Positions 1 to 64,000 of a stretch of DNA of 64,000 bases are shown one piece after another. The stretch lies in contig JAJCYO010000114.1 of NCBI GenBank assembly GCA_029262875.1, positions 1 to 64,000 of the forward strand, in the 5' to 3' direction. The stretch is from Flavobacteriales bacterium. GTDB lineage: Bacteria > Bacteroidota > Bacteroidia > Flavobacteriales_E > Vicingaceae. The notes under the pieces were generated by a model that saw nothing but the letters and a program-made list of their open reading frames with translations, was not told where the DNA came from and did not search any database. A program made the translations under genes and the position numbers. How positions within the stretch are numbered: the first letter of the stretch is position 1; each line of letters starts with the position of its first letter.

Positions 1-476
1 CTCGAATTGGTGATTTCCTTATATTCTAATGTTGTTTGAAAGTAACTTTGAAATGTCGCAGGATTCTCAACATTTGATTTATACAAATAGTTTAGACCAG
101 AACCCTTGAACCCTGCATAAGGATAAATAGATAACCAATACGTTTTAATAACATCGTAACCAACATTTAAAGTGGTAGATCTGTATTCTACTTCTAAAGA
201 ATAAAAATCATTGTTAGTTTTTCTTGTCTTTTTATTGAAGGCAAAATTGATAAGCCATCGATTAACATAGATTTGAAGACCGATGCCATAATTTGCTTTG
301 GAATAATCAATCGAAGGAAAGCCCTGAAGATTTAATTCGTTATTAATGACACTATTGTCAATGGATGGGAAATCAATGGGTAAGGTCAAGTACATCCCTG
401 CAACATCATTAGAATCATTTTGAGCAAAGGTGCTAATAGAAATAATGAAAAGGAATATGAAAATTAACCTGTACAT
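1..476 (-). CDS. Partial outer-membrane beta-barrel-like protein (truncated at window start)
   Basis: My minus-strand reading: MYRLIFIFLFIISISTFAQNDSNDVAGMYLTLPIDFPSIDN..., signal peptide, open to window edge; not in ORF track. Confidence 0.65.
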   Translation of the reverse strand, partial: MYRLIFIFLFIISISTFAQNDSNDVAGMYLTLPIDFPSIDNSVINNELNLQGFPSIDYSKANYGIGLQIYVNRWLINFAFNKKTRKTNNDFYSLEVEYRSTTLNVGYDVIKTYWLSIYPYAGFKGSGLNYLYKSNVENPATFQSYFQTTLEYKEITNS

Positions 477-794
477 ATCCTATAAAAATACACAATAACT
501 CTTCAAACAATATCTAAACACATAAAATGGAGTTTTTTTATTAACATTTCACAAAATTTATGTGAAAAAATGCCCTCTCATCTCAAAAAATACTATTCAA
601 AGTATGATTTGACTCATACTTTAAAAAAAAGTTCGCTCGTAAATTTATACACGAATTATGACTCAATTATAACTATACCAACTTCTCAGTTACATTTTTT
701 GCTTGACAGCAAAGTATAGTTTTCTTACCACATATTTTAATATCAAGCAGAGGATGAGTCAGGAATAATTGGTTTTGAATTTAAATGATATAAA

Positions 795-1976
795 ATGAAA
801 GATTTAAACGTACTTATTGAAGAGTGTAAAAAGCACGCCTTTGATTTAAACTTTACGAGAGCTAAAGATTGGAAAGAAGAAAAAGAAGGAAGGGTTTTGG
901 TAGGTTATATGCCTATTTATTTTCCTAGAGAAATTATCCATGCAGCAGGAGCAATGCCTGTTGGTATTTTTGGTGGTGGTGATGACAAGCAGATCATCAA
1001 AGGAGATGCTTATTACCAATCATACATCTGTCACATACCTCGTAGTATTATGGAGATTGCTTTGGATAAGCATATGGACCATATTGATGGCTTTATTTTC
1101 CCTTCAATTTGTGATGTAATTAGAAACTTATCGGGAATATTTAAACAACAAAAAATTGGAAAATTCGTGAAGTATATGGATTTTCCACAAAACTTCTTAC
1201 CAGAAATAGGTGGTGTGTTCTATCAACAAGAAATGGAGCACGTACTAAAATATATTAAAGAATTAAATGGTGTTGAAGTTACAACAGAAGCATTAAACCA
1301 CTCTATCGATCTATATAATAAGAACCGTCAAATGATTGAGTTCATTTATGACATTCGCCAAGAACATCCATGGAGATTAACAATAGAAGAAGTTTATTCT
1401 ATTGTTCGAGCAGGTACAGTAATGCCAGTTGAAGAGCATAATGCAATTTTGGAACAGGTATGTACTCACATTAAAGAAGATATCGGGACACCGCAAGATA
1501 AAATTAAAGTAGTTGTTTCTGGAGCATTCTGTGAGCAACCTGCATTAGGTTTAATTAGAGCGGTAGAAGAAGCTGGATGTTATGTAGTAGATGACGATTA
1601 TATGTTAGGGTCAAGAATGATTTTAGGAGACATTGATGCTACAACTGATAATCCATTAGAGTCCATTGCGATTTCTTACATCAATCAAAGTCAATTCTCA
1701 TCATCTATTTATGATGTGCATAACCCTAAAGAAAATAGGTTAGCAAAAATTGTACAAGATAGAGGAGCAGATGGTGTTGTATTTGCCGCAGCCAGTTTCT
1801 GTGATCCAAGTTTATTAGATGCTCCAATTTTCCAAAACGCATTTGATAAAATGGGAATCCGTTACATCTCATTTCAGTTTAGTGAAAACATTAATCAATA
1901 TAAAGTAATTAAAGAACAAGTAGGAACATTCTCTGATTCTATCAAATTATGGGAAGATGAACCTGTTGTAGTATAA
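795..1976 (+). CDS. bcrC: Benzoyl-CoA reductase subunit C (2-hydroxyacyl-CoA dehydratase family)
   Basis: GYMPIYFPREIIHAAGAMPVGIFGGGD...YQSYICHIPRS...FPSICDVIRNLSGIFK, very close to Thauera BcrC as remembered. Confidence 0.92.
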   Translation: MKDLNVLIEECKKHAFDLNFTRAKDWKEEKEGRVLVGYMPIYFPREIIHAAGAMPVGIFGGGDDKQIIKGDAYYQSYICHIPRSIMEIALDKHMDHIDGFIFPSICDVIRNLSGIFKQQKIGKFVKYMDFPQNFLPEIGGVFYQQEMEHVLKYIKELNGVEVTTEALNHSIDLYNKNRQMIEFIYDIRQEHPWRLTIEEVYSIVRAGTVMPVEEHNAILEQVCTHIKEDIGTPQDKIKVVVSGAFCEQPALGLIRAVEEAGCYVVDDDYMLGSRMILGDIDATTDNPLESIAISYINQSQFSSSIYDVHNPKENRLAKIVQDRGADGVVFAAASFCDPSLLDAPIFQNAFDKMGIRYISFQFSENINQYKVIKEQVGTFSDSIKLWEDEPVVV

Positions 1977-2003
1977 ATAAGAACCCTTTAAAAACACTAT
2001 AAA

Positions 2004-3296
2004 ATGTCAAAAGAAGCACAAAAAGAAAAAAGTATGGTTCTCCAAAAGGAGATGGTTGAAGGGCTATTTAATGATTTAGCAAATGCTAAAGAATTAGGTA
2101 AAAAAGTCTGCTATACATTTATACCAGGAAACTTATCAGAGTTAATTAGAACATTTGATATGTTGCCTGTTTATCCAGAAATAAATGCACTACAAAGCGC
2201 AATGCGTAAAAAATCTGCGGCTTACATTAAAGAAGCTGAGAAAAATGCACACTCAGAAGATGTATGTACTTATGTTAAATGTGATGTAGGAATGTTGATG
2301 AAAGGAAACATAGGACCAACAGGTCAAAAAATTCCAGATCCTGATGTTCTCTTATTAAGCTACACAGGGTGTTTTACTTTCTTAAAATGGTTTGAAACAT
2401 TAAAAAGAGAATACCCAGATGCAAAAGTGATAATGGTCCATACACCTTATCAAGAAAATGCTGAGATGACTCCAGAGATGACTCAATATATGGTAAAACA
2501 ATTCAAAGAAGAAGTAATTCCTCAAATGGAAGAAGTTACCGGTATTAAGTATGATGAGGCTAAATTAAAAGAACATTTAAGATTGTCTGCTAAAGCAGAA
2601 GATTTGATGTATGAAATATTCCAAACAACAAAACATAAACCATCGCCAATTGATGCATATTTCGCAGGAGTATACTATATAGGACCAATTAACATTGGTT
2701 TTAGAGGTACTCAAAAAGCAGTTGATTATTATGAAGAGCTGTTAAAAGAGATTAACATAAGAATTGAAAATGGTCAAGGACCAATTACTCCAGAAGGAGA
2801 AATGAAAGAAGAAAAATACAGATTGGTTGTTGAAGGACCGCCAAATTGGACAAGTTTCCGTGAGTTCTGGAAAATTTTCTATGACATGGGAGCTGTAATT
2901 GTTGCTTCATCTTATACTAAAGTAGGTGGAGTTTATGACTTAGGGTGGAGACACGACCCAGAAAGGCCATTAGAAGCCTTAGCAGAATATTGTATGAATT
3001 GTTATACCAATTTAAATATTCCACAACGAATTGATTTATTAAAGAAATGCATTACCGATTACGATGCTGATGGATACATGACAAATTCTATTAAGAGTTG
3101 TAACTCATTTTCAGCAGGTCAATTAGGTATGATGCGTGAAATTGAAGATGATTTAGAAGTACCAGTTGGTTTTATTGAATCAGATTTGGTTGATCCACGT
3201 TATTTCTCTTATTCAAACATAAAAAACAGATTAGAATCTTATTTCCAAATGTTAGAACAACGTAAAAAATTGGAAAGAGAAACAGAATCAGTATAA
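2004..3296 (+). CDS. bcrB: Benzoyl-CoA reductase subunit B
   Basis: 2-hydroxyacyl-CoA dehydratase family, 430 aa, immediately after bcrC. Confidence 0.9.
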   Translation: MSKEAQKEKSMVLQKEMVEGLFNDLANAKELGKKVCYTFIPGNLSELIRTFDMLPVYPEINALQSAMRKKSAAYIKEAEKNAHSEDVCTYVKCDVGMLMKGNIGPTGQKIPDPDVLLLSYTGCFTFLKWFETLKREYPDAKVIMVHTPYQENAEMTPEMTQYMVKQFKEEVIPQMEEVTGIKYDEAKLKEHLRLSAKAEDLMYEIFQTTKHKPSPIDAYFAGVYYIGPINIGFRGTQKAVDYYEELLKEINIRIENGQGPITPEGEMKEEKYRLVVEGPPNWTSFREFWKIFYDMGAVIVASSYTKVGGVYDLGWRHDPERPLEALAEYCMNCYTNLNIPQRIDLLKKCITDYDADGYMTNSIKSCNSFSAGQLGMMREIEDDLEVPVGFIESDLVDPRYFSYSNIKNRLESYFQMLEQRKKLERETESV

Positions 3297-3323
3297 TAAT
3301 TTAAAGGACTAAAACACTTAACA

Positions 3324-4742
3324 ATGGAAAAATATTATTTAGGAATTGATTTGGGTTCTACCACCTCTAAAGCGGTTATCATTAACGAAAAAGACGAGAT
3401 AATAGGCAGGGGAATTACCAATACCAGAGCCAACTACAAAGTTGCAGCAGATATAGCAAGAGAAGAAGCTATATATGATGCTCGATTTACATTGCTTTCT
3501 CAAAAATTGCAAACTGAAATTGACTCGAAACCAGAGTTTAAAAAGTATATGGAAGACATTAGAAGTGTTTTTCAATACCGTCAGTTTAAGAGAAGAATGG
3601 ATAGTTTAGAGGAAACACTAAGAGAGACAGTTAATAATTTCACTTATGATAATAAAGAAGATATTATCAAATCAATTAATGGTATCATCGAAACAATTCG
3701 CCCACAAATCCGACACGAATTTGTAAATGAAGATTTAGGATCTAAAAATCAATTTTTTAGAGATATTGTGAGTGAACGATATAATATGGAAGTTGATAAA
3801 GTAGAGAAACCGCTTTTCGAGCCCTTAATGTTAGCTTTTGATAAAAGTATTACACCAGTTGAAAATGAAATGGTGAAATTCAACTTTAAGGAATTGGTGG
3901 ATGAATCGATGAAAGTATTAGAAGAAAAGTATGAAGGGTTGGCAGATCAGCAAGAAGATGGAAGCAAAGAAGATTGGTACTATGCAGAACTAAACGCTGT
4001 AAAGGATAATTACAAAAATGTGGAATACACCTTGGGCCAACATATTGATGATATTGCTGGACATGATATCCACATTACGACTATGGTAGGTACAGGGTAT
4101 GGACGTGCATTGCTTCCTTTCCCAGAAGATTGTATTAAGTCTGAAATTTTATGTCACGCCTTTGGAGCTCATGCGATATTTCCAAATACAAGAACTGTGT
4201 TAGATATTGGTGGGCAAGATACCAAAGCGATACAAGTTGATAGTCATGGTTTAGTAACCAGTTTCCATATGAACGATAGATGTGCTGCAGGTTGTGGTAG
4301 GTATTTAGGATACATTGCCGATGAGTTTGGGATATCATTAAACGAATTGGGACCAGAAGCAATGAAAGCAGATAAAGAAACAACGATTTGTTCTACTTGT
4401 ACTGTTTTTGCTGGAGCTGAAGTAAAAGAACTGTTACATAACGGTGAAAAAAGGCCTAACATTTTAGCAGGATTACATAAGGCAATTATCCAAAGAGCGA
4501 TGTCTTTAATAGCACGTTCTGGTGGAGTTAGAGATGAATTCACATTTACTGGGGGTGTTGCACGTAATCAAGCAGTAATTAAATATGTAAAACAAATGGT
4601 TACAGAATCTTATGGAGAAGTTACAATGAATATTCATACCGATTCTATTTTCATGGGAGCATTAGGAGGAGCAATGTTCGCTAGAAGAAATCTTGAAGTT
4701 GATTTGCCTGAAAAGCAAAAGAAAATGAAGAAAGTAACATAA
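3324..4742 (+). CDS. bcrA: Benzoyl-CoA reductase ATPase subunit A (BadF/BadG/BcrA/BcrD family)
   Basis: GIDLGSTTSKAVI; DIGGQDTKAIQ; NDRCAAGCGRYL; CTVFAGAEVKEL. Confidence 0.92.
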   Translation: MEKYYLGIDLGSTTSKAVIINEKDEIIGRGITNTRANYKVAADIAREEAIYDARFTLLSQKLQTEIDSKPEFKKYMEDIRSVFQYRQFKRRMDSLEETLRETVNNFTYDNKEDIIKSINGIIETIRPQIRHEFVNEDLGSKNQFFRDIVSERYNMEVDKVEKPLFEPLMLAFDKSITPVENEMVKFNFKELVDESMKVLEEKYEGLADQQEDGSKEDWYYAELNAVKDNYKNVEYTLGQHIDDIAGHDIHITTMVGTGYGRALLPFPEDCIKSEILCHAFGAHAIFPNTRTVLDIGGQDTKAIQVDSHGLVTSFHMNDRCAAGCGRYLGYIADEFGISLNELGPEAMKADKETTICSTCTVFAGAEVKELLHNGEKRPNILAGLHKAIIQRAMSLIARSGGVRDEFTFTGGVARNQAVIKYVKQMVTESYGEVTMNIHTDSIFMGALGGAMFARRNLEVDLPEKQKKMKKVT

Positions 4743-4769
4743 ACAGTTAATATTATAAAAACACTAAAT

Positions 4770-5627
4770 ATGAGTAACACAATATATACAATCGGAATTG
4801 ACTGCGGAGGTAGTTACGTAAAAGCTGTTCTAATGTCATATGATCACGATAATGAAGATCATAAATTATTGGATAAACAAACTGAGAAAATCAGGAAAAG
4901 AAATCCAAAGGATGTTGCTGTAGAAGCAATTGATATTCTTCTTGAAAGAAATAACCTGAACTACGATAATGACATAGCTTATCTTGCATCTACAGGAGAA
5001 GGTGAGATGGTGGAGAAAAAAACAGGTCACTTTTACAGTATGACAACTCATGCTCGTGGAGGTAAGTTTTTTACACCAGAAGCTAAAACAGTTGTTGATA
5101 TGGGGGGACTTTACGTTCGTGCCATTAAAATTGATGATAGAGGAAAAGTAATGGATTACAAAATGACTGGACAATGTGCTTCAGGTTCAGGACAGTTTAT
5201 TGAAAATATTTCTCGTTATCTAGGTTTAGCCATCGAAGAAGTTGGACCGATGTCATTAGAAGCGGATAACCCTGAAGTTCCTTCTGGAATTTGTGCGGTA
5301 TTAGCAGAAACAGATGTGATTAATTTAGTTTCTAAAGGACTCTCTACTGCAAACATTGTTAAGGGAATTAACCTTTCCATTGCAGCCAGAGTAGTGAAAT
5401 TATTAGGCTCATTGAAAGCTGAATCTCCAATTGCTTTAGTTGGTGGTATGGGAATGAATGAAGGAATGGTTCAGGCAGTTGAAGAATTGTCGGTAGAAAA
5501 GAAAAAAGCAGACATGGTTTTTGTCGCTCATCCAGATGCAATTTATTCTGGAGCTGTAGGTGCAGCACTTTGGGGAGGATTTAGATACTATAAACTAAAA
5601 GAAAAAGAAGCTGCAGTTGTAGCGTAA
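4770..5627 (+). CDS. bcrD: Benzoyl-CoA reductase ATPase subunit D
   Basis: GIDCGGSYVKAVLM; DMGGLYVRAIK; GQCASGSGQFIENISRYLG; CAVLAETDVINL. Confidence 0.9.
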   Translation: MSNTIYTIGIDCGGSYVKAVLMSYDHDNEDHKLLDKQTEKIRKRNPKDVAVEAIDILLERNNLNYDNDIAYLASTGEGEMVEKKTGHFYSMTTHARGGKFFTPEAKTVVDMGGLYVRAIKIDDRGKVMDYKMTGQCASGSGQFIENISRYLGLAIEEVGPMSLEADNPEVPSGICAVLAETDVINLVSKGLSTANIVKGINLSIAARVVKLLGSLKAESPIALVGGMGMNEGMVQAVEELSVEKKKADMVFVAHPDAIYSGAVGAALWGGFRYYKLKEKEAAVVA

Positions 5628-5637
5628 GATATTACCT

Positions 5638-7395
5638 ATGAAAGAGCTTAATTCAGAATATCAACTTGGTGAAGTAATTCCAAACATTACTTTATTCTTG
5701 AAAAGAAATGTTGAGAAATTTCATGATAAATATGTTTATCAGGAAAAGAATTCTGATGGAGTTTATGAAGGAATTAAGTGGGAATATTTTTATGATAACA
5801 TTGAAAAAATTGCTTTTAATTTAAAGCAATCAGGTTTCCAAAAAGGAGAAAAGATGATTCTTTTTTCCAGAAACCGAATGGAGATGTTAGAATTAGAACT
5901 GGCCATAATGGCTTATGGTGGGGTTGCTGTTCCAATCTTTGCCCACTTTAAACAAGATACTGCAGAATTACTGATTAATCATTCCGATGCTACTTGGATG
6001 GCAGTTGCTGGACAAGCTCAAATGGATAATATTGGTGGAGAATTAAATCAGTTAAAATCGATTTTTCACTTTGACAAAGTAAGTGATTCAAGATACAACA
6101 ACCTTGTGCCCTTTTCAGAATTACAAAAAAATATTCCACAAGGAGAAACTTCTTGTTTGGATGAGACTATAGCACCAGATACAGTTTGTTTAAACATGTA
6201 TACATCTGGAACGATGGGAACACCAAAATGTGTTCAATTAATGCACAAAAACATCCTATCACAACAGGCTGCTTTAGATAAGGTTTGGGAAGTAAATGAA
6301 AACGATAGATTATTAGCTTATTTACCATGGCACCACAGTTTTGGAGGTATTTTCGAATTGTTTACGGCACTTTACAATGGTGCTACTTACTATTTAGAAA
6401 GTAGTTACGGACGGGATGTTGATTCTATTTTTGAAAATTGGAAATTAGTAAGACCAACTGTATTTTTTAGCGTTCCAAAAGTGTACCAATCACTTTACGA
6501 AAAAACATTGGCCAGTAAAGAAGCAGAAGATATATTCTTTAATTCAGGATTAAAATTCATTTTTACTGCGGCAGCGGCATTACCAGAAAAGTTATCATTA
6601 GAATTTCAAAAAAGAGATATCACAGTTCTTGAAGGATGGGGGTTAACAGAAACATCACCTTGTAGTACCTTAACAGACCCCAACTTAAAAAGAATTTCAG
6701 GAGTTGTCGGAAAACCTATACCAGGAGTAAGTATTCGAATCTCTGATGATGAGGAAATTCAGGTGAAAGGCCCAAATATCATGTCAGAATATTATCAAAA
6801 TGATGAAGCTAACGAAGGTGCTTTTACTGAAGATGGTTGGTTTAGAACAGGTGATGTAGGAGCAATTACGGAGACAGGATTAAAATTAATTTCAAGAAAA
6901 GATAGAATTTTTAAACTTTCTAATGGAGAAAAGGTTGTTCCGACAGACTTGGAAAAGGTAATTGAATTAAAATGTCATTATGTGCAGCATGTTATCATTT
7001 CAGGAAGCGGTGAAGACCACCCTGTTGCGTTGATTTTTCCTAATCAAAAAATGTTGGAAAAACCAGATTACCAAATGTCACCGGAAGACGGTTGTTTCTG
7101 TCCAAGAAGTTTAAATGAATTAGGGAAATGTTTACAAGGATGCCTACATGATGCGAATTGTGACATCAAGCAGAAATTTTCTAAGATAAAATCTGCTGCT
7201 ATTATCAATAGTGAACTTTCGTTGGATGACAATACATTGACTCCTTCAATGAAAGTAGCTCCTAAGAATGTATTGGAAAAATATAAAGCACACCTCATTA
7301 ACATGTATGGAGAAAATGTTCCTACAGAAGAAGAGGTTTATGTAGTTGAATTAGATGTTAAAAATAATATAGCTCGAAAAATTGTACAAGATTAA
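5638..7395 (+). CDS. AMP-dependent acyl/aryl-CoA synthetase
   Basis: LNMYTSGTMGTPKCVQLMHKN; GWGLTETSP; GWFRTGDVG; FKLSNGEKVVP. Confidence 0.85.
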   Translation: MKELNSEYQLGEVIPNITLFLKRNVEKFHDKYVYQEKNSDGVYEGIKWEYFYDNIEKIAFNLKQSGFQKGEKMILFSRNRMEMLELELAIMAYGGVAVPIFAHFKQDTAELLINHSDATWMAVAGQAQMDNIGGELNQLKSIFHFDKVSDSRYNNLVPFSELQKNIPQGETSCLDETIAPDTVCLNMYTSGTMGTPKCVQLMHKNILSQQAALDKVWEVNENDRLLAYLPWHHSFGGIFELFTALYNGATYYLESSYGRDVDSIFENWKLVRPTVFFSVPKVYQSLYEKTLASKEAEDIFFNSGLKFIFTAAAALPEKLSLEFQKRDITVLEGWGLTETSPCSTLTDPNLKRISGVVGKPIPGVSIRISDDEEIQVKGPNIMSEYYQNDEANEGAFTEDGWFRTGDVGAITETGLKLISRKDRIFKLSNGEKVVPTDLEKVIELKCHYVQHVIISGSGEDHPVALIFPNQKMLEKPDYQMSPEDGCFCPRSLNELGKCLQGCLHDANCDIKQKFSKIKSAAIINSELSLDDNTLTPSMKVAPKNVLEKYKAHLINMYGENVPTEEEVYVVELDVKNNIARKIVQD

Positions 7396-8599
7396 GTCAA
7401 CAGATACGATGAAAAAACTAATGGGAGAATATTTTCTTTCATTGGAATCAGGTGAGAAAAAAGTTGCCTGGTGTACCAGCGTTGGACCAGCAGAATTGTT
7501 GCGTTCATTTGGATTTGAAGTATACTTTCCTGAAAATCATGGAGCATTATTAGGTGCCACAAGAACTGCTATGGATTTAATTCCAGAAGCAATAAAATGT
7601 GGTTATTCAGGTCATGTTTGTTCGTATACCACTGCAGATATTGGAGCGTATCTAAAAAAACAGTCACCTTTGCAAAAGCATTATGGAATGAAGGGTGCTC
7701 CAAAACCCGATATTATTGCTTACAATACCAATCAGTGTAGAGAAGTTCAAGATTGGTTTACTTTTTATGCAGATGAATTTAATTGCCCAATTGTAGGTAT
7801 TCAACCCCCAAGACACGTTGATGAAGTTACGCAGATAGAAGTAGATTTAGTAGTAGAGCAATTCAAAAAAATGATTCCAGTTTGCGAAGAAGTAAGTGGA
7901 CAAAAATTCTCTTTAGATAACTTTAAAGAGACAGTACGATTAAGTAAGGAAGCGACATTGTTATGGCAAAAAGTTTTAAAAACTTCCACTGCTATGAATG
8001 CACCACTAAGTTTCTTTGATGGAACCATCCATATGGGACCAATTGTGGTTTTAAGAGGTACTCAGGTTGCCAAAGATTACTATACAGAGTTATTGGCTGA
8101 ATTAGAAGAAAATGTAGCAAATAATATTGGTTTTTTGCCTGAAGCTAAAACAAGAATCTTTTGGGAAGGAATGCCTATTTGGGGTAAACTTAGAATGATG
8201 AGTGATTTGTTTACCTCTAACGGTTCTGCCGTAGTGGCATCTACCTATTGCAGTAGTTGGGTGTTCGATAAGTTTGATGAAAATAACCCTTGGGAGTCCA
8301 CAGCCAGAGCATATACAGAAATATTTATCAATAGAAGTGATAAGGCAAAAGAGAAAATGTTAGCCGAATGGTTTAAAGAATACAACATTGATGGAATTGT
8401 ATTTCACGATACAAAGACATGTTTCAATAATTCTAATGCCAAGTTTGGTATGCCACAACGATTACAAAAAATAACAGGAGTTCCCTCACTAACCATTGAA
8501 GGAGATTTGTGTGATCTACGTTTTTTCTCGGAAGGACAAAGTATAACTAAAATAGAAACATTTTTAGAACAACTTGAAGATGCTAAGGTGTTGAGTTAA
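7382..8599 (+). CDS. Second 2-hydroxyacyl-CoA dehydratase/benzoyl-CoA reductase-type subunit (BcrB/HgdB or double-cubane-like)
   Basis: VAWCTSVGPAELLRSFGFEVYFPENHGALLGA...CGYSGHVCSYTTADIGAYL; overlaps preceding and following genes. Confidence 0.8.
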   Translation: MYKIKSTDTMKKLMGEYFLSLESGEKKVAWCTSVGPAELLRSFGFEVYFPENHGALLGATRTAMDLIPEAIKCGYSGHVCSYTTADIGAYLKKQSPLQKHYGMKGAPKPDIIAYNTNQCREVQDWFTFYADEFNCPIVGIQPPRHVDEVTQIEVDLVVEQFKKMIPVCEEVSGQKFSLDNFKETVRLSKEATLLWQKVLKTSTAMNAPLSFFDGTIHMGPIVVLRGTQVAKDYYTELLAELEENVANNIGFLPEAKTRIFWEGMPIWGKLRMMSDLFTSNGSAVVASTYCSSWVFDKFDENNPWESTARAYTEIFINRSDKAKEKMLAEWFKEYNIDGIVFHDTKTCFNNSNAKFGMPQRLQKITGVPSLTIEGDLCDLRFFSEGQSITKIETFLEQLEDAKVLS

Positions 8600-10446
8600 T
8601 GAATAAAACGAATAACATAAAAGTAGGAGTAATCGGTATGGGACCGGTAGGAATGATTTTAGCCGTTAAGCTAAAAGAAGCCGGTTGTGATGTCTCCGTT
8701 TGTGTTAGAAATGAAGTGAAGTTTAATAAGATAAAAAAAGATGGAATTGTTTTAGAAAATGTAATTGAGTCTACGACTAAATTCGATCATGTTTACCATT
8801 CAATAGCAGAAATGGCTGAATTAGATTTAGACTATTTAGTATTTGCATTGAAGTCTTATCAGACTGCCGATGCAGTCAGTGAGGCAGAAATTTTAAATTC
8901 AGAAAAATTAACAGTTGTCGCAGCTCAAAATGGTATTGACGTTGAACATTATTTAACTGACTCATTTGGAGAATCCAAGACATTACGAATGGTGGTGAAT
9001 TATGCTGGTAACATAAGTTCGCCCAATACGGTGAGGGTCACCTTCTTTACACCCCCAAACTATATTGGTTCTATTGACGATAGCAAAACTGAACAAGCAA
9101 AACTTTTTGCAGAAACACTTAATAGTGTTGAGTTAACGACTAATGCAGTTGACTCATTTGAAATGCTAAAACGTGCTTGGGAAAAAACAATTTTAAATGC
9201 TTCTTTAAGTCCTTTGTGTGGTGTTGGAAGATTAACCATGGCTGAAGCTATGGCTGATCCTGATACTGTTGAATTGATTGAACAAATCATCAATGAAGGA
9301 ATTGATGTTGCCGAAAAAGAGAAGATCAGGTTTCCTGATGATTTTTTAAGACATTGTTTACGTTACCTTAAAAAAGGAGGAGATCACTTTCCTTCCCTTG
9401 CAGGCGATGTAATTAATAACCGACAAACAGAAATTGATTATTTCAATGGAAAAATAGTCGATTATGGTAAAAAACATTATGTAAGAACAACCCTAAATCT
9501 TGCTTTTACCAATATGGTAAAGGCAATGACAAACAAAAATATTGTTTCCAGAATACCTGGTGCAGCGGGCGATAATAACAAAAAAATCATTCAGAAGGGA
9601 ATGGTTGATAAGAATAAAGCATCCATTTACTACAAAGGACATGATTGCTTTTTAGGCATTGATTTAGGTTCGGCTTTTACCAAGTTTACAGTGGTAGATG
9701 AGAATGGAGATCCTATATTTAGGTATGCTTTGCAAACATTGAGTAAGGATAGGCATGCTATGAAGAATATTCTTCAGGCCATTCATGCTGAGTTTGACAT
9801 CAAATATAGCTGTGCAACAGGTTATGGCAGAAAAGTTTTTACCGAAACGGATATCGTTAAAACAGAGATAAATTGTGCTGCAGCTGGAGTATCAAAGTAT
9901 TTCCACGGTGAGAAAAATATTATAGATATAGGAGGAGAAGACATTAAAATTATTCGTTGTGATAGTGAGGACCATATCGGTAATTTCTATATGAACGATA
10001 AATGTGCTGCAGGTACAGGTTCTTTTTTAACGGAAATTTCTGAGCGTGCTGAGATTAATATTTCAGAGATGAGCAGTTTGGCAGAACATTCAGAATACGA
10101 TAAAGAACTCAATAGTTTTTGTACGGTGTTTGCCAAAACAGAAATTATGAAATGGATCATGGATGGAATGTCTAACCAAGATATAGCAAGAGGAATTTAT
10201 ATCTCCATCGCCAATAAAGTGGCTAAGATGAGGTTAGACCCAGGAATTCCAACCTTAATGATAGGCGGAGTTATAGCTCATCATCCCTACCTGAAAATAC
10301 TCTTGAGCACTAAATTTGATAAAGAAATTGAGATTGTTGAGGCACCACAATATGTGGTTTCTCTCGGAGCCTCATTAATCGCTCAGCAACATTTTAACGC
10401 TAAAGAATCTCCAAAATCTGTGGAGAAAAAAAAGGTAGAATCTTAA
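8599..10446 (+). CDS. Fusion: N-terminal ketopantoate reductase-like (ApbA/PanE) domain plus C-terminal BadF/BcrA/D-type ATPase (component activator)
   Basis: N-term VGVIGMGPVGMILAVKLKEAG Rossmann; C-term GIDLGSAFTKFTVV, DIGGEDIKIIR, NDKCAAGTGSFL, CTVFAKTEIMKW in one 615-aa ORF. Confidence 0.85.
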   Translation: MNKTNNIKVGVIGMGPVGMILAVKLKEAGCDVSVCVRNEVKFNKIKKDGIVLENVIESTTKFDHVYHSIAEMAELDLDYLVFALKSYQTADAVSEAEILNSEKLTVVAAQNGIDVEHYLTDSFGESKTLRMVVNYAGNISSPNTVRVTFFTPPNYIGSIDDSKTEQAKLFAETLNSVELTTNAVDSFEMLKRAWEKTILNASLSPLCGVGRLTMAEAMADPDTVELIEQIINEGIDVAEKEKIRFPDDFLRHCLRYLKKGGDHFPSLAGDVINNRQTEIDYFNGKIVDYGKKHYVRTTLNLAFTNMVKAMTNKNIVSRIPGAAGDNNKKIIQKGMVDKNKASIYYKGHDCFLGIDLGSAFTKFTVVDENGDPIFRYALQTLSKDRHAMKNILQAIHAEFDIKYSCATGYGRKVFTETDIVKTEINCAAAGVSKYFHGEKNIIDIGGEDIKIIRCDSEDHIGNFYMNDKCAAGTGSFLTEISERAEINISEMSSLAEHSEYDKELNSFCTVFAKTEIMKWIMDGMSNQDIARGIYISIANKVAKMRLDPGIPTLMIGGVIAHHPYLKILLSTKFDKEIEIVEAPQYVVSLGASLIAQQHFNAKESPKSVEKKKVES

Positions 10447-10494
10447 TATGGAGATGATTAAAATCCATAACAACCTTTACCAAAATATCAAGCG

Positions 10495-10580
10495 ACCAGA
10501 TAGCTCGAAAAAATAGCTTTGAGCCTTTTTAAATAAGGTCTTTTCTATGATTACCGTCATAGTCTTTTTGTCTATTTACA
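10495..10580 (+). terminator. Putative hairpins/terminator between the bcr-proximal block and the HAD/ECH fusion
   Basis: GCTC..GAGC then CTTTTT; CTATGA-ttaccg-TCATAG stem then TCTTTTT. Confidence 0.4.
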
Positions 10581-10623
10581 ACTACTTTTAGTACTCATTT
10601 TTCAATAATAAAATTTTAATAAA

Positions 10624-12642
10624 ATGGCATATAAATACAAAAACTTAAACATCGAAAAATTATCAGTTATTGGAGCAGGACAAATTGGTCCGGACATCTG
10701 TTTACACTTTGCAAAAGTGTTCTGGAAAAACAATGTAGAATTCGTGATAGTTGATATATCTGAAGAAGCATTAGCAAACGCTAAAGCAAAAATTGAAAAG
10801 AAAATTAGTAGAGGTGCAGAATCAGGAGCTTTTAAACCTGAAATGGCGGAAACAATGTTGAAGAATATTACCTATACCTCTGATTATGATGCCATCAAAG
10901 GTTCTGGAATTGTTATGGAGGCAGCTACAGAAGATGGAAAAATTAAAGACATTATCTTCAAACAAGTAGAAGCATTAACAGATGATTCTTGTCTATTCTT
11001 ATCTAACTCTTCTCATATGCAACCTGAAGTAATATTCAGAAATATGGAGAATAAGAAACGATGTTTAGTAACGCATTATTTCTTTCCAGCAGAAAGAAAT
11101 CCAATAGTTGAAGTAGTTCCAGGAAAGGATACAGATACTCAAATTACCGAAGACTTAATGGGCTTTTATGAAGCAATAGGCAAAGTGCCAATAGAAGTAG
11201 GAAGCTCTTATGGTTATGCCATCGATCCAATTTTTGAAGGACTATGTGAATTAGCAATTCTTTGTTTAGAAAAAGGATATGGAACAGTTAAAGAGATTGA
11301 TAAAATGGCTCAAAAAACGCTTCGTCAAGGAGTTGGCCCGTTTACAGCGTTAAACCTTACAGGGGGTAACCCTATAACCAATCATGGATTAGAAGAAATG
11401 CGTGATACGCATATCGATTGGTTCCGTTCACCAAAAACCTTGCAAGAAGCAACCGAAAACGGAACAATGTGGGATACAGCTAAAAGAGGAGAACAAGTTG
11501 ATGTTGACCCTGAAAAAGCTGAAGTATTAAGAAAACAATTTTTAGGAGGATATTTTGCACTGTGCTGTTATATCATTGATTTAGGAATAACTAATGTGAA
11601 TGATTTAGATATGGCTACAGAAATTGCATTAGTTATTTCAGCACCATTCACTTTAATGAATAAAGTAGGAATTGATGAATCGCATAGCTTGGTAAAAGAA
11701 TGGTGCGAAGAACATAACGAATTTCCATTCCCAAAATCATTGGATCAAGCAAAAGCCGATGGTGGATGGAAAGTTTCAAGAGTAATTACTAAGAAAAAAG
11801 ACAACATTGCGGTATTAACTATCCGAAGACCAAAAGTGTTGAATGCGCTTAATTTAGGTGTGTTGACAGAATTAAAGGAAGAAATTGTAGCTGCTGAAAA
11901 TGATGCATCAGTTGATGGAATTGTCATCACTGGATTTGGAACAAAAGCGTTTGTTTCAGGAGCAGATATCAATATGCTGGCAGCCTTAAAAACACCAGAA
12001 GAAGGGTATGATAACTCACACACATTTCAAGGGTTAATTAACACAATAGAAGAATGTAAAAAACCAACCGTTTGCGCTCTAAATGGGTTCGCATTTGGAG
12101 GAGGTAATGAATTAGCAATTACTTGTACAGCAAGATTAGCTAAGAAAGGATTGCCAGTTGTGGCTTGTCAACCAGAAGTAAACCTCGGGTTTATTCCTGG
12201 TGCAGGAGGAACACAACGTTTACCACGATTAGTAGGTGTAGATATCGCTGCAGAAATTCTAAGGACAGCTCGTCCAGTTTCAGGAAAAGAAGCTGCTGAA
12301 ATAGGTTTAGTAGATAAAGAAGTAGAAGGAGACTTAGTTGAAGAAGCTGTAACATTTGCTAAACAATTAGTAAAAGGAGAAGTCCAACCACGAGACTTTA
12401 TGAAAAGTGGAAACGGTGAAGATATAATGCCAAAAGAGATCAACATCGGTCACTTGAGTAAAAAGATTGATGAAATAATGAATAAGGCAATATATGATGG
12501 TATCAAGTTACCATTAAACGAAGCACTTGAATTAGAATCAAAACTTTTCGGAGAATGCATCCTAACTGAAGATATGAGAATAGGGCTGGATAATTTCTTA
12601 GAAAACGGACCAAGAGCAAAAGCTGATTTTAAACACAGTTAA
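10624..12642 (+). CDS. 3-hydroxyacyl-CoA dehydrogenase / enoyl-CoA hydratase fusion (HAD N-terminal, crotonase C-terminal)
   Basis: LSVIGAGQIGPDICLHFA (HAD); VITGFGTKAFVSGADINML and PEVNLGFIPGAGGTQRLPRLVG (crotonase). Confidence 0.9.
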   Translation: MAYKYKNLNIEKLSVIGAGQIGPDICLHFAKVFWKNNVEFVIVDISEEALANAKAKIEKKISRGAESGAFKPEMAETMLKNITYTSDYDAIKGSGIVMEAATEDGKIKDIIFKQVEALTDDSCLFLSNSSHMQPEVIFRNMENKKRCLVTHYFFPAERNPIVEVVPGKDTDTQITEDLMGFYEAIGKVPIEVGSSYGYAIDPIFEGLCELAILCLEKGYGTVKEIDKMAQKTLRQGVGPFTALNLTGGNPITNHGLEEMRDTHIDWFRSPKTLQEATENGTMWDTAKRGEQVDVDPEKAEVLRKQFLGGYFALCCYIIDLGITNVNDLDMATEIALVISAPFTLMNKVGIDESHSLVKEWCEEHNEFPFPKSLDQAKADGGWKVSRVITKKKDNIAVLTIRRPKVLNALNLGVLTELKEEIVAAENDASVDGIVITGFGTKAFVSGADINMLAALKTPEEGYDNSHTFQGLINTIEECKKPTVCALNGFAFGGGNELAITCTARLAKKGLPVVACQPEVNLGFIPGAGGTQRLPRLVGVDIAAEILRTARPVSGKEAAEIGLVDKEVEGDLVEEAVTFAKQLVKGEVQPRDFMKSGNGEDIMPKEINIGHLSKKIDEIMNKAIYDGIKLPLNEALELESKLFGECILTEDMRIGLDNFLENGPRAKADFKHS

Positions 12643-12653
12643 TAGGCGATACA

Positions 12654-14783
12654 ATGAAGTACAAAATTGGTATTGATGTAGGAGGAACTTTTACCGACTT
12701 CTTTTTAGTAGCCGATAATGGTGACTCCATAATGCATAAAACCCTTTCAACCCCTGAAGATTCATCAGAAGGATTTATTACAGGATTAAAAGAAATTGCA
12801 GTAAAACTAAATTTATCGGAAAGTGAATTTATAGATAACATTGACACCATAGTTCATGGTACAACAGTAGCAACAAATGCATTGCTTACAATGGGCGGAG
12901 CAAAAACAGCTTTAATTACAACCAAAGGTTTTCGTGATGCGCTGGAGATGAGAAGAGGTATTCGTGAAGAACGTTATGACAATCATTACAAGAATGTTAC
13001 TCCTTTAGTTCCTCGTTATTTAAGATACACTCTTGATGAAAGAATTGATGCAGAAGGAAATGTTTTAAACGAAGTTGATTATGCAGAATTGGATGCCATT
13101 ATTTCTAAATTAAAAGAAGAAGAAGTTCAGGCAGCTGCGGTTTGTTTTATGAACTCTTATTTAAATAGTGAGAATGAAAAAGCGGCAACCGAGTATTTAA
13201 GAAAAGCATTGCCAGATACATTTATCTCAGCTTCCTATGAAGTATTGCCTTCTGTAAGGTTTTATGAGAGGGTAAGTACAACCGTTGTAAACGCTTACAT
13301 TGGTGTAGTAGTTGATTCATATTTGAAATCTTTATTAGGAAAACTGGAGAAGCTAAATTTCAATGGTAAATTGATGATTATGCAATCCAATGGAGGAGTT
13401 GTAACTCCGGAAATTGCTTGTAAAATAGCAGCAGTTGCTGTACTTTCTGGCCCTGCAGCAGCTCCAATTGCAGGAGCGTATTATTCTAATTTATTAGGAT
13501 ATGATAATTGCATAACCATGGATATGGGAGGTACCAGTTTTGATGCTTCTTTGGTCGTGAACAAACAATGTGTTACCAGTACAGATGCGGATATTGATAG
13601 ATACAGAGTTGCCTTGCCAACACTTGATATTATTACCATAGGTGCTGGAGGAGGAAGTATTGGCTGGGTAGATGAAGGTGGATTATTACAGATGGGACCA
13701 AAAAGTGCAGGATCATTACCAGGACCAATTTCTTACGATAGAGGCGGAGAAAAACCAGCTTGTACAGATGCAGATTTAATTTTGGGATACTTAGATCCAA
13801 ATTTTTTCGCAGGAGGTAAATATCAATTGAACAAAGAGAAAACGGTTGAAGTAACTGGGAAAGTATTGGGAGAACCTTTGGGCTTAAATGCTGAAGAGGC
13901 CGCTGCAGGAATGTATCGAGTTATCAATATGAATATGGCCCAAGGAGTTCGTCAGGTTTCTGTGGAACGTGGTTATGATCCAAGAGAGTTTTTAATGATT
14001 TGTGCTGGTGGAGCAGGTTCCATTCACGCAGGTGAAATTTGTCGAGAATTAGAAATCCCAATGTTTGTTGTACCAAGTGTGGCACCAATATTTTGTGCAG
14101 CAGGAATGCTATTGGGCGATTTAAAACATGATTATGTTCGATCTTATATGTCTAAACTTTCTGAGATCAACAAAGATGAATTCTTGAAGTTGTATGATGA
14201 AATGAAAGCTGAAGCAGTTCGCACATTAATTGCTGAAGGAATTACCGAAGATAAAATAGAATATGTTCCATCATTGGATTTAAGATATATAGGACAATAC
14301 CACGAAGTACCATTAGAAGTTTCAATGGATGATATTTATGACTTTGATTTGGAAACCATAAAAGAGGCTTTCCATAATGAACATAACAGACAGTTTGGAT
14401 ATGAGTTAAAAGACGAAGGAACAGAATTAGAGGTAATTAATATTCGTTTCAGAGCAATCGGAATTACCGAAAAACCACATTCATTATCAGGAAATATTGT
14501 AAAAGGAGCTGATACCTTGGAAGAAGCATTGAAAGGAAGAAGACAAGCTTATGTTCCTGAACAAGATGCCATGCAAGAAGTACCTGTTTATGATGGAGAC
14601 ATCTTAAAAAGTAACTTCAAAATAAGTGGACCGGCAATTATCGAACAAATAAATACAACCGTTTTCTTGGGCGAAAGCTACAATTGCGAGACAGGAATTG
14701 GTGGAGCATTCATAGTCTACAACAAAGGATTAATGCCTGAAGGGTTTAAGACCAAACCGGAAAATCAAACAGTGGAGGTGTAA
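12654..14783 (+). CDS. Hydantoinase A/oxoprolinase-like subunit
   Basis: IGIDVGGTFTDFFLVADNG; VHGTTVATNALL; MDMGGTSFDASLV. Confidence 0.9.
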   Translation: MKYKIGIDVGGTFTDFFLVADNGDSIMHKTLSTPEDSSEGFITGLKEIAVKLNLSESEFIDNIDTIVHGTTVATNALLTMGGAKTALITTKGFRDALEMRRGIREERYDNHYKNVTPLVPRYLRYTLDERIDAEGNVLNEVDYAELDAIISKLKEEEVQAAAVCFMNSYLNSENEKAATEYLRKALPDTFISASYEVLPSVRFYERVSTTVVNAYIGVVVDSYLKSLLGKLEKLNFNGKLMIMQSNGGVVTPEIACKIAAVAVLSGPAAAPIAGAYYSNLLGYDNCITMDMGGTSFDASLVVNKQCVTSTDADIDRYRVALPTLDIITIGAGGGSIGWVDEGGLLQMGPKSAGSLPGPISYDRGGEKPACTDADLILGYLDPNFFAGGKYQLNKEKTVEVTGKVLGEPLGLNAEEAAAGMYRVINMNMAQGVRQVSVERGYDPREFLMICAGGAGSIHAGEICRELEIPMFVVPSVAPIFCAAGMLLGDLKHDYVRSYMSKLSEINKDEFLKLYDEMKAEAVRTLIAEGITEDKIEYVPSLDLRYIGQYHEVPLEVSMDDIYDFDLETIKEAFHNEHNRQFGYELKDEGTELEVINIRFRAIGITEKPHSLSGNIVKGADTLEEALKGRRQAYVPEQDAMQEVPVYDGDILKSNFKISGPAIIEQINTTVFLGESYNCETGIGGAFIVYNKGLMPEGFKTKPENQTVEV

Positions 14784-14784
14784 T

Positions 14785-16461
14785 ATGGGAGCAATTAAGA
14801 TTGATAAAATATTATTGAGCATCTTTCAAAGAGCCTTTAAATCCATAACGGATGAAATGAGTATTTCGTTAACGAAAACTACTCGTTCACCTATTTTATG
14901 CGAAGCAAAAGATTTTGTTACAGGACTGTATGATGCGGAAGGAAATATGCTGGAACAAACGGAGAACTTACCTATTCTAAGTTTTTCGCTTGGTCCGGTT
15001 TGTAAAGTTATTTTGGATCAATACGGTGATAACATTCATGAAGGGGATGTGATTATTCATAATGATGTATTCTCTATGGGAAACCAAAATAATGATGTAG
15101 CTATTTTCAAACCGATCTTTTGCGAGGGAACCTTAATTGGTTGGTCAGCAGCCAAAGGACATCAAGCAGATATCGGAGGGGCAGTACAAGGAGGTTATAA
15201 CCCTAATGCCACAGAAGTGTGGCAAGAAGCATTGAGAATCCCAGCTGTTAAGCTGTATGAAAAAGGAAAGTTTAGAGAAGATGTTTGGAATCTAATTTTT
15301 GCGAACATTAGATTAACAATGGTTCAAGAAGATATCAAGGCGCAAATTGGAGCTTGTAGTTTGGGTGAAAGAAGGTTATATGCGTTGGTAACTAAATATG
15401 GTATTGATTGTTATGAAGCGCATAAACAGGAGCTTTTCAACAGTACAGAAACGATGATGCGTGCCGAAATTGCTTCCGTTCCTAATGGAACTTATGAAGG
15501 TAGCAGTATGGTGTATTATGATGGTAAACACCCCGGTTCTCAGTTTGAGATTAAGGCAATCATTACCGTAAAAGATGAAGACATCATTTTTGACTTTTCG
15601 AAAACATCACCCGAAACAAATGGCTTTGTGAATGGAACATATACTTCCTCTTGCTCAGCAATTACCTTAACATTTTTACAAATGGTTAACCCTAACATCC
15701 CTCACAATCAAGGTATGATTAGACCATTAACGTATATCGTTCCAGAGGGAACAATCTTAAACGCATCTTATCCAAAAGCCACAACTTTTGGCAATCATTT
15801 ATGTCCACAAGTGGCAGATTCAATATTTAAAGCACTTGGACCAGCAATGCCTAAAAGGGTAACAGCTGGTTGGAATCATTTATTATGCTCTCTGTTTACA
15901 GGGGATCACCCAAGAACCGGAGAGAAATATGTTGACATCTGCTTCATGGGATTAAAAGGCGGTTCTGGTGCAATGGAAGGAGACGATGGCTACGATCACA
16001 TTGGAATGATTGACGCATCAGGTGGGTTGTTAGACCAGGATTATGAAATGTATGAGCAACAAACCCCTCACTTAATTTTAAAACACGAATACTTAACGAA
16101 TTCTGGTGGAGCTGGAAAATGGAGAGGAGGATTAGGAATAGAAACAGTGATCAAAATGGGAGGAGATGATGCAACTATGGTGGTATTCGGTGATGGAGAT
16201 GTTGAACAAAATTATGGCCTTTTTGGAGGAAAAGGAAGTGTGTTAAATAGCATTGCTTTGACTTATCCTGATGGAAAAGAACACATCCCAATGAGTAAAG
16301 ATTTAGTAGAAGGAATTCCTTCAGGAACTGTTTACAAACAAGTTGCTGGTGGTGGTGGTGGATATGGTAAAGCAGAAGACAGAGATAGAGAGGCAGTAAA
16401 ATGGGATTTGCGAAACGAAGTAATTACAGAAGATCAAGCCAAGCAAGAATATAAACTATGA
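14785..16461 (+). CDS. Hydantoinase B/oxoprolinase-like subunit
   Basis: SLTKTTRSPILCEAKDF; GHQADIGG; YEQQTPHLILKHEYLTNSGGAGKWRGGLG. Confidence 0.9.
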   Translation: MGAIKIDKILLSIFQRAFKSITDEMSISLTKTTRSPILCEAKDFVTGLYDAEGNMLEQTENLPILSFSLGPVCKVILDQYGDNIHEGDVIIHNDVFSMGNQNNDVAIFKPIFCEGTLIGWSAAKGHQADIGGAVQGGYNPNATEVWQEALRIPAVKLYEKGKFREDVWNLIFANIRLTMVQEDIKAQIGACSLGERRLYALVTKYGIDCYEAHKQELFNSTETMMRAEIASVPNGTYEGSSMVYYDGKHPGSQFEIKAIITVKDEDIIFDFSKTSPETNGFVNGTYTSSCSAITLTFLQMVNPNIPHNQGMIRPLTYIVPEGTILNASYPKATTFGNHLCPQVADSIFKALGPAMPKRVTAGWNHLLCSLFTGDHPRTGEKYVDICFMGLKGGSGAMEGDDGYDHIGMIDASGGLLDQDYEMYEQQTPHLILKHEYLTNSGGAGKWRGGLGIETVIKMGGDDATMVVFGDGDVEQNYGLFGGKGSVLNSIALTYPDGKEHIPMSKDLVEGIPSGTVYKQVAGGGGGYGKAEDRDREAVKWDLRNEVITEDQAKQEYKL

Positions 16462-16862
16462 ACAAACACGAAATGATATTACCAGAAGGTTGGCCCATGC
16501 CAAAAGGATATTCTAACGGGATATTAGCAGCAAAAGGAAGAACACTTTTTTTAGCCGGACAAGTAGGCTGGACTGCAGAGGAAAAGTTTGCCTCTGAAAA
16601 ATTGATTCCGCAGTTTGAACAGGCATTAAAAAATATTGTTGCCATTGTAGAAAAAGCAGGAGGAAAACCTACAGACATCTGTAAAATGACCTGCTTTTGT
16701 AAAGACCGAGATCAATATTTAGCATCAAGAAGAGAATTAGGAGCCATTTGGAAAGACATTATGGGAAAACATTATCCCTGTATGAGTATGATTTTCGTGG
16801 TGGATTTATTGGATCATCCTGCATTAATAGAAATTGAAGCAATGGCTGTAATCCCAGAATAA
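16458..16862 (+). CDS. RidA/YjgF/Rid family protein
   Basis: GRTLFLAGQVGW...NIVAIVEKAGGKPTDICKMTCF; start overlaps preceding stop. Confidence 0.8.
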   Translation: MNKHEMILPEGWPMPKGYSNGILAAKGRTLFLAGQVGWTAEEKFASEKLIPQFEQALKNIVAIVEKAGGKPTDICKMTCFCKDRDQYLASRRELGAIWKDIMGKHYPCMSMIFVVDLLDHPALIEIEAMAVIPE

Positions 16863-16871
16863 TCTAATGCA

Positions 16872-16909
16872 CCCTGAGTACGCCAAACGATAGTTTGGGC
16901 TTCGAAGGG
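16872..16909. repeat. REP-like nested palindrome
   Basis: CCCTGAGTACGCCAAACGATAGTTTGGGCTTCGAAGGG; inner stem CCAAAC-GATA-GTTTGG, outer CCCT/AGGG. Confidence 0.6.
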
Positions 16910-16929
16910 TAGAAAGTGAAACAGAAAAA

Positions 16930-18057
16930 ATGGACTTTGAATTAAACGACATACAAAAATCAGTTCAACAAACGTTTAAGGACTTTGTTGATAATCGTGT
17001 GATGCAACAAGCAGCAGCCATTGATGAAAATGCTGAATTCCCAATGCAGTTGTTCAAAGAAGTTGGAGAGCTTGGCTTTTTCGGGATGCGTTATCCTGAA
17101 GAAGCTGGAGGTACCAACATGGATATTCTTTCCTATTGTTTGGCAGTGATAGAGTTATCAAGAGGATCTATGTCATTGGCAGCAGCAGTTACCATGCAAT
17201 CGTTAATGGCAACTTATTTCTTATATCGTTTTGGTGATGAAGAAGTAAGAGGACACTTTGATGCAGCAATGCGTGGAGAAGAAATAGGTGGTATTTGCAT
17301 GACAGAACCAAATGCTGGAAGTGATTTGTTTGCGATTCAAACTAACGCCTTAGTAAAAGAAGATCATTTTTTATTGAGTGGCCAAAAAACCTGGGTAACA
17401 TCGGCTCCAGTTGCTAATTTCTTTACTGTTTTAGCAAAGACTGACAATCACGATAAGCTATCGATATTCTTTGTACCAACAACTTTAGAAGGAGTTGTAG
17501 TAGGAAAGAAAATTGATAAGTTGGGAGCTTGCGGTTCAGTTACCAGCGAAGTTTCATTTGATAATGTAAAAGTTCCAAAAAACTATTTGTTAGGAGAAAT
17601 TGGAGGAGGGACTAAATGCCTCATGGAGATTTTGGCAGAAATTAGAATAATGACTGCGGCACTTTCGATAGGTGTAGCTACTGCAGCTTTTGAAGCAGCT
17701 CTTCAATATGCCAAAGAAAGAGAACAATTTGGAAAACCAATCGGAAAATTTCAGGCGATAAAAATGAAGTTCGCAGATATGGAAGTTCAGTTGCAAACAG
17801 CAAAACATTACGTGTTTTATGCAGCCTATTTGAGTGACAATGATTTACCTCGACATAAAGAATCGATGACTGCTAAATTATACGCATCCGAATGTGCAAA
17901 TAATATCTGCGATCAAGCTTCCAGAGTATTGGCATCTTATGGTTATGCCAATGAATATCCATTGCAACGCTATTTACGTGATGCCAGATTTACATTGATT
18001 GGGGGAGGAACATCAGAAATATTGAAAACAAATATTGGAAGAGAGTTAGGATTATGA
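16930..18057 (+). CDS. Acyl-CoA dehydrogenase (candidate benzylmalonyl-CoA dehydrogenase-type)
   Basis: GICMTEPNAGSDLFAIQTNA; AKEREQFGKPIGKFQAIKMKFADM; GGGTSEILKTNIGREL. Confidence 0.88.
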   Translation: MDFELNDIQKSVQQTFKDFVDNRVMQQAAAIDENAEFPMQLFKEVGELGFFGMRYPEEAGGTNMDILSYCLAVIELSRGSMSLAAAVTMQSLMATYFLYRFGDEEVRGHFDAAMRGEEIGGICMTEPNAGSDLFAIQTNALVKEDHFLLSGQKTWVTSAPVANFFTVLAKTDNHDKLSIFFVPTTLEGVVVGKKIDKLGACGSVTSEVSFDNVKVPKNYLLGEIGGGTKCLMEILAEIRIMTAALSIGVATAAFEAALQYAKEREQFGKPIGKFQAIKMKFADMEVQLQTAKHYVFYAAYLSDNDLPRHKESMTAKLYASECANNICDQASRVLASYGYANEYPLQRYLRDARFTLIGGGTSEILKTNIGRELGL

Positions 18058-19409
18058 GTTATATAAAAGAATATGGTGTTGCCGTTCCCGAGTTTAGAAT
18101 TTCGGAGAAAACCTTACATCCCAGATTAGGAAGAAAAGGCCAGCACGCTGTTTGTTATTCCGACCAGGACATTATCACATTAGCATTTGAAGCTTGTCAA
18201 AATGTATCTAAAGAGGTAGATGCAGTTTTCTTTGCAACCACAACTCCAGTTTTCAAAGACAGGTATCACGCCTCTTATGTTGCTGATTTATTGAAGCTGA
18301 AACAAGGAATCTTAGCAATGGACTTTGGGACAAGCGCTCGAGCCGGTTCAGATGCATTGTTAATGGCGGATAAGTTGATTAAGAGCGGAGAATACAAAAA
18401 TATTTTGGTTGTTGCAGCTGAGGTTTACTACCCAGAAATAGGAAAAGAAACACGTTCACCTTTTGGCCACGCAGCTGTTGCTATGGTTGTTTCTGCGGAT
18501 ACAGGAATAGCTGAAATAACCAGGACCAAATCATACTTGTCAGCCTTAGCAGAAGATTTCAACTACAAGGGAGAAACTGTTCAATACGATGCTCGTTTTG
18601 CAAGAACAGAAGGATTTAAAATGAATCTTGGTTTAGCACTAAAAGAAAGCAACATCAATACTTCAGATGTAAACCAAGTCATTCTTCATTCGCCTTATGC
18701 AAAAATTGCGTTCGGACAATTAAAGAAAGCAGGATTTGATTTAGAGAAACAGTTAATGAAAGATACTGTCACTGCTGAAATTGGTAATACAGGAGCTTGT
18801 CACGGTTTATTTTTATTAATCAATGCGATAGAAAACGGACAAGGAAACATTGCCTTGTTCGATTATTTAAATGGAACCAATGTAATTGAGATTACTAACA
18901 ATACAGTTGTAGAATTTCCATCAGTTAAAAAAGGAACACCAATAGAAGCTTATCAAGATTACCTCACATTAAGAAAACAAGGAAAGTTTACAGGGAGAGG
19001 ATATGAATCCATTGAAATGTTCTCATCAGAAATGATATCTGAAAGAGAGAAAGATGGTTTAGTTTACTTGAAAGGATACGAATGTGCTAAATGTGGAACG
19101 GTTTATTATATGAATGCAGCAAGATGCAACGCTTGTCATCATACGGAATTCAATCAAAAACAATTAGAAAAAACGGGAACAGTATACTCTGTTACTAGTG
19201 AATATTATTTCCCTAGTTCATTTGGCCCAACCAATATGGTAGTCATTGATTTAGATGAAGGAGGAAGAATAACAGTTCAGCAAACGGATGATATGTTCCC
19301 AACAGAAGAGAATACGATCAACATTGGAGACAAGGTAGAATTGGTATTTAGAAAGATGATGGAGAACGATAAGAAGCCTAATTATTTCTGGAAATGCATA
19401 AAACAATGA
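18054..19409 (+). CDS. HMG-CoA synthase-like domain fused to C-terminal DUF35 (Zn-ribbon/OB-fold)
   Basis: ILAMDFGTSARAGSDALLMADKLI; C-term YECAKCGTVYYMNAARCNACHHTEF. Confidence 0.8.
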   Translation: MSYIKEYGVAVPEFRISEKTLHPRLGRKGQHAVCYSDQDIITLAFEACQNVSKEVDAVFFATTTPVFKDRYHASYVADLLKLKQGILAMDFGTSARAGSDALLMADKLIKSGEYKNILVVAAEVYYPEIGKETRSPFGHAAVAMVVSADTGIAEITRTKSYLSALAEDFNYKGETVQYDARFARTEGFKMNLGLALKESNINTSDVNQVILHSPYAKIAFGQLKKAGFDLEKQLMKDTVTAEIGNTGACHGLFLLINAIENGQGNIALFDYLNGTNVIEITNNTVVEFPSVKKGTPIEAYQDYLTLRKQGKFTGRGYESIEMFSSEMISEREKDGLVYLKGYECAKCGTVYYMNAARCNACHHTEFNQKQLEKTGTVYSVTSEYYFPSSFGPTNMVVIDLDEGGRITVQQTDDMFPTEENTINIGDKVELVFRKMMENDKKPNYFWKCIKQ

Positions 19410-20593
19410 GTAAGAAACGAGACATAGCAATAATCGGATTAGGTGTTACCAAATTTGGAGAGCTTTTTAATCAGAGCTATGATGACTTGGTTAGAGATGC
19501 CGCAAACCAGGCAGTGAATGATGCAGGAATAGCATTGGATGATATTGGAGGAGCTTGGTTGTCTACTGCTTTCCCCGAAATAGGAGTTTTTAAAGGACGC
19601 TCTGGAATGGACTTGGTAGAACCACTCAATTTGTATGGAATACCAGTTACAAGAGTATCCAATTTTTGTGCTTCAGGGGCTGACTCAATTCGAAATGCTG
19701 CCAACGCTTTAGCTGCTGGAGAATGTGATGTGGCTATGGCATTAGGTGTTGAAAAATTAAGAGATCGATCACCACAAGACAGTATCGTGAAGATGATGGT
19801 AGAATTGTCTCATCCTTACTATCAAAAAGGATTTACAGCAGCAGGAACTTTTGCCATTTATGCTAAAAGGATAATGCACGAGTACGGTTTAACAAGAGAA
19901 GACATTGCCAACATTTCGGTAAAAAATCATTACCACGGATCATTAAACGATAAAGCACATCATCGGATGGCTTGCACAACAGATCAGGTATTAGGTTCAC
20001 CTATGGTAGCAGACCCATTAACAGTGATGGACAGTTGTCCAACAACAGATGGTGCAGCTTGCGTGATTATGGTAAGAGCTGAAGATGTAGATAAAACAAA
20101 ACACAACCCAGTTTATATTGATGGAGTAGGATTGTCGGTTTCAACAGGATGGGATTTACCATTCTTTGACCCGAAACATGACTTCCTTTCTTTCCAAGCT
20201 ACAAAAGATGCTGCTGCAATGGCATACAAACAAGCAGGGATTACCAAGCCTATTGACGAAATAGATTTAGTAGAAGTGCACGATTGTTTCTCTATTGTGG
20301 AGCTGCTGACTTACGAAGATTTAGGTTTATGCAAACAAGGGGAAGCCAAAGATATGATTAGAGGAAAAGCGACTCAATTAGGTGGTGAAATTCCGGTAAA
20401 TGTGAGTGGAGGGTTGTTGTCTTGTGGGCATCCAGTTGGTGCAACAGGAGTTAGAATGGTGGTTGAAATCGCCAATCATTTGAGAGGTGATGCAGGTGAT
20501 AGACAAGTTAAAGGAGCCAAGAGAGGAATCTCTCATAACATTGGTGGACCTGGAGCAATAGCCTCAGTAATAGTGTTGAATAATGAAAATTAA
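19406..20593 (+). CDS. SCP-x-type thiolase (start moved to MSKKR, ATGA overlap)
   Basis: TRVSNFCASGADSIRNAANAL; GGLLSCGHPVGATG. Confidence 0.87.
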   Translation: MSKKRDIAIIGLGVTKFGELFNQSYDDLVRDAANQAVNDAGIALDDIGGAWLSTAFPEIGVFKGRSGMDLVEPLNLYGIPVTRVSNFCASGADSIRNAANALAAGECDVAMALGVEKLRDRSPQDSIVKMMVELSHPYYQKGFTAAGTFAIYAKRIMHEYGLTREDIANISVKNHYHGSLNDKAHHRMACTTDQVLGSPMVADPLTVMDSCPTTDGAACVIMVRAEDVDKTKHNPVYIDGVGLSVSTGWDLPFFDPKHDFLSFQATKDAAAMAYKQAGITKPIDEIDLVEVHDCFSIVELLTYEDLGLCKQGEAKDMIRGKATQLGGEIPVNVSGGLLSCGHPVGATGVRMVVEIANHLRGDAGDRQVKGAKRGISHNIGGPGAIASVIVLNNEN

Positions 20594-20598
20594 AAAAT

Positions 20599-20982
20599 AT
20601 GAAAGTATTACTAAGTAAACCAGGGTTGGATGGTCATGATGTCGGAGTGAAAGTATTGGCACATGGTTTAATTGAAGCAGGTTTTGAGGTGGTCTATACC
20701 GGGTTAAGAAAATCTATAGAGGAAATTGTGCAAATGGCACTTGATAATAAAGTAGACTCAGTAGGCTTATCCATTCTTTCAGGAACACATTTAGTATTAG
20801 CTGAAAAAATGAAAGAAGTAATGGCAGAAAATAACTTGGATATCCCATGGTTTGTTGGCGGAAATGTACCAGCCGGAGATGTTGAGAAATTGGAGTTCAT
20901 TGGGGCCAACAAAGCTTTTCCAACCAGTACGAAAGTATCGGAAGTGGTAGCCTATTTTAATGAAATAAAAGTAAAAGCATGA
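20599..20982 (+). CDS. B12-binding subunit of acyl-CoA mutase
   Basis: KVLLSKPGLDGHDVGVKVLAHGLIEAGFEVVYTG (DxHxxG). Confidence 0.92.
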   Translation: MKVLLSKPGLDGHDVGVKVLAHGLIEAGFEVVYTGLRKSIEEIVQMALDNKVDSVGLSILSGTHLVLAEKMKEVMAENNLDIPWFVGGNVPAGDVEKLEFIGANKAFPTSTKVSEVVAYFNEIKVKA

Positions 20983-22601
20983 GCGAGGTAAAAACGAAAA
21001 TCACAGCTGAAGATATGGGTGTAAAAAAAGTACACTTAGAATCGGGAATAGAAGTAGATCCAATTTACACAGCTGAAGATACTGAGGGTTCAAGTATTAA
21101 ACATGAAATGCCGGGGGAATATCCTTTTACAAGAGGAATCCATTCAACAATGTATCGTAAGCGTCCATTTACCATTCGGCAATATGCAGGTTTTGCATCT
21201 CCAGAAGAGACTAACGAACGGTTTCAGTTCTTAATTGCTAACGGGCAATCTGGATTAAATGTAGCGTTTGATTTACCTACGCAATGTGGATTAGATTCAG
21301 ATGACCCAAGAGCATTAGGGGAGGTTGGTCGTGTTGGTATGACAGTAGATACTTTAGATGATTTTGAAATTGCTTTCAAGAACATTGATTTAGATAAAAT
21401 CACTGTTTCCTTAACCATTAATGGTACGGCAATTATTGCTATTGCGATGTACATTGCCATGGCAGAAAAAGCGGGTTACGACATTAGTAGCCTAAGAGGA
21501 ACAGCACAAAATGATATCCTAAAAGAATTTATCGGTAGAGGAACCTGGATTTTCCCAGTAGACAAATCAGTGAAACTTGTTGTTGATACCATTGAATATT
21601 GTGCGAAACATGTTCCAAAATATAGTCCTGTAAGTGTTTGTGGTTATCACATTAGAGAAAGTGGAGCCAATCCAATTCAGGAAATGGCTTATGCATTTTG
21701 TATCGCCAAAGCATATACAGATGGAGCTTTAAGTAGAGGAATTGATATTGATGATTTTGCTTCGAGACTATCTTACAACTTTGACATCTATGGAAATTTG
21801 TTTGAGCAGATTGCTAAATTTAGAGGAGGAAGAAGATTATGGGCGAAAATTATCAGAGAAGAATATGGAGCAAAAAATGACAAATCATGCTGGTTGAGAA
21901 TGATTGCCGGTGGTGGTGGTGGTGGACTTACCAAAGAACAACCAGAAAATAACATTGTAAGAAGTGCATATTATGCCCTGATCAGTGCTTTGTCAGGAAC
22001 ACAAACAATGGCCTTATGTAGCTATGACGAAGCTTATACCATTCCAACAGAACATTCAGCTGAGATTTCATTAAGAACCATGCAAATTATGATTCACGAA
22101 ATGGGAATTTGTGATACCGTTGATCCATTGGGTGGTTCCTATTATGTAGAATCCTTAACAGATCGTTTCGAAAAAGAGATTAAAGAAGAAATGAAAACGG
22201 TTGACCAATGGGGAGGAATTGTCAATGCTGTGGCAACAGGAAAAATTCAGGAGTCAGTTTCCAAACAAGCTTATGAAAGAGAGATGGGAATGCAAACAGG
22301 AGAGGTAGATAAAGTGGGAGTAAATATTTTTACAAGAGAAGAAGAAAACAAAGAAGTGGAGTTTCACCCTTACAACCAGGAAGCTGCTGACAACCAAGTG
22401 GAAAAATTGAAAAAAATTAAAGCTTCGAGAAATAACGAAAAAGTACAAGAATGTTTAACAACAATTAAGGCAGATGCTGAGGCAGATAAGAACTTAATGC
22501 CTTCAATTATTGAGGCAGTGAAAGCGTATGCAACAGTTGGTGAAATTGTTCAGGTGATGAAAGATGTATACGGAGAATTTGAGGAACCAATTTTCTTTTA
22601 A
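20979..22601 (+). CDS. Methylmalonyl-CoA mutase-type large subunit
   Basis: MYRKRPFTIRQYAGFASPEETN; GTAQNDILKEFIGRGTWIFP; GYHIRESGA. Confidence 0.92.
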   Translation: MSEVKTKITAEDMGVKKVHLESGIEVDPIYTAEDTEGSSIKHEMPGEYPFTRGIHSTMYRKRPFTIRQYAGFASPEETNERFQFLIANGQSGLNVAFDLPTQCGLDSDDPRALGEVGRVGMTVDTLDDFEIAFKNIDLDKITVSLTINGTAIIAIAMYIAMAEKAGYDISSLRGTAQNDILKEFIGRGTWIFPVDKSVKLVVDTIEYCAKHVPKYSPVSVCGYHIRESGANPIQEMAYAFCIAKAYTDGALSRGIDIDDFASRLSYNFDIYGNLFEQIAKFRGGRRLWAKIIREEYGAKNDKSCWLRMIAGGGGGGLTKEQPENNIVRSAYYALISALSGTQTMALCSYDEAYTIPTEHSAEISLRTMQIMIHEMGICDTVDPLGGSYYVESLTDRFEKEIKEEMKTVDQWGGIVNAVATGKIQESVSKQAYEREMGMQTGEVDKVGVNIFTREEENKEVEFHPYNQEAADNQVEKLKKIKASRNNEKVQECLTTIKADAEADKNLMPSIIEAVKAYATVGEIVQVMKDVYGEFEEPIFF

Positions 22602-22603
22602 AA

Positions 22604-23779
22604 ATGGCAGCACAAAAAACCATATTAGCTTTAGAACAGGCATTGACATTGCCTTATGCTACAGAGCGTTTTGCTCAGTTAGGGTGGCGTGTTATTCGCA
22701 TAGAAACCGCTGGGAAACCTGGACAAAAAAATCCTGGAGATCCGAACCGTTACATTGGGGAAGATACAGGTGTGGATGATTTGCACGCCTACTTTATGGC
22801 TCCCAATTTAGGAAAAGAAGCCATAACGTTGAATCTAAAGAATCCTATCGATCAGGAATTATTAAAGCAAATCATTAAAGAGTTGAAGGTAGATGTATTT
22901 ATGTGCAATACATTGCCCAAACGTTATGAGCAATTCGGAATAGATTACGATACCTTAAAAGAAGCAAACCCCGAATTAATATGGTGCGGCATTTCAGCAT
23001 TTGGACCAGAATATCCAGATAGAGCGGGTTACGATCCTGCGTTACAAGCAATGTTAGGATACATGCACCTAACAGGAGAACCAGACAGAGACCCTATGTT
23101 ATGTGGTTTACCATTAATCGATTTAAAGGCTGGTGATGAAGCATTTGCTCAGGTGTTATTGGCTTTATTAGAACAGAAAGAAACAGGAAAAGGAAAAAGA
23201 ATTGACATATCAATGGCTCAATGTGCCACCTCTTGGTTAATTACTGCTTTACCTCAATCTCAGTTTGCTGAAGACGAGTCGAAATTGTTTGCCAGAAGTG
23301 CAAATGAGCATCGAAGTTTTGTACCATCTAACTGCTACCCAACCAAAGACGGTTATGTTTATTTGGCTGTGGGCAGTGATATGCAATGGCAAAAAGTAAC
23401 AGAAATTGAAGGGTTTGGACATTGCGCCAAAGAAAATAGGGTATCCAACAATGGGAGAAAAGAAGATAAAGAAAACATCTATGCCGATATCAGAAAAGCA
23501 TTGGAATCATATACCACTACTGAGTTTATAGAAATCTGTTTGATGAATGGATTGGCTGTCGCTCCGGTAAATGATGTAAAACAAGTAGGAGAATTAGATC
23601 TCGTTAAAAAGCTAATGGTGAAAACAGTATTGCCAAACGGTAAAGAAGTGATGCTATTCCCAGCTCCAATGGATACTGATTACTTAAAAGAAAATAATAA
23701 TGTAATGAGCTTGCCTCCAAGGTTGGGTGAACACAACGATAAAATATTTAAAGAAGCAGGAATTATTGATCAGGATTAA
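22604..23779 (+). CDS. Family III CoA-transferase (CaiB/BaiF)
   Basis: WRVIRIETAGKPGQKNPGDPN...PNLGKEAITLNLKNPIDQ; AGYDPALQAMLGYMHLTGEPD. Confidence 0.88.
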   Translation: MAAQKTILALEQALTLPYATERFAQLGWRVIRIETAGKPGQKNPGDPNRYIGEDTGVDDLHAYFMAPNLGKEAITLNLKNPIDQELLKQIIKELKVDVFMCNTLPKRYEQFGIDYDTLKEANPELIWCGISAFGPEYPDRAGYDPALQAMLGYMHLTGEPDRDPMLCGLPLIDLKAGDEAFAQVLLALLEQKETGKGKRIDISMAQCATSWLITALPQSQFAEDESKLFARSANEHRSFVPSNCYPTKDGYVYLAVGSDMQWQKVTEIEGFGHCAKENRVSNNGRKEDKENIYADIRKALESYTTTEFIEICLMNGLAVAPVNDVKQVGELDLVKKLMVKTVLPNGKEVMLFPAPMDTDYLKENNNVMSLPPRLGEHNDKIFKEAGIIDQD

Positions 23780-26700
23780 TGGAGAATAAAGTTGCAGACA
23801 TATTAACTTCCTATTCCTCACCACACAAGGTGAGTGCCATTGGTAACGAAGCAGTTGCTAGAGGAGCAATAGAAGCAGGAGTTAATGGCGTATTCTCTTA
23901 TCCGGGAACACCTTCAACCGAAATTTCCGAAATATTTAACCTGGTTAGTAATTACCAAAACGACTCCAACAAGAATCCAGATGATGTCAAGAACGCCACC
24001 TATTTTGAATACAGCATCAATGAAAAAATTGCATTAGAAAAAGCAATCGCCTTTTCCATAGGCAATAAAAGTGCACTCTGTGTGATGAAGAATGTTGGGA
24101 TGAACGTAGCTTCAGATCCTTTAATGTCCATTACCTATCAAACAATAATTGCTCCTTTGGTAATTGTAGTTTGTGATGACCCTGGGTGTCACTCAAGCTC
24201 AAACGAACAGGATTCAAGGTATTGGGGAAATATGGCTTCAGTACCAGTTTTTAACCCTGCTACACCAGCAGCAGCTTACGAAATGACGAAGCAGGCATTT
24301 AAACTTTCAGCTGAATTACGTTTGCCAGTCATTGTTAGAACAACTACACGTGTTTCGCACACGAGGGGAATGTTGGAGTACAATGAAATTAATGCAGATA
24401 AAAGAGAAGCTCATTTTGATAGAATGCCAGAACACATTAATATTCCGGCACGAACAGCAACTGCACATCAAAAGCTCTTAGATAAATTGCACAGTGAAAC
24501 TGTTGATCCATTTTTTAAGAACTTTAACAAGGTACATTTTCAAGGAAAACATAAATCAACAGCCATTATTAGTAGTGGGGTTTCAACAAGTTATTTGTTA
24601 GAGGTCATTTCACGAAATGGACTAGAGGACCAATTAGAATTGCTGGACTTAGGATTAATATTTCCTTTTCCAGAAAAAGATGTGGCTGCCTTTTTACAGA
24701 AAGGGTTTGAGAAAGTATTGGTTGTAGAAGAATTAGACCCCATTATAGAAAATGCTGTCAGAAACATTGTGCAGAAACAAAACTTGACCTGCCAAATAAC
24801 AGGAAAGGAAGAAAGCCAATTAGGCAATACAGGTGAGTTTACTTTGGGACAGATTGATCAAGTTGTAGGCGATTTTTTTCAAGTAGAAACCATTGGCAAG
24901 ACTGGACTGAATGGTGTTTCAGCCTATGATGATAGCTTGCCTCCAAGACCACCAGCATTGTGTTCAGGTTGTCCGCACAGAGCAAGTTATTATGCACTAA
25001 AACTAATTGTACCAAGAGAAGATAATGATGTGATTTTATGTGGTGATATTGGGTGTTCAGGTTTGGGAGCTTTACCACCGTTAAAAATGATTGATACCAT
25101 TAACCATATGGGAATGAGTATCTCTATGGCTCAAGGATTATCAGAAGCATTAAAAAGCAAAAAAACCAAAGTAGTTGCGATGTTGGGCGATGGAACTTTT
25201 TTTCATTCAGGAATTACTTCTTTACTAAATGCAGTTTACACCAAAGCCAATATGTTGGTCATCATCTTTGACAATCGAACCATTGGCATGACTGGTCATC
25301 AAGATCATCCAGGAGCCACACATTTGGATAAATACAACGAAATACAAATTGAACCATTGGTAAAAGGGATGGGGATCAACTTTGTTGAAACGTTGATGCC
25401 TTTCGACATGAAAGACACGTACAAAAAGATTGATAAGGCAATGGCTCAGGAGGGTGTTTCCGTTCTAATTTCTAAAGCCCCTTGTGTTTTCTTACCAGAT
25501 TACAAGGAATTTACCAAACAAGATGATAAAATTATCATCAACCATGCTAAGTGCAATACTTGCCACAACCATTACGATCATGGTATTTCTTGTTCTAAAA
25601 AAGCAAGTTCAGGTTCAAACTTAACAAGAGCAATCGCAAAGATAAGGGCAACAGAAAGAGTGGATTCAAAAGATCAATCTTGTCCGGCAAACATTTGTAA
25701 CCATGGATTTTTTAACTCCATTTTAGAAAAGGATTACAAAACGGCTTTGGATATGGTTCGGGACAAATTATTGTTTTCGAGAACCTGCGGAGACATTTGT
25801 CATCGTCCTTGCGAGTTGTTTTCGAATCACGAATCAAATGCTACTATTCCTATAAAGCAATTGAAAAAATTTGTTTCGGGGATCGATGAAAATTTCAATG
25901 ATTTTTCTTCAGCATTAAACCAAATAGAACAAGCTACTCCAAAAGACAAACACATCGCAATTGTTGGTGGTGGTCCCGCAGGGCTGAGTGCTGCATATGA
26001 TTTGATTCGTGATGGATATGAAGTTACCGTTTTTGAAAAAGAGGAAGCAGCTGGTGGCCTAATTAAATACGTGATTCCTGATTTCAGAATGGACAAACAA
26101 GGATTTGATGTTGAAGTGAGTCAGTTGGCTAAAATGGGGGTTCAATTCAAATTCAATGTTTCGCTCGGAAAGGAGATGGAACTGGAAGAAATAGCCAATC
26201 AATTTGATGGAGTAATCATAGCAATTGGGTTGGGAAAATCCAATGAATTGGAAGCCGTAAGCTCGATTTCTAAGAGTAAGAAATACGACTCCATGAACTT
26301 TCTGAAAGAATACAACCTCAAAACCTTAGCGATCCAACCAGGAAGTAAAATAGTAGTGATTGGAGGTGGAAACAGTGCCATAGATGTAGCGCGCTCAGCC
26401 AAACGTTTTAATGAGGACAATGAAGTTATCTTGTCTTGTGTGGAAACAGAATCAGCAATGCCTGCTTTTACAGAAGAAGTGGAACACGCAAAAGAAGAAG
26501 GAGTAACAATTCTTGCCAACAGTTATGTTGAAGAGTGTACAGAAAAAGGAGACTTAAAAATTAAACTCCATCAATTTGATTCAAAAAAACACTTGCAAGA
26601 TATCAACTGCGATTACATTGTAGTTGCAATTGGACAACAGGGAAATGTAGAAGAATATGCAACAATTGGTGATAAAAATCTTACCAACGGTAATAAAATA

Positions 26701-27150
26701 AAAGCAGATAAATACAATGGGTTCTCCAACTATAAAAATGTGTTTGTAGCAGGTGACATCTGTGCGGACAACCACATGAGTCTCATTGGAGCAATTGGTT
26801 CAGGAAAACGTGCTGTAATTGGGATTAAACAAAAATTGGAAGGTTATAAATATTCTTACGAAGGGTTAAATGCGTTGCTCCATTTGAACCATAAAGAAAA
26901 AGAAGGAGCAATAGCAAACCCAATTGAACTGGAAGGTGACATCACTGAATTCATCAAAAACTTCAACTTATTTCAATCCTGCGAAAAGTGTAACCATTGC
27001 ATTGATAATTTGGGTTGTCCTGCCATGATAAAAGTGGATGGAAAAATAATCATTGATGAACCGAAATGTACGCAGTGTGGTTTATGTATAGATGTTTGTC
27101 CGAATGATGCCATCGCTTGGGAAAAAGAATTGGAACTGGTAAACGAATGA
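23779..27150 (+). CDS. iorA: Indolepyruvate:ferredoxin oxidoreductase alpha (TPP) with internal GltD-like FAD/NAD(P) module and C-terminal ferredoxin domain
   Basis: FSYPGTPSTEISEIF; CSGCPHRASYYAL; MLGDGTFFHSGITSLLNAVY; HIAIVGGGPAGLSAAYDLIRDGYEVTVFEKEEAAGG; CTQCGLCIDVCPNDAI. Confidence 0.87.
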   Translation: MENKVADILTSYSSPHKVSAIGNEAVARGAIEAGVNGVFSYPGTPSTEISEIFNLVSNYQNDSNKNPDDVKNATYFEYSINEKIALEKAIAFSIGNKSALCVMKNVGMNVASDPLMSITYQTIIAPLVIVVCDDPGCHSSSNEQDSRYWGNMASVPVFNPATPAAAYEMTKQAFKLSAELRLPVIVRTTTRVSHTRGMLEYNEINADKREAHFDRMPEHINIPARTATAHQKLLDKLHSETVDPFFKNFNKVHFQGKHKSTAIISSGVSTSYLLEVISRNGLEDQLELLDLGLIFPFPEKDVAAFLQKGFEKVLVVEELDPIIENAVRNIVQKQNLTCQITGKEESQLGNTGEFTLGQIDQVVGDFFQVETIGKTGLNGVSAYDDSLPPRPPALCSGCPHRASYYALKLIVPREDNDVILCGDIGCSGLGALPPLKMIDTINHMGMSISMAQGLSEALKSKKTKVVAMLGDGTFFHSGITSLLNAVYTKANMLVIIFDNRTIGMTGHQDHPGATHLDKYNEIQIEPLVKGMGINFVETLMPFDMKDTYKKIDKAMAQEGVSVLISKAPCVFLPDYKEFTKQDDKIIINHAKCNTCHNHYDHGISCSKKASSGSNLTRAIAKIRATERVDSKDQSCPANICNHGFFNSILEKDYKTALDMVRDKLLFSRTCGDICHRPCELFSNHESNATIPIKQLKKFVSGIDENFNDFSSALNQIEQATPKDKHIAIVGGGPAGLSAAYDLIRDGYEVTVFEKEEAAGGLIKYVIPDFRMDKQGFDVEVSQLAKMGVQFKFNVSLGKEMELEEIANQFDGVIIAIGLGKSNELEAVSSISKSKKYDSMNFLKEYNLKTLAIQPGSKIVVIGGGNSAIDVARSAKRFNEDNEVILSCVETESAMPAFTEEVEHAKEEGVTILANSYVEECTEKGDLKIKLHQFDSKKHLQDINCDYIVVAIGQQGNVEEYATIGDKNLTNGNKIKADKYNGFSNYKNVFVAGDICADNHMSLIGAIGSGKRAVIGIKQKLEGYKYSYEGLNALLHLNHKEKEGAIANPIELEGDITEFIKNFNLFQSCEKCNHCIDNLGCPAMIKVDGKIIIDEPKCTQCGLCIDVCPNDAIAWEKELELVNE

Positions 27151-27746
27151 AAGAAACAACCAAAATATTAGTAGCAGGGGTAGGAGGACAGGGAGTTGTT
27201 TTTTTAACCAACTTGTTAGTGAAAGCTGCTTTGTTAGCCGATATTCCCGTTGCCACAAGTGAGATTCACGGTTTAGCACAAAGAGGTGGCTCAGTAACAG
27301 CAGGGATTACGTTAGGAGAACACACGTACGGATTTTTAGAAAAAGGCGGTGTTGATATTTTATTTGGATTAGAACCTTTAGAGGCACAGCGCTGCGCATC
27401 CTATTTAAATAAAAATAGTATTGCGGTTATTGATGAAAACAGAATTCTGCCCTATTCGGTTAATTCAGGAAATGCAGCTTATCCAGACATTAAAATGTTT
27501 GTTGATTACTTGAAAAAGAACATTAACAAAGTAATTTATAATGTAGAAAGTCCAGAAGGGATTAATTCTGTTCAGCGTAATTTATATGTGTTGGGAAGAA
27601 CCTGCCATGAAGTTGATTTTCCAATTCAATCCGAATTCATAAAAAAAGCAATTGCTGAAATTGTAATTAAAGATCCTGAAGAGAAATGTTTAGCAGCTTT
27701 CATGTTAGGACTAACTAAAGAAGAAATAATAGTTGAATCAAAATAA
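27147..27746 (+). CDS. iorB: Indolepyruvate oxidoreductase beta (gamma-type) subunit
   Basis: KILVAGVGGQGVVFLTNLLVKAALLADIPVATSEIHGLAQRGGSV; ATGA overlap with iorA. Confidence 0.9.
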   Translation: MKETTKILVAGVGGQGVVFLTNLLVKAALLADIPVATSEIHGLAQRGGSVTAGITLGEHTYGFLEKGGVDILFGLEPLEAQRCASYLNKNSIAVIDENRILPYSVNSGNAAYPDIKMFVDYLKKNINKVIYNVESPEGINSVQRNLYVLGRTCHEVDFPIQSEFIKKAIAEIVIKDPEEKCLAAFMLGLTKEEIIVESK

Positions 27747-27748
27747 AA

Positions 27749-28222
27749 ATGATGCAAATAACATTCAAAATAAACGGAGAGTCAATTACCCAAGAGGTAA
27801 AACCAGCTTTGTTGTTAATTGATTTGATAAGAGATCACCTTAAGTTGAAGGGAACAAAACCAGGATGCTTAGAAGGTGAGTGCGGAGCCTGTTCTGTTAT
27901 TGTTGATGGAGAAGCCATTAATTCGTGCATGTACTTGGCCATTAACGTAAATGGCAAAGAGGTAATCACCATTGAAGGATTAGGAGATCATGAAAACCCT
28001 TTAGATAATGTGCAAGAAAAGATGGTAGAACATGGTGGGGTTCAATGTGGATTTTGTACACCTGGAATGGTAATGACAACAAAAGCATACAGTGATAAAT
28101 GTAAGAAAAAAGGCATAACACCAACCCGAGAAGAAGTAAAGAAAAGCTTAGAAGGAAACCTATGCAGGTGTACGGGTTACGCTAAAATAATTGATGCTGC
28201 TGAAGCAGTTTACGAGAATTAA
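27749..28222 (+). CDS. Xanthine-oxidase-family [2Fe-2S] subunit
   Basis: GCLEGECGACSVIVDGEAINSC; CGFCTPGMVMTTKAY; LEGNLCRCTGYAKI. Confidence 0.93.
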   Translation: MMQITFKINGESITQEVKPALLLIDLIRDHLKLKGTKPGCLEGECGACSVIVDGEAINSCMYLAINVNGKEVITIEGLGDHENPLDNVQEKMVEHGGVQCGFCTPGMVMTTKAYSDKCKKKGITPTREEVKKSLEGNLCRCTGYAKIIDAAEAVYEN

Positions 28223-28234
28223 AAGTTCAGAATA

Positions 28235-30553
28235 ATGGAAAAAGAACTAAAAGTAATAGGGAAATCGCATCGTAAATTAGATGGGAAAGAACGTGTTTCA
28301 GGTAAAGCTGTTTACGGCCACGATATTGAGCTACCGAATATGTTACACGGTTCAATATTAAGAACTGCTCACCCTTGTGCAGAAATAATTTCTATTGATA
28401 CGTCAAAAGCTGAAGCATTAGAAGGTGTAGAATGTGTGATTACCGCTGATGATGATGTGTATGATGTAAACAACATCAGCTATAAAAGAGATCATCCTAT
28501 TTTAAAGAAAGGAACAGTAAATTGTAACCGTGATGAGATTGCTGCAGTTGCCGCTCGAACCAAAGAGATTGCTGATAAAGCCCTTCAATTAATTGAAGTG
28601 GAATACAACGTGAAAAAAGGAATTTATGACCCTGTTGAAGCGTTGAAAAATGAAGCCCCACAGATTAATGAATTTGGAAAAGGAAAGGAGCAGTTTGGAA
28701 ATAAAAACATGGCTGAATCTTTCCATTATGAACATGGTAACTTAGAAGAACAAAAAGCAAAAAGCAAGGTCATTGTTAAGAGAACCTACGAATTACCTCG
28801 TGTTACGCATGCTTGTATGGCAACCAGTAACATTACTGCTGAGTTCAGTCCATTTGACGGCAGGTTAACATTGTGGTCATCTACACAAGTTCCATTCTTG
28901 TATCAACGAGATATAGCACATGCATTGAAGATGGAACCTTCAAAAATCAGAATTATTCAGCCAATAATTGGCGGAGGGTTTGGAAGTAAATTAGACATGC
29001 ATCCGTTTGAACCCATTTGTGTTTTGTTGGCAAAAAAGAGTGGCAAACCCGTTCAAATTTTATTCTCTCGAGAAGAAGAATTTGTATTGTCTCCTACCCG
29101 CCAACCGATGGTGATTGATTTAACCACTGGTTGTGATGAAAATGGAAAATTCACATTTAGAGAAGTAGAAATCATTAAAGACAATGGAGCGTACACTTCA
29201 TGGGGGGCAACAACTCCATTTGTGATGATGCAATCCTATTCTTCATTGTATCAAGTTCCGGCCTGTAAGTTTGATTCACATGCAGTTTATACCAATAATC
29301 CATTTGCTGGATCTTTTAGAGGATATGGAAATCCTCAGGCAACCTTTTCCATTGAAACAAACATCGATTTGATGGCAGAAGAATTGGGTATGGATCAATC
29401 GGAAATAAGGTTAATTAATGCAAATTACAAAGGAGAGGTAACAGGACAAGGTTTGCATTTTAAAACCTGTGGTGCAATTCCAGCTTTAGAAAAAGTAATT
29501 GATGAAAGTGATTTTGAAAAAGCAAATGCTGAACCAAAGGGAGATAGATACAAAAAAGGAATAGGATTAGGCTCGATGTTACATGTAGGTGGTGGAGCAA
29601 AGATTTACCGCTCAGATGGATGTGGAACTGTATTAAAACTGGATGATTATGGTTACCTAACCATCATAACAGGATCCAATGAAATTGGACAAGGTTCTGA
29701 AACAGTACTGGCTATGATTGCCATGGAAGAGCTGGGAATAGCAGAAGAGAAAATTAAAGTCATCAATACCGATACAGATGTAAAACCTTGGGATGTTGGC
29801 GTTCACGCTTCCAGAACAAGCTTTGTGGCAGGTAATTCTTTGTTAGGAGCCATCAAACTAATGAAAGAAAAATTGAATAAAAAAGCAGTAGCCCTATTGG
29901 ATGTGGTAACCGATGATTGGGAATATGCTGATGGAAAGATGACGTTCAATGAATTTGAAATTAAGATAGATAAAGTGGCAAGAGAAATGCACTTTGGTAC
30001 ACCTCATGAATTATGTACGGTCAATTATTTTTATGAACCACCAAGTAAATTTCAGGACAAGGACTTTAAAGGAGATGTCTCTGGAAACTATGCTTTTGCA
30101 TCACAAGCGATAGAAGTAGAAGTGGATACCGTTACAGGAAATGTTGAGGTATTGAATGTTCATGTTTCACAAGATGTTGGAAGAGTGCTTAACCCAATTG
30201 GATTACAAGGACAGATGGAAGGTGGTTTAGCCACTGGAATTGGTTATGCATTAACAGAGGAAATGATTTATGAAAATGGAGAATTGAAAAACCCAAGTTT
30301 CCATGGATACAAATTGTTAACGGCTACCGATATGCCTCCAGTTCATTTTTACCCAATAGAAACCTATGATGAGGCAGGGCCTTATGGATCAAAAGGGGCA
30401 GGAGAAGCACCACTAATTCCTACTGCTGCGGCCATAGCCAATGCTGTTTCTAATGCACTTGGAGTTACCTTTTATTCCTTGCCAATTACGGCAGAAAAAG
30501 TGTTGAGAGCATTGAAAGAACAAAAAGAAAAGAATAAAGAGGTTTTAGTTTAA
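28235..30553 (+). CDS. Xanthine-oxidase-family molybdopterin subunit
   Basis: IGGGFGSKLDMHPFEPI; AGSFRGYGNPQATFSIE; GSKGAGEAPLIPTAAAIANA. Confidence 0.92.
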   Translation: MEKELKVIGKSHRKLDGKERVSGKAVYGHDIELPNMLHGSILRTAHPCAEIISIDTSKAEALEGVECVITADDDVYDVNNISYKRDHPILKKGTVNCNRDEIAAVAARTKEIADKALQLIEVEYNVKKGIYDPVEALKNEAPQINEFGKGKEQFGNKNMAESFHYEHGNLEEQKAKSKVIVKRTYELPRVTHACMATSNITAEFSPFDGRLTLWSSTQVPFLYQRDIAHALKMEPSKIRIIQPIIGGGFGSKLDMHPFEPICVLLAKKSGKPVQILFSREEEFVLSPTRQPMVIDLTTGCDENGKFTFREVEIIKDNGAYTSWGATTPFVMMQSYSSLYQVPACKFDSHAVYTNNPFAGSFRGYGNPQATFSIETNIDLMAEELGMDQSEIRLINANYKGEVTGQGLHFKTCGAIPALEKVIDESDFEKANAEPKGDRYKKGIGLGSMLHVGGGAKIYRSDGCGTVLKLDDYGYLTIITGSNEIGQGSETVLAMIAMEELGIAEEKIKVINTDTDVKPWDVGVHASRTSFVAGNSLLGAIKLMKEKLNKKAVALLDVVTDDWEYADGKMTFNEFEIKIDKVAREMHFGTPHELCTVNYFYEPPSKFQDKDFKGDVSGNYAFASQAIEVEVDTVTGNVEVLNVHVSQDVGRVLNPIGLQGQMEGGLATGIGYALTEEMIYENGELKNPSFHGYKLLTATDMPPVHFYPIETYDEAGPYGSKGAGEAPLIPTAAAIANAVSNALGVTFYSLPITAEKVLRALKEQKEKNKEVLV

Positions 30554-30617
30554 TACTGACAACTGAATACTGACAACCGAATACTGACAACTGAATACTG
30601 ACAACTAAATACTAATA
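30553..30617. repeat. 14-nt tandem repeat (about 4.5 copies, ATACTGACAACTGA)
   Basis: atactgacaactga/atactgacaaccga/atactgacaactga/atactgacaactaa/atactaataag. Confidence 0.9.
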
Positions 30618-30620
30618 AGA

Positions 30621-31484
30621 ATGGATTTCGAAGTAATAAATACAACAACGTCCGATGAGTTATTGAAAGCAATTGCGGCTAACCAAAACAGTAACTTCAG
30701 AATTGGAGCAGGATTTACCGATTTAATCAATCAGTTAAAAAAGCAAAATACGGAGGAGCTGACCATCATCAACATTGCTCAGCTAAAAGATGAAGCTTAT
30801 ACACAGATAGTTGAAGAAGCCGATGGTCTAAGAATAGGAACATTAGCTACCGCATCAGATATTGTAGACAATAATTTCATTAGAGAAAACTATCCAGTAT
30901 TGCATCAAGCCGCAAGTAAGTTGGCTTGTACACAAATTAGAAATGTAGCCACATTGGGCGGAAACATTTGTAATGTTTCCCCTTCAGGAGATATGACGGC
31001 TTCATTAATTGCCCTAAAGGCCACTTGCCATATTGTAGATTGCAATGGTGGTGAAAGAGCTGAGTTACTCAGTGACTTTATCATTGGATTGAAGAAAACG
31101 ACTTTGAAAAAAAACGAAATCATCAAGAATATAACCATTCCCATGAATGATCATCATAACATTATATCAGGTTATGAAAAAGTAGGGTCCAGAAAATCGA
31201 TGGAAATAGCCATTGTTTCATTGGGTTATCATATTCAAATGAACAATGATGGAACCATTACAGATGCTGGTGTTTCTTGTGGAGCGGTTGCTCCTACTAT
31301 CCCGTTTGCAACATCTGCTTGTGATTTCCTTTTAGGAAAAGATATTCAGGATCTAACTGAAGCTGATAAAGAAGAGTTCGCCAACAAAGTAATGGAGTAT
31401 GCTTCACCCATATCAGATGTAAGGGCTTCTGAATGGTATAGAAAAGAGGTGTTATTTAACTTGAGCCAAACTATTTTTAGTTAA
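30621..31484 (+). CDS. Xanthine-oxidase-family FAD subunit (no 4Fe-4S insertion)
   Basis: FRIGAGFTDLINQLKKQ; IRNVATLGGNICNVSPSGD. Confidence 0.9.
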   Translation: MDFEVINTTTSDELLKAIAANQNSNFRIGAGFTDLINQLKKQNTEELTIINIAQLKDEAYTQIVEEADGLRIGTLATASDIVDNNFIRENYPVLHQAASKLACTQIRNVATLGGNICNVSPSGDMTASLIALKATCHIVDCNGGERAELLSDFIIGLKKTTLKKNEIIKNITIPMNDHHNIISGYEKVGSRKSMEIAIVSLGYHIQMNNDGTITDAGVSCGAVAPTIPFATSACDFLLGKDIQDLTEADKEEFANKVMEYASPISDVRASEWYRKEVLFNLSQTIFS

Positions 31485-31485
31485 A

Positions 31486-32517
31486 ATGGACCAAAAAGTA
31501 GTAGAAGATATTATTAAATTGTCTCAGAACGAGAACAATTTTGGACCATCACCAATGGCGTTGAAGGCGGTGATGGAGAATTGTGATCAGATGAACCGTT
31601 ATCCTGAACCACATTCCAAAACCCTAAAGGAAGAATTCTCGGATCATTTAGGAGTACTCTCAGAAAATATTTTTGTGTGTGCAGGATTGGTAGAATCTTT
31701 AGACATTATGATTCGAAACTTTATTGCCAAAGGAGAGAACCTGATTATACCAGAAATCACTTTTGTTGCTTATAAATTGTTGGCGAAAGTTTTCGATGTA
31801 GAAACCCGATTTTCTGAAATGAAGGATTACGGGATTGATATAGATTCAATTATTGAGAATTGCGATGAGAAAACAAAACTCATCATCATAGCTAACCCCA
31901 ATAACCCCACAGGTACAATTGTTCCTGAAACCGATTTGATTCGATTGATGGAAACAGTTCCTAAAAGCACTTATGTAGTTGCTGATGAGGCTTATTGTGA
32001 ATATGTGAATCGTGTAGATTTCCCAAATACAATGAAGCTATTGCAACGCTACCCAAATTTAATAATGCTAAGAACATTCTCTAAAATATATGGCCTGGCC
32101 GGGTTGAGAATAGGCTTTGCTGTTGCCCACGAAGATATTATTGAAAAATTGGAATATTTTCAGGCACCATTTACAGTGAGCCAGGTGGCTTCAATTGCAG
32201 CAGCAGCGGCAATAAAAGACCATAAATTTATCGAGAAGAGTTTTAAAAATAATTTAGAAGCAAAAAGTGTATTAGAAAGAGAATTGTCGCACATGGGTTA
32301 CAAAGTAGTGCCTTCTCAAAGTAATTTCATCTACATTCATTTTAAAACACAAGAAGAACGAGATGGTGTTTGTAACCTACTTTCTGATAAAAATGTGTTG
32401 GTCAGAAAAACAGATCATTTTGGAGACGATAAAGCCTTTAGAATTACAGTGCCAAGACCTCAGAATTGCCAAAAGGTAATAGCTGCTTTAAGTCATTATC
32501 AGTCTGTCCAAAGCTGA
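31486..32517 (+). CDS. HisC-like class I/II aminotransferase (candidate aromatic amino acid aminotransferase)
   Basis: LSQNENNFGPSPMALKAV; IIANPNNPTGTIVP; RTFSKIYGLAGLRIGFAVA. Confidence 0.85.
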   Translation: MDQKVVEDIIKLSQNENNFGPSPMALKAVMENCDQMNRYPEPHSKTLKEEFSDHLGVLSENIFVCAGLVESLDIMIRNFIAKGENLIIPEITFVAYKLLAKVFDVETRFSEMKDYGIDIDSIIENCDEKTKLIIIANPNNPTGTIVPETDLIRLMETVPKSTYVVADEAYCEYVNRVDFPNTMKLLQRYPNLIMLRTFSKIYGLAGLRIGFAVAHEDIIEKLEYFQAPFTVSQVASIAAAAAIKDHKFIEKSFKNNLEAKSVLERELSHMGYKVVPSQSNFIYIHFKTQEERDGVCNLLSDKNVLVRKTDHFGDDKAFRITVPRPQNCQKVIAALSHYQSVQS

Positions 32518-32585
32518 TTTATATCATATTAAAATCACGAAAAAAAACGGTTATTTAACCAACGAAAAATTATAATTAAAATACA

Positions 32586-33851
32586 TTGAAAATGAAGGGA
32601 TTTCACGATAAGAAAAAAGGATTTGGAATAACATACGATGACATTTACCTCGTTAATGGAGCAAGAACACCATTTGGTAAATTATGTGGGACGTTAGGAC
32701 AAGTTTCTCCTACAGATTTAGGGATATATGCTACGAAAGCAGCCATCGAAAAATCGGGAATGAAAGGAGAAGACATTGACCAGTTGATGTACGCAAACAT
32801 AGGGCAAAGTTCAGCAGATTCATACTTTTTACCACGACACATTGGCTTATATGCAGGTATTCCAGAAGGAATTCCAGCGGTAATGTTACAACGTATTTGT
32901 GGGTCAGGGTTTGAAACCATTATTGCTGGAGCAGAACAAATAGCTATGGGAAAAGCAAGTACTGCACTTTGTGGCGGAACAGAAAACATGACCCTTTCTC
33001 CAACAGTAAGTTTTGGAAACAGAATGGGGTATCCATTAGGAAGAATAGATTTTAAAGACATGCTTTGGGAAGCATTAAACGATACGGCAGCAGTTCCTAT
33101 GGGATGTACTGCAGAAAATGTGGCTGATAAGCATGGCATTACCAAAGAAGAAGCCAATGAGTTTGCCAAGCAATCCATTGACAAATACATCGCAGCAAAA
33201 GAAAGAGGTTTCTTTGATGATGAGGTCATTCAAATGAATTCTACGGTGTTTGAAGTAGAAGGACTCAACCCAAGAAAAGTAAGACTACCACGAAAAGCAG
33301 TTGACTTTACAACAGATGAAAATGTGCGTCCAGCAGATTTAGAATCCATGGCAAAATTACCAACAGTATTTGCAAAAGACGGTGTTCAAACAGCGGCCAA
33401 TTCAAGTGGTATCGTTGATGGAGCAGCTTCAGTTGTAGTAGCAAGCGGAGATTTTGTAAAAGAAAAAGGATTAAAACCATTATCAAGAGTAGTGGCTTCA
33501 GCAACAAGTGCTTTAGACCCACGAGTAATGGGATTAGGACCAGTTCCATCCATTCGATTGGTATTGGAAATGGCTGGATTAGCCTTAGATGACATTGGAT
33601 TAATTGAAATTAATGAAGCTTTCGCTGCTCAGTTTTTGGGTTGCGAAAAAGAGTTGGGATTAAACAGAGACATCTGTAACGTAAATGGAGGAGCCATTGC
33701 ATTAGGTCATCCATTAGCAGCAACAGGAACACGATTGTCACTTACTCTATCAAGAGAAATGCAAGCAAGAGGAGTGAAATACGGAATTGCTTCAGCCTGT
33801 ATAGGTGGAGGACAAGGAACAGCAATTTTATTTGAAAATCCAAACGCATAA
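32586..33851 (+). CDS. Acetyl-CoA acetyltransferase (thiolase)
   Basis: MLQRICGSGFETIIAGAEQIAMG; NVNGGAIALGHPLAATGTR; ASACIGGGQGTA. Confidence 0.9.
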   Translation: MKMKGFHDKKKGFGITYDDIYLVNGARTPFGKLCGTLGQVSPTDLGIYATKAAIEKSGMKGEDIDQLMYANIGQSSADSYFLPRHIGLYAGIPEGIPAVMLQRICGSGFETIIAGAEQIAMGKASTALCGGTENMTLSPTVSFGNRMGYPLGRIDFKDMLWEALNDTAAVPMGCTAENVADKHGITKEEANEFAKQSIDKYIAAKERGFFDDEVIQMNSTVFEVEGLNPRKVRLPRKAVDFTTDENVRPADLESMAKLPTVFAKDGVQTAANSSGIVDGAASVVVASGDFVKEKGLKPLSRVVASATSALDPRVMGLGPVPSIRLVLEMAGLALDDIGLIEINEAFAAQFLGCEKELGLNRDICNVNGGAIALGHPLAATGTRLSLTLSREMQARGVKYGIASACIGGGQGTAILFENPNA

Positions 33852-33861
33852 AAGAATAAAA

Positions 33862-34920
33862 ATGGGAGAATTAAAACAATGGCAAATGACAGAACTCAAC
33901 AAAGAATTTTCTTTGGTTGAATCTGAATTGCCAACAATAAATGAAACGGAAGCAGTAGTGAAAATTGCTGGGTGTGGTGTATGCCATACCGATTTAAGCT
34001 TTTGGCATGATGGTGTTCGTACCAAAAAGGAAATGCCATTAACCTTAGGCCACGAAATTAGTGGAGTGGTAATGGATGGCCCAGACCATTTAAAAGGAAA
34101 AAATGTCATCATACCGGCAGTACTCCCATGTGGAGATTGCGAATTGTGCAACAAAGGAAGAAGCAACATGTGCCAAAACCAATTGATGCCAGGAAATGAT
34201 TTTCATGGCGGATTTGCATCACACATTGTGGTACCGCACCAATATTTGTGTCTGGTACCAGATGCGATGTTAGAGAAATATTCACTCCAAGAACTTTCGG
34301 TTATTGCCGATGCCATTTCTACCCCTTATCAGGTGATGAAAAAATCTGAATTAGAAATGGGAGATTTAGCCATTGTAATTGGAGTAGGAGGAGTAGGGGT
34401 TTACGGTGCCTTAATTGCAAAAATTATGGGAGCTAAAGTACTGGCCATTGACATCAACGATGAGAAGTTAGCCAATGCTAAAAAACACGGTGTAGATGCT
34501 ACCCTAAACTCAAAAGATTTAACCCATAAAGAAATAAAAGGAAAAGTAAGAGAGATTGCCAAAGAATTAGGCGCTGCCAAATTCGGATGGAAAATCTTTG
34601 AAATTTCTGGAACAACACCAGGCCAAGAATTGGCATTTAGCTTATTAACGTTTACATCAACATTGAGTATTGTTGGGTTTACCATGGACAAGTTAAATGT
34701 ACGGTTAAGCAACCTGATGGCATTTGATGCAAAGCTAATCGGAACTTGGGGATGCAAACCAGAATTATACCCAGAAGTGGTGGATTTAATTGCTACAGGG
34801 AAATTAGACATTAAAGACTTTGTGGAAACATTCCCAATGTCACAAATCAATGAAGTATTTCAAAACACATTAGAACATAAATATGATAAACGTTCGGTAT
34901 TGGTACCGGATTTTAATTAA
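33862..34920 (+). CDS. had: 6-hydroxycyclohex-1-ene-1-carbonyl-CoA dehydrogenase
   Basis: GCGVCHTDLSFWHDGVRTKKEMPLTLGHEISGVV; VIIPAVLPCGDCELCNKGRSNMCQ; LMAFDAKLIGTWGC, Had-like; start moved to MGEL. Confidence 0.92.
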   Translation: MGELKQWQMTELNKEFSLVESELPTINETEAVVKIAGCGVCHTDLSFWHDGVRTKKEMPLTLGHEISGVVMDGPDHLKGKNVIIPAVLPCGDCELCNKGRSNMCQNQLMPGNDFHGGFASHIVVPHQYLCLVPDAMLEKYSLQELSVIADAISTPYQVMKKSELEMGDLAIVIGVGGVGVYGALIAKIMGAKVLAIDINDEKLANAKKHGVDATLNSKDLTHKEIKGKVREIAKELGAAKFGWKIFEISGTTPGQELAFSLLTFTSTLSIVGFTMDKLNVRLSNLMAFDAKLIGTWGCKPELYPEVVDLIATGKLDIKDFVETFPMSQINEVFQNTLEHKYDKRSVLVPDFN

Positions 34921-34932
34921 AAAATAAAAGAT

Positions 34933-36033
34933 ATGGAATTACACAGCCACAATTTAGTAGAACATAACTACACGGACATTCTTTATGAATTAAGACCTGC
35001 AAAAGATTTAGAAGGAAATGATGTTGCAGGGTTATTTAATGCATGGATTATGCTAAACAATCCAGCGCAATACAACTCTTACACCACACAAGCGGTTAAA
35101 GAAATTATCTTGGCCATGCGTGAAGCTTCTAACGATAGAAGCGTGGTAGCAGTTGTCTTTACAGCGGTGGGCGATAAAGCATTTTGTACAGGAGGTAACA
35201 CCAAAGAGTATGCAGAATACTATGCAGGTAATCCTCAAGAATACAAACAATACATGCGTTTGTTTAACGACATGGTTTCGTCCATTTTAATGAACGACAA
35301 GCCAGTAATCTGCCGTGCCAATGGAATGCGTATTGGTGGTGGACAAGAAATAGGAATGGCGTGTGATTTTACCATTGCACAAGATTTAGCCAAGTTCGGA
35401 CAAGCAGGACCAAAGCACGGAAGTGCTCCTGATGGAGGATCAACAGACTTCTTACACCTTTATGTTGGTGTAGAAAAAGCCATGGAATCATGTACCGTTT
35501 GTGACCCTTGGTCAGCACACGAAGCCTTGCGTTTAGGATTGTTAACCGAAGTGGTTCCAGCCTTAAAAGTAGATGGAGAATTTGTAAATAATCCGATGGT
35601 AAGAACAGACAGATGGATCAGTAAGAAGAACGGTCAGATCATTTACGGAATGCCTAAAAAAGGCGAGTCATTGGCCGAAGGAAAAGCCTTGTTTAAATCA
35701 GGAGAAGTTGATTTATCCCTATTGGATGAAGCAGTAGATAAGATGTGTACGAAGCTGATGATGACTTTTCCAAACTGTTTAAGTAAAACCATTAACTCAA
35801 TCAGAAAGAAGAAGTTAGAGCATTGGGATGCCAACAAAGAATCCAACAGAGATTGGTTAGCATTAAACATGATGACAGAAGCAAAAGCTGGATTTAAAGC
35901 ATTCAACGATGGACCAAGAAACGATAGAGAAATAGACTTTATCAAATTGAGACAACTGTTGGCTGAAGGAAAAGAATGGGATGATTCAGTGCATCAAGAC
36001 ATTTCACCTCAGTATCAAAATACAGAGGCATAA
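34933..36033 (+). CDS. oah: 6-oxocyclohex-1-ene-1-carbonyl-CoA hydrolase (ring-opening)
   Basis: NPAQYNSYTTQAVKEIILAMREASND; FTAVGDKAFCTGGNTKEYAEYYAGNPQEYKQYMRLFNDMVSSIL, near-identical blocks to Thauera Oah as remembered. Confidence 0.95.
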   Translation: MELHSHNLVEHNYTDILYELRPAKDLEGNDVAGLFNAWIMLNNPAQYNSYTTQAVKEIILAMREASNDRSVVAVVFTAVGDKAFCTGGNTKEYAEYYAGNPQEYKQYMRLFNDMVSSILMNDKPVICRANGMRIGGGQEIGMACDFTIAQDLAKFGQAGPKHGSAPDGGSTDFLHLYVGVEKAMESCTVCDPWSAHEALRLGLLTEVVPALKVDGEFVNNPMVRTDRWISKKNGQIIYGMPKKGESLAEGKALFKSGEVDLSLLDEAVDKMCTKLMMTFPNCLSKTINSIRKKKLEHWDANKESNRDWLALNMMTEAKAGFKAFNDGPRNDREIDFIKLRQLLAEGKEWDDSVHQDISPQYQNTEA

Positions 36034-36079
36034 AATCAAATTCAGTTCAACTGATTTTAGTAACGAAACACATAAAAAG

Positions 36080-36484
36080 ATGAAAGAGCAAACAGGTATT
36101 TGGATTGATAAAGAAAAAGCAGTTTTAATAACTGTTTTAGAGGACGATCATACCGTTAAGTGTATTGAATCTGGTATTGTTACAAAAGAGCGGGATGAAG
36201 GAGAAGGCAAAGAGTTTGGAAAATTCGGTCATCAATTTTTGAACGATGAAAAAAAGAAGGGGAATAAACTCAAACAACAAACGGATCATTACCTTGAAGA
36301 AGTCCTACTGAACGCTAAAGAATCGGATGAAGTTGTGATTTTCGGTCCTGCCGAAATGAAAACAGCATTGGAAAAGAAAATGCTGAGTAATCATGCTAAT
36401 GCAGGTAAGTTATTGGAAGTTAAAACAGCAGATAAAATGACCGACAATCAGATGGTAGCTTGGGTAAAAGAATATTTTGCTTAG
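36080..36484 (+). CDS. Small eRF1/host-attachment-like protein (baeRF-like), function unknown
   Basis: MKEQTGIWIDKEKAVLITVLEDDHTVKCIESGI...VVIFGPAEMKTALEKKM; start trimmed from ORF track. Confidence 0.5.
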   Translation: MKEQTGIWIDKEKAVLITVLEDDHTVKCIESGIVTKERDEGEGKEFGKFGHQFLNDEKKKGNKLKQQTDHYLEEVLLNAKESDEVVIFGPAEMKTALEKKMLSNHANAGKLLEVKTADKMTDNQMVAWVKEYFA

Positions 36485-36522
36485 TTATTACTGAAAAATT
36501 GGAGCATTAATAAATAGAAACA

Positions 36523-37296
36523 ATGGAAAAACTACGATTAGAATATACCCACGATGGAGCAGTGGCCAACATCATTTTAGATGATGGCAAAGGCAATGTG
36601 TTGGACAATACCATGATGCTGGAGATGTTGGGGGTGTTTAATGAATTTAAAAAGAACAAAGACATTAAACTCATCACTTTTCAAGGAGAAGGAAAACACT
36701 TTTCTTTTGGAGCGAGCGTACCAGAACACACCAAAGATTTGGCGCCATTGATGATCGAAACGTTTCACACCATATTTTTTGAAATCATCGAATTAAGCAT
36801 CCCTACCATGGCCATAATATCTGGTCAATGTTTGGGTGGCGGTATGGAATTGGCATTGGCTTGTAACTTTATGTTTGCTGATAAAACGGCTGTATTGGCA
36901 CAGCCAGAAATTATATTAGGTGTATTTCCTCCCCCTGCATCTGTCATGTTACCATTGAAGATTGGAAACGCAAGGGCGGAGGAGATACTACTAACAGGGC
37001 GCAATATAGATGCTGAAGAAGGAGAAAAGATTGGCTTGTTGAACCGTGTTTATGAAAACAAAGACGAGCTCAATGCAGGAGTGGATGAGTGGATTACAGC
37101 TAACATCTTACCTAAAAGCGCTAAATCCTTAAAGTATGGCGTAAAGGCGGCAAGAGCTACATTCAATTACATCATGAACAATAAATTGCCTTACCTCGAA
37201 GAGCTTTATGTGAGGCAGTTGATGGAAACCAAGGATGCCAATGAAGGCATCAATTCATTTTTAGAAAAAAGAAAACCCGTTTGGGAAAACTGTTAA
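36523..37296 (+). CDS. dch: Cyclohexa-1,5-dienecarbonyl-CoA hydratase
   Basis: GKHFSFGASVPEHTKDLAPLMIETFHTIFFEIIELSIPTMAIISGQCLGGGMELALA, Dch signature region. Confidence 0.93.
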   Translation: MEKLRLEYTHDGAVANIILDDGKGNVLDNTMMLEMLGVFNEFKKNKDIKLITFQGEGKHFSFGASVPEHTKDLAPLMIETFHTIFFEIIELSIPTMAIISGQCLGGGMELALACNFMFADKTAVLAQPEIILGVFPPPASVMLPLKIGNARAEEILLTGRNIDAEEGEKIGLLNRVYENKDELNAGVDEWITANILPKSAKSLKYGVKAARATFNYIMNNKLPYLEELYVRQLMETKDANEGINSFLEKRKPVWENC

Positions 37297-37299
37297 ACC

Positions 37300-37551
37300 A
37301 TGAGTAGAATCTGCCAAAGTTGTGGAATGCCGTTAAACGATGATAAATACTTATCCTCGAATGCGGATGGAAGCGTAAACACCACCTATTGTTTTTACTG
37401 TTACAAAGAAGGAGAATTTACAGACGGTTGTACCACCTTGGAAGAGAAAATGGAAGATTGCATTTCCATTGCAACACAAGCAGGAATGCCGAAACAACGT
37501 GCAGAAGACATGGCAAAATCCATCCTACCTACCTTGGATAGGTGGAAATAA
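37300..37551 (+). CDS. Putative zinc ribbon protein
   Basis: ICQSCGMPL...TYCFYCYKEGEFTDGCTTLEEKMEDC. Confidence 0.75.
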   Translation: MSRICQSCGMPLNDDKYLSSNADGSVNTTYCFYCYKEGEFTDGCTTLEEKMEDCISIATQAGMPKQRAEDMAKSILPTLDRWK

Positions 37552-37563
37552 AAAAAGAAGAAA

Positions 37564-39390
37564 ATGAAAACAACATTAGATAAAGTTGTCATCAAATTTG
37601 CTGGAGATTCCGGAGATGGAATGCAATTGGCTGGAACACTTTTTACAGATACCACAGCCAACTTAGGCAATCAAATTGCCACATTTCCTGATTACCCGTC
37701 AGAAATAAGAGCACCGCAAGGAACCGTAGCTGGAGTTTCAGGATTTCAGGTACATTTTGGAACCGCTGGTGTACACAGCATTGGTGATGCACCAGATGTA
37801 TTAATTGCCATGAACCCGGCAGCTTTAAAAGCCAATTTGATAAACCTAAAATCCAAGTGCACCATCATTGTAGATGGAGACAGTTTTTCTAAAAAAACGA
37901 TAGAAAAAGCAGGATTTGAAACAAACCCATTAGAAGATGGATCGTTAGGAGACTACCAAGTAATAGAAGCACCTGTTACTTCGTTAACCAAAACAAGCAT
38001 TGCTGATTTAGGCTTAGACAACAAAAGTGTGATTCGTTGCAAAAACATGTTTGCTTTGGGAATGGTGTTTTGGTTGTTCAATGAACCTTTAGAACAAACA
38101 ATTGATTTCTTCAACCAAAAATTTGGGAAGAAACCCTTAATTGCACAAGCCAACATTACGGTATTAAAAACAGGGCACAATTTTGCAGAAACCATTGAGG
38201 CTTTTACCACTTCATACGTTGTTCCACCAGCTAAAAAAGCCCCCGGAACCTATAGAAACATAACAGGAAATGAATCTACTGCCTGGGGACTGATGGCAGC
38301 AGCCAAAAAAGCCAACAGAGATTTATTTTTAGGAACTTATCCCATTACTCCTGCCACGGACATTTTACATGAACTAACGAAGCACAAGTGGTCTGGGGTA
38401 AAGATATTTCAGGCAGAAGATGAGATTGCAGGTGTATGCTCTGCTATAGGAGCCAGCTTTGCAGGTGACTTAGCCGTAACCACTACTTCAGGACCAGGAA
38501 TGGCCTTAAAAACAGAAGCCATTGGCTTGGCCATCATGGCGGAATTGCCATTGGTGATCGTGAACGTTCAACGAGGAGGACCATCAACAGGGTTGCCAAC
38601 CAAAACAGAGCAAAGCGATTTAAGTCAAGCATTGTTTGGAAGAAATGGTGACAGCCCAGCGGTAGTTATTGCTGCCAGCTCACCAGCATCATGTTTCGAT
38701 TGGGCTTTTGAAGCTTGTCGAATTGCCGTAGAGCACATGACTCCAGTCATCCTATTAACAGAAAGTTACATTGCCAATGGAGCAGAACCATGGAAAGTAA
38801 AACTCTTAGATGAGCTGAAAGAAATTTGTCCCAATACATGCAACAATGTAGAAGAATGGGCTCCCTATAAACGAAATGCTGAAACATTAGCCCGAAAATG
38901 GGTAACACCTGGAACGCCAGGATATGAGCACCGCATTGGAGGATTAGAAAAAGAAGATGAGACAGGAAATGTTTCTTACATGCCCTTGAATCATGAAAAA
39001 ATGATTCAGTTAAGAGACGAAAAAGTAGCCAAAGTAGCGGTTGACATTCCTTTACAGCGTGTAAAAGGAAAGGACGCCAATAAGCTGCTGGTCATCGGTT
39101 GGGGCGGACAGTTTGGAATATTGTTTGGGGCCGTAAACGAAATGCAACAAGACGGAAAGAACATTGCCTTTACCCATTTCAATTACATTAACCCGCTACC
39201 ACAAAATACAAAACAAGTATTCGAAAAATTTGAACGCATCATTGTATGTGAACTAAATAACGGACAATTTGCAAATTATTTACAAGCACAATTTCCTGAA
39301 TTTAAATTTGAGCGTTACAACAAAATGCAAGGGCTCCCTTTTCAAATTAAGGAGCTAAAAGAACAGTTTAATCAACTATTAGAGGATTAG
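37564..39390 (+). CDS. korA: 2-oxoglutarate/2-oxoacid:ferredoxin oxidoreductase gamma-alpha subunit
   Basis: KFAGDSGDGMQLAGTLFTDTTA; GTYPITPATDILHEL; NVQRGGPSTGLPTKTEQSDL. Confidence 0.9.
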   Translation: MKTTLDKVVIKFAGDSGDGMQLAGTLFTDTTANLGNQIATFPDYPSEIRAPQGTVAGVSGFQVHFGTAGVHSIGDAPDVLIAMNPAALKANLINLKSKCTIIVDGDSFSKKTIEKAGFETNPLEDGSLGDYQVIEAPVTSLTKTSIADLGLDNKSVIRCKNMFALGMVFWLFNEPLEQTIDFFNQKFGKKPLIAQANITVLKTGHNFAETIEAFTTSYVVPPAKKAPGTYRNITGNESTAWGLMAAAKKANRDLFLGTYPITPATDILHELTKHKWSGVKIFQAEDEIAGVCSAIGASFAGDLAVTTTSGPGMALKTEAIGLAIMAELPLVIVNVQRGGPSTGLPTKTEQSDLSQALFGRNGDSPAVVIAASSPASCFDWAFEACRIAVEHMTPVILLTESYIANGAEPWKVKLLDELKEICPNTCNNVEEWAPYKRNAETLARKWVTPGTPGYEHRIGGLEKEDETGNVSYMPLNHEKMIQLRDEKVAKVAVDIPLQRVKGKDANKLLVIGWGGQFGILFGAVNEMQQDGKNIAFTHFNYINPLPQNTKQVFEKFERIIVCELNNGQFANYLQAQFPEFKFERYNKMQGLPFQIKELKEQFNQLLED

Positions 39391-39393
39391 GAT

Positions 39394-40419
39394 ATGGAAA
39401 CGGAAACAATACAATGTGCATTGAAGCCTAAAGAATATGGAAGCGATCAGGAAGTAAAATGGTGTCCTGGTTGTGGTGATTATGGTGTGTTAAGTGCCGT
39501 ACAAAAAACCTTATCCGAATTAAACATCCCCAAAGAGGATGCTACCTTCATCTCAGGTATTGGTTGTTCATCGCGCTTTCCGTATTACATGGGCTGTTAT
39601 GGTTTTCATACCATCCACGGTAGAGCAGCAGGAATTGCTACAGGAACAAAAATTGCCAATCCGAACTTAAGTGTGTGGATGGCTTCAGGAGATGGCGATT
39701 CATTAGCCATTGGCGGAAACCATTTTATCCATGCCGTACGAAGAAACATTGACATTAACTTGTTGTTGTTTAACAACGAAATTTATGGCCTCACCAAAGG
39801 ACAATATTCACCCACTTCAGAAAAAGGAAAAGTGACCAAATCGTCTCCTCACGGAACGGTAGAAGAACCGTTTAATCCAGGAGAATTAGCCTTAGGAGCC
39901 AACAGCCAGTTTTTTGCACGCGTAGTCGATACCGATGTAAAAATGATGGTAGAAGTATTCAAACAAGCAGAACAACACAAAGGATTTGCAGTAGTAGAGA
40001 TACTCCAGAACTGTGTTATTTTTAACGATAAAACGCACGGAATCATTACAGGAAAAGAAACCAAAGCAGACCACCAATTGTTTTTACGACACGGAGAACC
40101 AATGTTGTTTGGCGCAGAAAAGAACAAGGGCATTCGTTTAAACGGCTTAAGATTAGAAGTGGTGACCTTGGGTGAAAATGGCATTACTGAAGCAGACATT
40201 TTAGTACACGATGCCGAAAACAAGGACAAGACCTTGCAGTACATGTTGACGCAATTAAAGCATCCTGATTTTCCAGTGGCATTAGGTGTAATAAGAGGAG
40301 CAACAGCGGTTACTTATGATGATGCTTTACATGCACAGCGCGATGATGAAATGGCCAACAGCAAATTTGCTTCTTTAGATGACTTGTTTTTAAGTGGCAA
40401 CACCTTTAAAGTGGAGTAA
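39394..40419 (+). CDS. korB: 2-oxoglutarate/2-oxoacid:ferredoxin oxidoreductase beta (TPP) subunit
   Basis: KWCPGCGDYGVLSAVQK; FISGIGCSSRFPYYMGCYGFHTIHGRA; GDGDSLAIGGNHFIHAVRRN. Confidence 0.92.
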   Translation: METETIQCALKPKEYGSDQEVKWCPGCGDYGVLSAVQKTLSELNIPKEDATFISGIGCSSRFPYYMGCYGFHTIHGRAAGIATGTKIANPNLSVWMASGDGDSLAIGGNHFIHAVRRNIDINLLLFNNEIYGLTKGQYSPTSEKGKVTKSSPHGTVEEPFNPGELALGANSQFFARVVDTDVKMMVEVFKQAEQHKGFAVVEILQNCVIFNDKTHGIITGKETKADHQLFLRHGEPMLFGAEKNKGIRLNGLRLEVVTLGENGITEADILVHDAENKDKTLQYMLTQLKHPDFPVALGVIRGATAVTYDDALHAQRDDEMANSKFASLDDLFLSGNTFKVE

Positions 40420-40427
40420 TTTGTTTT

Positions 40428-40532
40428 GTCAGTTCGAGTGATTCGCTGAAAGCGAATTGTATCGAGAACAGAAAAACAAAATCATTTATTCTCGATACAA
40501 TTTTTCGTGCCTCAAAATCACTCGAATGGACA
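40428..40532. repeat. Repeat copy 1, L-arm then R-arm
   Basis: GTCAGTTCGAGTGATTCGCTGAAAGCGAATTGTATCGAGAAC ... TTCTCGATACAATTTTTCGTGCCTCAAAATCACTCGAATGGACA. Confidence 0.9.
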
Positions 40533-40558
40533 ATGATTTTAGGAGATAAGGTATTGTG

Positions 40559-40665
40559 TTCTATCAGTTCGAGTGCTCAGTTCTGTCAGTTCGAGCGCTT
40601 TGTTCTGTCAGTTCGAGTGATTCGCTGAAAGCGAATTGTATCGAGAACAGAAGAACAGAAGAACA
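40559..40665. repeat. Repeat copy 2: two 22-nt units then L-arm
   Basis: ttctatcagttcgagtgctcag/ttctgtcagttcgagcgctttg/ttctgtcagttcgagtgattcgctgaaagcgaattgtatcgagaacag. Confidence 0.9.
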
Positions 40666-40669
40666 AGCG

Positions 40670-41170
40670 CTAAAAATTGTACACGGCTTTCACAGAGAAA
40701 AAACCTTTAGGATCACCTTCCGTAATAAAAAACACATAGCCAATTTCTGGGCTAATGTCTTTGGCTTTGTACCAGCCTATAGCAGCACCAGCTGCCAATA
40801 AGGTTTTTGCAGGAATGAGATCCTGTTTAGATATTTTATAAGATTGGCCACCAAACTTGGCGTGAGCATATATTCCTTCACTCTTTTTTTCACTGAAGTA
40901 CCACTTCAAACCACCTAAAAAAGGAAGCATGGTTCGGATGTTTCCTTCACCTTTTCCAGAACGAAAAACGGTATAACCTGTTTGGAAAGTGATGCCAATT
41001 CGTTCAGAGAACACAAATTCTCCAAGGGCAGTTATCCCTAAACCAGTAGGAGAATCAAAACTTTCATCTCCACTTCCTAATCCACCCTCAAGGCCAACTT
41101 GAGCCCTTAGTTGAGCATGAGCTCCTGTGCTTAAGGCACAAAACATCGCTATTAAAAAGAGCTTTCTCAT
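40670..41170 (-). CDS. Outer-membrane beta-barrel-like protein
   Basis: MRKLFLIAMFCALSTGAHAQLRAQVGLEGGLGSGDE, signal peptide, terminal aromatic residue (AVYNF). Confidence 0.7.
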   Translation of the reverse strand: MRKLFLIAMFCALSTGAHAQLRAQVGLEGGLGSGDESFDSPTGLGITALGEFVFSERIGITFQTGYTVFRSGKGEGNIRTMLPFLGGLKWYFSEKKSEGIYAHAKFGGQSYKISKQDLIPAKTLLAAGAAIGWYKAKDISPEIGYVFFITEGDPKGFFSVKAVYNF

Positions 41171-41197
41171 CCGATAAAGATACAACTTTAAGGAAAT

Positions 41198-41453
41198 TTC
41201 TGTTAGTTCGAGCTGTTTGTTCTGTCAGCTTGAGTGCTCTGTTCTGTCAGTTTGAGTGCTCTGTTCTGTCAGTTTGAGTGCTCTGTTCTGTCAGTTTGAG
41301 CGCTTTGTTCTGTCAGTTTGAGTGCTCTGTTCTGTCAGTTCGAGTGATTCGCTGAAAGCGAATTGTATCGAGAACAGAAGAACAAAATAATTCTCTTATT
41401 GTTTTTTTTCTTCTCGATACATTTTCTCATGCTTCGAAAACACTCGAAGTGAC
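41198..41453. repeat. Repeat copy 3: six 22-nt tandem units, L-arm, R-arm
   Basis: 6 x ttctgt(c/t)ag(t/c)t(t/c)gag...g then hairpin arm and inverted R-arm ttctcgatacattttctcatgcttcgaaaacactcgaagtgac. Confidence 0.9.
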
Positions 41454-41489
41454 AAAAACAAAAATAATTCCATGGTATGATTTTCATCA

Positions 41490-41528
41490 TTTGTAAACGG
41501 CTTAGAACTCCCTACTTTCGCTGGGAGT
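41490..41528 (+). promoter_or_regulatory. Bacteroidota-type promoter with overlapping dyad
   Basis: TTTG-N19-TACTTTCG; ACTCCC-TACTTTCGCT-GGGAGT. Confidence 0.5.
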
Positions 41529-41590
41529 CTGAACATGCCGAAGAAGGACCATAAAAAGAAGTAGGCAATTAACATAAAACAAAAAAAACA

Positions 41591-41950
41591 ATGAGCGAGA
41601 GTTTATTTGACAAAATTGGTGGAATGGATGCCGTAAATGCAGCTGTAGATATTTTTTACACAAAAGTATTGGCTGATGAGAGCATCAATTATTTTTTTAA
41701 GGATACCGATATGATGGCACAAGCAGGGAAACAAAAAGCATTTTTAGCGTTTGCTTTTGGAGCACCTATGGCCTATACCGGTAAAAACATGCGAGATGCG
41801 CATACAGGAATGAACCTTACCGAGGATCATTTTAATGCGGTGGCAGGGCATTTAGTATCAACGTTACAAGAATTGAATGTAAAACAAGAACTGATAGATG
41901 AGGTGGTGGCCGTTGCACTAACGACCAAGGATGATGTCATAGGGCATTAA
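41591..41950 (+). CDS. Group 1 truncated hemoglobin
   Basis: SLFDKIGGMDAVNAAVDIFYTKVLADESINYFF...AFGAPMAYTGKNMRDAHTGM. Confidence 0.92.
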   Translation: MSESLFDKIGGMDAVNAAVDIFYTKVLADESINYFFKDTDMMAQAGKQKAFLAFAFGAPMAYTGKNMRDAHTGMNLTEDHFNAVAGHLVSTLQELNVKQELIDEVVAVALTTKDDVIGH

Positions 41951-41977
41951 CAAACAAGGGATTGATCAAGTGAACAG

Positions 41978-42016
41978 AAAGAGGCATTTTCAGTGAAAAT
42001 GCCTCTTTTGTTTTTA
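41978..42016. terminator. Strong hairpin terminator downstream of truncated hemoglobin gene
   Basis: AAAGAGGCATTTTC-AGT-GAAAATGCCTCTTTTGTTTTT, 14-bp stem. Confidence 0.9.
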
Positions 42017-42109
42017 ACAACATCCGGTACTTGAACCGTTGCTGTTGGAATTACATGTACAGTTGCAATTACAGGTACATGTACAGTTTTGATTTTCTTG
42101 ATCTGTCAT
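42014..42109 (-). CDS. 31-aa Cys-rich micropeptide (metallothionein-like), not in ORF track
   Basis: Translates MTDQENQNCTCTCNCNCTCNSNSNGSSTGCC*. Confidence 0.6.
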   Translation of the reverse strand: MTDQENQNCTCTCNCNCTCNSNSNGSSTGCC

Positions 42110-42183
42110 CTTTTTAAGATTTAAGTGAATAATTATTGTTATCACCCTATAGACGCGGAAGGCTAAAAAAGACGCAAAAAGGT

Positions 42184-42729
42184 CTAATCACAATCTCCAG
42201 AACAATCCTTTTCATGGTAGTCAATCACGTTGCCGTATTGATCTGTAGAAATGCTACAGCAGTCCTCCAACAAGGCTTTTAAGGCCTCTCGGCCGCGTTG
42301 TACCCTCGACTTGGCACCAGAATAGGAGATGCCTAATTTTTGGGCGAGTTCCTTTTGGGGCATGTTCTCAATTTCCGACAATTGAACCGCTTCACGGTAC
42401 TTTTCAGGTAAAGAAGCCATCATGGGGATGATGCAATCGGCAAACTCCTTGGTCATGTCTTCCTCTAAAGTTGCTGGCTCAGGAAGGTGTTCAGAAGAAG
42501 TTTGGTGACGGTGTTTGCGATAGTGAGAAACAATTTCGTTACGGGTAATTTGAAAGATCCAGGAAACAATTTTGTCTTTGTTTTTTAAGGTATCTATCTT
42601 AGAAAAAACCTTAATGAAAACATCTTGCACAATGTCTTTGGCCAGCTCAGCATCTTTTACTTGCTGGTTGACAAAATTGTACAAGCGCTCGTTGGTAGCG
42701 TTCCAGGTCTTTAAGATAGCCTCATCCAT
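42184..42729 (-). CDS. sigZ: ECF RNA polymerase sigma factor, SigZ-like, with Cys-rich tail
   Basis: DIVQDVFIKVFSKIDTLKNKDKIVSWIFQITRNEI; LGISYSGAKSRVQRGREALKALLEDCC...KDCSGDCD. Confidence 0.85.
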   Translation of the reverse strand: MDEAILKTWNATNERLYNFVNQQVKDAELAKDIVQDVFIKVFSKIDTLKNKDKIVSWIFQITRNEIVSHYRKHRHQTSSEHLPEPATLEEDMTKEFADCIIPMMASLPEKYREAVQLSEIENMPQKELAQKLGISYSGAKSRVQRGREALKALLEDCCSISTDQYGNVIDYHEKDCSGDCD

Positions 42730-43014
42730 AGTATAAAGTTAATGCTTTGTATTTACATGGACGCAGGATTGAAAAAAAGACGCAAAAACACCAAGATTTC
42801 CTCCAAATCGTTGTCAAAATGACAATTCTCATCCTTTTGGGTGCTTTTTTAAGGTTCAAATGATGTAATGAAAATAGTTTTAAACTATTTATTTATAGAA
42901 TGTTATAAGTTTTAATTGCTACTAAATAAGTAATGATGGGTGAATTTTGGTATTGCAAGAAATGGTGGGTTGTTATAATATGCAGACTTACTTATTAAAA
43001 AAAAAATAATAGTT

Positions 43015-43227
43015 ATGGAAAGAGTAAAAGTACAATCGTCAAATTTGGCATCAGTGGGATATGATTCTTCAGAACAAACTTTAGAAATTGAATTTCATCA
43101 TGGAGGTGTTTATCAATATTACGGAGTTCCTGAGGATAGACACATTGGTCTAATGAGTGCAGATTCACACGGCAAATATTTTGATCAATATATAAAGAAA
43201 GCAGGTTATAGGTATCAGAAAATTTAG
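43015..43227 (+). CDS. KTSC domain protein
   Basis: VQSSNLASVGYDSSEQTLEIEFHHGGVYQYYGVPE. Confidence 0.85.
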   Translation: MERVKVQSSNLASVGYDSSEQTLEIEFHHGGVYQYYGVPEDRHIGLMSADSHGKYFDQYIKKAGYRYQKI

Positions 43228-43230
43228 TAG

Positions 43231-44991
43231 ATGAAGATAAGTAAAATTGAAATCAGTTGTTGGAGGTCTATTGTACATGAAAAAATAGATTTTAACGATT
43301 TAATGATTTTTATCGGTCAGAATAATCATGGTAAATCTAATATATTAAGTTCTATACTTTTCTTTTTTGGTGAAATTGGTCTACAGGACATTGATTTTAA
43401 TGGTGAAAATACTGAATTATGGGTTGAGGTAACTTTTAGTGATTTGAATGAAGAGGAAGATATCACGTTTAAAAAATATGTTACATCTGCACATACAATG
43501 ACTGTGAGAAAGCAAGCAACTAAAACAGAAGGATTTGTTTACCATGGATATATACAAGAGCCGGTTGAAGATTGGTTAAAAGAAGATAGAATTAATGATT
43601 TTAAAAAAAGGTCTATAGCAGTAGAATTGCCATTAGCTGAATACTTACCAAGTAGTGGTGCAATTTCAAAAGCTTTGTTTTTAAGAGCACAGGAACAATA
43701 TATAGAAGCTAATATGCCAGATTTAGAATTCAACAATACACTTGAAACAACTAATTTTTTAGGATTAAAAAATGTAGCCGCAGGTAGTTTTGGAGATTTA
43801 TTTTTTATCCCATCTGTAAAAAGTGCTACAGCAGAACTCTCACCTAAAGGGAATTCATTATTTGCACAGTTATACTCAAAAGTTGTAAATAAAATTTCAG
43901 AAACAGACTCTGATTTTCAGGATGCTAAACAAAATATCCTAAGATTTAGTAAGATATTAAATAAGCATAACGAAGATGGTAGTGTTAATACACAAAGACC
44001 AGATGATTTAACTTCTTTAGAGACATTAATCGATGGGGAACTTGATGATTGGAACACAAGTGTAGACATACAAATAACACCACCTAACGTTGATGATATA
44101 TTTCGGGTTGGGGCTAATGTTGTAGTAGATGATGGAGTTAAAACTGATATTGATAGGAAAGGACATGGTTTGCAAAGGGCACTAATTTTTGCTTTAGTTA
44201 AGGCTTGGGCTAATATGCTCAAAGCCGAAAGAATAGCAAGTCCAAGTGGCAATAGAGAAGCGTCAAAAGCTACTTATTTTATTTTTGAAGAACCTGAATT
44301 ATTCTTGCACCCTCAGGCACAAAGGAAACTTTTTTCATTGTTAGTGGAACTGTCGAGAGAAGAAAATCAAGTACTTATATGCACACATTCCAGTTCATTT
44401 ATTAGTTTAAATCATCATAAATCAATTTGCATTGTAAAAAAAGACAGTGTGTCTAATGGCACGAAGGTTTTACAATGTAATGATGATATTTTTAATGACA
44501 ATGAAAGGAAGAATTTTAATTTGGCGTATTGGATAAACCCTGAACGTAGCGAATTGTTTTTTGCTAAAAAGATTATACTTGTTGAAGGCCCAACTGATAA
44601 ATCTATCATACCTATGCTTGGAATAAAGATGGACATTCATAAGTATGATTATACGATTATAGATTGTGGTGGTAAAGATTCTATGCCTCAATACATCAAA
44701 TTACTTAATAAATTTAATTTATCTTATATAGTAGTTTATGATAAAGACCATCAAGCACATAAGACTACCCCCCAAAAATCTGGTTCTGATACTGCTTCTC
44801 AACTTATTGAAAATGATATCAAGACAGGTTTAGGTAGTTCTGTTATATTTGTTAATGATATTGAAGAAGAATTGGGCATGACTTCAGACAGCGGGAGAAG
44901 TAAACCATACAAAGCAATAACCTTTATTGATGATGAAAGTTTTATTTTTTCAACCTCTCTAAAGGAAAAAATAGAAATAATTTATAGCTAA
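43231..44991 (+). CDS. OLD-family ATP-dependent endonuclease (AAA + TOPRIM)
   Basis: Walker A GQNNHGKSNIL; Walker B YFIFEEPELFLHPQAQ; TOPRIM IILVEGPTDKSIIPML, VVYDKDH. Confidence 0.88.
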   Translation: MKISKIEISCWRSIVHEKIDFNDLMIFIGQNNHGKSNILSSILFFFGEIGLQDIDFNGENTELWVEVTFSDLNEEEDITFKKYVTSAHTMTVRKQATKTEGFVYHGYIQEPVEDWLKEDRINDFKKRSIAVELPLAEYLPSSGAISKALFLRAQEQYIEANMPDLEFNNTLETTNFLGLKNVAAGSFGDLFFIPSVKSATAELSPKGNSLFAQLYSKVVNKISETDSDFQDAKQNILRFSKILNKHNEDGSVNTQRPDDLTSLETLIDGELDDWNTSVDIQITPPNVDDIFRVGANVVVDDGVKTDIDRKGHGLQRALIFALVKAWANMLKAERIASPSGNREASKATYFIFEEPELFLHPQAQRKLFSLLVELSREENQVLICTHSSSFISLNHHKSICIVKKDSVSNGTKVLQCNDDIFNDNERKNFNLAYWINPERSELFFAKKIILVEGPTDKSIIPMLGIKMDIHKYDYTIIDCGGKDSMPQYIKLLNKFNLSYIVVYDKDHQAHKTTPQKSGSDTASQLIENDIKTGLGSSVIFVNDIEEELGMTSDSGRSKPYKAITFIDDESFIFSTSLKEKIEIIYS

Positions 44992-45036
44992 AATGAAAAC
45001 GATATATTTAAAAGTGTATAAAACAGACTAAAAAAA

Positions 45037-45447
45037 ATGGAAATTGACTATAATAAAATTAAAATTGGAGATAGAATTGTAAGAACAAAAGGCGGTATTT
45101 TATCTAAACATCACGTACTATATGCAGGGTTTTGGAACGACCAACACTTAATTGCTGAAAATCAAATTGGATTTGGCGTGAGATACATAACATTAATTCA
45201 ATTCTTATCCGAAGGAAGAATCGATAGAGTTGAATATAATGATTTTAGTGAAAATTCTCAAACTGAAATCATTAATCGTGTAAACAAGAAAATAGGCACT
45301 GAATATGATTTAGTAAATTATAATTGTGAACACTTTATAAATGAAATCTTAACTGGTATTACGGAAAGTAAGCAAGTCAAAACAGCTATTGCAATTGCAA
45401 TAGGAGTTAGCTTATGCTTATATGCATTTAGTAAGACAAAAAAATAA
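45037..45447 (+). CDS. LRAT/NC-domain (papain-like) protein with C-terminal TM
   Basis: GDRIVRTKGGILSKHHVLYAG...YDLVNYNCEHFINEILTG...AIAIAIGVSLCLYAF. Confidence 0.75.
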   Translation: MEIDYNKIKIGDRIVRTKGGILSKHHVLYAGFWNDQHLIAENQIGFGVRYITLIQFLSEGRIDRVEYNDFSENSQTEIINRVNKKIGTEYDLVNYNCEHFINEILTGITESKQVKTAIAIAIGVSLCLYAFSKTKK

Positions 45448-45450
45448 AAT

Positions 45451-46728
45451 ATGAACGAAATAATATGTCCTCATTGCAACAAAGCCTTCAAAATTGATGA
45501 AGCTGGATACGCAGATATCTTAAAACAAGTTCGAAATCATCAATTTGAAGAAGAACTAAATAATCGCCTAACTCTTGCAGAAAAGGAAAAAGATAGTGCA
45601 GTTAAACTCGCTGAAGCTAACATTAAAAACTCCTTGCAAGAAGAGTTAGCAAAAAAAGATAAAGAATTAATTGAGTTAAAAGCTGAAAGCAGCAACGAAC
45701 TTGCCAAAAAATTAGCTGAAAAGGAAACGGAAATCTCTGAGATGAAATCCAAAATTCAGAATTCAGAAACAGAAAAAAAACTTGAACTATCTGAAGCGGT
45801 AAAGCTTATTGAAAAAGAACGTGATAAGCTAGAGAGTGACTTAAAAATAAAGGATACTGAAAAAGAACTTCTTGAAAAATCCATAAAAGAACAGTTTAAT
45901 AATAAACTTGATGTTAAGGACGAAACTATAAAAATTAAAGATGAAGAAATTGCTCGATTGAAAGATTTTAAGCAAAAGCTTTCAACAAAAATGGTTGGCG
46001 AAACGTTGGAACAACATTGTGAAATAGAATTCAATCAATTACGCCCAACTGCATTTCAAAACGCATACTTTGAAAAAGATAATGATTCTAGTGGTGGTAC
46101 TAAAGGTGATTATATTTACAAAGAAACTGATGATGATGAAAATGAAATCATTTCAATCATGTTTGAAATGAAGAACGAAAATGATGAAACTGCCACTAAA
46201 AAGAAGAATGAAGATTTTTTTGCAAAGCTTGATAAAGACCGTAATGACAAGAACTGTGAATATGCAGTTTTAGTTTCACTTTTGGAATCCGAAAATGATT
46301 TTTACAATAATGGGATAGTTGATGTGTCTCATAGATTTGAGAAAATGTACGTAATCCGACCTCAATTCTTCATCCCAATTATTACGCTTCTTCGTAATGC
46401 GGCAATGAATTCATTGAAATACAAACAAGAACTGAATTTAATGAGAAATCAGAACATTGACATAACGAATTTTGAAGAAAAAATAAGTACATTCAGAGAT
46501 GGTTTTTCAAAAAACTACCTATCAGCTTCTAATCATTTTGAAAAGGCGATAGCAGAGATTGATAAGTCAATTGCTAGAATGCAAAAAGTAAAGCAAGAAC
46601 TAACAACAAGTGAAAACCAATTACGTCTTGCAAATCAGAAAGCCGAAGGGCTAACTATTAAAAAACTGACTCACGGTAACCCTACAATGAAAGAAAAATT
46701 TGACGGGCTTTCGGGTAAGTCTGAATAA
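45451..46728 (+). CDS. DUF2130 family protein
   Basis: ICPHCNKAFKIDEAGY; coiled coil; TKGDYIYKETDDDENEIISIMFEMKNENDET. Confidence 0.85.
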   Translation: MNEIICPHCNKAFKIDEAGYADILKQVRNHQFEEELNNRLTLAEKEKDSAVKLAEANIKNSLQEELAKKDKELIELKAESSNELAKKLAEKETEISEMKSKIQNSETEKKLELSEAVKLIEKERDKLESDLKIKDTEKELLEKSIKEQFNNKLDVKDETIKIKDEEIARLKDFKQKLSTKMVGETLEQHCEIEFNQLRPTAFQNAYFEKDNDSSGGTKGDYIYKETDDDENEIISIMFEMKNENDETATKKKNEDFFAKLDKDRNDKNCEYAVLVSLLESENDFYNNGIVDVSHRFEKMYVIRPQFFIPIITLLRNAAMNSLKYKQELNLMRNQNIDITNFEEKISTFRDGFSKNYLSASNHFEKAIAEIDKSIARMQKVKQELTTSENQLRLANQKAEGLTIKKLTHGNPTMKEKFDGLSGKSE

Positions 46729-46809
46729 ACTTTAGAGGAGCTTACTATTGATCCTTCATTTTTGTCTGGTGGTTTTTATTATTTTTGAGTAACACTTAAA
46801 AGGATAAAA

Positions 46810-48156
46810 ATGACCACACCACTTGTCTCTTGCCAATGGCTCAACGAAAATAGCAATGATGCCGATTTGGTGGTCTTGGATGTAAGCCCTCAACCTTCAG
46901 CTCGGCAAATTAAAGGGGCACGTTATGTTGATGTTAAGAATGTGTTCAGTGATCCAACCAGTGACTTACCCAATACATTTCCAAGTGCCATACAATTTCA
47001 GGGAGATTGTCAGGTATTAGGCATTAACAGCACCAGTAAAATTGTGGTGTATGATAACAAAGGTGTTTTCCTAAGCCCAAGAGTGTGGTGGATGTTCAGA
47101 ACCTTTGGTCACCAAAACGTATCCGTATTGGATGGTGGGTTAATCGAATGGGTAGCCCAAGGCTATGAAACCGAACAAAGAACTGAACACCATGTAGAAC
47201 ATGGAAACTTTAAGGGACAATTGCAACCCAACCAAGTTAAGGGTTATGAGTTTGTAAAATCCAATCTTGCCGATCAAAACGCTTTACTCATTGATGCACG
47301 CTCTGCAGGTCGTTTTAACGGTACTGCTCCAGAACCAAGAGAAGGGTTACGAAGTGGCAACATTCCAGGGTCCATCAATTTGCCGTATACCGAAGTACTA
47401 CAAGATGGAAAATTCAAACCCTTACCAGAGCTGAAAACAATATTCAAAACTTTAGCAAACGACAACAGGCCATTTGTGTTTACCTGTGGTTCGGGTGTTA
47501 CCGCTTGCATCATTCTATTGGCATCAGAACTCGTAATGCAACATGAGAATGCAGTATACGATGGCTCTTGGACAGAGTGGGCAACAAAAGAAGGAGCATA
47601 CTACCATACAGCGGAATCGGTAGACGAGTACATCAAACTGGCAGCAGATGTTAATGGACAAGAATTAATTGATCAATTGAAAAACGTTTTACCTGCCCAA
47701 GCTGCTTTACTTGAAATAGGTTCAGGTCCAGGTTCCGATTGGGAAATACTAAAACAAGATTTTAACGTGGTGGGATCAGACAACTCTAAGGAGTTTACCG
47801 ACCGATTAAAAGCCAACTATCCAGATGGCGAATTTTTGGAATTGGATGCAACAACACTTGCTACAGATAAACAATTTGATGGGATTTATTCCAATAAAGT
47901 GTTACAACATTTAAGAGATGACCAACTGGCTACTTCCATCCAACGGCAGGCTGAAATCTTAACTGATGGAGGGATTGTTTGTCATTCCGTGTGGAAAGGA
48001 GAGGGAAGTGAAATCTTTAAAGGAATGTTTGTAAACTACTATACCAAAGAAGCATTGCAAGCATTTTTCGCTACTGCTTTTAATGTGTTGGTTTTAGAAG
48101 AATATGGTGAGTTCGAAGACAATGATTCGCTCCTGATTATTGCTAAAAAGAAATAG
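46810..48156 (+). CDS. Tandem rhodanese (sulfurtransferase) fused to SAM-dependent methyltransferase
   Basis: VFTCGSGVTACIILLASE active-site loop; ALLEIGSGPGSDWEILKQDFNVVGSDNS. Confidence 0.87.
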   Translation: MTTPLVSCQWLNENSNDADLVVLDVSPQPSARQIKGARYVDVKNVFSDPTSDLPNTFPSAIQFQGDCQVLGINSTSKIVVYDNKGVFLSPRVWWMFRTFGHQNVSVLDGGLIEWVAQGYETEQRTEHHVEHGNFKGQLQPNQVKGYEFVKSNLADQNALLIDARSAGRFNGTAPEPREGLRSGNIPGSINLPYTEVLQDGKFKPLPELKTIFKTLANDNRPFVFTCGSGVTACIILLASELVMQHENAVYDGSWTEWATKEGAYYHTAESVDEYIKLAADVNGQELIDQLKNVLPAQAALLEIGSGPGSDWEILKQDFNVVGSDNSKEFTDRLKANYPDGEFLELDATTLATDKQFDGIYSNKVLQHLRDDQLATSIQRQAEILTDGGIVCHSVWKGEGSEIFKGMFVNYYTKEALQAFFATAFNVLVLEEYGEFEDNDSLLIIAKKK

Positions 48157-48181
48157 GAGCGGAGAAATTCCTTACCTTTGA

Positions 48182-48562
48182 GTGAACCTCAAAATGATGC
48201 TTAAACGCTTTTTTACACATCCCCTTTTAAAGAAGATTACCGTCTTTTCTTTTATCCTATTTGGAGTACTTTATGCCTACCATGTGGTGCGTTACTACAT
48301 CGTTAAACCAGATTGTGATTACATTTTAAGCACACTCAACCAAAGCCTTGAAGCTACCCTGGCTTTTGTAAGCATCGCAACAGCAGTGTTCACCATCACC
48401 CAACTTGTTGCAGGAATTATCGTAAAAAAAGCGCAACCAATTGTTATTAGCAGCGTGGCTTTTCTTACCCTTGCAGGATTGTTTTTGCTGTTTATGAGCA
48501 ACGTTATTTTGGAGTGCTTTTTACACGATTTAGATTTATCAGGGTTATTTTTGTTTAATTAG
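48182..48562 (+). CDS. Hypothetical membrane protein
   Basis: Multiple hydrophobic segments, 126 aa. Confidence 0.6.
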   Translation: MNLKMMLKRFFTHPLLKKITVFSFILFGVLYAYHVVRYYIVKPDCDYILSTLNQSLEATLAFVSIATAVFTITQLVAGIIVKKAQPIVISSVAFLTLAGLFLLFMSNVILECFLHDLDLSGLFLFN

Positions 48563-48596
48563 CCAAGCAGCACAAACGATTTAGGATTACCATAGG

Positions 48597-49466
48597 ATGA
48601 AGAACAACAAACAAAAAGCAATTGCCACGATCTATCTTAGTATAGCTGGCAATACTTTGTTGGCATTGGCCAAAGGACTAACAGGCTTTTTTGGAAATTC
48701 ATACGCGTTAATTGCCGATGCCATAGAATCGACTACCGATGTATTGGCTTCTATTTTGGTTTTGTTTGGCCTCAAGTATGCTACAAGGCCTGCCGATAAA
48801 AACCACCCTTACGGTCATGGTAGGGCAGAACCATTGGTTACCTTTATTGTCGTGGGGTTCTTGGTCATTTCAGCTACCATTATTGCGTACAAAAGCATTC
48901 AAAACATTCAAACACCACATGAAGTTCCAGAAAAATACACGCTCATCGTTTTGGCGGTTATTGTGGTCATCAAAGAACTATTTTACCGCATTGTTTCTAA
49001 GAAAAGTGACGAAACAAAAAGCACTTCTCTAAAAGCAGATGCTTGGCACCACAGGAGTGATGCGATTACTTCGTTGATGGCGTTTATCGGAATTTCCGTA
49101 GCCATCTACATGGGCGAAGGTTATGAAAATGCCGATGATTGGGCGGCATTAATTGCTTCAGGGTTTATTGTATACAATGCGTATCTGATTTTTAGACCAG
49201 CATTGGGAGAAATAATGGATGAAAACTTACACGATGACTTGGTCTTGAAAATTAGAACCATCGCTAAGGAGGTGGATGGCGTAATAGATACGGAAAAATG
49301 TTATGTACGTAAAACGGGCATCACTTTTCACGTTGACCTACATTTAGTGGTTAAAGCAGACATTACTGTGAAAGAAGGGCATAAAGTAGCCCATCACCTC
49401 AAAGATGTGTTAAAGGAAAAACTACCAGAAATATCTGATGTGTTGATTCACGTTGAACCAGATTAG
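48597..49466 (+). CDS. Cation diffusion facilitator transporter
   Basis: NSYALIADAIESTTDVLASILVLFGL; NHPYGHGRAEPLVTF; ALKADAWHHRSDAITS. Confidence 0.92.
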   Translation: MKNNKQKAIATIYLSIAGNTLLALAKGLTGFFGNSYALIADAIESTTDVLASILVLFGLKYATRPADKNHPYGHGRAEPLVTFIVVGFLVISATIIAYKSIQNIQTPHEVPEKYTLIVLAVIVVIKELFYRIVSKKSDETKSTSLKADAWHHRSDAITSLMAFIGISVAIYMGEGYENADDWAALIASGFIVYNAYLIFRPALGEIMDENLHDDLVLKIRTIAKEVDGVIDTEKCYVRKTGITFHVDLHLVVKADITVKEGHKVAHHLKDVLKEKLPEISDVLIHVEPD

Positions 49467-49484
49467 AAGAATAGATCAATATAC

Positions 49485-50441
49485 TTAAGGTGTTAAAACT
49501 ACTTTTTTGATTAATGTTTGATTTTCAAACGCAATGTGTAAGAGGTAAATTCCATACGGATTTTTAGAAATGTCTATTTGTTTGTTGGAAAGCTTTACCG
49601 GCAAGGTACTTTCTTGGGTAAGTATGTTTACAAGTCGGTAGCGAATAACATCGTTTGTTTGTACTTCGATGTTTAGGATGCCTTTGTTGGGGTTAGGGTA
49701 AATCGAAACGTCATTTTTACTGCTGTAATCAGGAAGACCTGTAGCAGTCTCTTGTACAATTGAAATGTCATCGATGTAATAATAGGAAGCATAATAGTCT
49801 GGATTAAAGATAGCACCTCCATCGTATGTATTTACGGTATCTGATGATCCAGTCTCCCTGAAATTCCCGATGTTGATGTATTTCTCTCCGCCAGCAGCTA
49901 TATACGTATAGCTTAGTTGAGTCCATTGTGTTTTATCAATTATTGCAGAAGCTGTTTCTAATTGAGGGATATTGTTTAAAGCATTTACATTGTTGGCAAA
50001 TATGCTGTCTGGCGAAAAATATAAGCCTATTATACTGGCATAATTAGAGCTATCTGAACGACTTACATAAAAATTAACACTGTACTCTTCCCCCAATATA
50101 AGGCTATCTGTTAATTTGATAGAAATGTATTCCCGATAATTTCCAGCCAATGCAACATAGGTGTAAAAACCTGCATAAGCATTTCCTGTATTGGCGTTTT
50201 GAAACCCAAAAAGGTTTGCAGGAATGCCAATTCCCATCCCAAAAGAACAACTGTGCAATAAATCTGATGTGGCAATATTCGGTCTAAACCACCCCGTAGC
50301 CAGCTGAATTTGAGCATCACTCGTGGGGCAAGCAGAAGTATTCTCAAAACTTGGGTTAGGGACTAAGTTTTGCGCTTCTAAAGGGATTGCCGTTACAGTT
50401 GTAATGAGTGATACGACTAAAGTGTTAAGCAGTGTTTTCAT
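49485..50441 (-). CDS. Secreted protein with T9SS type A sorting domain
   Basis: MKTLLNTLVVSLITTVTAIPLEAQ; C-term DVSIYPNPNKGILNIEV...YGIYLLHI. Confidence 0.85.
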   Translation of the reverse strand: MKTLLNTLVVSLITTVTAIPLEAQNLVPNPSFENTSACPTSDAQIQLATGWFRPNIATSDLLHSCSFGMGIGIPANLFGFQNANTGNAYAGFYTYVALAGNYREYISIKLTDSLILGEEYSVNFYVSRSDSSNYASIIGLYFSPDSIFANNVNALNNIPQLETASAIIDKTQWTQLSYTYIAAGGEKYINIGNFRETGSSDTVNTYDGGAIFNPDYYASYYYIDDISIVQETATGLPDYSSKNDVSIYPNPNKGILNIEVQTNDVIRYRLVNILTQESTLPVKLSNKQIDISKNPYGIYLLHIAFENQTLIKKVVLTP

Positions 50442-50539
50442 AAAATACAATTTAGAGCATTCTAAAAATACAAAATCCCTATGTAAGGTCAATAAGGTAT
50501 TCAATAAAAGGGTTAAAAGTCGTTAACTAAGGTAGTGTG

Positions 50540-50719
50540 CTACATGCTCACAATCGCATAAAACAAGGCAGCTATTCCTAAGATAAAACTGACCCCAACT
50601 GGAGCCAAGGTAGCGATACTAAAGTTTTGAGTTTTGGCCAAACGGTTACGTATTAAGTAAATGGTGATTCCAAACAAAGGGTAAACAATTAAACATGCTG
50701 CGAGTACAAACCAATTCAT
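50540..50719 (-). CDS. Small two-TM membrane protein (59 aa), not in ORF track
   Basis: MNWFVLAACLIVYPLFGITIYLIRNRLAKTQNFSIATLAPVGVSFILGIAALFYAIVSM. Confidence 0.6.
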   Translation of the reverse strand: MNWFVLAACLIVYPLFGITIYLIRNRLAKTQNFSIATLAPVGVSFILGIAALFYAIVSM

Positions 50720-50769
50720 GGTACAAAATAACCGCTTTTATCCTGCAAAAAGAATGATGCGGCTCATAC

Positions 50770-51555
50770 CTATTTTTTAAGAAATAATGAAATTGCGTCA
50801 AGCACAATTTTTGAATGGCTCAGCTGAGGAATGTGCCCACAGTTGGGTATCATTAACCGTTCTTTTTGAGGGTGGGGTGTTTTGTCGTAAATGGAGTCCA
50901 CCTGCTTTTCCGTTCCATACTCATCCAAATCTCCTTGAATCACCAAAACGGGTGCTTCGATTCGCGGTAAAAAATGTTCGATGTTCCAGCTCCTAAACGC
51001 ATCACTGGTAATGGTATTTCCAAAAGCATAAAAGGTACTGTCCGTATGCTCAAAATGGTACTTTTCCAAGCTTTTTTTTAAATTGCCATTGCGTTCGTAT
51101 TCTGTGGTAAGTTTACGGATGCTGTCTACGCTAATTTGTTCGGTAAACACATGGGCCGCCATGCTCACCACTTGAACAACATTTTTTGGAAACAACGCAG
51201 CATAAATGAGTGCAATACTGGCACCATCACTGTGGCCAATTAAAATCAGTTTTCGGTTATGCAATCCCAAGCTTTCTATGAATTGGGGCAAATAATAGTC
51301 AGCAGCTATTTGCAAGTAATCAGGTGTTCTTTCTTCTTGTAAAGGAGTAGAATGTCCGTAACCGTATCGATCGTAAACCAATCCGGGCAGGTCCATTTCG
51401 GCACACAGTTTTGCTGGAAAATCTTTCCATTGCGCAATGGAGCCTAAGCCTTCGTGCAGAAAAACCAATAGCGGTTTATCCGCTTCAGAAAAATTAATCG
51501 TTTGGTAAGCCAAGTTGACCTTTTCATCCAATTTTATGTGCTGAATTTCTTCCAT
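50770..51555 (-). CDS. Alpha/beta hydrolase
   Basis: LVFLHEGLGSIAQWKDFP; LIGHSDGASIALIYAA; MIPNCGHIPQLSH. Confidence 0.88.
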   Translation of the reverse strand: MEEIQHIKLDEKVNLAYQTINFSEADKPLLVFLHEGLGSIAQWKDFPAKLCAEMDLPGLVYDRYGYGHSTPLQEERTPDYLQIAADYYLPQFIESLGLHNRKLILIGHSDGASIALIYAALFPKNVVQVVSMAAHVFTEQISVDSIRKLTTEYERNGNLKKSLEKYHFEHTDSTFYAFGNTITSDAFRSWNIEHFLPRIEAPVLVIQGDLDEYGTEKQVDSIYDKTPHPQKERLMIPNCGHIPQLSHSKIVLDAISLFLKK

Positions 51556-51623
51556 TCTTTTGAGGCTTCAAAAGTAAATATAATCGGTAGTTTAATTACC
51601 TTTGAATAGGTTGAATTTTGTTT

Positions 51624-51740
51624 GTTCTCGATACATTTTCTCATGCTTCGAAAACACTCGAACGGACACAAAATTAGAAATGCTTAGGTGTTTTGTCAGT
51701 TCGAGTGATTTGCTGAAAGCAAATTGTATCGAGAACAGAA
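51624..51740. repeat. Repeat copy 4, R-arm then L-arm
   Basis: gttctcgatacattttctcatgcttcgaaaacactcgaacggaca ... tgtcagttcgagtgatttgctgaaagcaaattgtatcgagaacag. Confidence 0.9.
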
Positions 51741-51772
51741 GAACACTGAACCCAATGTGATAAGAATACAGT

Positions 51773-52978
51773 ATGATTTTTAAAAGCAAGAAAATACCAT
51801 TTTTAGTGTTTGTTGCTGCCGTTTTTTTGAGCTGTGGAGGAGTAGAAACGGAACCTTATTCCGAGGCAAACATCACTCCACTAACCGAGAGTTGGGAGAT
51901 CGCCATTCCCAATCAAGAAATTCCAGAAGGGTTAACTTCCTTAAGTGCTCAGCATTGTGGAAGCTGTCATCAAGACCATTACAAAGAATGGAAAACATCT
52001 ACCCATGCACATGCCTGGACGGATAAACAGTTTCAATCGGAACTGCAAAAAGAATCGAGTCCTTTCATGTGCATCAATTGCCACATTCCCTTACAAAACC
52101 AGCAAGAATACATCATAAAAGGATTGGTAGATGGAGACATTTACCAACCCGTAAAAGAAAAAAATCCACATTTTGATGTTGCCTTGCAACAAGAAGGGAT
52201 CAACTGTGCATCGTGCCATGTACGAAACAATGCCATTGTGGGCCCAACAGGAAGTGCAAAAGCACCGCATAAAACAGTAAAAGATCCCCAACACCTTTCG
52301 GAGCAATTGTGTCTTTCCTGTCACAATGCTTCAGCGGTAATTACCCCAACCTTGGCCTGTACTTTTGAAACAGGAGATGAATGGAAAGCAGGACCATTTT
52401 ACGGTAAGAAAAATTGCATTGATTGCCACATGGTGGAAACACATCGCGAAATTGTAGCAGGCTATGGCGAGCGGAAAAGTAGATTCCACAGTTTCCCAGG
52501 TTCTGGAATACCGAAAGAAACAGGTAAGATAACGGGCATGCTTAATGGATTGGAAATTAGTGCTCAAAAAGTGAAAGCGGCTTATTCCATGAACGAGCAC
52601 TTTAGTTTTACCCTAACTGTAAAAAACGAACATGCCGGTCATCGTGTTCCAACGGCAGATCCAGAACGATTTTTCATCATTCAGTTTGACTTGAAAGATG
52701 CATCGGGTAAAGTAGTAGCCACCCAAAAAGATAGAATAGGAGAGGAGTGGCAATGGCATCCTGAAGCAATAAAACTAAGCGATAACAATTTAAACCCAGG
52801 AGAAGAAAGAAGCTTTACGTTTAATAATGACTTTAAAGTTAAAGGAAATTACACGCTTACCGTTAGTGTAAGCAAGCACCGTATGGATGAGGAGACAGCC
52901 AATTACAATAAGCTGGGAGATGATTATCCCTTGTTCATTTCCATTTTTGAGGAGGAGTACCAGTTTACGGTCGATTAA
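51773..52978 (+). CDS. Lipoprotein-type pentaheme cytochrome c
   Basis: Lipobox LSCGG; five CXXCH: CGSCH, CINCH, CASCH, CLSCH, CIDCH. Confidence 0.85.
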   Translation: MIFKSKKIPFLVFVAAVFLSCGGVETEPYSEANITPLTESWEIAIPNQEIPEGLTSLSAQHCGSCHQDHYKEWKTSTHAHAWTDKQFQSELQKESSPFMCINCHIPLQNQQEYIIKGLVDGDIYQPVKEKNPHFDVALQQEGINCASCHVRNNAIVGPTGSAKAPHKTVKDPQHLSEQLCLSCHNASAVITPTLACTFETGDEWKAGPFYGKKNCIDCHMVETHREIVAGYGERKSRFHSFPGSGIPKETGKITGMLNGLEISAQKVKAAYSMNEHFSFTLTVKNEHAGHRVPTADPERFFIIQFDLKDASGKVVATQKDRIGEEWQWHPEAIKLSDNNLNPGEERSFTFNNDFKVKGNYTLTVSVSKHRMDEETANYNKLGDDYPLFISIFEEEYQFTVD

Positions 52979-53034
52979 GGAGTTCGTACCTTAGTAAATA
53001 TTCACTATATTTGGAAGTATCCCTAAAGGCAAAC

Positions 53035-55197
53035 ATGAGGAAATTACTTTTTCTTTTAATCACATTGTGTGCATTTTTCTATGCTCAAAAAAGCCATGGC
53101 CAACAATTTGCCGATAAAGAATTCTACCTCATAGATAGTTTGGTATTAGACGATCTTACAGCGGTAGATAGAGGAATGGTAGACAGTTGTATGACCCTGT
53201 ACCATGCTGCTAAAAGTGATACCGACCGAATCAATGCCTTGCATTTTATTTGCGAAAACATGATGCATGAAAATTGGGAAAGGTATCAAGACTTTCAGCA
53301 CAATTTATTGCAAGAATTGGTTAAAAAAGAACAACCTACGGCAGTTAAAAAGAATTTGTTAACCGCCTATGCCGGAAGCTTAAATAACCTTGGGTTTATC
53401 TGTAATCAAAAAGGACAAATAGACGAAGCCATTGTTTATTTTAAAGAAGCTCAAAAAATTCAAAAGGAATTAAATGACATTTACGGGTGGGCCGTTGGGC
53501 TCCAGAATTTGGGGAACATTTATTTCAATCAAGGGAAAATCGAAGAAGCACTGAAAACTTATGGCTTAAGCCTAAAGCTCTATGAACAGATAGGAAACAA
53601 AAAAGGAATAGCAGATGCTTTTCTCAATTTAGGAACCATCCACGACAATCAGGGAAATACAGATGAGGCCATGGATTATTATACCAGAAGCTTAGAAATG
53701 AAGAAAGAGATTGGCGATTTAGACGGTACGGCCATTTGCTTAAACAACTTGGGCTACCTGTTTTATAATATGGGAAAGCACGATAAGGCCATCGAAAATT
53801 TTGAAGAGAGTTTAGCCATATATACCAAAATTGGAAGTAAGATAGGAATGGCATTGGCCTATCAGCAAATTGGATTTATGTACAAGAAAGACGATCCTCA
53901 AAAAACCTTAACCTATTACGATAAAAGTTTGGAGCTTAGAATGGAGATTGGCGATAAAAAAGGAATGGTACTCACGTACTTAAATTTTGGGAGAGTGTAC
54001 ATGAGTTTAAATCAGTTGGACAAAGCAGAAGAAAATACCTTAAAAGCGTTAGAGCTTTCTAAAAGTTTAGGGTTTCCGTTTGACATTAGAAATTGTGCCC
54101 AGGCCTTAGTGGACATTTATAAAAAGCAAAAGAAAGGCACAAAAGCTTTAGAAATGTTTGAATTGTATATTCATATGAGGGATAGCATCAACAATGAAGA
54201 GACCAAAAAAGCATCTTTAAAACAACAAGTACAGTATGAGTTTGAAAAACAAAAAGTGCTGGATGATGCTGAACATGATAAGCTCATAGCGATAGAACAA
54301 GAAGCAAAGAAAAAGCAAAAAGTGTTGACCTATGCTTCTTTGATAGGGCTTGTTTTGGTAGTTGCATTTTTACTATTTGTATTTAATCGATTAAAAATCA
54401 CCAGAAAGCAAAAGTTGATTATTGAAGAATCGCATATAGAATTGGCTGAAAAAAATAAAGAAATTTTAGACTCCATTAGTTACGCTAAACGAATCCAATC
54501 GGCTATCCTTCCAACGGATGAAGTGGTGAAAGAACACCTAAAAGAATCATTCATTTTATACCAACCAAAAGACATTGTAGCAGGAGATTTTTATTGGATA
54601 GAACACAAGGATGGTGAAACACTTTTTGCTGCTGCCGATTGTACCGGACATGGAGTTCCTGGAGCAATGGTGAGTGTAATTTGTAATAATGCACTGAACC
54701 GTTCAGTGAGAGAGCATGGCTTACTTATTCCCGGAGCTATCTTGGATAAATCGAGGGAAATAGTGATTCAGGAATTTGAAAAAAGTCATGAAGAGGTAAA
54801 AGACGGAATGGACATCGCACTTTGTTCCTTAAAAGGCATGAGCTTACAATATGCTGGCGCCAATAATCCTTTATGGATCATTAGAAATGGTGAAATATTA
54901 GAGACCAAAGCAAATAAACAACCCATCGGAAAATTTAGAGCTGCCGAACCTTTTGTTACCCACGAGTTTGAATTACAGTCTGGAGACAGTATTTATTTAT
55001 TCTCGGATGGTTATGTCGATCAATTTGGAGGAGAAAAGGGTAAAAAGTTCAAATCGAATTCTTTTAAGGCACTTTTATTAAGGATACAAGACCAATCAAT
55101 GGAAGAACAGAAACAACTATTATCAGAAACGTTTGCTGAATGGAAAGGTGACTTAGAACAGATTGATGATGTTTGCGTAATAGGGGTAAGGGTATAA
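53035..55197 (+). CDS. TPR repeat protein with C-terminal SpoIIE/PP2C phosphatase domain
   Basis: Repeated TPRs (GNIYFNQGKIEEALKTYGLSLKLYEQIGNKKG); YAKRIQSAILP; FAAADCTGHGVPGAMVS. Confidence 0.9.
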   Translation: MRKLLFLLITLCAFFYAQKSHGQQFADKEFYLIDSLVLDDLTAVDRGMVDSCMTLYHAAKSDTDRINALHFICENMMHENWERYQDFQHNLLQELVKKEQPTAVKKNLLTAYAGSLNNLGFICNQKGQIDEAIVYFKEAQKIQKELNDIYGWAVGLQNLGNIYFNQGKIEEALKTYGLSLKLYEQIGNKKGIADAFLNLGTIHDNQGNTDEAMDYYTRSLEMKKEIGDLDGTAICLNNLGYLFYNMGKHDKAIENFEESLAIYTKIGSKIGMALAYQQIGFMYKKDDPQKTLTYYDKSLELRMEIGDKKGMVLTYLNFGRVYMSLNQLDKAEENTLKALELSKSLGFPFDIRNCAQALVDIYKKQKKGTKALEMFELYIHMRDSINNEETKKASLKQQVQYEFEKQKVLDDAEHDKLIAIEQEAKKKQKVLTYASLIGLVLVVAFLLFVFNRLKITRKQKLIIEESHIELAEKNKEILDSISYAKRIQSAILPTDEVVKEHLKESFILYQPKDIVAGDFYWIEHKDGETLFAAADCTGHGVPGAMVSVICNNALNRSVREHGLLIPGAILDKSREIVIQEFEKSHEEVKDGMDIALCSLKGMSLQYAGANNPLWIIRNGEILETKANKQPIGKFRAAEPFVTHEFELQSGDSIYLFSDGYVDQFGGEKGKKFKSNSFKALLLRIQDQSMEEQKQLLSETFAEWKGDLEQIDDVCVIGVRV

Positions 55198-55198
55198 C

Positions 55199-56167
55199 TT
55201 AAGCCAATACTTCCGCTTGATAATTCTTCCCTTGCCAAAGGTCTTTTTCAATTAACTTCTTATCAATTTTCGCTACAATCTCAAAGTTTTTCATGCCGTC
55301 CCATTGCGGTGCAATCAATAAATGAGCTGGTGATTCGCTAATGAAACGTTCAATGATAATGTCTGGTCGCAACAACGCTACAAACTCAGTAATCAAGTCC
55401 ACATAAGCTTCAGCAGAAAACAACTCAAACATTTCTGGTGTTTCTTTCAATTGGAGGGCCATTTTTGTGTGCTTCACCACTTGCAAATGATGTAACTTCA
55501 GCGTATGAATAGGCAGTTTGGAAATTTCTCGTGCATGATTCAATAGCTCCTCCTTGCTTTCACCCGGCAAACCAATAATCATGTGTGCGCCCAACTGCAT
55601 TCCTCGACCTTTAGACATTTCATAGGCTGCTTTGGTTTCTTCAAACGTGTGGCAACGGTTAATGCTTTCTAAGGTTCTGTCTAAGGTGCTTTCTACACCA
55701 AACTCTAAAGAAATAAAGTTGTCCTTGGCTAAGTCAGAAAGGAAATCAATAAGGTCTTCATTGATGCAATCTGGTCGTGTTCCGATAACCAAACCGATAA
55801 CTTGAGGGTGATTAATGGCTTCGTTGTACAGCTCTTTTACCAAATTAATGTCTGCATAAGTATTGGTATACGCCTGGAAATAGGCTAAGTACTGTTGGGT
55901 CTTGTATTTCTTGGCAAAAAATGCTATGCCTTCATCCAATTGTTGGGTAATGGTTTTACTTGGTTTGCAATAGTAAGGGTTAAAGCTGTTGTTGTTGCAA
56001 TAGGTGCATCCACCAACTCCTTTAGAACCATCCCTGTTCGGACAGGTAAATCCCGTATCCAAAGAAACTTTCTGAACGCGTTCGGAAAATTGCTTTTTGA
56101 TAAAAGACGAGTAATCGTTGTATCGTTTATTGTTGTTGAATTGCATCTTCAATAAATAAGGATGCAA
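55199..56167 (-). CDS. TIGR01212-type radical SAM protein (YhcC-like)
   Basis: VSLDTGFTCPNRDGSKGVGGCTYCNNNSFNP; LGAHMIIGLPGES. Confidence 0.9.
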   Translation of the reverse strand: MHPYLLKMQFNNNKRYNDYSSFIKKQFSERVQKVSLDTGFTCPNRDGSKGVGGCTYCNNNSFNPYYCKPSKTITQQLDEGIAFFAKKYKTQQYLAYFQAYTNTYADINLVKELYNEAINHPQVIGLVIGTRPDCINEDLIDFLSDLAKDNFISLEFGVESTLDRTLESINRCHTFEETKAAYEMSKGRGMQLGAHMIIGLPGESKEELLNHAREISKLPIHTLKLHHLQVVKHTKMALQLKETPEMFELFSAEAYVDLITEFVALLRPDIIIERFISESPAHLLIAPQWDGMKNFEIVAKIDKKLIEKDLWQGKNYQAEVLA

Positions 56168-56208
56168 AAATAGACATATCTAATTTAAATGTAGCTTTCA
56201 ATTTTGCT

Positions 56209-56330
56209 TGTTCTCGATACATTTTCTCATGCTTCGAAAACACTCGAACTGACACAAAATTTAACAATAGAGGTGTGTTTTGTCAGTTCGAGTGATTCGC
56301 TGAAAGCGAATTGTATCGAGAACAGAAAAA
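56209..56330. repeat. Repeat copy 5, R-arm then L-arm
   Basis: cttgttctcgatacattttctcatgcttcgaaaacactcgaactgacac ... tgtcagttcgagtgattcgctgaaagcgaattgtatcgagaacag. Confidence 0.9.
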
Positions 56331-56343
56331 CATATATTTGTTT

Positions 56344-56643
56344 ATGGCAAAATACCATCAATACTTTGTTTATATCTTAAAGTGCAGTGATAATACTTAC
56401 TATACTGGTGTTACAAATAATGTTGAAAGAAGATTGTTGGAACATCAACTTGGTGACAATAAGACTGCATATACATTTAAAAGAAGACCTGTTCATTTGG
56501 TTTTTAGAGCCGAATTTTCAAACATAGAAGTGGCTATTGAAAAAGAAAAACAAATCAAAACATGGTCTAAATCAAAAAAAGAAGCTTTGATAAATGGAGA
56601 CTTTGAGTTATTGCCAGAAATGAGTAAAAAGAAGTTTAATTAA
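56344..56643 (+). CDS. GIY-YIG nuclease-superfamily protein (start trimmed)
   Basis: YFVYILKCSDNTYYTGVTNNVERRLLEHQLGDNKTAYTFKRRPVHLVF. Confidence 0.9.
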   Translation: MAKYHQYFVYILKCSDNTYYTGVTNNVERRLLEHQLGDNKTAYTFKRRPVHLVFRAEFSNIEVAIEKEKQIKTWSKSKKEALINGDFELLPEMSKKKFN

Positions 56644-57013
56644 TATCAGCTCGATCTTCTGCCAATGCCGCTTTTGCCTTTTCGATGTCTAACAATTCAT
56701 AAGGCATGGACAAGTAATAAGGTAATTCTGTTGGCTCTTCAGTGAGCATAATTAATCGAGTATCAGCCATACGTTCCACCACAGAGTTAATCGTTTGTGG
56801 TAAATTTTCAGGTGGCATTCCGCTGTATTGGGTAGCCATAAATTGAGTCAATTGCTCAATGGTATGTTGTCCATCTGCCAATTGTAATACCATCCCAAAC
56901 CAGGGATCCAATTCCTCTTTGTCGTTTTTAGGGTTGTGGATGTCCACAATTGATATGGTTTTTCCTTGCTTGGAAAAAATGACGTTTCTGTAAAAATATT
57001 GTTTCGTGTTCAT
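56636..57013 (-). CDS. Small PqqD-like (wHTH) protein, tentative
   Basis: DPWFGMVLQLADGQHTIEQLTQFMATQYSG...NSVVERMADTRLI. Confidence 0.4.
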   Translation of the reverse strand: MNTKQYFYRNVIFSKQGKTISIVDIHNPKNDKEELDPWFGMVLQLADGQHTIEQLTQFMATQYSGMPPENLPQTINSVVERMADTRLIMLTEEPTELPYYLSMPYELLDIEKAKAALAEDRADIN

Positions 57014-57029
57014 TTTTTATCATTTATTT

Positions 57030-57404
57030 TTAAATAGGACTTGGCTTTCTATTCTCATCCATTTTCACATATTTAAACTCCCCTTCAGTAACTTTTATGC
57101 GCGTGTCTTCAAAATCTCTGTTTACGTATGCTTCTATATATACTGCAATAGAAGTTCTGCCAATTTTAACCAAAGAAACATAACAACAAAGGGTATCTCC
57201 AATAAAAACAGGCTCATTAAAAGTGGTTGAATCTATGGTAACAGTAACTACTCTTCCTTTTGCTATTTTTCTGCAAAATACGCCACCTGCCAAATCCATT
57301 TGAGATATCAGCCACCCTCCAAAAACATCCCCGGCAGGGTTAGTGTCTTTTGGCATTGCTACAACTCGTATGGCTAATTCACCTGTTGGTTCGTCTTTCA
57401 TCAT
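57030..57404 (-). CDS. Acyl-CoA thioesterase (YciA-like hotdog)
   Basis: AIRVVAMPKDTNPAGDVFGGWLISQMDLAGGVFC. Confidence 0.88.
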   Translation of the reverse strand: MMKDEPTGELAIRVVAMPKDTNPAGDVFGGWLISQMDLAGGVFCRKIAKGRVVTVTIDSTTFNEPVFIGDTLCCYVSLVKIGRTSIAVYIEAYVNRDFEDTRIKVTEGEFKYVKMDENRKPSPI

Positions 57405-57444
57405 AACACTTTTAGTTTAAAAAACTCAGCCAAAGATAGCCAAT

Positions 57445-57972
57445 CTAAACCATTATTGCCGCTATGCTTTCTTCCAACTCTCTTTTTCTTTCTTCACCTA
57501 ACTCCATGTCAATGTCTTTAAATTTAAAGAAGATGGTTTCCAAGTCTTCCTCGTCCATTAAAGATTCTGCTAACACAAAAAGCTCATCGTTTTCGGCTCC
57601 AATATGATCCAGCAAATCTTGCACATAATTGTTCAACCCTTTTTGAGCCTTTTCAAAATCACCTTCTTCCAACGCCATTTCAATTAAAGTCGTGTAAGCC
57701 CTAAAATCTTCGTGATGTGTTTCAAACTCATCAATAATTTCTTGTAACACAAAATCTGGGTGATCTTTTATAGCAGGGAACAACACATCTTCTTCTTTTC
57801 TGTGGTGGTAACCATCGGCATATTCCCTAAAGAAAATAAGGAGCGTGTTTACCGTTGTCTTGTATTGTGCTGCGTCTGCTTCCCATAATTTATCCAGAGC
57901 ATCAATAATATCCTCAGTAAGAGAGATGATGTCATGCTCATCAAGCATGGTTTGTATTGGATTGTGCTCCAT
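57445..57972 (-). CDS. Hemerythrin domain protein
   Basis: MLDEHDII; YHHRKEEDVLFPAI; HHEDFR; LLDHIGAENDELF. Confidence 0.85.
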   Translation of the reverse strand: MEHNPIQTMLDEHDIISLTEDIIDALDKLWEADAAQYKTTVNTLLIFFREYADGYHHRKEEDVLFPAIKDHPDFVLQEIIDEFETHHEDFRAYTTLIEMALEEGDFEKAQKGLNNYVQDLLDHIGAENDELFVLAESLMDEEDLETIFFKFKDIDMELGEERKRELEESIAAIMV

Positions 57973-57975
57973 TGC

Positions 57976-58908
57976 TTATATTTTTAAGTTGTCAAAACTT
58001 CTATTCAAGTAAACGCCTATCATTTCTCGCCTGTATTTACGAGAATACATGTCATTGTCTACTGCTCTACTACCCTTTATGGCTTGTTTGATTAAGGAAG
58101 CCTTATCATCGCTTACGCTACCTTCTACCACTACTGGTTTTGGATCAACACCCGATAAAGCAATTTTCAGTTTACCGTTTTTATCTATTGCAACAGCCGT
58201 TGTTAAAGAAGTAAATTCTAAGCTTTCCCTTTCACGTAATTTGTAAAAAGCAGTTTTAAACTCACGGTTAAGCGGTAAATAAATTGCAGTTAGAATGGCC
58301 GTTGCTGATAAGTTTCTTGGGGCAACACCATCACCAGTATAGATGCTTTCCAGTGGAACCCGTTGAACACCATCTACATCTACGATTTCAATTTCAGCAT
58401 CCATAGCTATTAAGGCTGGAGCAGTATCAGAAACCAATTCCGAAAAGCAAGCATTTTTACCTTGTGTGGCAATGCAAATGTCTCCATCGCACTTTAAACA
58501 ATAGCCTACAGCTTCTCTCCACCATTCAGATTGGTTGTAGAATAAACAACGGTTTTCACACAAAACGTTTCCGCCTATGGTAGCTGTTTTCCGGAGTAGC
58601 GGAGCACCAACCGTTAAGGCGGCTTCAATCAACATTGGAAATGATGCTTTTAAGTCTTCGTTAAATTTGAGCTCTTCTAAAATTTCTAATGCACCAATTT
58701 TAAGGAACGCCTCATCTTTGGCAATGCCCTTTAATTCATCAAGCTTACTAATGTCAATCAAACAGGGTGATTCCTCATTACCTTGAAATCGGTTCACCAT
58801 TACATCCGTTCCACCAGCTAAATATTTGAAAGCTCCTAAATTGGCTTTAGCCATTTCAATGGCTTCACTTGCTGATGTTGGAATTAAATATGTTTTTTCA
58901 GCGATCAT
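57976..58908 (-). CDS. hcrB: 4-hydroxybenzoyl-CoA reductase beta-like FAD/[4Fe-4S] subunit
   Basis: C-X15-C-X7-C-X8-C loop in ENRCLFYNQSEWWREAVGYCLKCDGDICIATQGKNACFSE. Confidence 0.87.
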   Translation of the reverse strand: MIAEKTYLIPTSASEAIEMAKANLGAFKYLAGGTDVMVNRFQGNEESPCLIDISKLDELKGIAKDEAFLKIGALEILEELKFNEDLKASFPMLIEAALTVGAPLLRKTATIGGNVLCENRCLFYNQSEWWREAVGYCLKCDGDICIATQGKNACFSELVSDTAPALIAMDAEIEIVDVDGVQRVPLESIYTGDGVAPRNLSATAILTAIYLPLNREFKTAFYKLRERESLEFTSLTTAVAIDKNGKLKIALSGVDPKPVVVEGSVSDDKASLIKQAIKGSRAVDNDMYSRKYRREMIGVYLNRSFDNLKI

Positions 58909-58913
58909 AATTT

Positions 58914-61685
58914 TTAGTTAACCGGTTCTAATTGTTTCTTTTTAATTTCTTTGAGCACCTCTTCAGAGTTAATGGGTAAAGAAGTAACCCGTACACCAAC
59001 GGCATCATAAATGGCATTGGCCACAGCTGGTATTACCGGGTGAATGGCTCCTTCTCCACATTCTTTAGCACCAAAAGGTCCCTCCGGATCTATGGTTTCT
59101 ATGATGTTGGTATGAATAGGAGGGGTGTCCTTACTCGTTGGAATTTTATAGTCAACCAAATTTCCATTAACCAATAGACCATCTCTAAATTTCATTTGTT
59201 CACTTACGGCTTGTCCTAATCCCATGTGCCACGAGCCCTCTAATTGTCCTTCTACCGCTAAGGGGTTTAATGCTTTTCCGGCATCATGTGCTCCCCAAAT
59301 GTCAACTACTTTTACATGGCCTGTTGCTACATCCACCTTAACTTCTGTAATCACTGCACCAAAACTATACGAAGGACTTAGGCCTGCTCCAGCACCTTTA
59401 AAATCCCCTCCTAACTTTGGAGAATTGTAAGCTCCAGAAGTATTCAATGCACCTACTTTTCGAGTGGCATTTTCAATGGCTTCCGTCCAAGTTAAATCAA
59501 TTTTTCCATCGTTGCTAAATACCTTTTCGTTTTGGAAGTTTAACTCCGTTTTATCCACATCATGCAATTTAGCAACAGCGTCTAATACTTTTTCTTTTAA
59601 TTTTTCGGCAGCTTGTTTCGCAGCATTACCAGCCATAAATGTTACACGACTCGAATAACTTCCTAAATCAATAGGGGTTAACGTAGTATCTGCTGCTACA
59701 ACAAAAATATTTTCCAAGCTCAAGCCTAAGACTTCAGCTACAATAATGGCCAACATGGTATCACTTCCTTGTCCAATATCACTGGCACCAGAAGTAACCA
59801 AAACACGGCCGTCTAAATCTACTTTTAAATGCACCACCGATTGTGGGTATTCGTTCCAGTGAATAGGTAACGCACTTCCAGAAATAAAGAAGCCACAAGC
59901 AACACCAATTCCATGTCCTTCTGGTAATTTTTTAAATTTTTCTGCCCATTGAGAACGTTCCATTACTGCTTTCAGTGATTCAACACTTCCGTTAGAGGTA
60001 ATTCGGTATTGACCAACGGTCAACGATTTTTCATCCAAAAAGTTTTTCAAACGCATCTCACAAGGATCCATGCCTATTTCCACTGCAAGCCTGTCGATAA
60101 TTGTTTCTACCGCATAGCGAGAGTTTACTGCACCATGTCCACGCATGGCACCACATTGTGGTTTGTTGGTGTAAACCCTACGCGTTCTAAATCCGAAATT
60201 ATCAATCTTATAAGGTGCTTGCAATAGTACACCATTGTAGTAAGAGGTCACTACTCCAAAACTTCCGTAAGCCCCACCATCAATAATAATGTCAGCATCC
60301 AATACTTCGAATATACCATCATCACTAACACCCATTTCCATGCTCATGGTGGTTGGATGCCTTCCATGATTTGTCAAGAAGACTTCTTCTCTATTGAACC
60401 TCATTTTTACGGGCTGCCCCAATTTTCTAGAGAGGTGAGCAATGATCATTTCATGAGGGAAAGGATCTGATTTACCCCCAAAACCTCCTCCAACGGTTGG
60501 TTTAATAACCCGAACCTGATTCATGGGTACTTCCAGCACTTTAGCAAGGTAACGGTGTAAATAATGAGGTACTTGAGTAGCGGTAATTATGGTTAATCCG
60601 TTTTCATCCCATGAAGCTGTTGCTGCATGAGGTTCGGTAAACCCATGATTAATTCCTTGAAAGTCGAAATCAACTTTTAGTTTATGAGCTGCTTTGGTCA
60701 ATCCATCTTGCTGGTCGCCAAAACGTAATTCTGCTTTTTTATGAATGTTGTTATTGAACTTACAATGCGAATGTATTTGTTCATCTTCACCCACATCTTC
60801 ACACGCTTCTTTCATGTCAAAAAATGGACGAATAGGAGTGTAGTCAATACGAATTAGTTTACAGGCTTCAGTGGCTATTTCTTCGGTGTCAGCAGCAATG
60901 GCTACCACAATTTCACCGATGTACCGTGTTTTAGAAATGGCCATAGCTCTTTCATCCTGTGAGATAGGCAATACCCCAAACTTAACAGGTAGCTCTTCTC
61001 CAGTTAGTACAGCTCTCACCCCAGGAAATGCTTCAGCTTTTGATGTATCAATCTTATTTATTTTGGCATGAGCATGTGTACTTCTAACAAACTTGGTAAA
61101 CAGTGCATTTTTGGTTTGAATGTCATCTGCATAATCTGCTGCACCTTGTACTTTTTTCTTGGCTTCAATGTAAGGCCTGCCTTTTCCCACCATGTTAAAT
61201 TTGCTGGCTTCTTTAGCTTCAGCCTTTTCATCTTTCACATAAGCTTCAACGGCATCAATAATTTTTACATATCCTGTGCACCTGCACAAGTTACCCGATA
61301 ATGCCTCCCTAATTTCTGTTGTTGTTGGAGTAGGGTTTTCTTCCAAAAAATCCAAAGAAGTCATGATCATTCCTGGCGTGCAATAACCACATTGGATGGC
61401 ACCTTTCTCTACAAACTTATCTTGGAGTTTGTGGAGTTTGTTTTGGTCTGCAACTCCCTCTATAGTAGTAATAACACTACCTGCAACACGTAAGGCAGGG
61501 GTAATGCAACTTTGTACGGCTTTTCCATCCACAAAAACAGTACAAGCACCACAACTGGCTTGTTCACATCCTATTTTTGTTCCCGTTAAATGTATCTTTT
61601 CTCTCAATACCTTGGCCAAGGTGTCATGAGGTTTAACGATAACTTGATATTCTTTTTCGTTAACGGTTAACTTTATTATTTCCAT
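58914..61685 (-). CDS. Fused 4-hydroxybenzoyl-CoA reductase-like gamma ([2Fe-2S]) + alpha (Mo) subunit
   Basis: GCEQASCGACTVFVDG, CGYCTPGMIMTSLDF; then GGGFGGKSDPFPHEM, CGAMRGHGAVNSRYAVE, LTPIDLGSYSSRVTFMAGNAA. Confidence 0.88.
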   Translation of the reverse strand: MEIIKLTVNEKEYQVIVKPHDTLAKVLREKIHLTGTKIGCEQASCGACTVFVDGKAVQSCITPALRVAGSVITTIEGVADQNKLHKLQDKFVEKGAIQCGYCTPGMIMTSLDFLEENPTPTTTEIREALSGNLCRCTGYVKIIDAVEAYVKDEKAEAKEASKFNMVGKGRPYIEAKKKVQGAADYADDIQTKNALFTKFVRSTHAHAKINKIDTSKAEAFPGVRAVLTGEELPVKFGVLPISQDERAMAISKTRYIGEIVVAIAADTEEIATEACKLIRIDYTPIRPFFDMKEACEDVGEDEQIHSHCKFNNNIHKKAELRFGDQQDGLTKAAHKLKVDFDFQGINHGFTEPHAATASWDENGLTIITATQVPHYLHRYLAKVLEVPMNQVRVIKPTVGGGFGGKSDPFPHEMIIAHLSRKLGQPVKMRFNREEVFLTNHGRHPTTMSMEMGVSDDGIFEVLDADIIIDGGAYGSFGVVTSYYNGVLLQAPYKIDNFGFRTRRVYTNKPQCGAMRGHGAVNSRYAVETIIDRLAVEIGMDPCEMRLKNFLDEKSLTVGQYRITSNGSVESLKAVMERSQWAEKFKKLPEGHGIGVACGFFISGSALPIHWNEYPQSVVHLKVDLDGRVLVTSGASDIGQGSDTMLAIIVAEVLGLSLENIFVVAADTTLTPIDLGSYSSRVTFMAGNAAKQAAEKLKEKVLDAVAKLHDVDKTELNFQNEKVFSNDGKIDLTWTEAIENATRKVGALNTSGAYNSPKLGGDFKGAGAGLSPSYSFGAVITEVKVDVATGHVKVVDIWGAHDAGKALNPLAVEGQLEGSWHMGLGQAVSEQMKFRDGLLVNGNLVDYKIPTSKDTPPIHTNIIETIDPEGPFGAKECGEGAIHPVIPAVANAIYDAVGVRVTSLPINSEEVLKEIKKKQLEPVN

Positions 61686-61827
61686 CCTTTTCAGGTTTAT
61701 TAATAGCTTAAAATCAATACTTACCTACCGTTCTTTTTACCAGAAAAAATGAGAATAAACTACTTACCTATTGCTGTCTGAGCAAAAAGAAACGATGACG
61801 TATGCAGTTATAATTGTGTCATATCAC

Positions 61828-61889
61828 GTGAATAATTCACATGTTGTAAAGGTGATTATAAAATGGTGGAAATAATATGACGTTGGTCA
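61828..61889. promoter_or_regulatory. Two dyad motifs upstream of hcr-like operon (candidate Crp/Fnr-family operators)
   Basis: GTGAATAATTCAC (61828-61840); ATATGACGTTGGTCACAT around 61878-61889. Confidence 0.35.
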
Positions 61890-61907
61890 CATTATGGAAA
61901 GACTTAT

Positions 61908-63233
61908 CTACTTACTTTTTTTTGTGAGGCAAGTTAACATTGGCACCGCCAACATTAAAATTCCTAATAGGAGCCCAAAACCTGCAGCCAAGAATACATA
62001 CATGTAAGGCTGTATTTTATCTTGCATTTGACCAAAAGTAGAAGGTTCGTCTGTAAAATACATCCAAACACTTTTTTCTACTCCACCCATGAGCAAACAA
62101 ATTAAGAAAATCCCCAAGGAGACATTAAAAATCCAGAAGCCTGGTTTGATAATGCTCGCAAACTTATTGAGTACCTCTCGGTGCTCTCGGTTTACAATGT
62201 AAAATACAGAAGCAATTAAAATCGTAGTGTTGATTCCTATGGTTGTACCCATAGAGTGAGCCACCGTAATGTGCGTTCCGTGCGTAAATAAGTTGATGTA
62301 AGGAATAGAGATGAGTAAGGCTACAAACAAATTGAAAAAGACCCAAAAATCAGTTGCCATCAAGAACTTATAAGAGATGTCGTTGAGTTTTTTCTTTTCA
62401 GTAGAAAGTGATCTTTTCCAGTCGATAATAATGCTAATAAGGATAATCCACTCGGTCATGCTTACACCATAAGCCAAGTACCTTACCCACGGTTGTGTAG
62501 GAACGATATAAGTGTGGTGAGCCCAACCTAACATCAAGTTAAACAGTCCTAAGAAATAAAAGAAAAATGCTTTTTTACCTCTTCCTATGTTATCATCGTC
62601 TTTAACTTTCGACATTAAGAAAATGGCGGTACCATAAACCAACATGTTCCAACAGCCTGCCAAAGAACCATAAGATTTCCATTGAACAGCAAAATCCTTG
62701 ATGAAGTTTTCTCTAAAATAAGGAATCAGCCAGAAGTTTGTTTCTCCTAAATGGTAAATCATAAATCCAATTCCTGTTCCCCACATCCACAAATAAACAG
62801 GCCAGCTTTTTACTTGTTTAACAACTGTTTTAAAGTAATTTACTCCAAACAACATCCAGCCTAAAAGGATGGGCACAGATATAATAGGAGCATAAGCAAA
62901 GTATTCTCTTCCTCCCATATTTCCAGTAAAAAAGGATACGTATATGGCTATTGCACACAGTATAAATAGGATTAAATGTGCTGCAGCTAATTTCTTTGAA
63001 AACAACTTGAGTTTAAGCACTTCGGTGAGGTAATAATAAATACCACCAGTAGAACAGAGAATAATCCACCCTAAAACGGTACTCACATGAAAAGGACGCA
63101 TTTTGTTAAAGGCAATCACTTCTTTCAAAAAATCTGGCTTAACATATTGGATTCCTGCCAAAGCACCAAAAATAGCTCCGGCAATTAAGGCCAATAAAGA
63201 AAGGGTGATAAATATAGAAGCGATTTTTTTCAT
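61908..63233 (-). CDS. norB: NorB-like heme-copper oxidase superfamily subunit, non-canonical ligands
   Basis: MRPFHVSTVLGWIILCSTGGIYYYL; GGREYF; LGWAHHTYIVP; THGTHITVAHSMGTTIGINT. Confidence 0.75.
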   Translation of the reverse strand: MKKIASIFITLSLLALIAGAIFGALAGIQYVKPDFLKEVIAFNKMRPFHVSTVLGWIILCSTGGIYYYLTEVLKLKLFSKKLAAAHLILFILCAIAIYVSFFTGNMGGREYFAYAPIISVPILLGWMLFGVNYFKTVVKQVKSWPVYLWMWGTGIGFMIYHLGETNFWLIPYFRENFIKDFAVQWKSYGSLAGCWNMLVYGTAIFLMSKVKDDDNIGRGKKAFFFYFLGLFNLMLGWAHHTYIVPTQPWVRYLAYGVSMTEWIILISIIIDWKRSLSTEKKKLNDISYKFLMATDFWVFFNLFVALLISIPYINLFTHGTHITVAHSMGTTIGINTTILIASVFYIVNREHREVLNKFASIIKPGFWIFNVSLGIFLICLLMGGVEKSVWMYFTDEPSTFGQMQDKIQPYMYVFLAAGFGLLLGILMLAVPMLTCLTKKSK

Positions 63234-63670
63234 TATTGATTTTTATATTTTATACCTACCCAGCCACTTGCATCTGTTTCTGCATCTTTAATTGGGTAGT
63301 ATCCTGTTTGATCAACTTCCGTTAAGAACTGTGCTAAGGCATCTTTTTCTTCTTCGGTAAAATTAAACTTAGGCATGGTTTTAATACCACTGTTTAAGAA
63401 AGCTTTAACATAAGCTGCTCCTTTGTTTGGATGTGAAATGGTATTGGTTAAATCAGGTCCTAAATAACCTCCTAAGCCATAAAACTGGTGGCATGCAGTA
63501 CAATTGTTGTCTTGATAAAGTTGCTCTCCTTTTATGGCCTGTTCAGACATTTTTGGAGTATTGTTGGATGTACCTTGTGTATATACAACAACATTGTATA
63601 TCACAAACATGACCACTAAAGCGGTCATTACCCATCGATTTTTATTTGCCAACATGTTTTTTTCTGACAT
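63233..63670 (-). CDS. norC: NorC-like monoheme cytochrome c
   Basis: GEQLYQDNNCTACHQFYGLGGYLGPDLTN; IKTMPKFNFTEEE. Confidence 0.85.
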   Translation of the reverse strand: MSEKNMLANKNRWVMTALVVMFVIYNVVVYTQGTSNNTPKMSEQAIKGEQLYQDNNCTACHQFYGLGGYLGPDLTNTISHPNKGAAYVKAFLNSGIKTMPKFNFTEEEKDALAQFLTEVDQTGYYPIKDAETDASGWVGIKYKNQ

Positions 63671-63688
63671 GCTGCAAAAATAGAAAAA

Positions 63689-64000
63689 TTATAGACCTGC
63701 GCCTATACTTTTTCCTCCATCTACATAAATTGTTTGACCCGTAATAAACTGAGTATTGGAATCGCAAAGAAAGGCCACTGCATTTGCAATGTCTTCAGGC
63801 TGCCCCATCGATTTTGTCGGTTGAGCTTCTATTAACTTTTCCTGAACATTTTCTGGTAGTTTCTGAGTTAAAGGGGTGTCAATTAAACCTGGCGCAATGG
63901 CATTAACCAACACACCGTACTTACCTAACTCTAATGCCAATACCCTTGTTAACCCAACAACACCAGCCTTAGAAGCTGAATAATTGGATTGACCTCTATT
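63689..64000 (-). CDS. SDR-family oxidoreductase, partial (runs off window end)
   Basis: NRGQSNYSASKAGVVGLTRVLALELGKYGVLVNAIAPG; YxxxK motif read beyond ORF-track start. Confidence 0.9.
   Translation of the reverse strand, partial: NRGQSNYSASKAGVVGLTRVLALELGKYGVLVNAIAPGLIDTPLTQKLPENVQEKLIEAQPTKSMGQPEDIANAVAFLCDSNTQFITGQTIYVDGGKSIGAGL

Follow-up and report, generated by a model that had tools for sequence, protein, structure and literature searches.

The window analysed here, a 64,000-nucleotide stretch of a Flavobacteriales contig, carries a module of 16 genes at 10624–32517, all on the + strand and nearly gapless, with intergenic distances of −34 to +67 bases. Every gene named in the initial annotation was found in its place, contiguous and co-oriented; that listing omitted a Rid-family gene (16458..16862) and stopped at the ends of the module, overlooking ring-reduction and ring-opening genes on the flanks. 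The full feature reaches past both ends and spans 795–40419. The GC content of the module (0.372) equals that of the flank. Its gene order was found again in independent Bacteroidota MAGs (L024, L027, and L033), indicating that the module is not an assembly accident. The assignment of the host to Bacteroidota also held, since the nearest relatives all belong to this phylum and a T9SS sorting domain is encoded at 49485–50504.

The module begins with a 3-hydroxyacyl-CoA dehydrogenase/enoyl-CoA hydratase fusion (10624..12642, Pfam), predicted to act in the beta-oxidation of 2-aminocinnamoyl-CoA, followed by hydantoinase/oxoprolinase A (12654..14783, PF01968), a predicted ring-opening hydrolase, and hydantoinase/oxoprolinase B (14785..16461, PF02538). 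The Rid-family gene (PF01042) precedes a predicted (2-aminobenzyl)malonyl-CoA dehydrogenase of the IaaF type (16930..18057). Next are an HMGCS-like domain without the catalytic Cys fused to DUF35 (18054..19409), resembling PhlA/BbsA, and its partner, a thiolase of the SCP2/BbsB/ACAT type (19394..20593) with predicted 2-aminobenzoylacetyl-CoA thiolysis activity. A B12 mutase consists of a B12-binding subunit of the IaaGH type (20599..20982, TIGR00640 above cut-off) and an MCM-type catalytic subunit of the phenylsuccinyl/benzylmalonyl-CoA mutase type (20979..22601). An IaaL-like family III CoA-transferase (22604..23779, PF02515), indolepyruvate oxidoreductase alpha (IorA, 23779..27150) and beta (IorB, 27117..27746) follow. 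The XO-family Mo hydroxylase comprises a small [2Fe-2S] subunit (27749..28222, Fer2_2), a large subunit predicted to be an indoleacetyl-CoA 2-hydroxylase (28235..30553), and an FAD (medium) subunit (30621..31484, PF00941). An HcrB-like protein elsewhere in the window has a Cys-rich insertion that this FAD subunit lacks. The last gene encodes a HisC-like aminotransferase (31486..32517), a predicted Trp transaminase.

Both flanks carry genes of a benzoyl-CoA pathway on the same strand. Upstream lie the four subunits of a class I benzoyl-CoA reductase: bcrC (795..1976, TIGR02263 426 bits, cut-off 421), bcrB (2004..3296, TIGR02260 655 bits, cut-off 487), a bcrA-like ATPase/activase subunit (3324..4742), and the ATPase/activase subunit bcrD (4770..5627, TIGR02261 315 bits, cut-off 313). 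The bcrA-like gene scores 437 bits, below the cut-off of 578, yet TIGR02259 is its best family and its operon position fits. The operon continues with an AMP-forming acyl-CoA ligase (5638..7395, Pfam AMP-binding; conserved in L205/L206), an HGD-D family protein (HadB/BcrB-like; 7382..8599, PF06050), and a PanE-like dehydrogenase fused to an HgdC/BadF-type activase (8599..10446, TIGR00745 and TIGR00241 above cut-offs). Downstream are a second thiolase (32586..33851, TIGR01930 above cut-off); had, for 6-hydroxycyclohex-1-ene-1-carbonyl-CoA dehydrogenase (33805..34920, TIGR03201 458 bits, cut-off 339); oah, for the ring-opening 6-oxocyclohex-1-ene-1-carbonyl-CoA hydratase (34933..36033, TIGR03200 587 bits, cut-off 464); a dch-like dienoyl-CoA hydratase gene (36523..37296), whose best hit, TIGR03189, scores 211 bits, below the cut-off of 293; and a korAB-like 2-oxoacid:ferredoxin oxidoreductase (37564..40419, TIGR03710 and TIGR02177 above cut-offs), which may supply electrons to the reductase. 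Since bcrCB, bcrD, had, oah, and further downstream genes form one contiguous series on the strand of the module, a single run would span the route from tryptophan to a ring-opened product. BcrB is 88–94% identical in 10 other iaa-carrying Bacteroidota and 70% in an eleventh, and every iaa-carrying genome examined has a ring-reductase candidate of the class I, divergent class I/bzd-like, or AFOR type.

The iaa operon of Aromatoleum aromaticum EbN1 and A. evansii KB740 serves anaerobic indoleacetate degradation (PMC8360864, PMC9613470), and its benzylmalonyl-CoA dehydrogenase IaaF is marked by a GGG motif instead of YEG (PMC8360864). The acyl-CoA dehydrogenase in the window carries GGG (RFTLIGGGTSEIL), as do all iaa-clade rows having a complete C-terminus, and lies inside the IaaF clade (SH-aLRT 98; 36 iaa-linked rows versus 19 other ACADs). 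The adjacent mutase subunits are orthologous to IaaGH and fall inside the iaa mutase clade, against MCM-type mutases (SH-aLRT 100). The Mo hydroxylase large subunit groups with Pseudomonadota iaa operons (SH-aLRT 100; 46–49% identity versus ≤35% on plasmids), and the Mo enzymes of Desulfobacterota iaa loci are outside this clade. For the hydantoinases the measure was percent identity: subunit B is 64–68% identical to iaa operons versus ≤36% on plasmids; the gap is smaller for hydantoinase A (48–51% to Pseudomonadota iaa operons versus ≤44% to others). Identities of the CoA-transferase are 47–53% to Pseudomonadota and 36–40% to Desulfobacterota iaa operons, and ≤32% to other plasmid homologs. 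Its Asp173 and the DGHDxG of the B12-binding subunit are invariant (25/25 each), as are Cys92 and the His of the thiolase.

The reference for these comparisons was a set of Pseudomonadota operons with the iaa layout, in place of the authentic Aromatoleum Iaa proteins; they share the order HydA-HydB-IaaF-MutS-MutL with the window, with the Mo and CoA-transferase genes after it. Primers encoding the ends of A. aromaticum IaaF (PMC8360864) translate to MDFDLTD... and ...IAKEVSS, and among our sequences L220 starts with MDFDLTE and L230 ends with IAKEVSS, the ends alone being compared. No reference iaa operon was found in the plasmid collection searched, where matches in Massilia (L215) and Azoarcus KH32C (L216) belong to other clusters. 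By sequence comparison, the steps from the Mo hydroxylase through IaaF are orthologous to iaa operons. The iaa-type pathway proposed in the initial annotation is thus supported by three clades, and the outcome it had named as contrary evidence, grouping of the core enzymes with unrelated pathways, did not appear: the trees and the identities of hydantoinase B and the CoA-transferase favour iaa.

The entrance differs. Characterised iaa operons begin from indoleacetate via IaaB, and the pathway uses CoA esters from indoleacetyl-CoA onward (PMC8360864). No iaaB-like indoleacetate-CoA ligase lies within 10624–32517, the nearest ligase belonging to the bcr operon, and IorAB sits within the iaa run, between the CoA-transferase and Mo genes. 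At its C-terminus, IorA is extended by a GltD-like NAD(P)H oxidoreductase that includes a 4Fe-4S domain (Pyr_redox_2, Fer4). In Bacteroidota and their relatives, three kinds of 2-oxoacid oxidoreductase stand in place of the ligase of known operons, with such genes in 13 of 14 clusters (counting those that have 6 kb or more of downstream sequence, or the oxidoreductase already found nearer). Replacement of the ligase, here by an Ior with an attached flavoprotein of the NAD(P)H type, points to tryptophan and not auxin. Because indoleacetyl-CoA is the first of the pathway's CoA esters, IorAB could feed the pathway without a ligase. Thus, the entrance of the iaa pathway appears to have been rebuilt for tryptophan. 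Since IaaB is missing, yet the genes are iaa-like from indoleacetyl-CoA on, we class the cluster as a variant and not as an indoleacetate operon itself. Of the tryptophan/auxin system proposed initially, auxin is the less firmly based half, given that the module comes with no iaaB-like ligase. The earlier matching of genes to steps stands, with the scheme corrected to CoA esters from indoleacetyl-CoA on. IorA (TIGR03336 598 bits, cut-off 651) and IorB (TIGR03334 129 bits, cut-off 206) score under the curated cut-offs for indolepyruvate specificity, so another arylpyruvate may be their substrate. The aminotransferase scores as HisC (TIGR01141 303 bits, cut-off 277); among three relatives checked, it occupies the same place in L233 and L234 and was not seen in L232.

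External indoleacetate (auxin) could instead feed the pathway, with IorAB acting on other 2-oxoacids and the AMP-forming ligase at 5638–7395 serving as the indoleacetate-CoA ligase. This ligase does lie upstream of the module, and entry through IaaB is the rule in characterised operons (PMC8360864). However, the same ligase occurs in the bcr operon of G059 and G295, genomes showing no IaaF ortholog, and both the position of IorAB and the near-universal 2-oxoacid oxidoreductases speak against this explanation, which we consider unlikely.

Very probably, in our view, the host is a facultative bacterium of Flavobacteriales type in which tryptophan is oxidised through an iaa-type pathway that continues into a class I benzoyl-CoA pathway. 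A haem-copper oxidase is encoded on another contig of the genome (the one family covered by our respiration check), so the organism need not be a strict anaerobe. The genes present, their order, and, for steps three to seven, their orthology lead to the following prediction for the substrate, anaerobic use, the sequence of steps, and all activities. Tryptophan would be transaminated to indolepyruvate, which IorAB, acting with the NAD(P)H-type module fused to it, would convert directly to indoleacetyl-CoA, making a CoA ligase unnecessary. In the third step, the Mo hydroxylase would form the 2-oxoindole, whose lactam the ATP-dependent hydantoinase AB would open to (2-aminophenyl)succinyl-CoA. 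The CoA-transferase would shift CoA to the other carboxyl, the B12 mutase would yield (2-aminobenzyl)malonyl-CoA, and in the seventh step the IaaF-type enzyme would oxidise and decarboxylate it to 2-aminocinnamoyl-CoA. No ETF gene adjoins the IaaF gene in the window cluster, unlike in sulfate reducers. The hydratase/dehydrogenase fusion, followed by the thiolase with its pseudo-HMGCS/DUF35 partner, would give 2-aminobenzoyl-CoA and acetyl-CoA. Finally, the amino group would leave, BcrCBAD would reduce the ring, and Dch, Had, and Oah would then open it.

The same chemistry might act on another aryl substrate, for instance a phenyl or hydroxyphenyl analogue whose intermediates would be arylsuccinyl- and arylmalonyl-CoA, given that IaaF accepts benzylmalonyl-CoA without the amino group (PMC8360864) and a 4-hydroxybenzoyl-CoA reductase-like enzyme is nearby. 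The hydantoinase-type ATP hydrolase and the Mo hydroxylase fit hydroxylation and opening of an N-heterocycle, and both are kept with the iaa core in Pseudomonadota, making this alternative quite improbable. That unrelated modules (hydantoin, propionate, xanthine, and ketone metabolism) lie together by chance is conceivable because every family is broad and NCBIfam names are general only, but this is contradicted by the trees, the motif, synteny over several phyla, and near-zero intergenic gaps, and is very hard to credit.

Within the favoured tryptophan pathway, no dedicated deaminase for the aromatic amino group was identified among the genes of the run, and for the 4-amino isomer PMC7500099 offers a guess at the enzyme. 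We considered that the iaa core serves Bacteroidota, Neomarinimicrobiota, and Krumholzibacteriota as a dedicated tryptophan-mineralising pathway (here NAD(P)-coupled) and that the HGD-D/activase/PanE set (7382–10446) is an ATP-driven 2-aminobenzoyl-CoA deaminating enzyme; taken together, this proposal is doubtful. Its first part, with indolepyruvate going straight to indoleacetyl-CoA, is well supported. The second, built on co-occurrence with IaaF, is weakened: HGD-D orthologs occur in 21 of 23 other IaaF genomes, and the set accompanies IaaF in Desulfobacterota (11/12 versus 28/235, Fisher p 4e-9), but orthologs also occur in genomes lacking IaaF. Specificity to iaa is put in doubt by the same set in the bcr operons of G059 and G295, and beside IorAB and ligases in one IaaF-less Desulfobacterota genome (L165). 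A role of HGD-D and activase as the sole ring reductase where class I Bcr is absent is likewise weakened, as most such genomes have AFOR-family (BamB-sized) genes and a divergent set of four bcr/bzd-like genes is present in Kapaibacterium G315. The Rid gene is present in most Bacteroidota clusters and was not detected in those of Desulfobacterota or Pseudomonadota. Its product, below the curated cut-off, has invariant Arg28, Arg84 (12/13), and Arg91, and PCMSM in place of the PARSC of RidA, whose catalytic Arg is Arg105 in E. coli. By eye, this Arg seems absent, which makes Rid a doubtful candidate for the imine deaminase.

Other Bacteroidota have similar clusters, and so do Neomarinimicrobiota, Krumholzibacteriota, and Kapaibacteria, where they are partial. 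PMC8360864 connects indole-ring breakdown by this route, anaerobic or at low oxygen, with denitrifying Pseudomonadota, with sulfate reducers, and with a small number of archaea. Our literature search, in a library with few subscription journals, found no description in Bacteroidota, in agreement with the initial annotation. A complete clustered route in Bacteroidota, with partial ones in the other three phyla, would place the use of protein-derived aromatic carbon in uncultured bacteria. GGG IaaF beside the iaa mutase and an Ior-type gene offers genome-readable markers, and the locus is a compact gene set for probing amino-group loss from 2-aminobenzoyl-CoA.

This analysis also allows comparison with known systems. 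The Thauera-type class I benzoyl-CoA pathway consists of bcrCBAD-dch-had-oah-korAB; bcrC, bcrB, bcrD, had, and oah of the window match it above curated cut-offs, whereas bcrA and dch fall below, and the HGD-D/PanE/activase set is additional. As in the benzoylsuccinyl-CoA thiolase BbsAB, the archaeal ACAT/HMGCS/DUF35 complex, and PhlABC, the thiolase is paired with a DUF35 protein, here joined to an HMGCS-like domain without an invariant Cys (11 sequences); its DUF35 has four Zn-type Cys. Sulfate-reducer iaa clusters are reported in Desulfatiglans, Desulfocarbo, and NaphS2 (PMC8360864), and we found one in Dethiosulfatarculus (L045). They share IaaF, mutase, hydantoinase, and CoA-transferase orthologs with the window (HydB 65%, MutL 53%), but have a different Mo enzyme, ABC-transporter genes, and, beside IaaF, ETF-like genes, and are more distant in sequence (ACAD 43–48%). 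With the Aromatoleum iaa operon, the module shares the hydantoinase pair, GGG IaaF, two-subunit B12 mutase, family III CoA-transferase, and Mo hydroxylase, the match in order being seen in the related Pseudomonadota operons. In contrast, the module lacks an iaaB-like ligase, has an aminotransferase together with an IorAB that carries the NAD(P)H-type fusion, contains an inserted Rid gene and pseudo-HMGCS/DUF35-thiolase pair, and resides in a Bacteroidota host, contiguous with bcr, had, oah, and dch.

The genes at 10624-32517 form a real, complete-looking variant of the anaerobic indoleacetate (iaa) pathway, probably fed by tryptophan and linked to class I benzoyl-CoA degradation. They belong to a near-gapless series of called genes on the + strand (795-40419), in which the largest gap from bcrC to oah (795-36033) is at most 177 bases and many adjacent genes overlap. 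On the same strand, the upstream side has bcrC, bcrB, a bcrA-like gene and bcrD, followed by genes for an AMP ligase, an HGD-D protein and a fused PanE/activase protein, and the downstream side has a thiolase gene, had, oah, a gene for a dch-like hydratase, and korAB; bcrC, bcrB, bcrD, had and oah passed the NCBI curated cut-offs, and bcrA and dch scored under them. All gene families that the initial annotation listed for the module were found at their coordinates, but it omitted a Rid-family gene (16458-16862) and, while correctly naming IorAB, overlooked the GltD-like NAD(P)H/flavin domain, with its 4Fe-4S module, that extends IorA (23779-27150). The Rid-family protein sits within the iaa run in most Bacteroidota clusters and apparently lacks the RidA catalytic Arg.

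IaaF is a decarboxylating benzylmalonyl-CoA dehydrogenase whose clade members sit in iaa clusters and share a GGG motif in place of the YEG (or a variant of it) of other acyl-CoA dehydrogenases (PMC8360864). The window enzyme (16930-18057) has RFTLIGGGTSEIL at this site, and just one other of 297 same-phylum genomes holds a close relative (66%; next best 41%). One scan of named genomes gave 23 loci clearly of IaaF type, with 45-95% identity and iaa genes nearby, from Bacteroidota, Neomarinimicrobiota, Krumholzibacteriia, Kapaibacterium and Dethiosulfatarculus. Further searches added six in Pseudomonadota and 11 in Desulfobacterota, the latter sharing 57% identity or more with the protein of Dethiosulfatarculus. 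A quick tree search, with SH-aLRT support and without bootstrap, placed 36/36 iaa-linked dehydrogenases on one side of a branch from 19 others (98), the window protein's group being sister of the Pseudomonadota operons. Trees of the mutase (20599-22601) and the Mo large subunit gave the same picture, each with support of 100, except that the Mo enzymes of Desulfobacterota iaa loci fell outside the clade. Orthology of hydantoinase B and the CoA-transferase was argued from identity gaps; for hydantoinase A the gap was narrow (48-51% to Pseudomonadota iaa operons versus 44% to the best plasmid match). The Pseudomonadota operons have the gene order HydA-HydB-IaaF-MutS-MutL; in several, Mo genes and a CoA-transferase come next, and several have an AMP ligase upstream. 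This arrangement matches the known iaa layout.

Of the 14 loci in Bacteroidota, Neomarinimicrobiota and Krumholzibacteria that either extend 6 kb or more downstream or had the gene within a shorter distance, 13 carry a 2-oxoacid oxidoreductase (exception, L070). It occurs as IorA fused to an NAD(P)H-type domain plus IorB (comparison loci L024, L027-L029, L033, L041), as an IorA-IorB fusion of ~840 aa (L032, L035-L037, L039; family checked in L035 and L039) or as a KorA/KorB-like pair (L030, L031, L034; family checked in L030). In these phyla, an enzyme making the acyl-CoA directly from an arylpyruvate thus apparently takes the place of the known pathway's ligase. Matches to the Ior models fell under curated cut-offs, so that we can only infer the exact arylpyruvate. 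The aminotransferase (31486-32517) has counterparts in L233 and L234, and none was seen in the L232 locus comparison; together with the oxidoreductase, it makes tryptophan the simplest feedstock.

At the exit, 2-aminobenzoyl-CoA would pass into the benzoyl-CoA pathway whose genes flank the module on both sides. Among 24 IaaF genomes, the window's included, those with a BcrB ortholog (66-94%) lack an AFOR-family gene; AFOR genes occur in most Bacteroidota without that ortholog and in Dethiosulfatarculus, which fits BamB, and the sets found in Neomarinimicrobiota and Kapaibacterium are class I-like but divergent. Some ring reductase therefore seems to accompany each iaa genome. The divergent bcr operon of Neomarinimicrobiota (L149, L150, L151, L212; 32-36% to BcrB/BcrC) also holds a ligase, HGD-D, PanE/activase and had/oah/dch, and is present in two copies in genome G316. 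In Bacteroidota with iaa and without class I bcr, PanE-had-oah-dch-HGD-D-activase form a single cluster (L153, L155-L158); some of these clusters follow a large protein whose sequence looks, by eye, like an ADP-forming acyl-CoA synthetase.

Three candidates may remove the amino group: BcrCBAD itself, the HGD-D/activase set and a Mo enzyme. The HGD-D and PanE/activase genes (7382-10446) are part of the bcr operon, have orthologs in nearly all IaaF genomes and are candidates for a reductive deaminase or an (R)-2-hydroxyacyl-CoA dehydratase. In Desulfobacterota the set occurs in 11/12 genomes with IaaF versus 28/235 (p 4e-9, uncorrected for kinship). The set is also part of bcr operons in genomes that lack IaaF, and orthologs are present in Bacteroidota and Desulfobacterota with no IaaF; in one of the latter (L165) HGD-D adjoins IorAB, PanE, activase and ligases; the co-occurrence may only be a general mark of aromatic degraders. 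The Mo enzyme (57976-61685, - strand) is 4-hydroxybenzoyl-CoA reductase-like, with fused Fe-S and Mo parts (821 bits to TIGR03194) and a Cys-rich insertion, probably 4Fe-4S, in its FAD subunit. Such an enzyme type has been suggested for 4-aminobenzoyl-CoA in Desulfatiglans (PMC7500099); here it is a possible route for tyrosine/4-hydroxybenzoate or aminobenzoyl-CoA deamination.

The closest relatives are Flavobacteriales MAGs, and a T9SS sorting domain was found in the window. The GC content of the module equals that of its flanks and thus does not suggest very recent transfer. A NorB-like haem-copper protein with an adjoining small cytochrome c (61908-63670, - strand) has nitric oxide reductases as its best solved relatives, with weak scores, and a cytochrome oxidase-like haem-copper subunit lies on another contig of the genome; judged from these genes, a facultative, nitrogen-oxide-using way of life is plausible. 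At 43231-46728, an AAA ATPase carries an OLD-like TOPRIM domain and precedes a DUF2130 protein; it looks like an OLD-type nuclease and is perhaps defence-related.

In the literature searched, neither the iaa pathway nor class I benzoyl-CoA degradation was described in Bacteroidota; for Krumholzibacteriota, one paper reports class I bcr (PMC10936416). The Krumholzibacteriia genome G314 has an iaa module with fused IorA (L041) and a bcrCBAD and dch/oah/had cluster (L214), which adds tryptophan to the aromatics proposed for that phylum in the same paper. The chemistry is not of a new kind. The thiolase (19394-20593) retains its catalytic Cys, and its partner (18054-19409) joins an HMGCS-like domain, which has no conserved Cys, to a DUF35 domain in which four Cys are conserved. 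This protein would act as a scaffold in the thiolysis of 2-aminobenzoylacetyl-CoA, and it resembles BbsAB, the archaeal ACAT/HMGCS/DUF35 complex and PhlABC.
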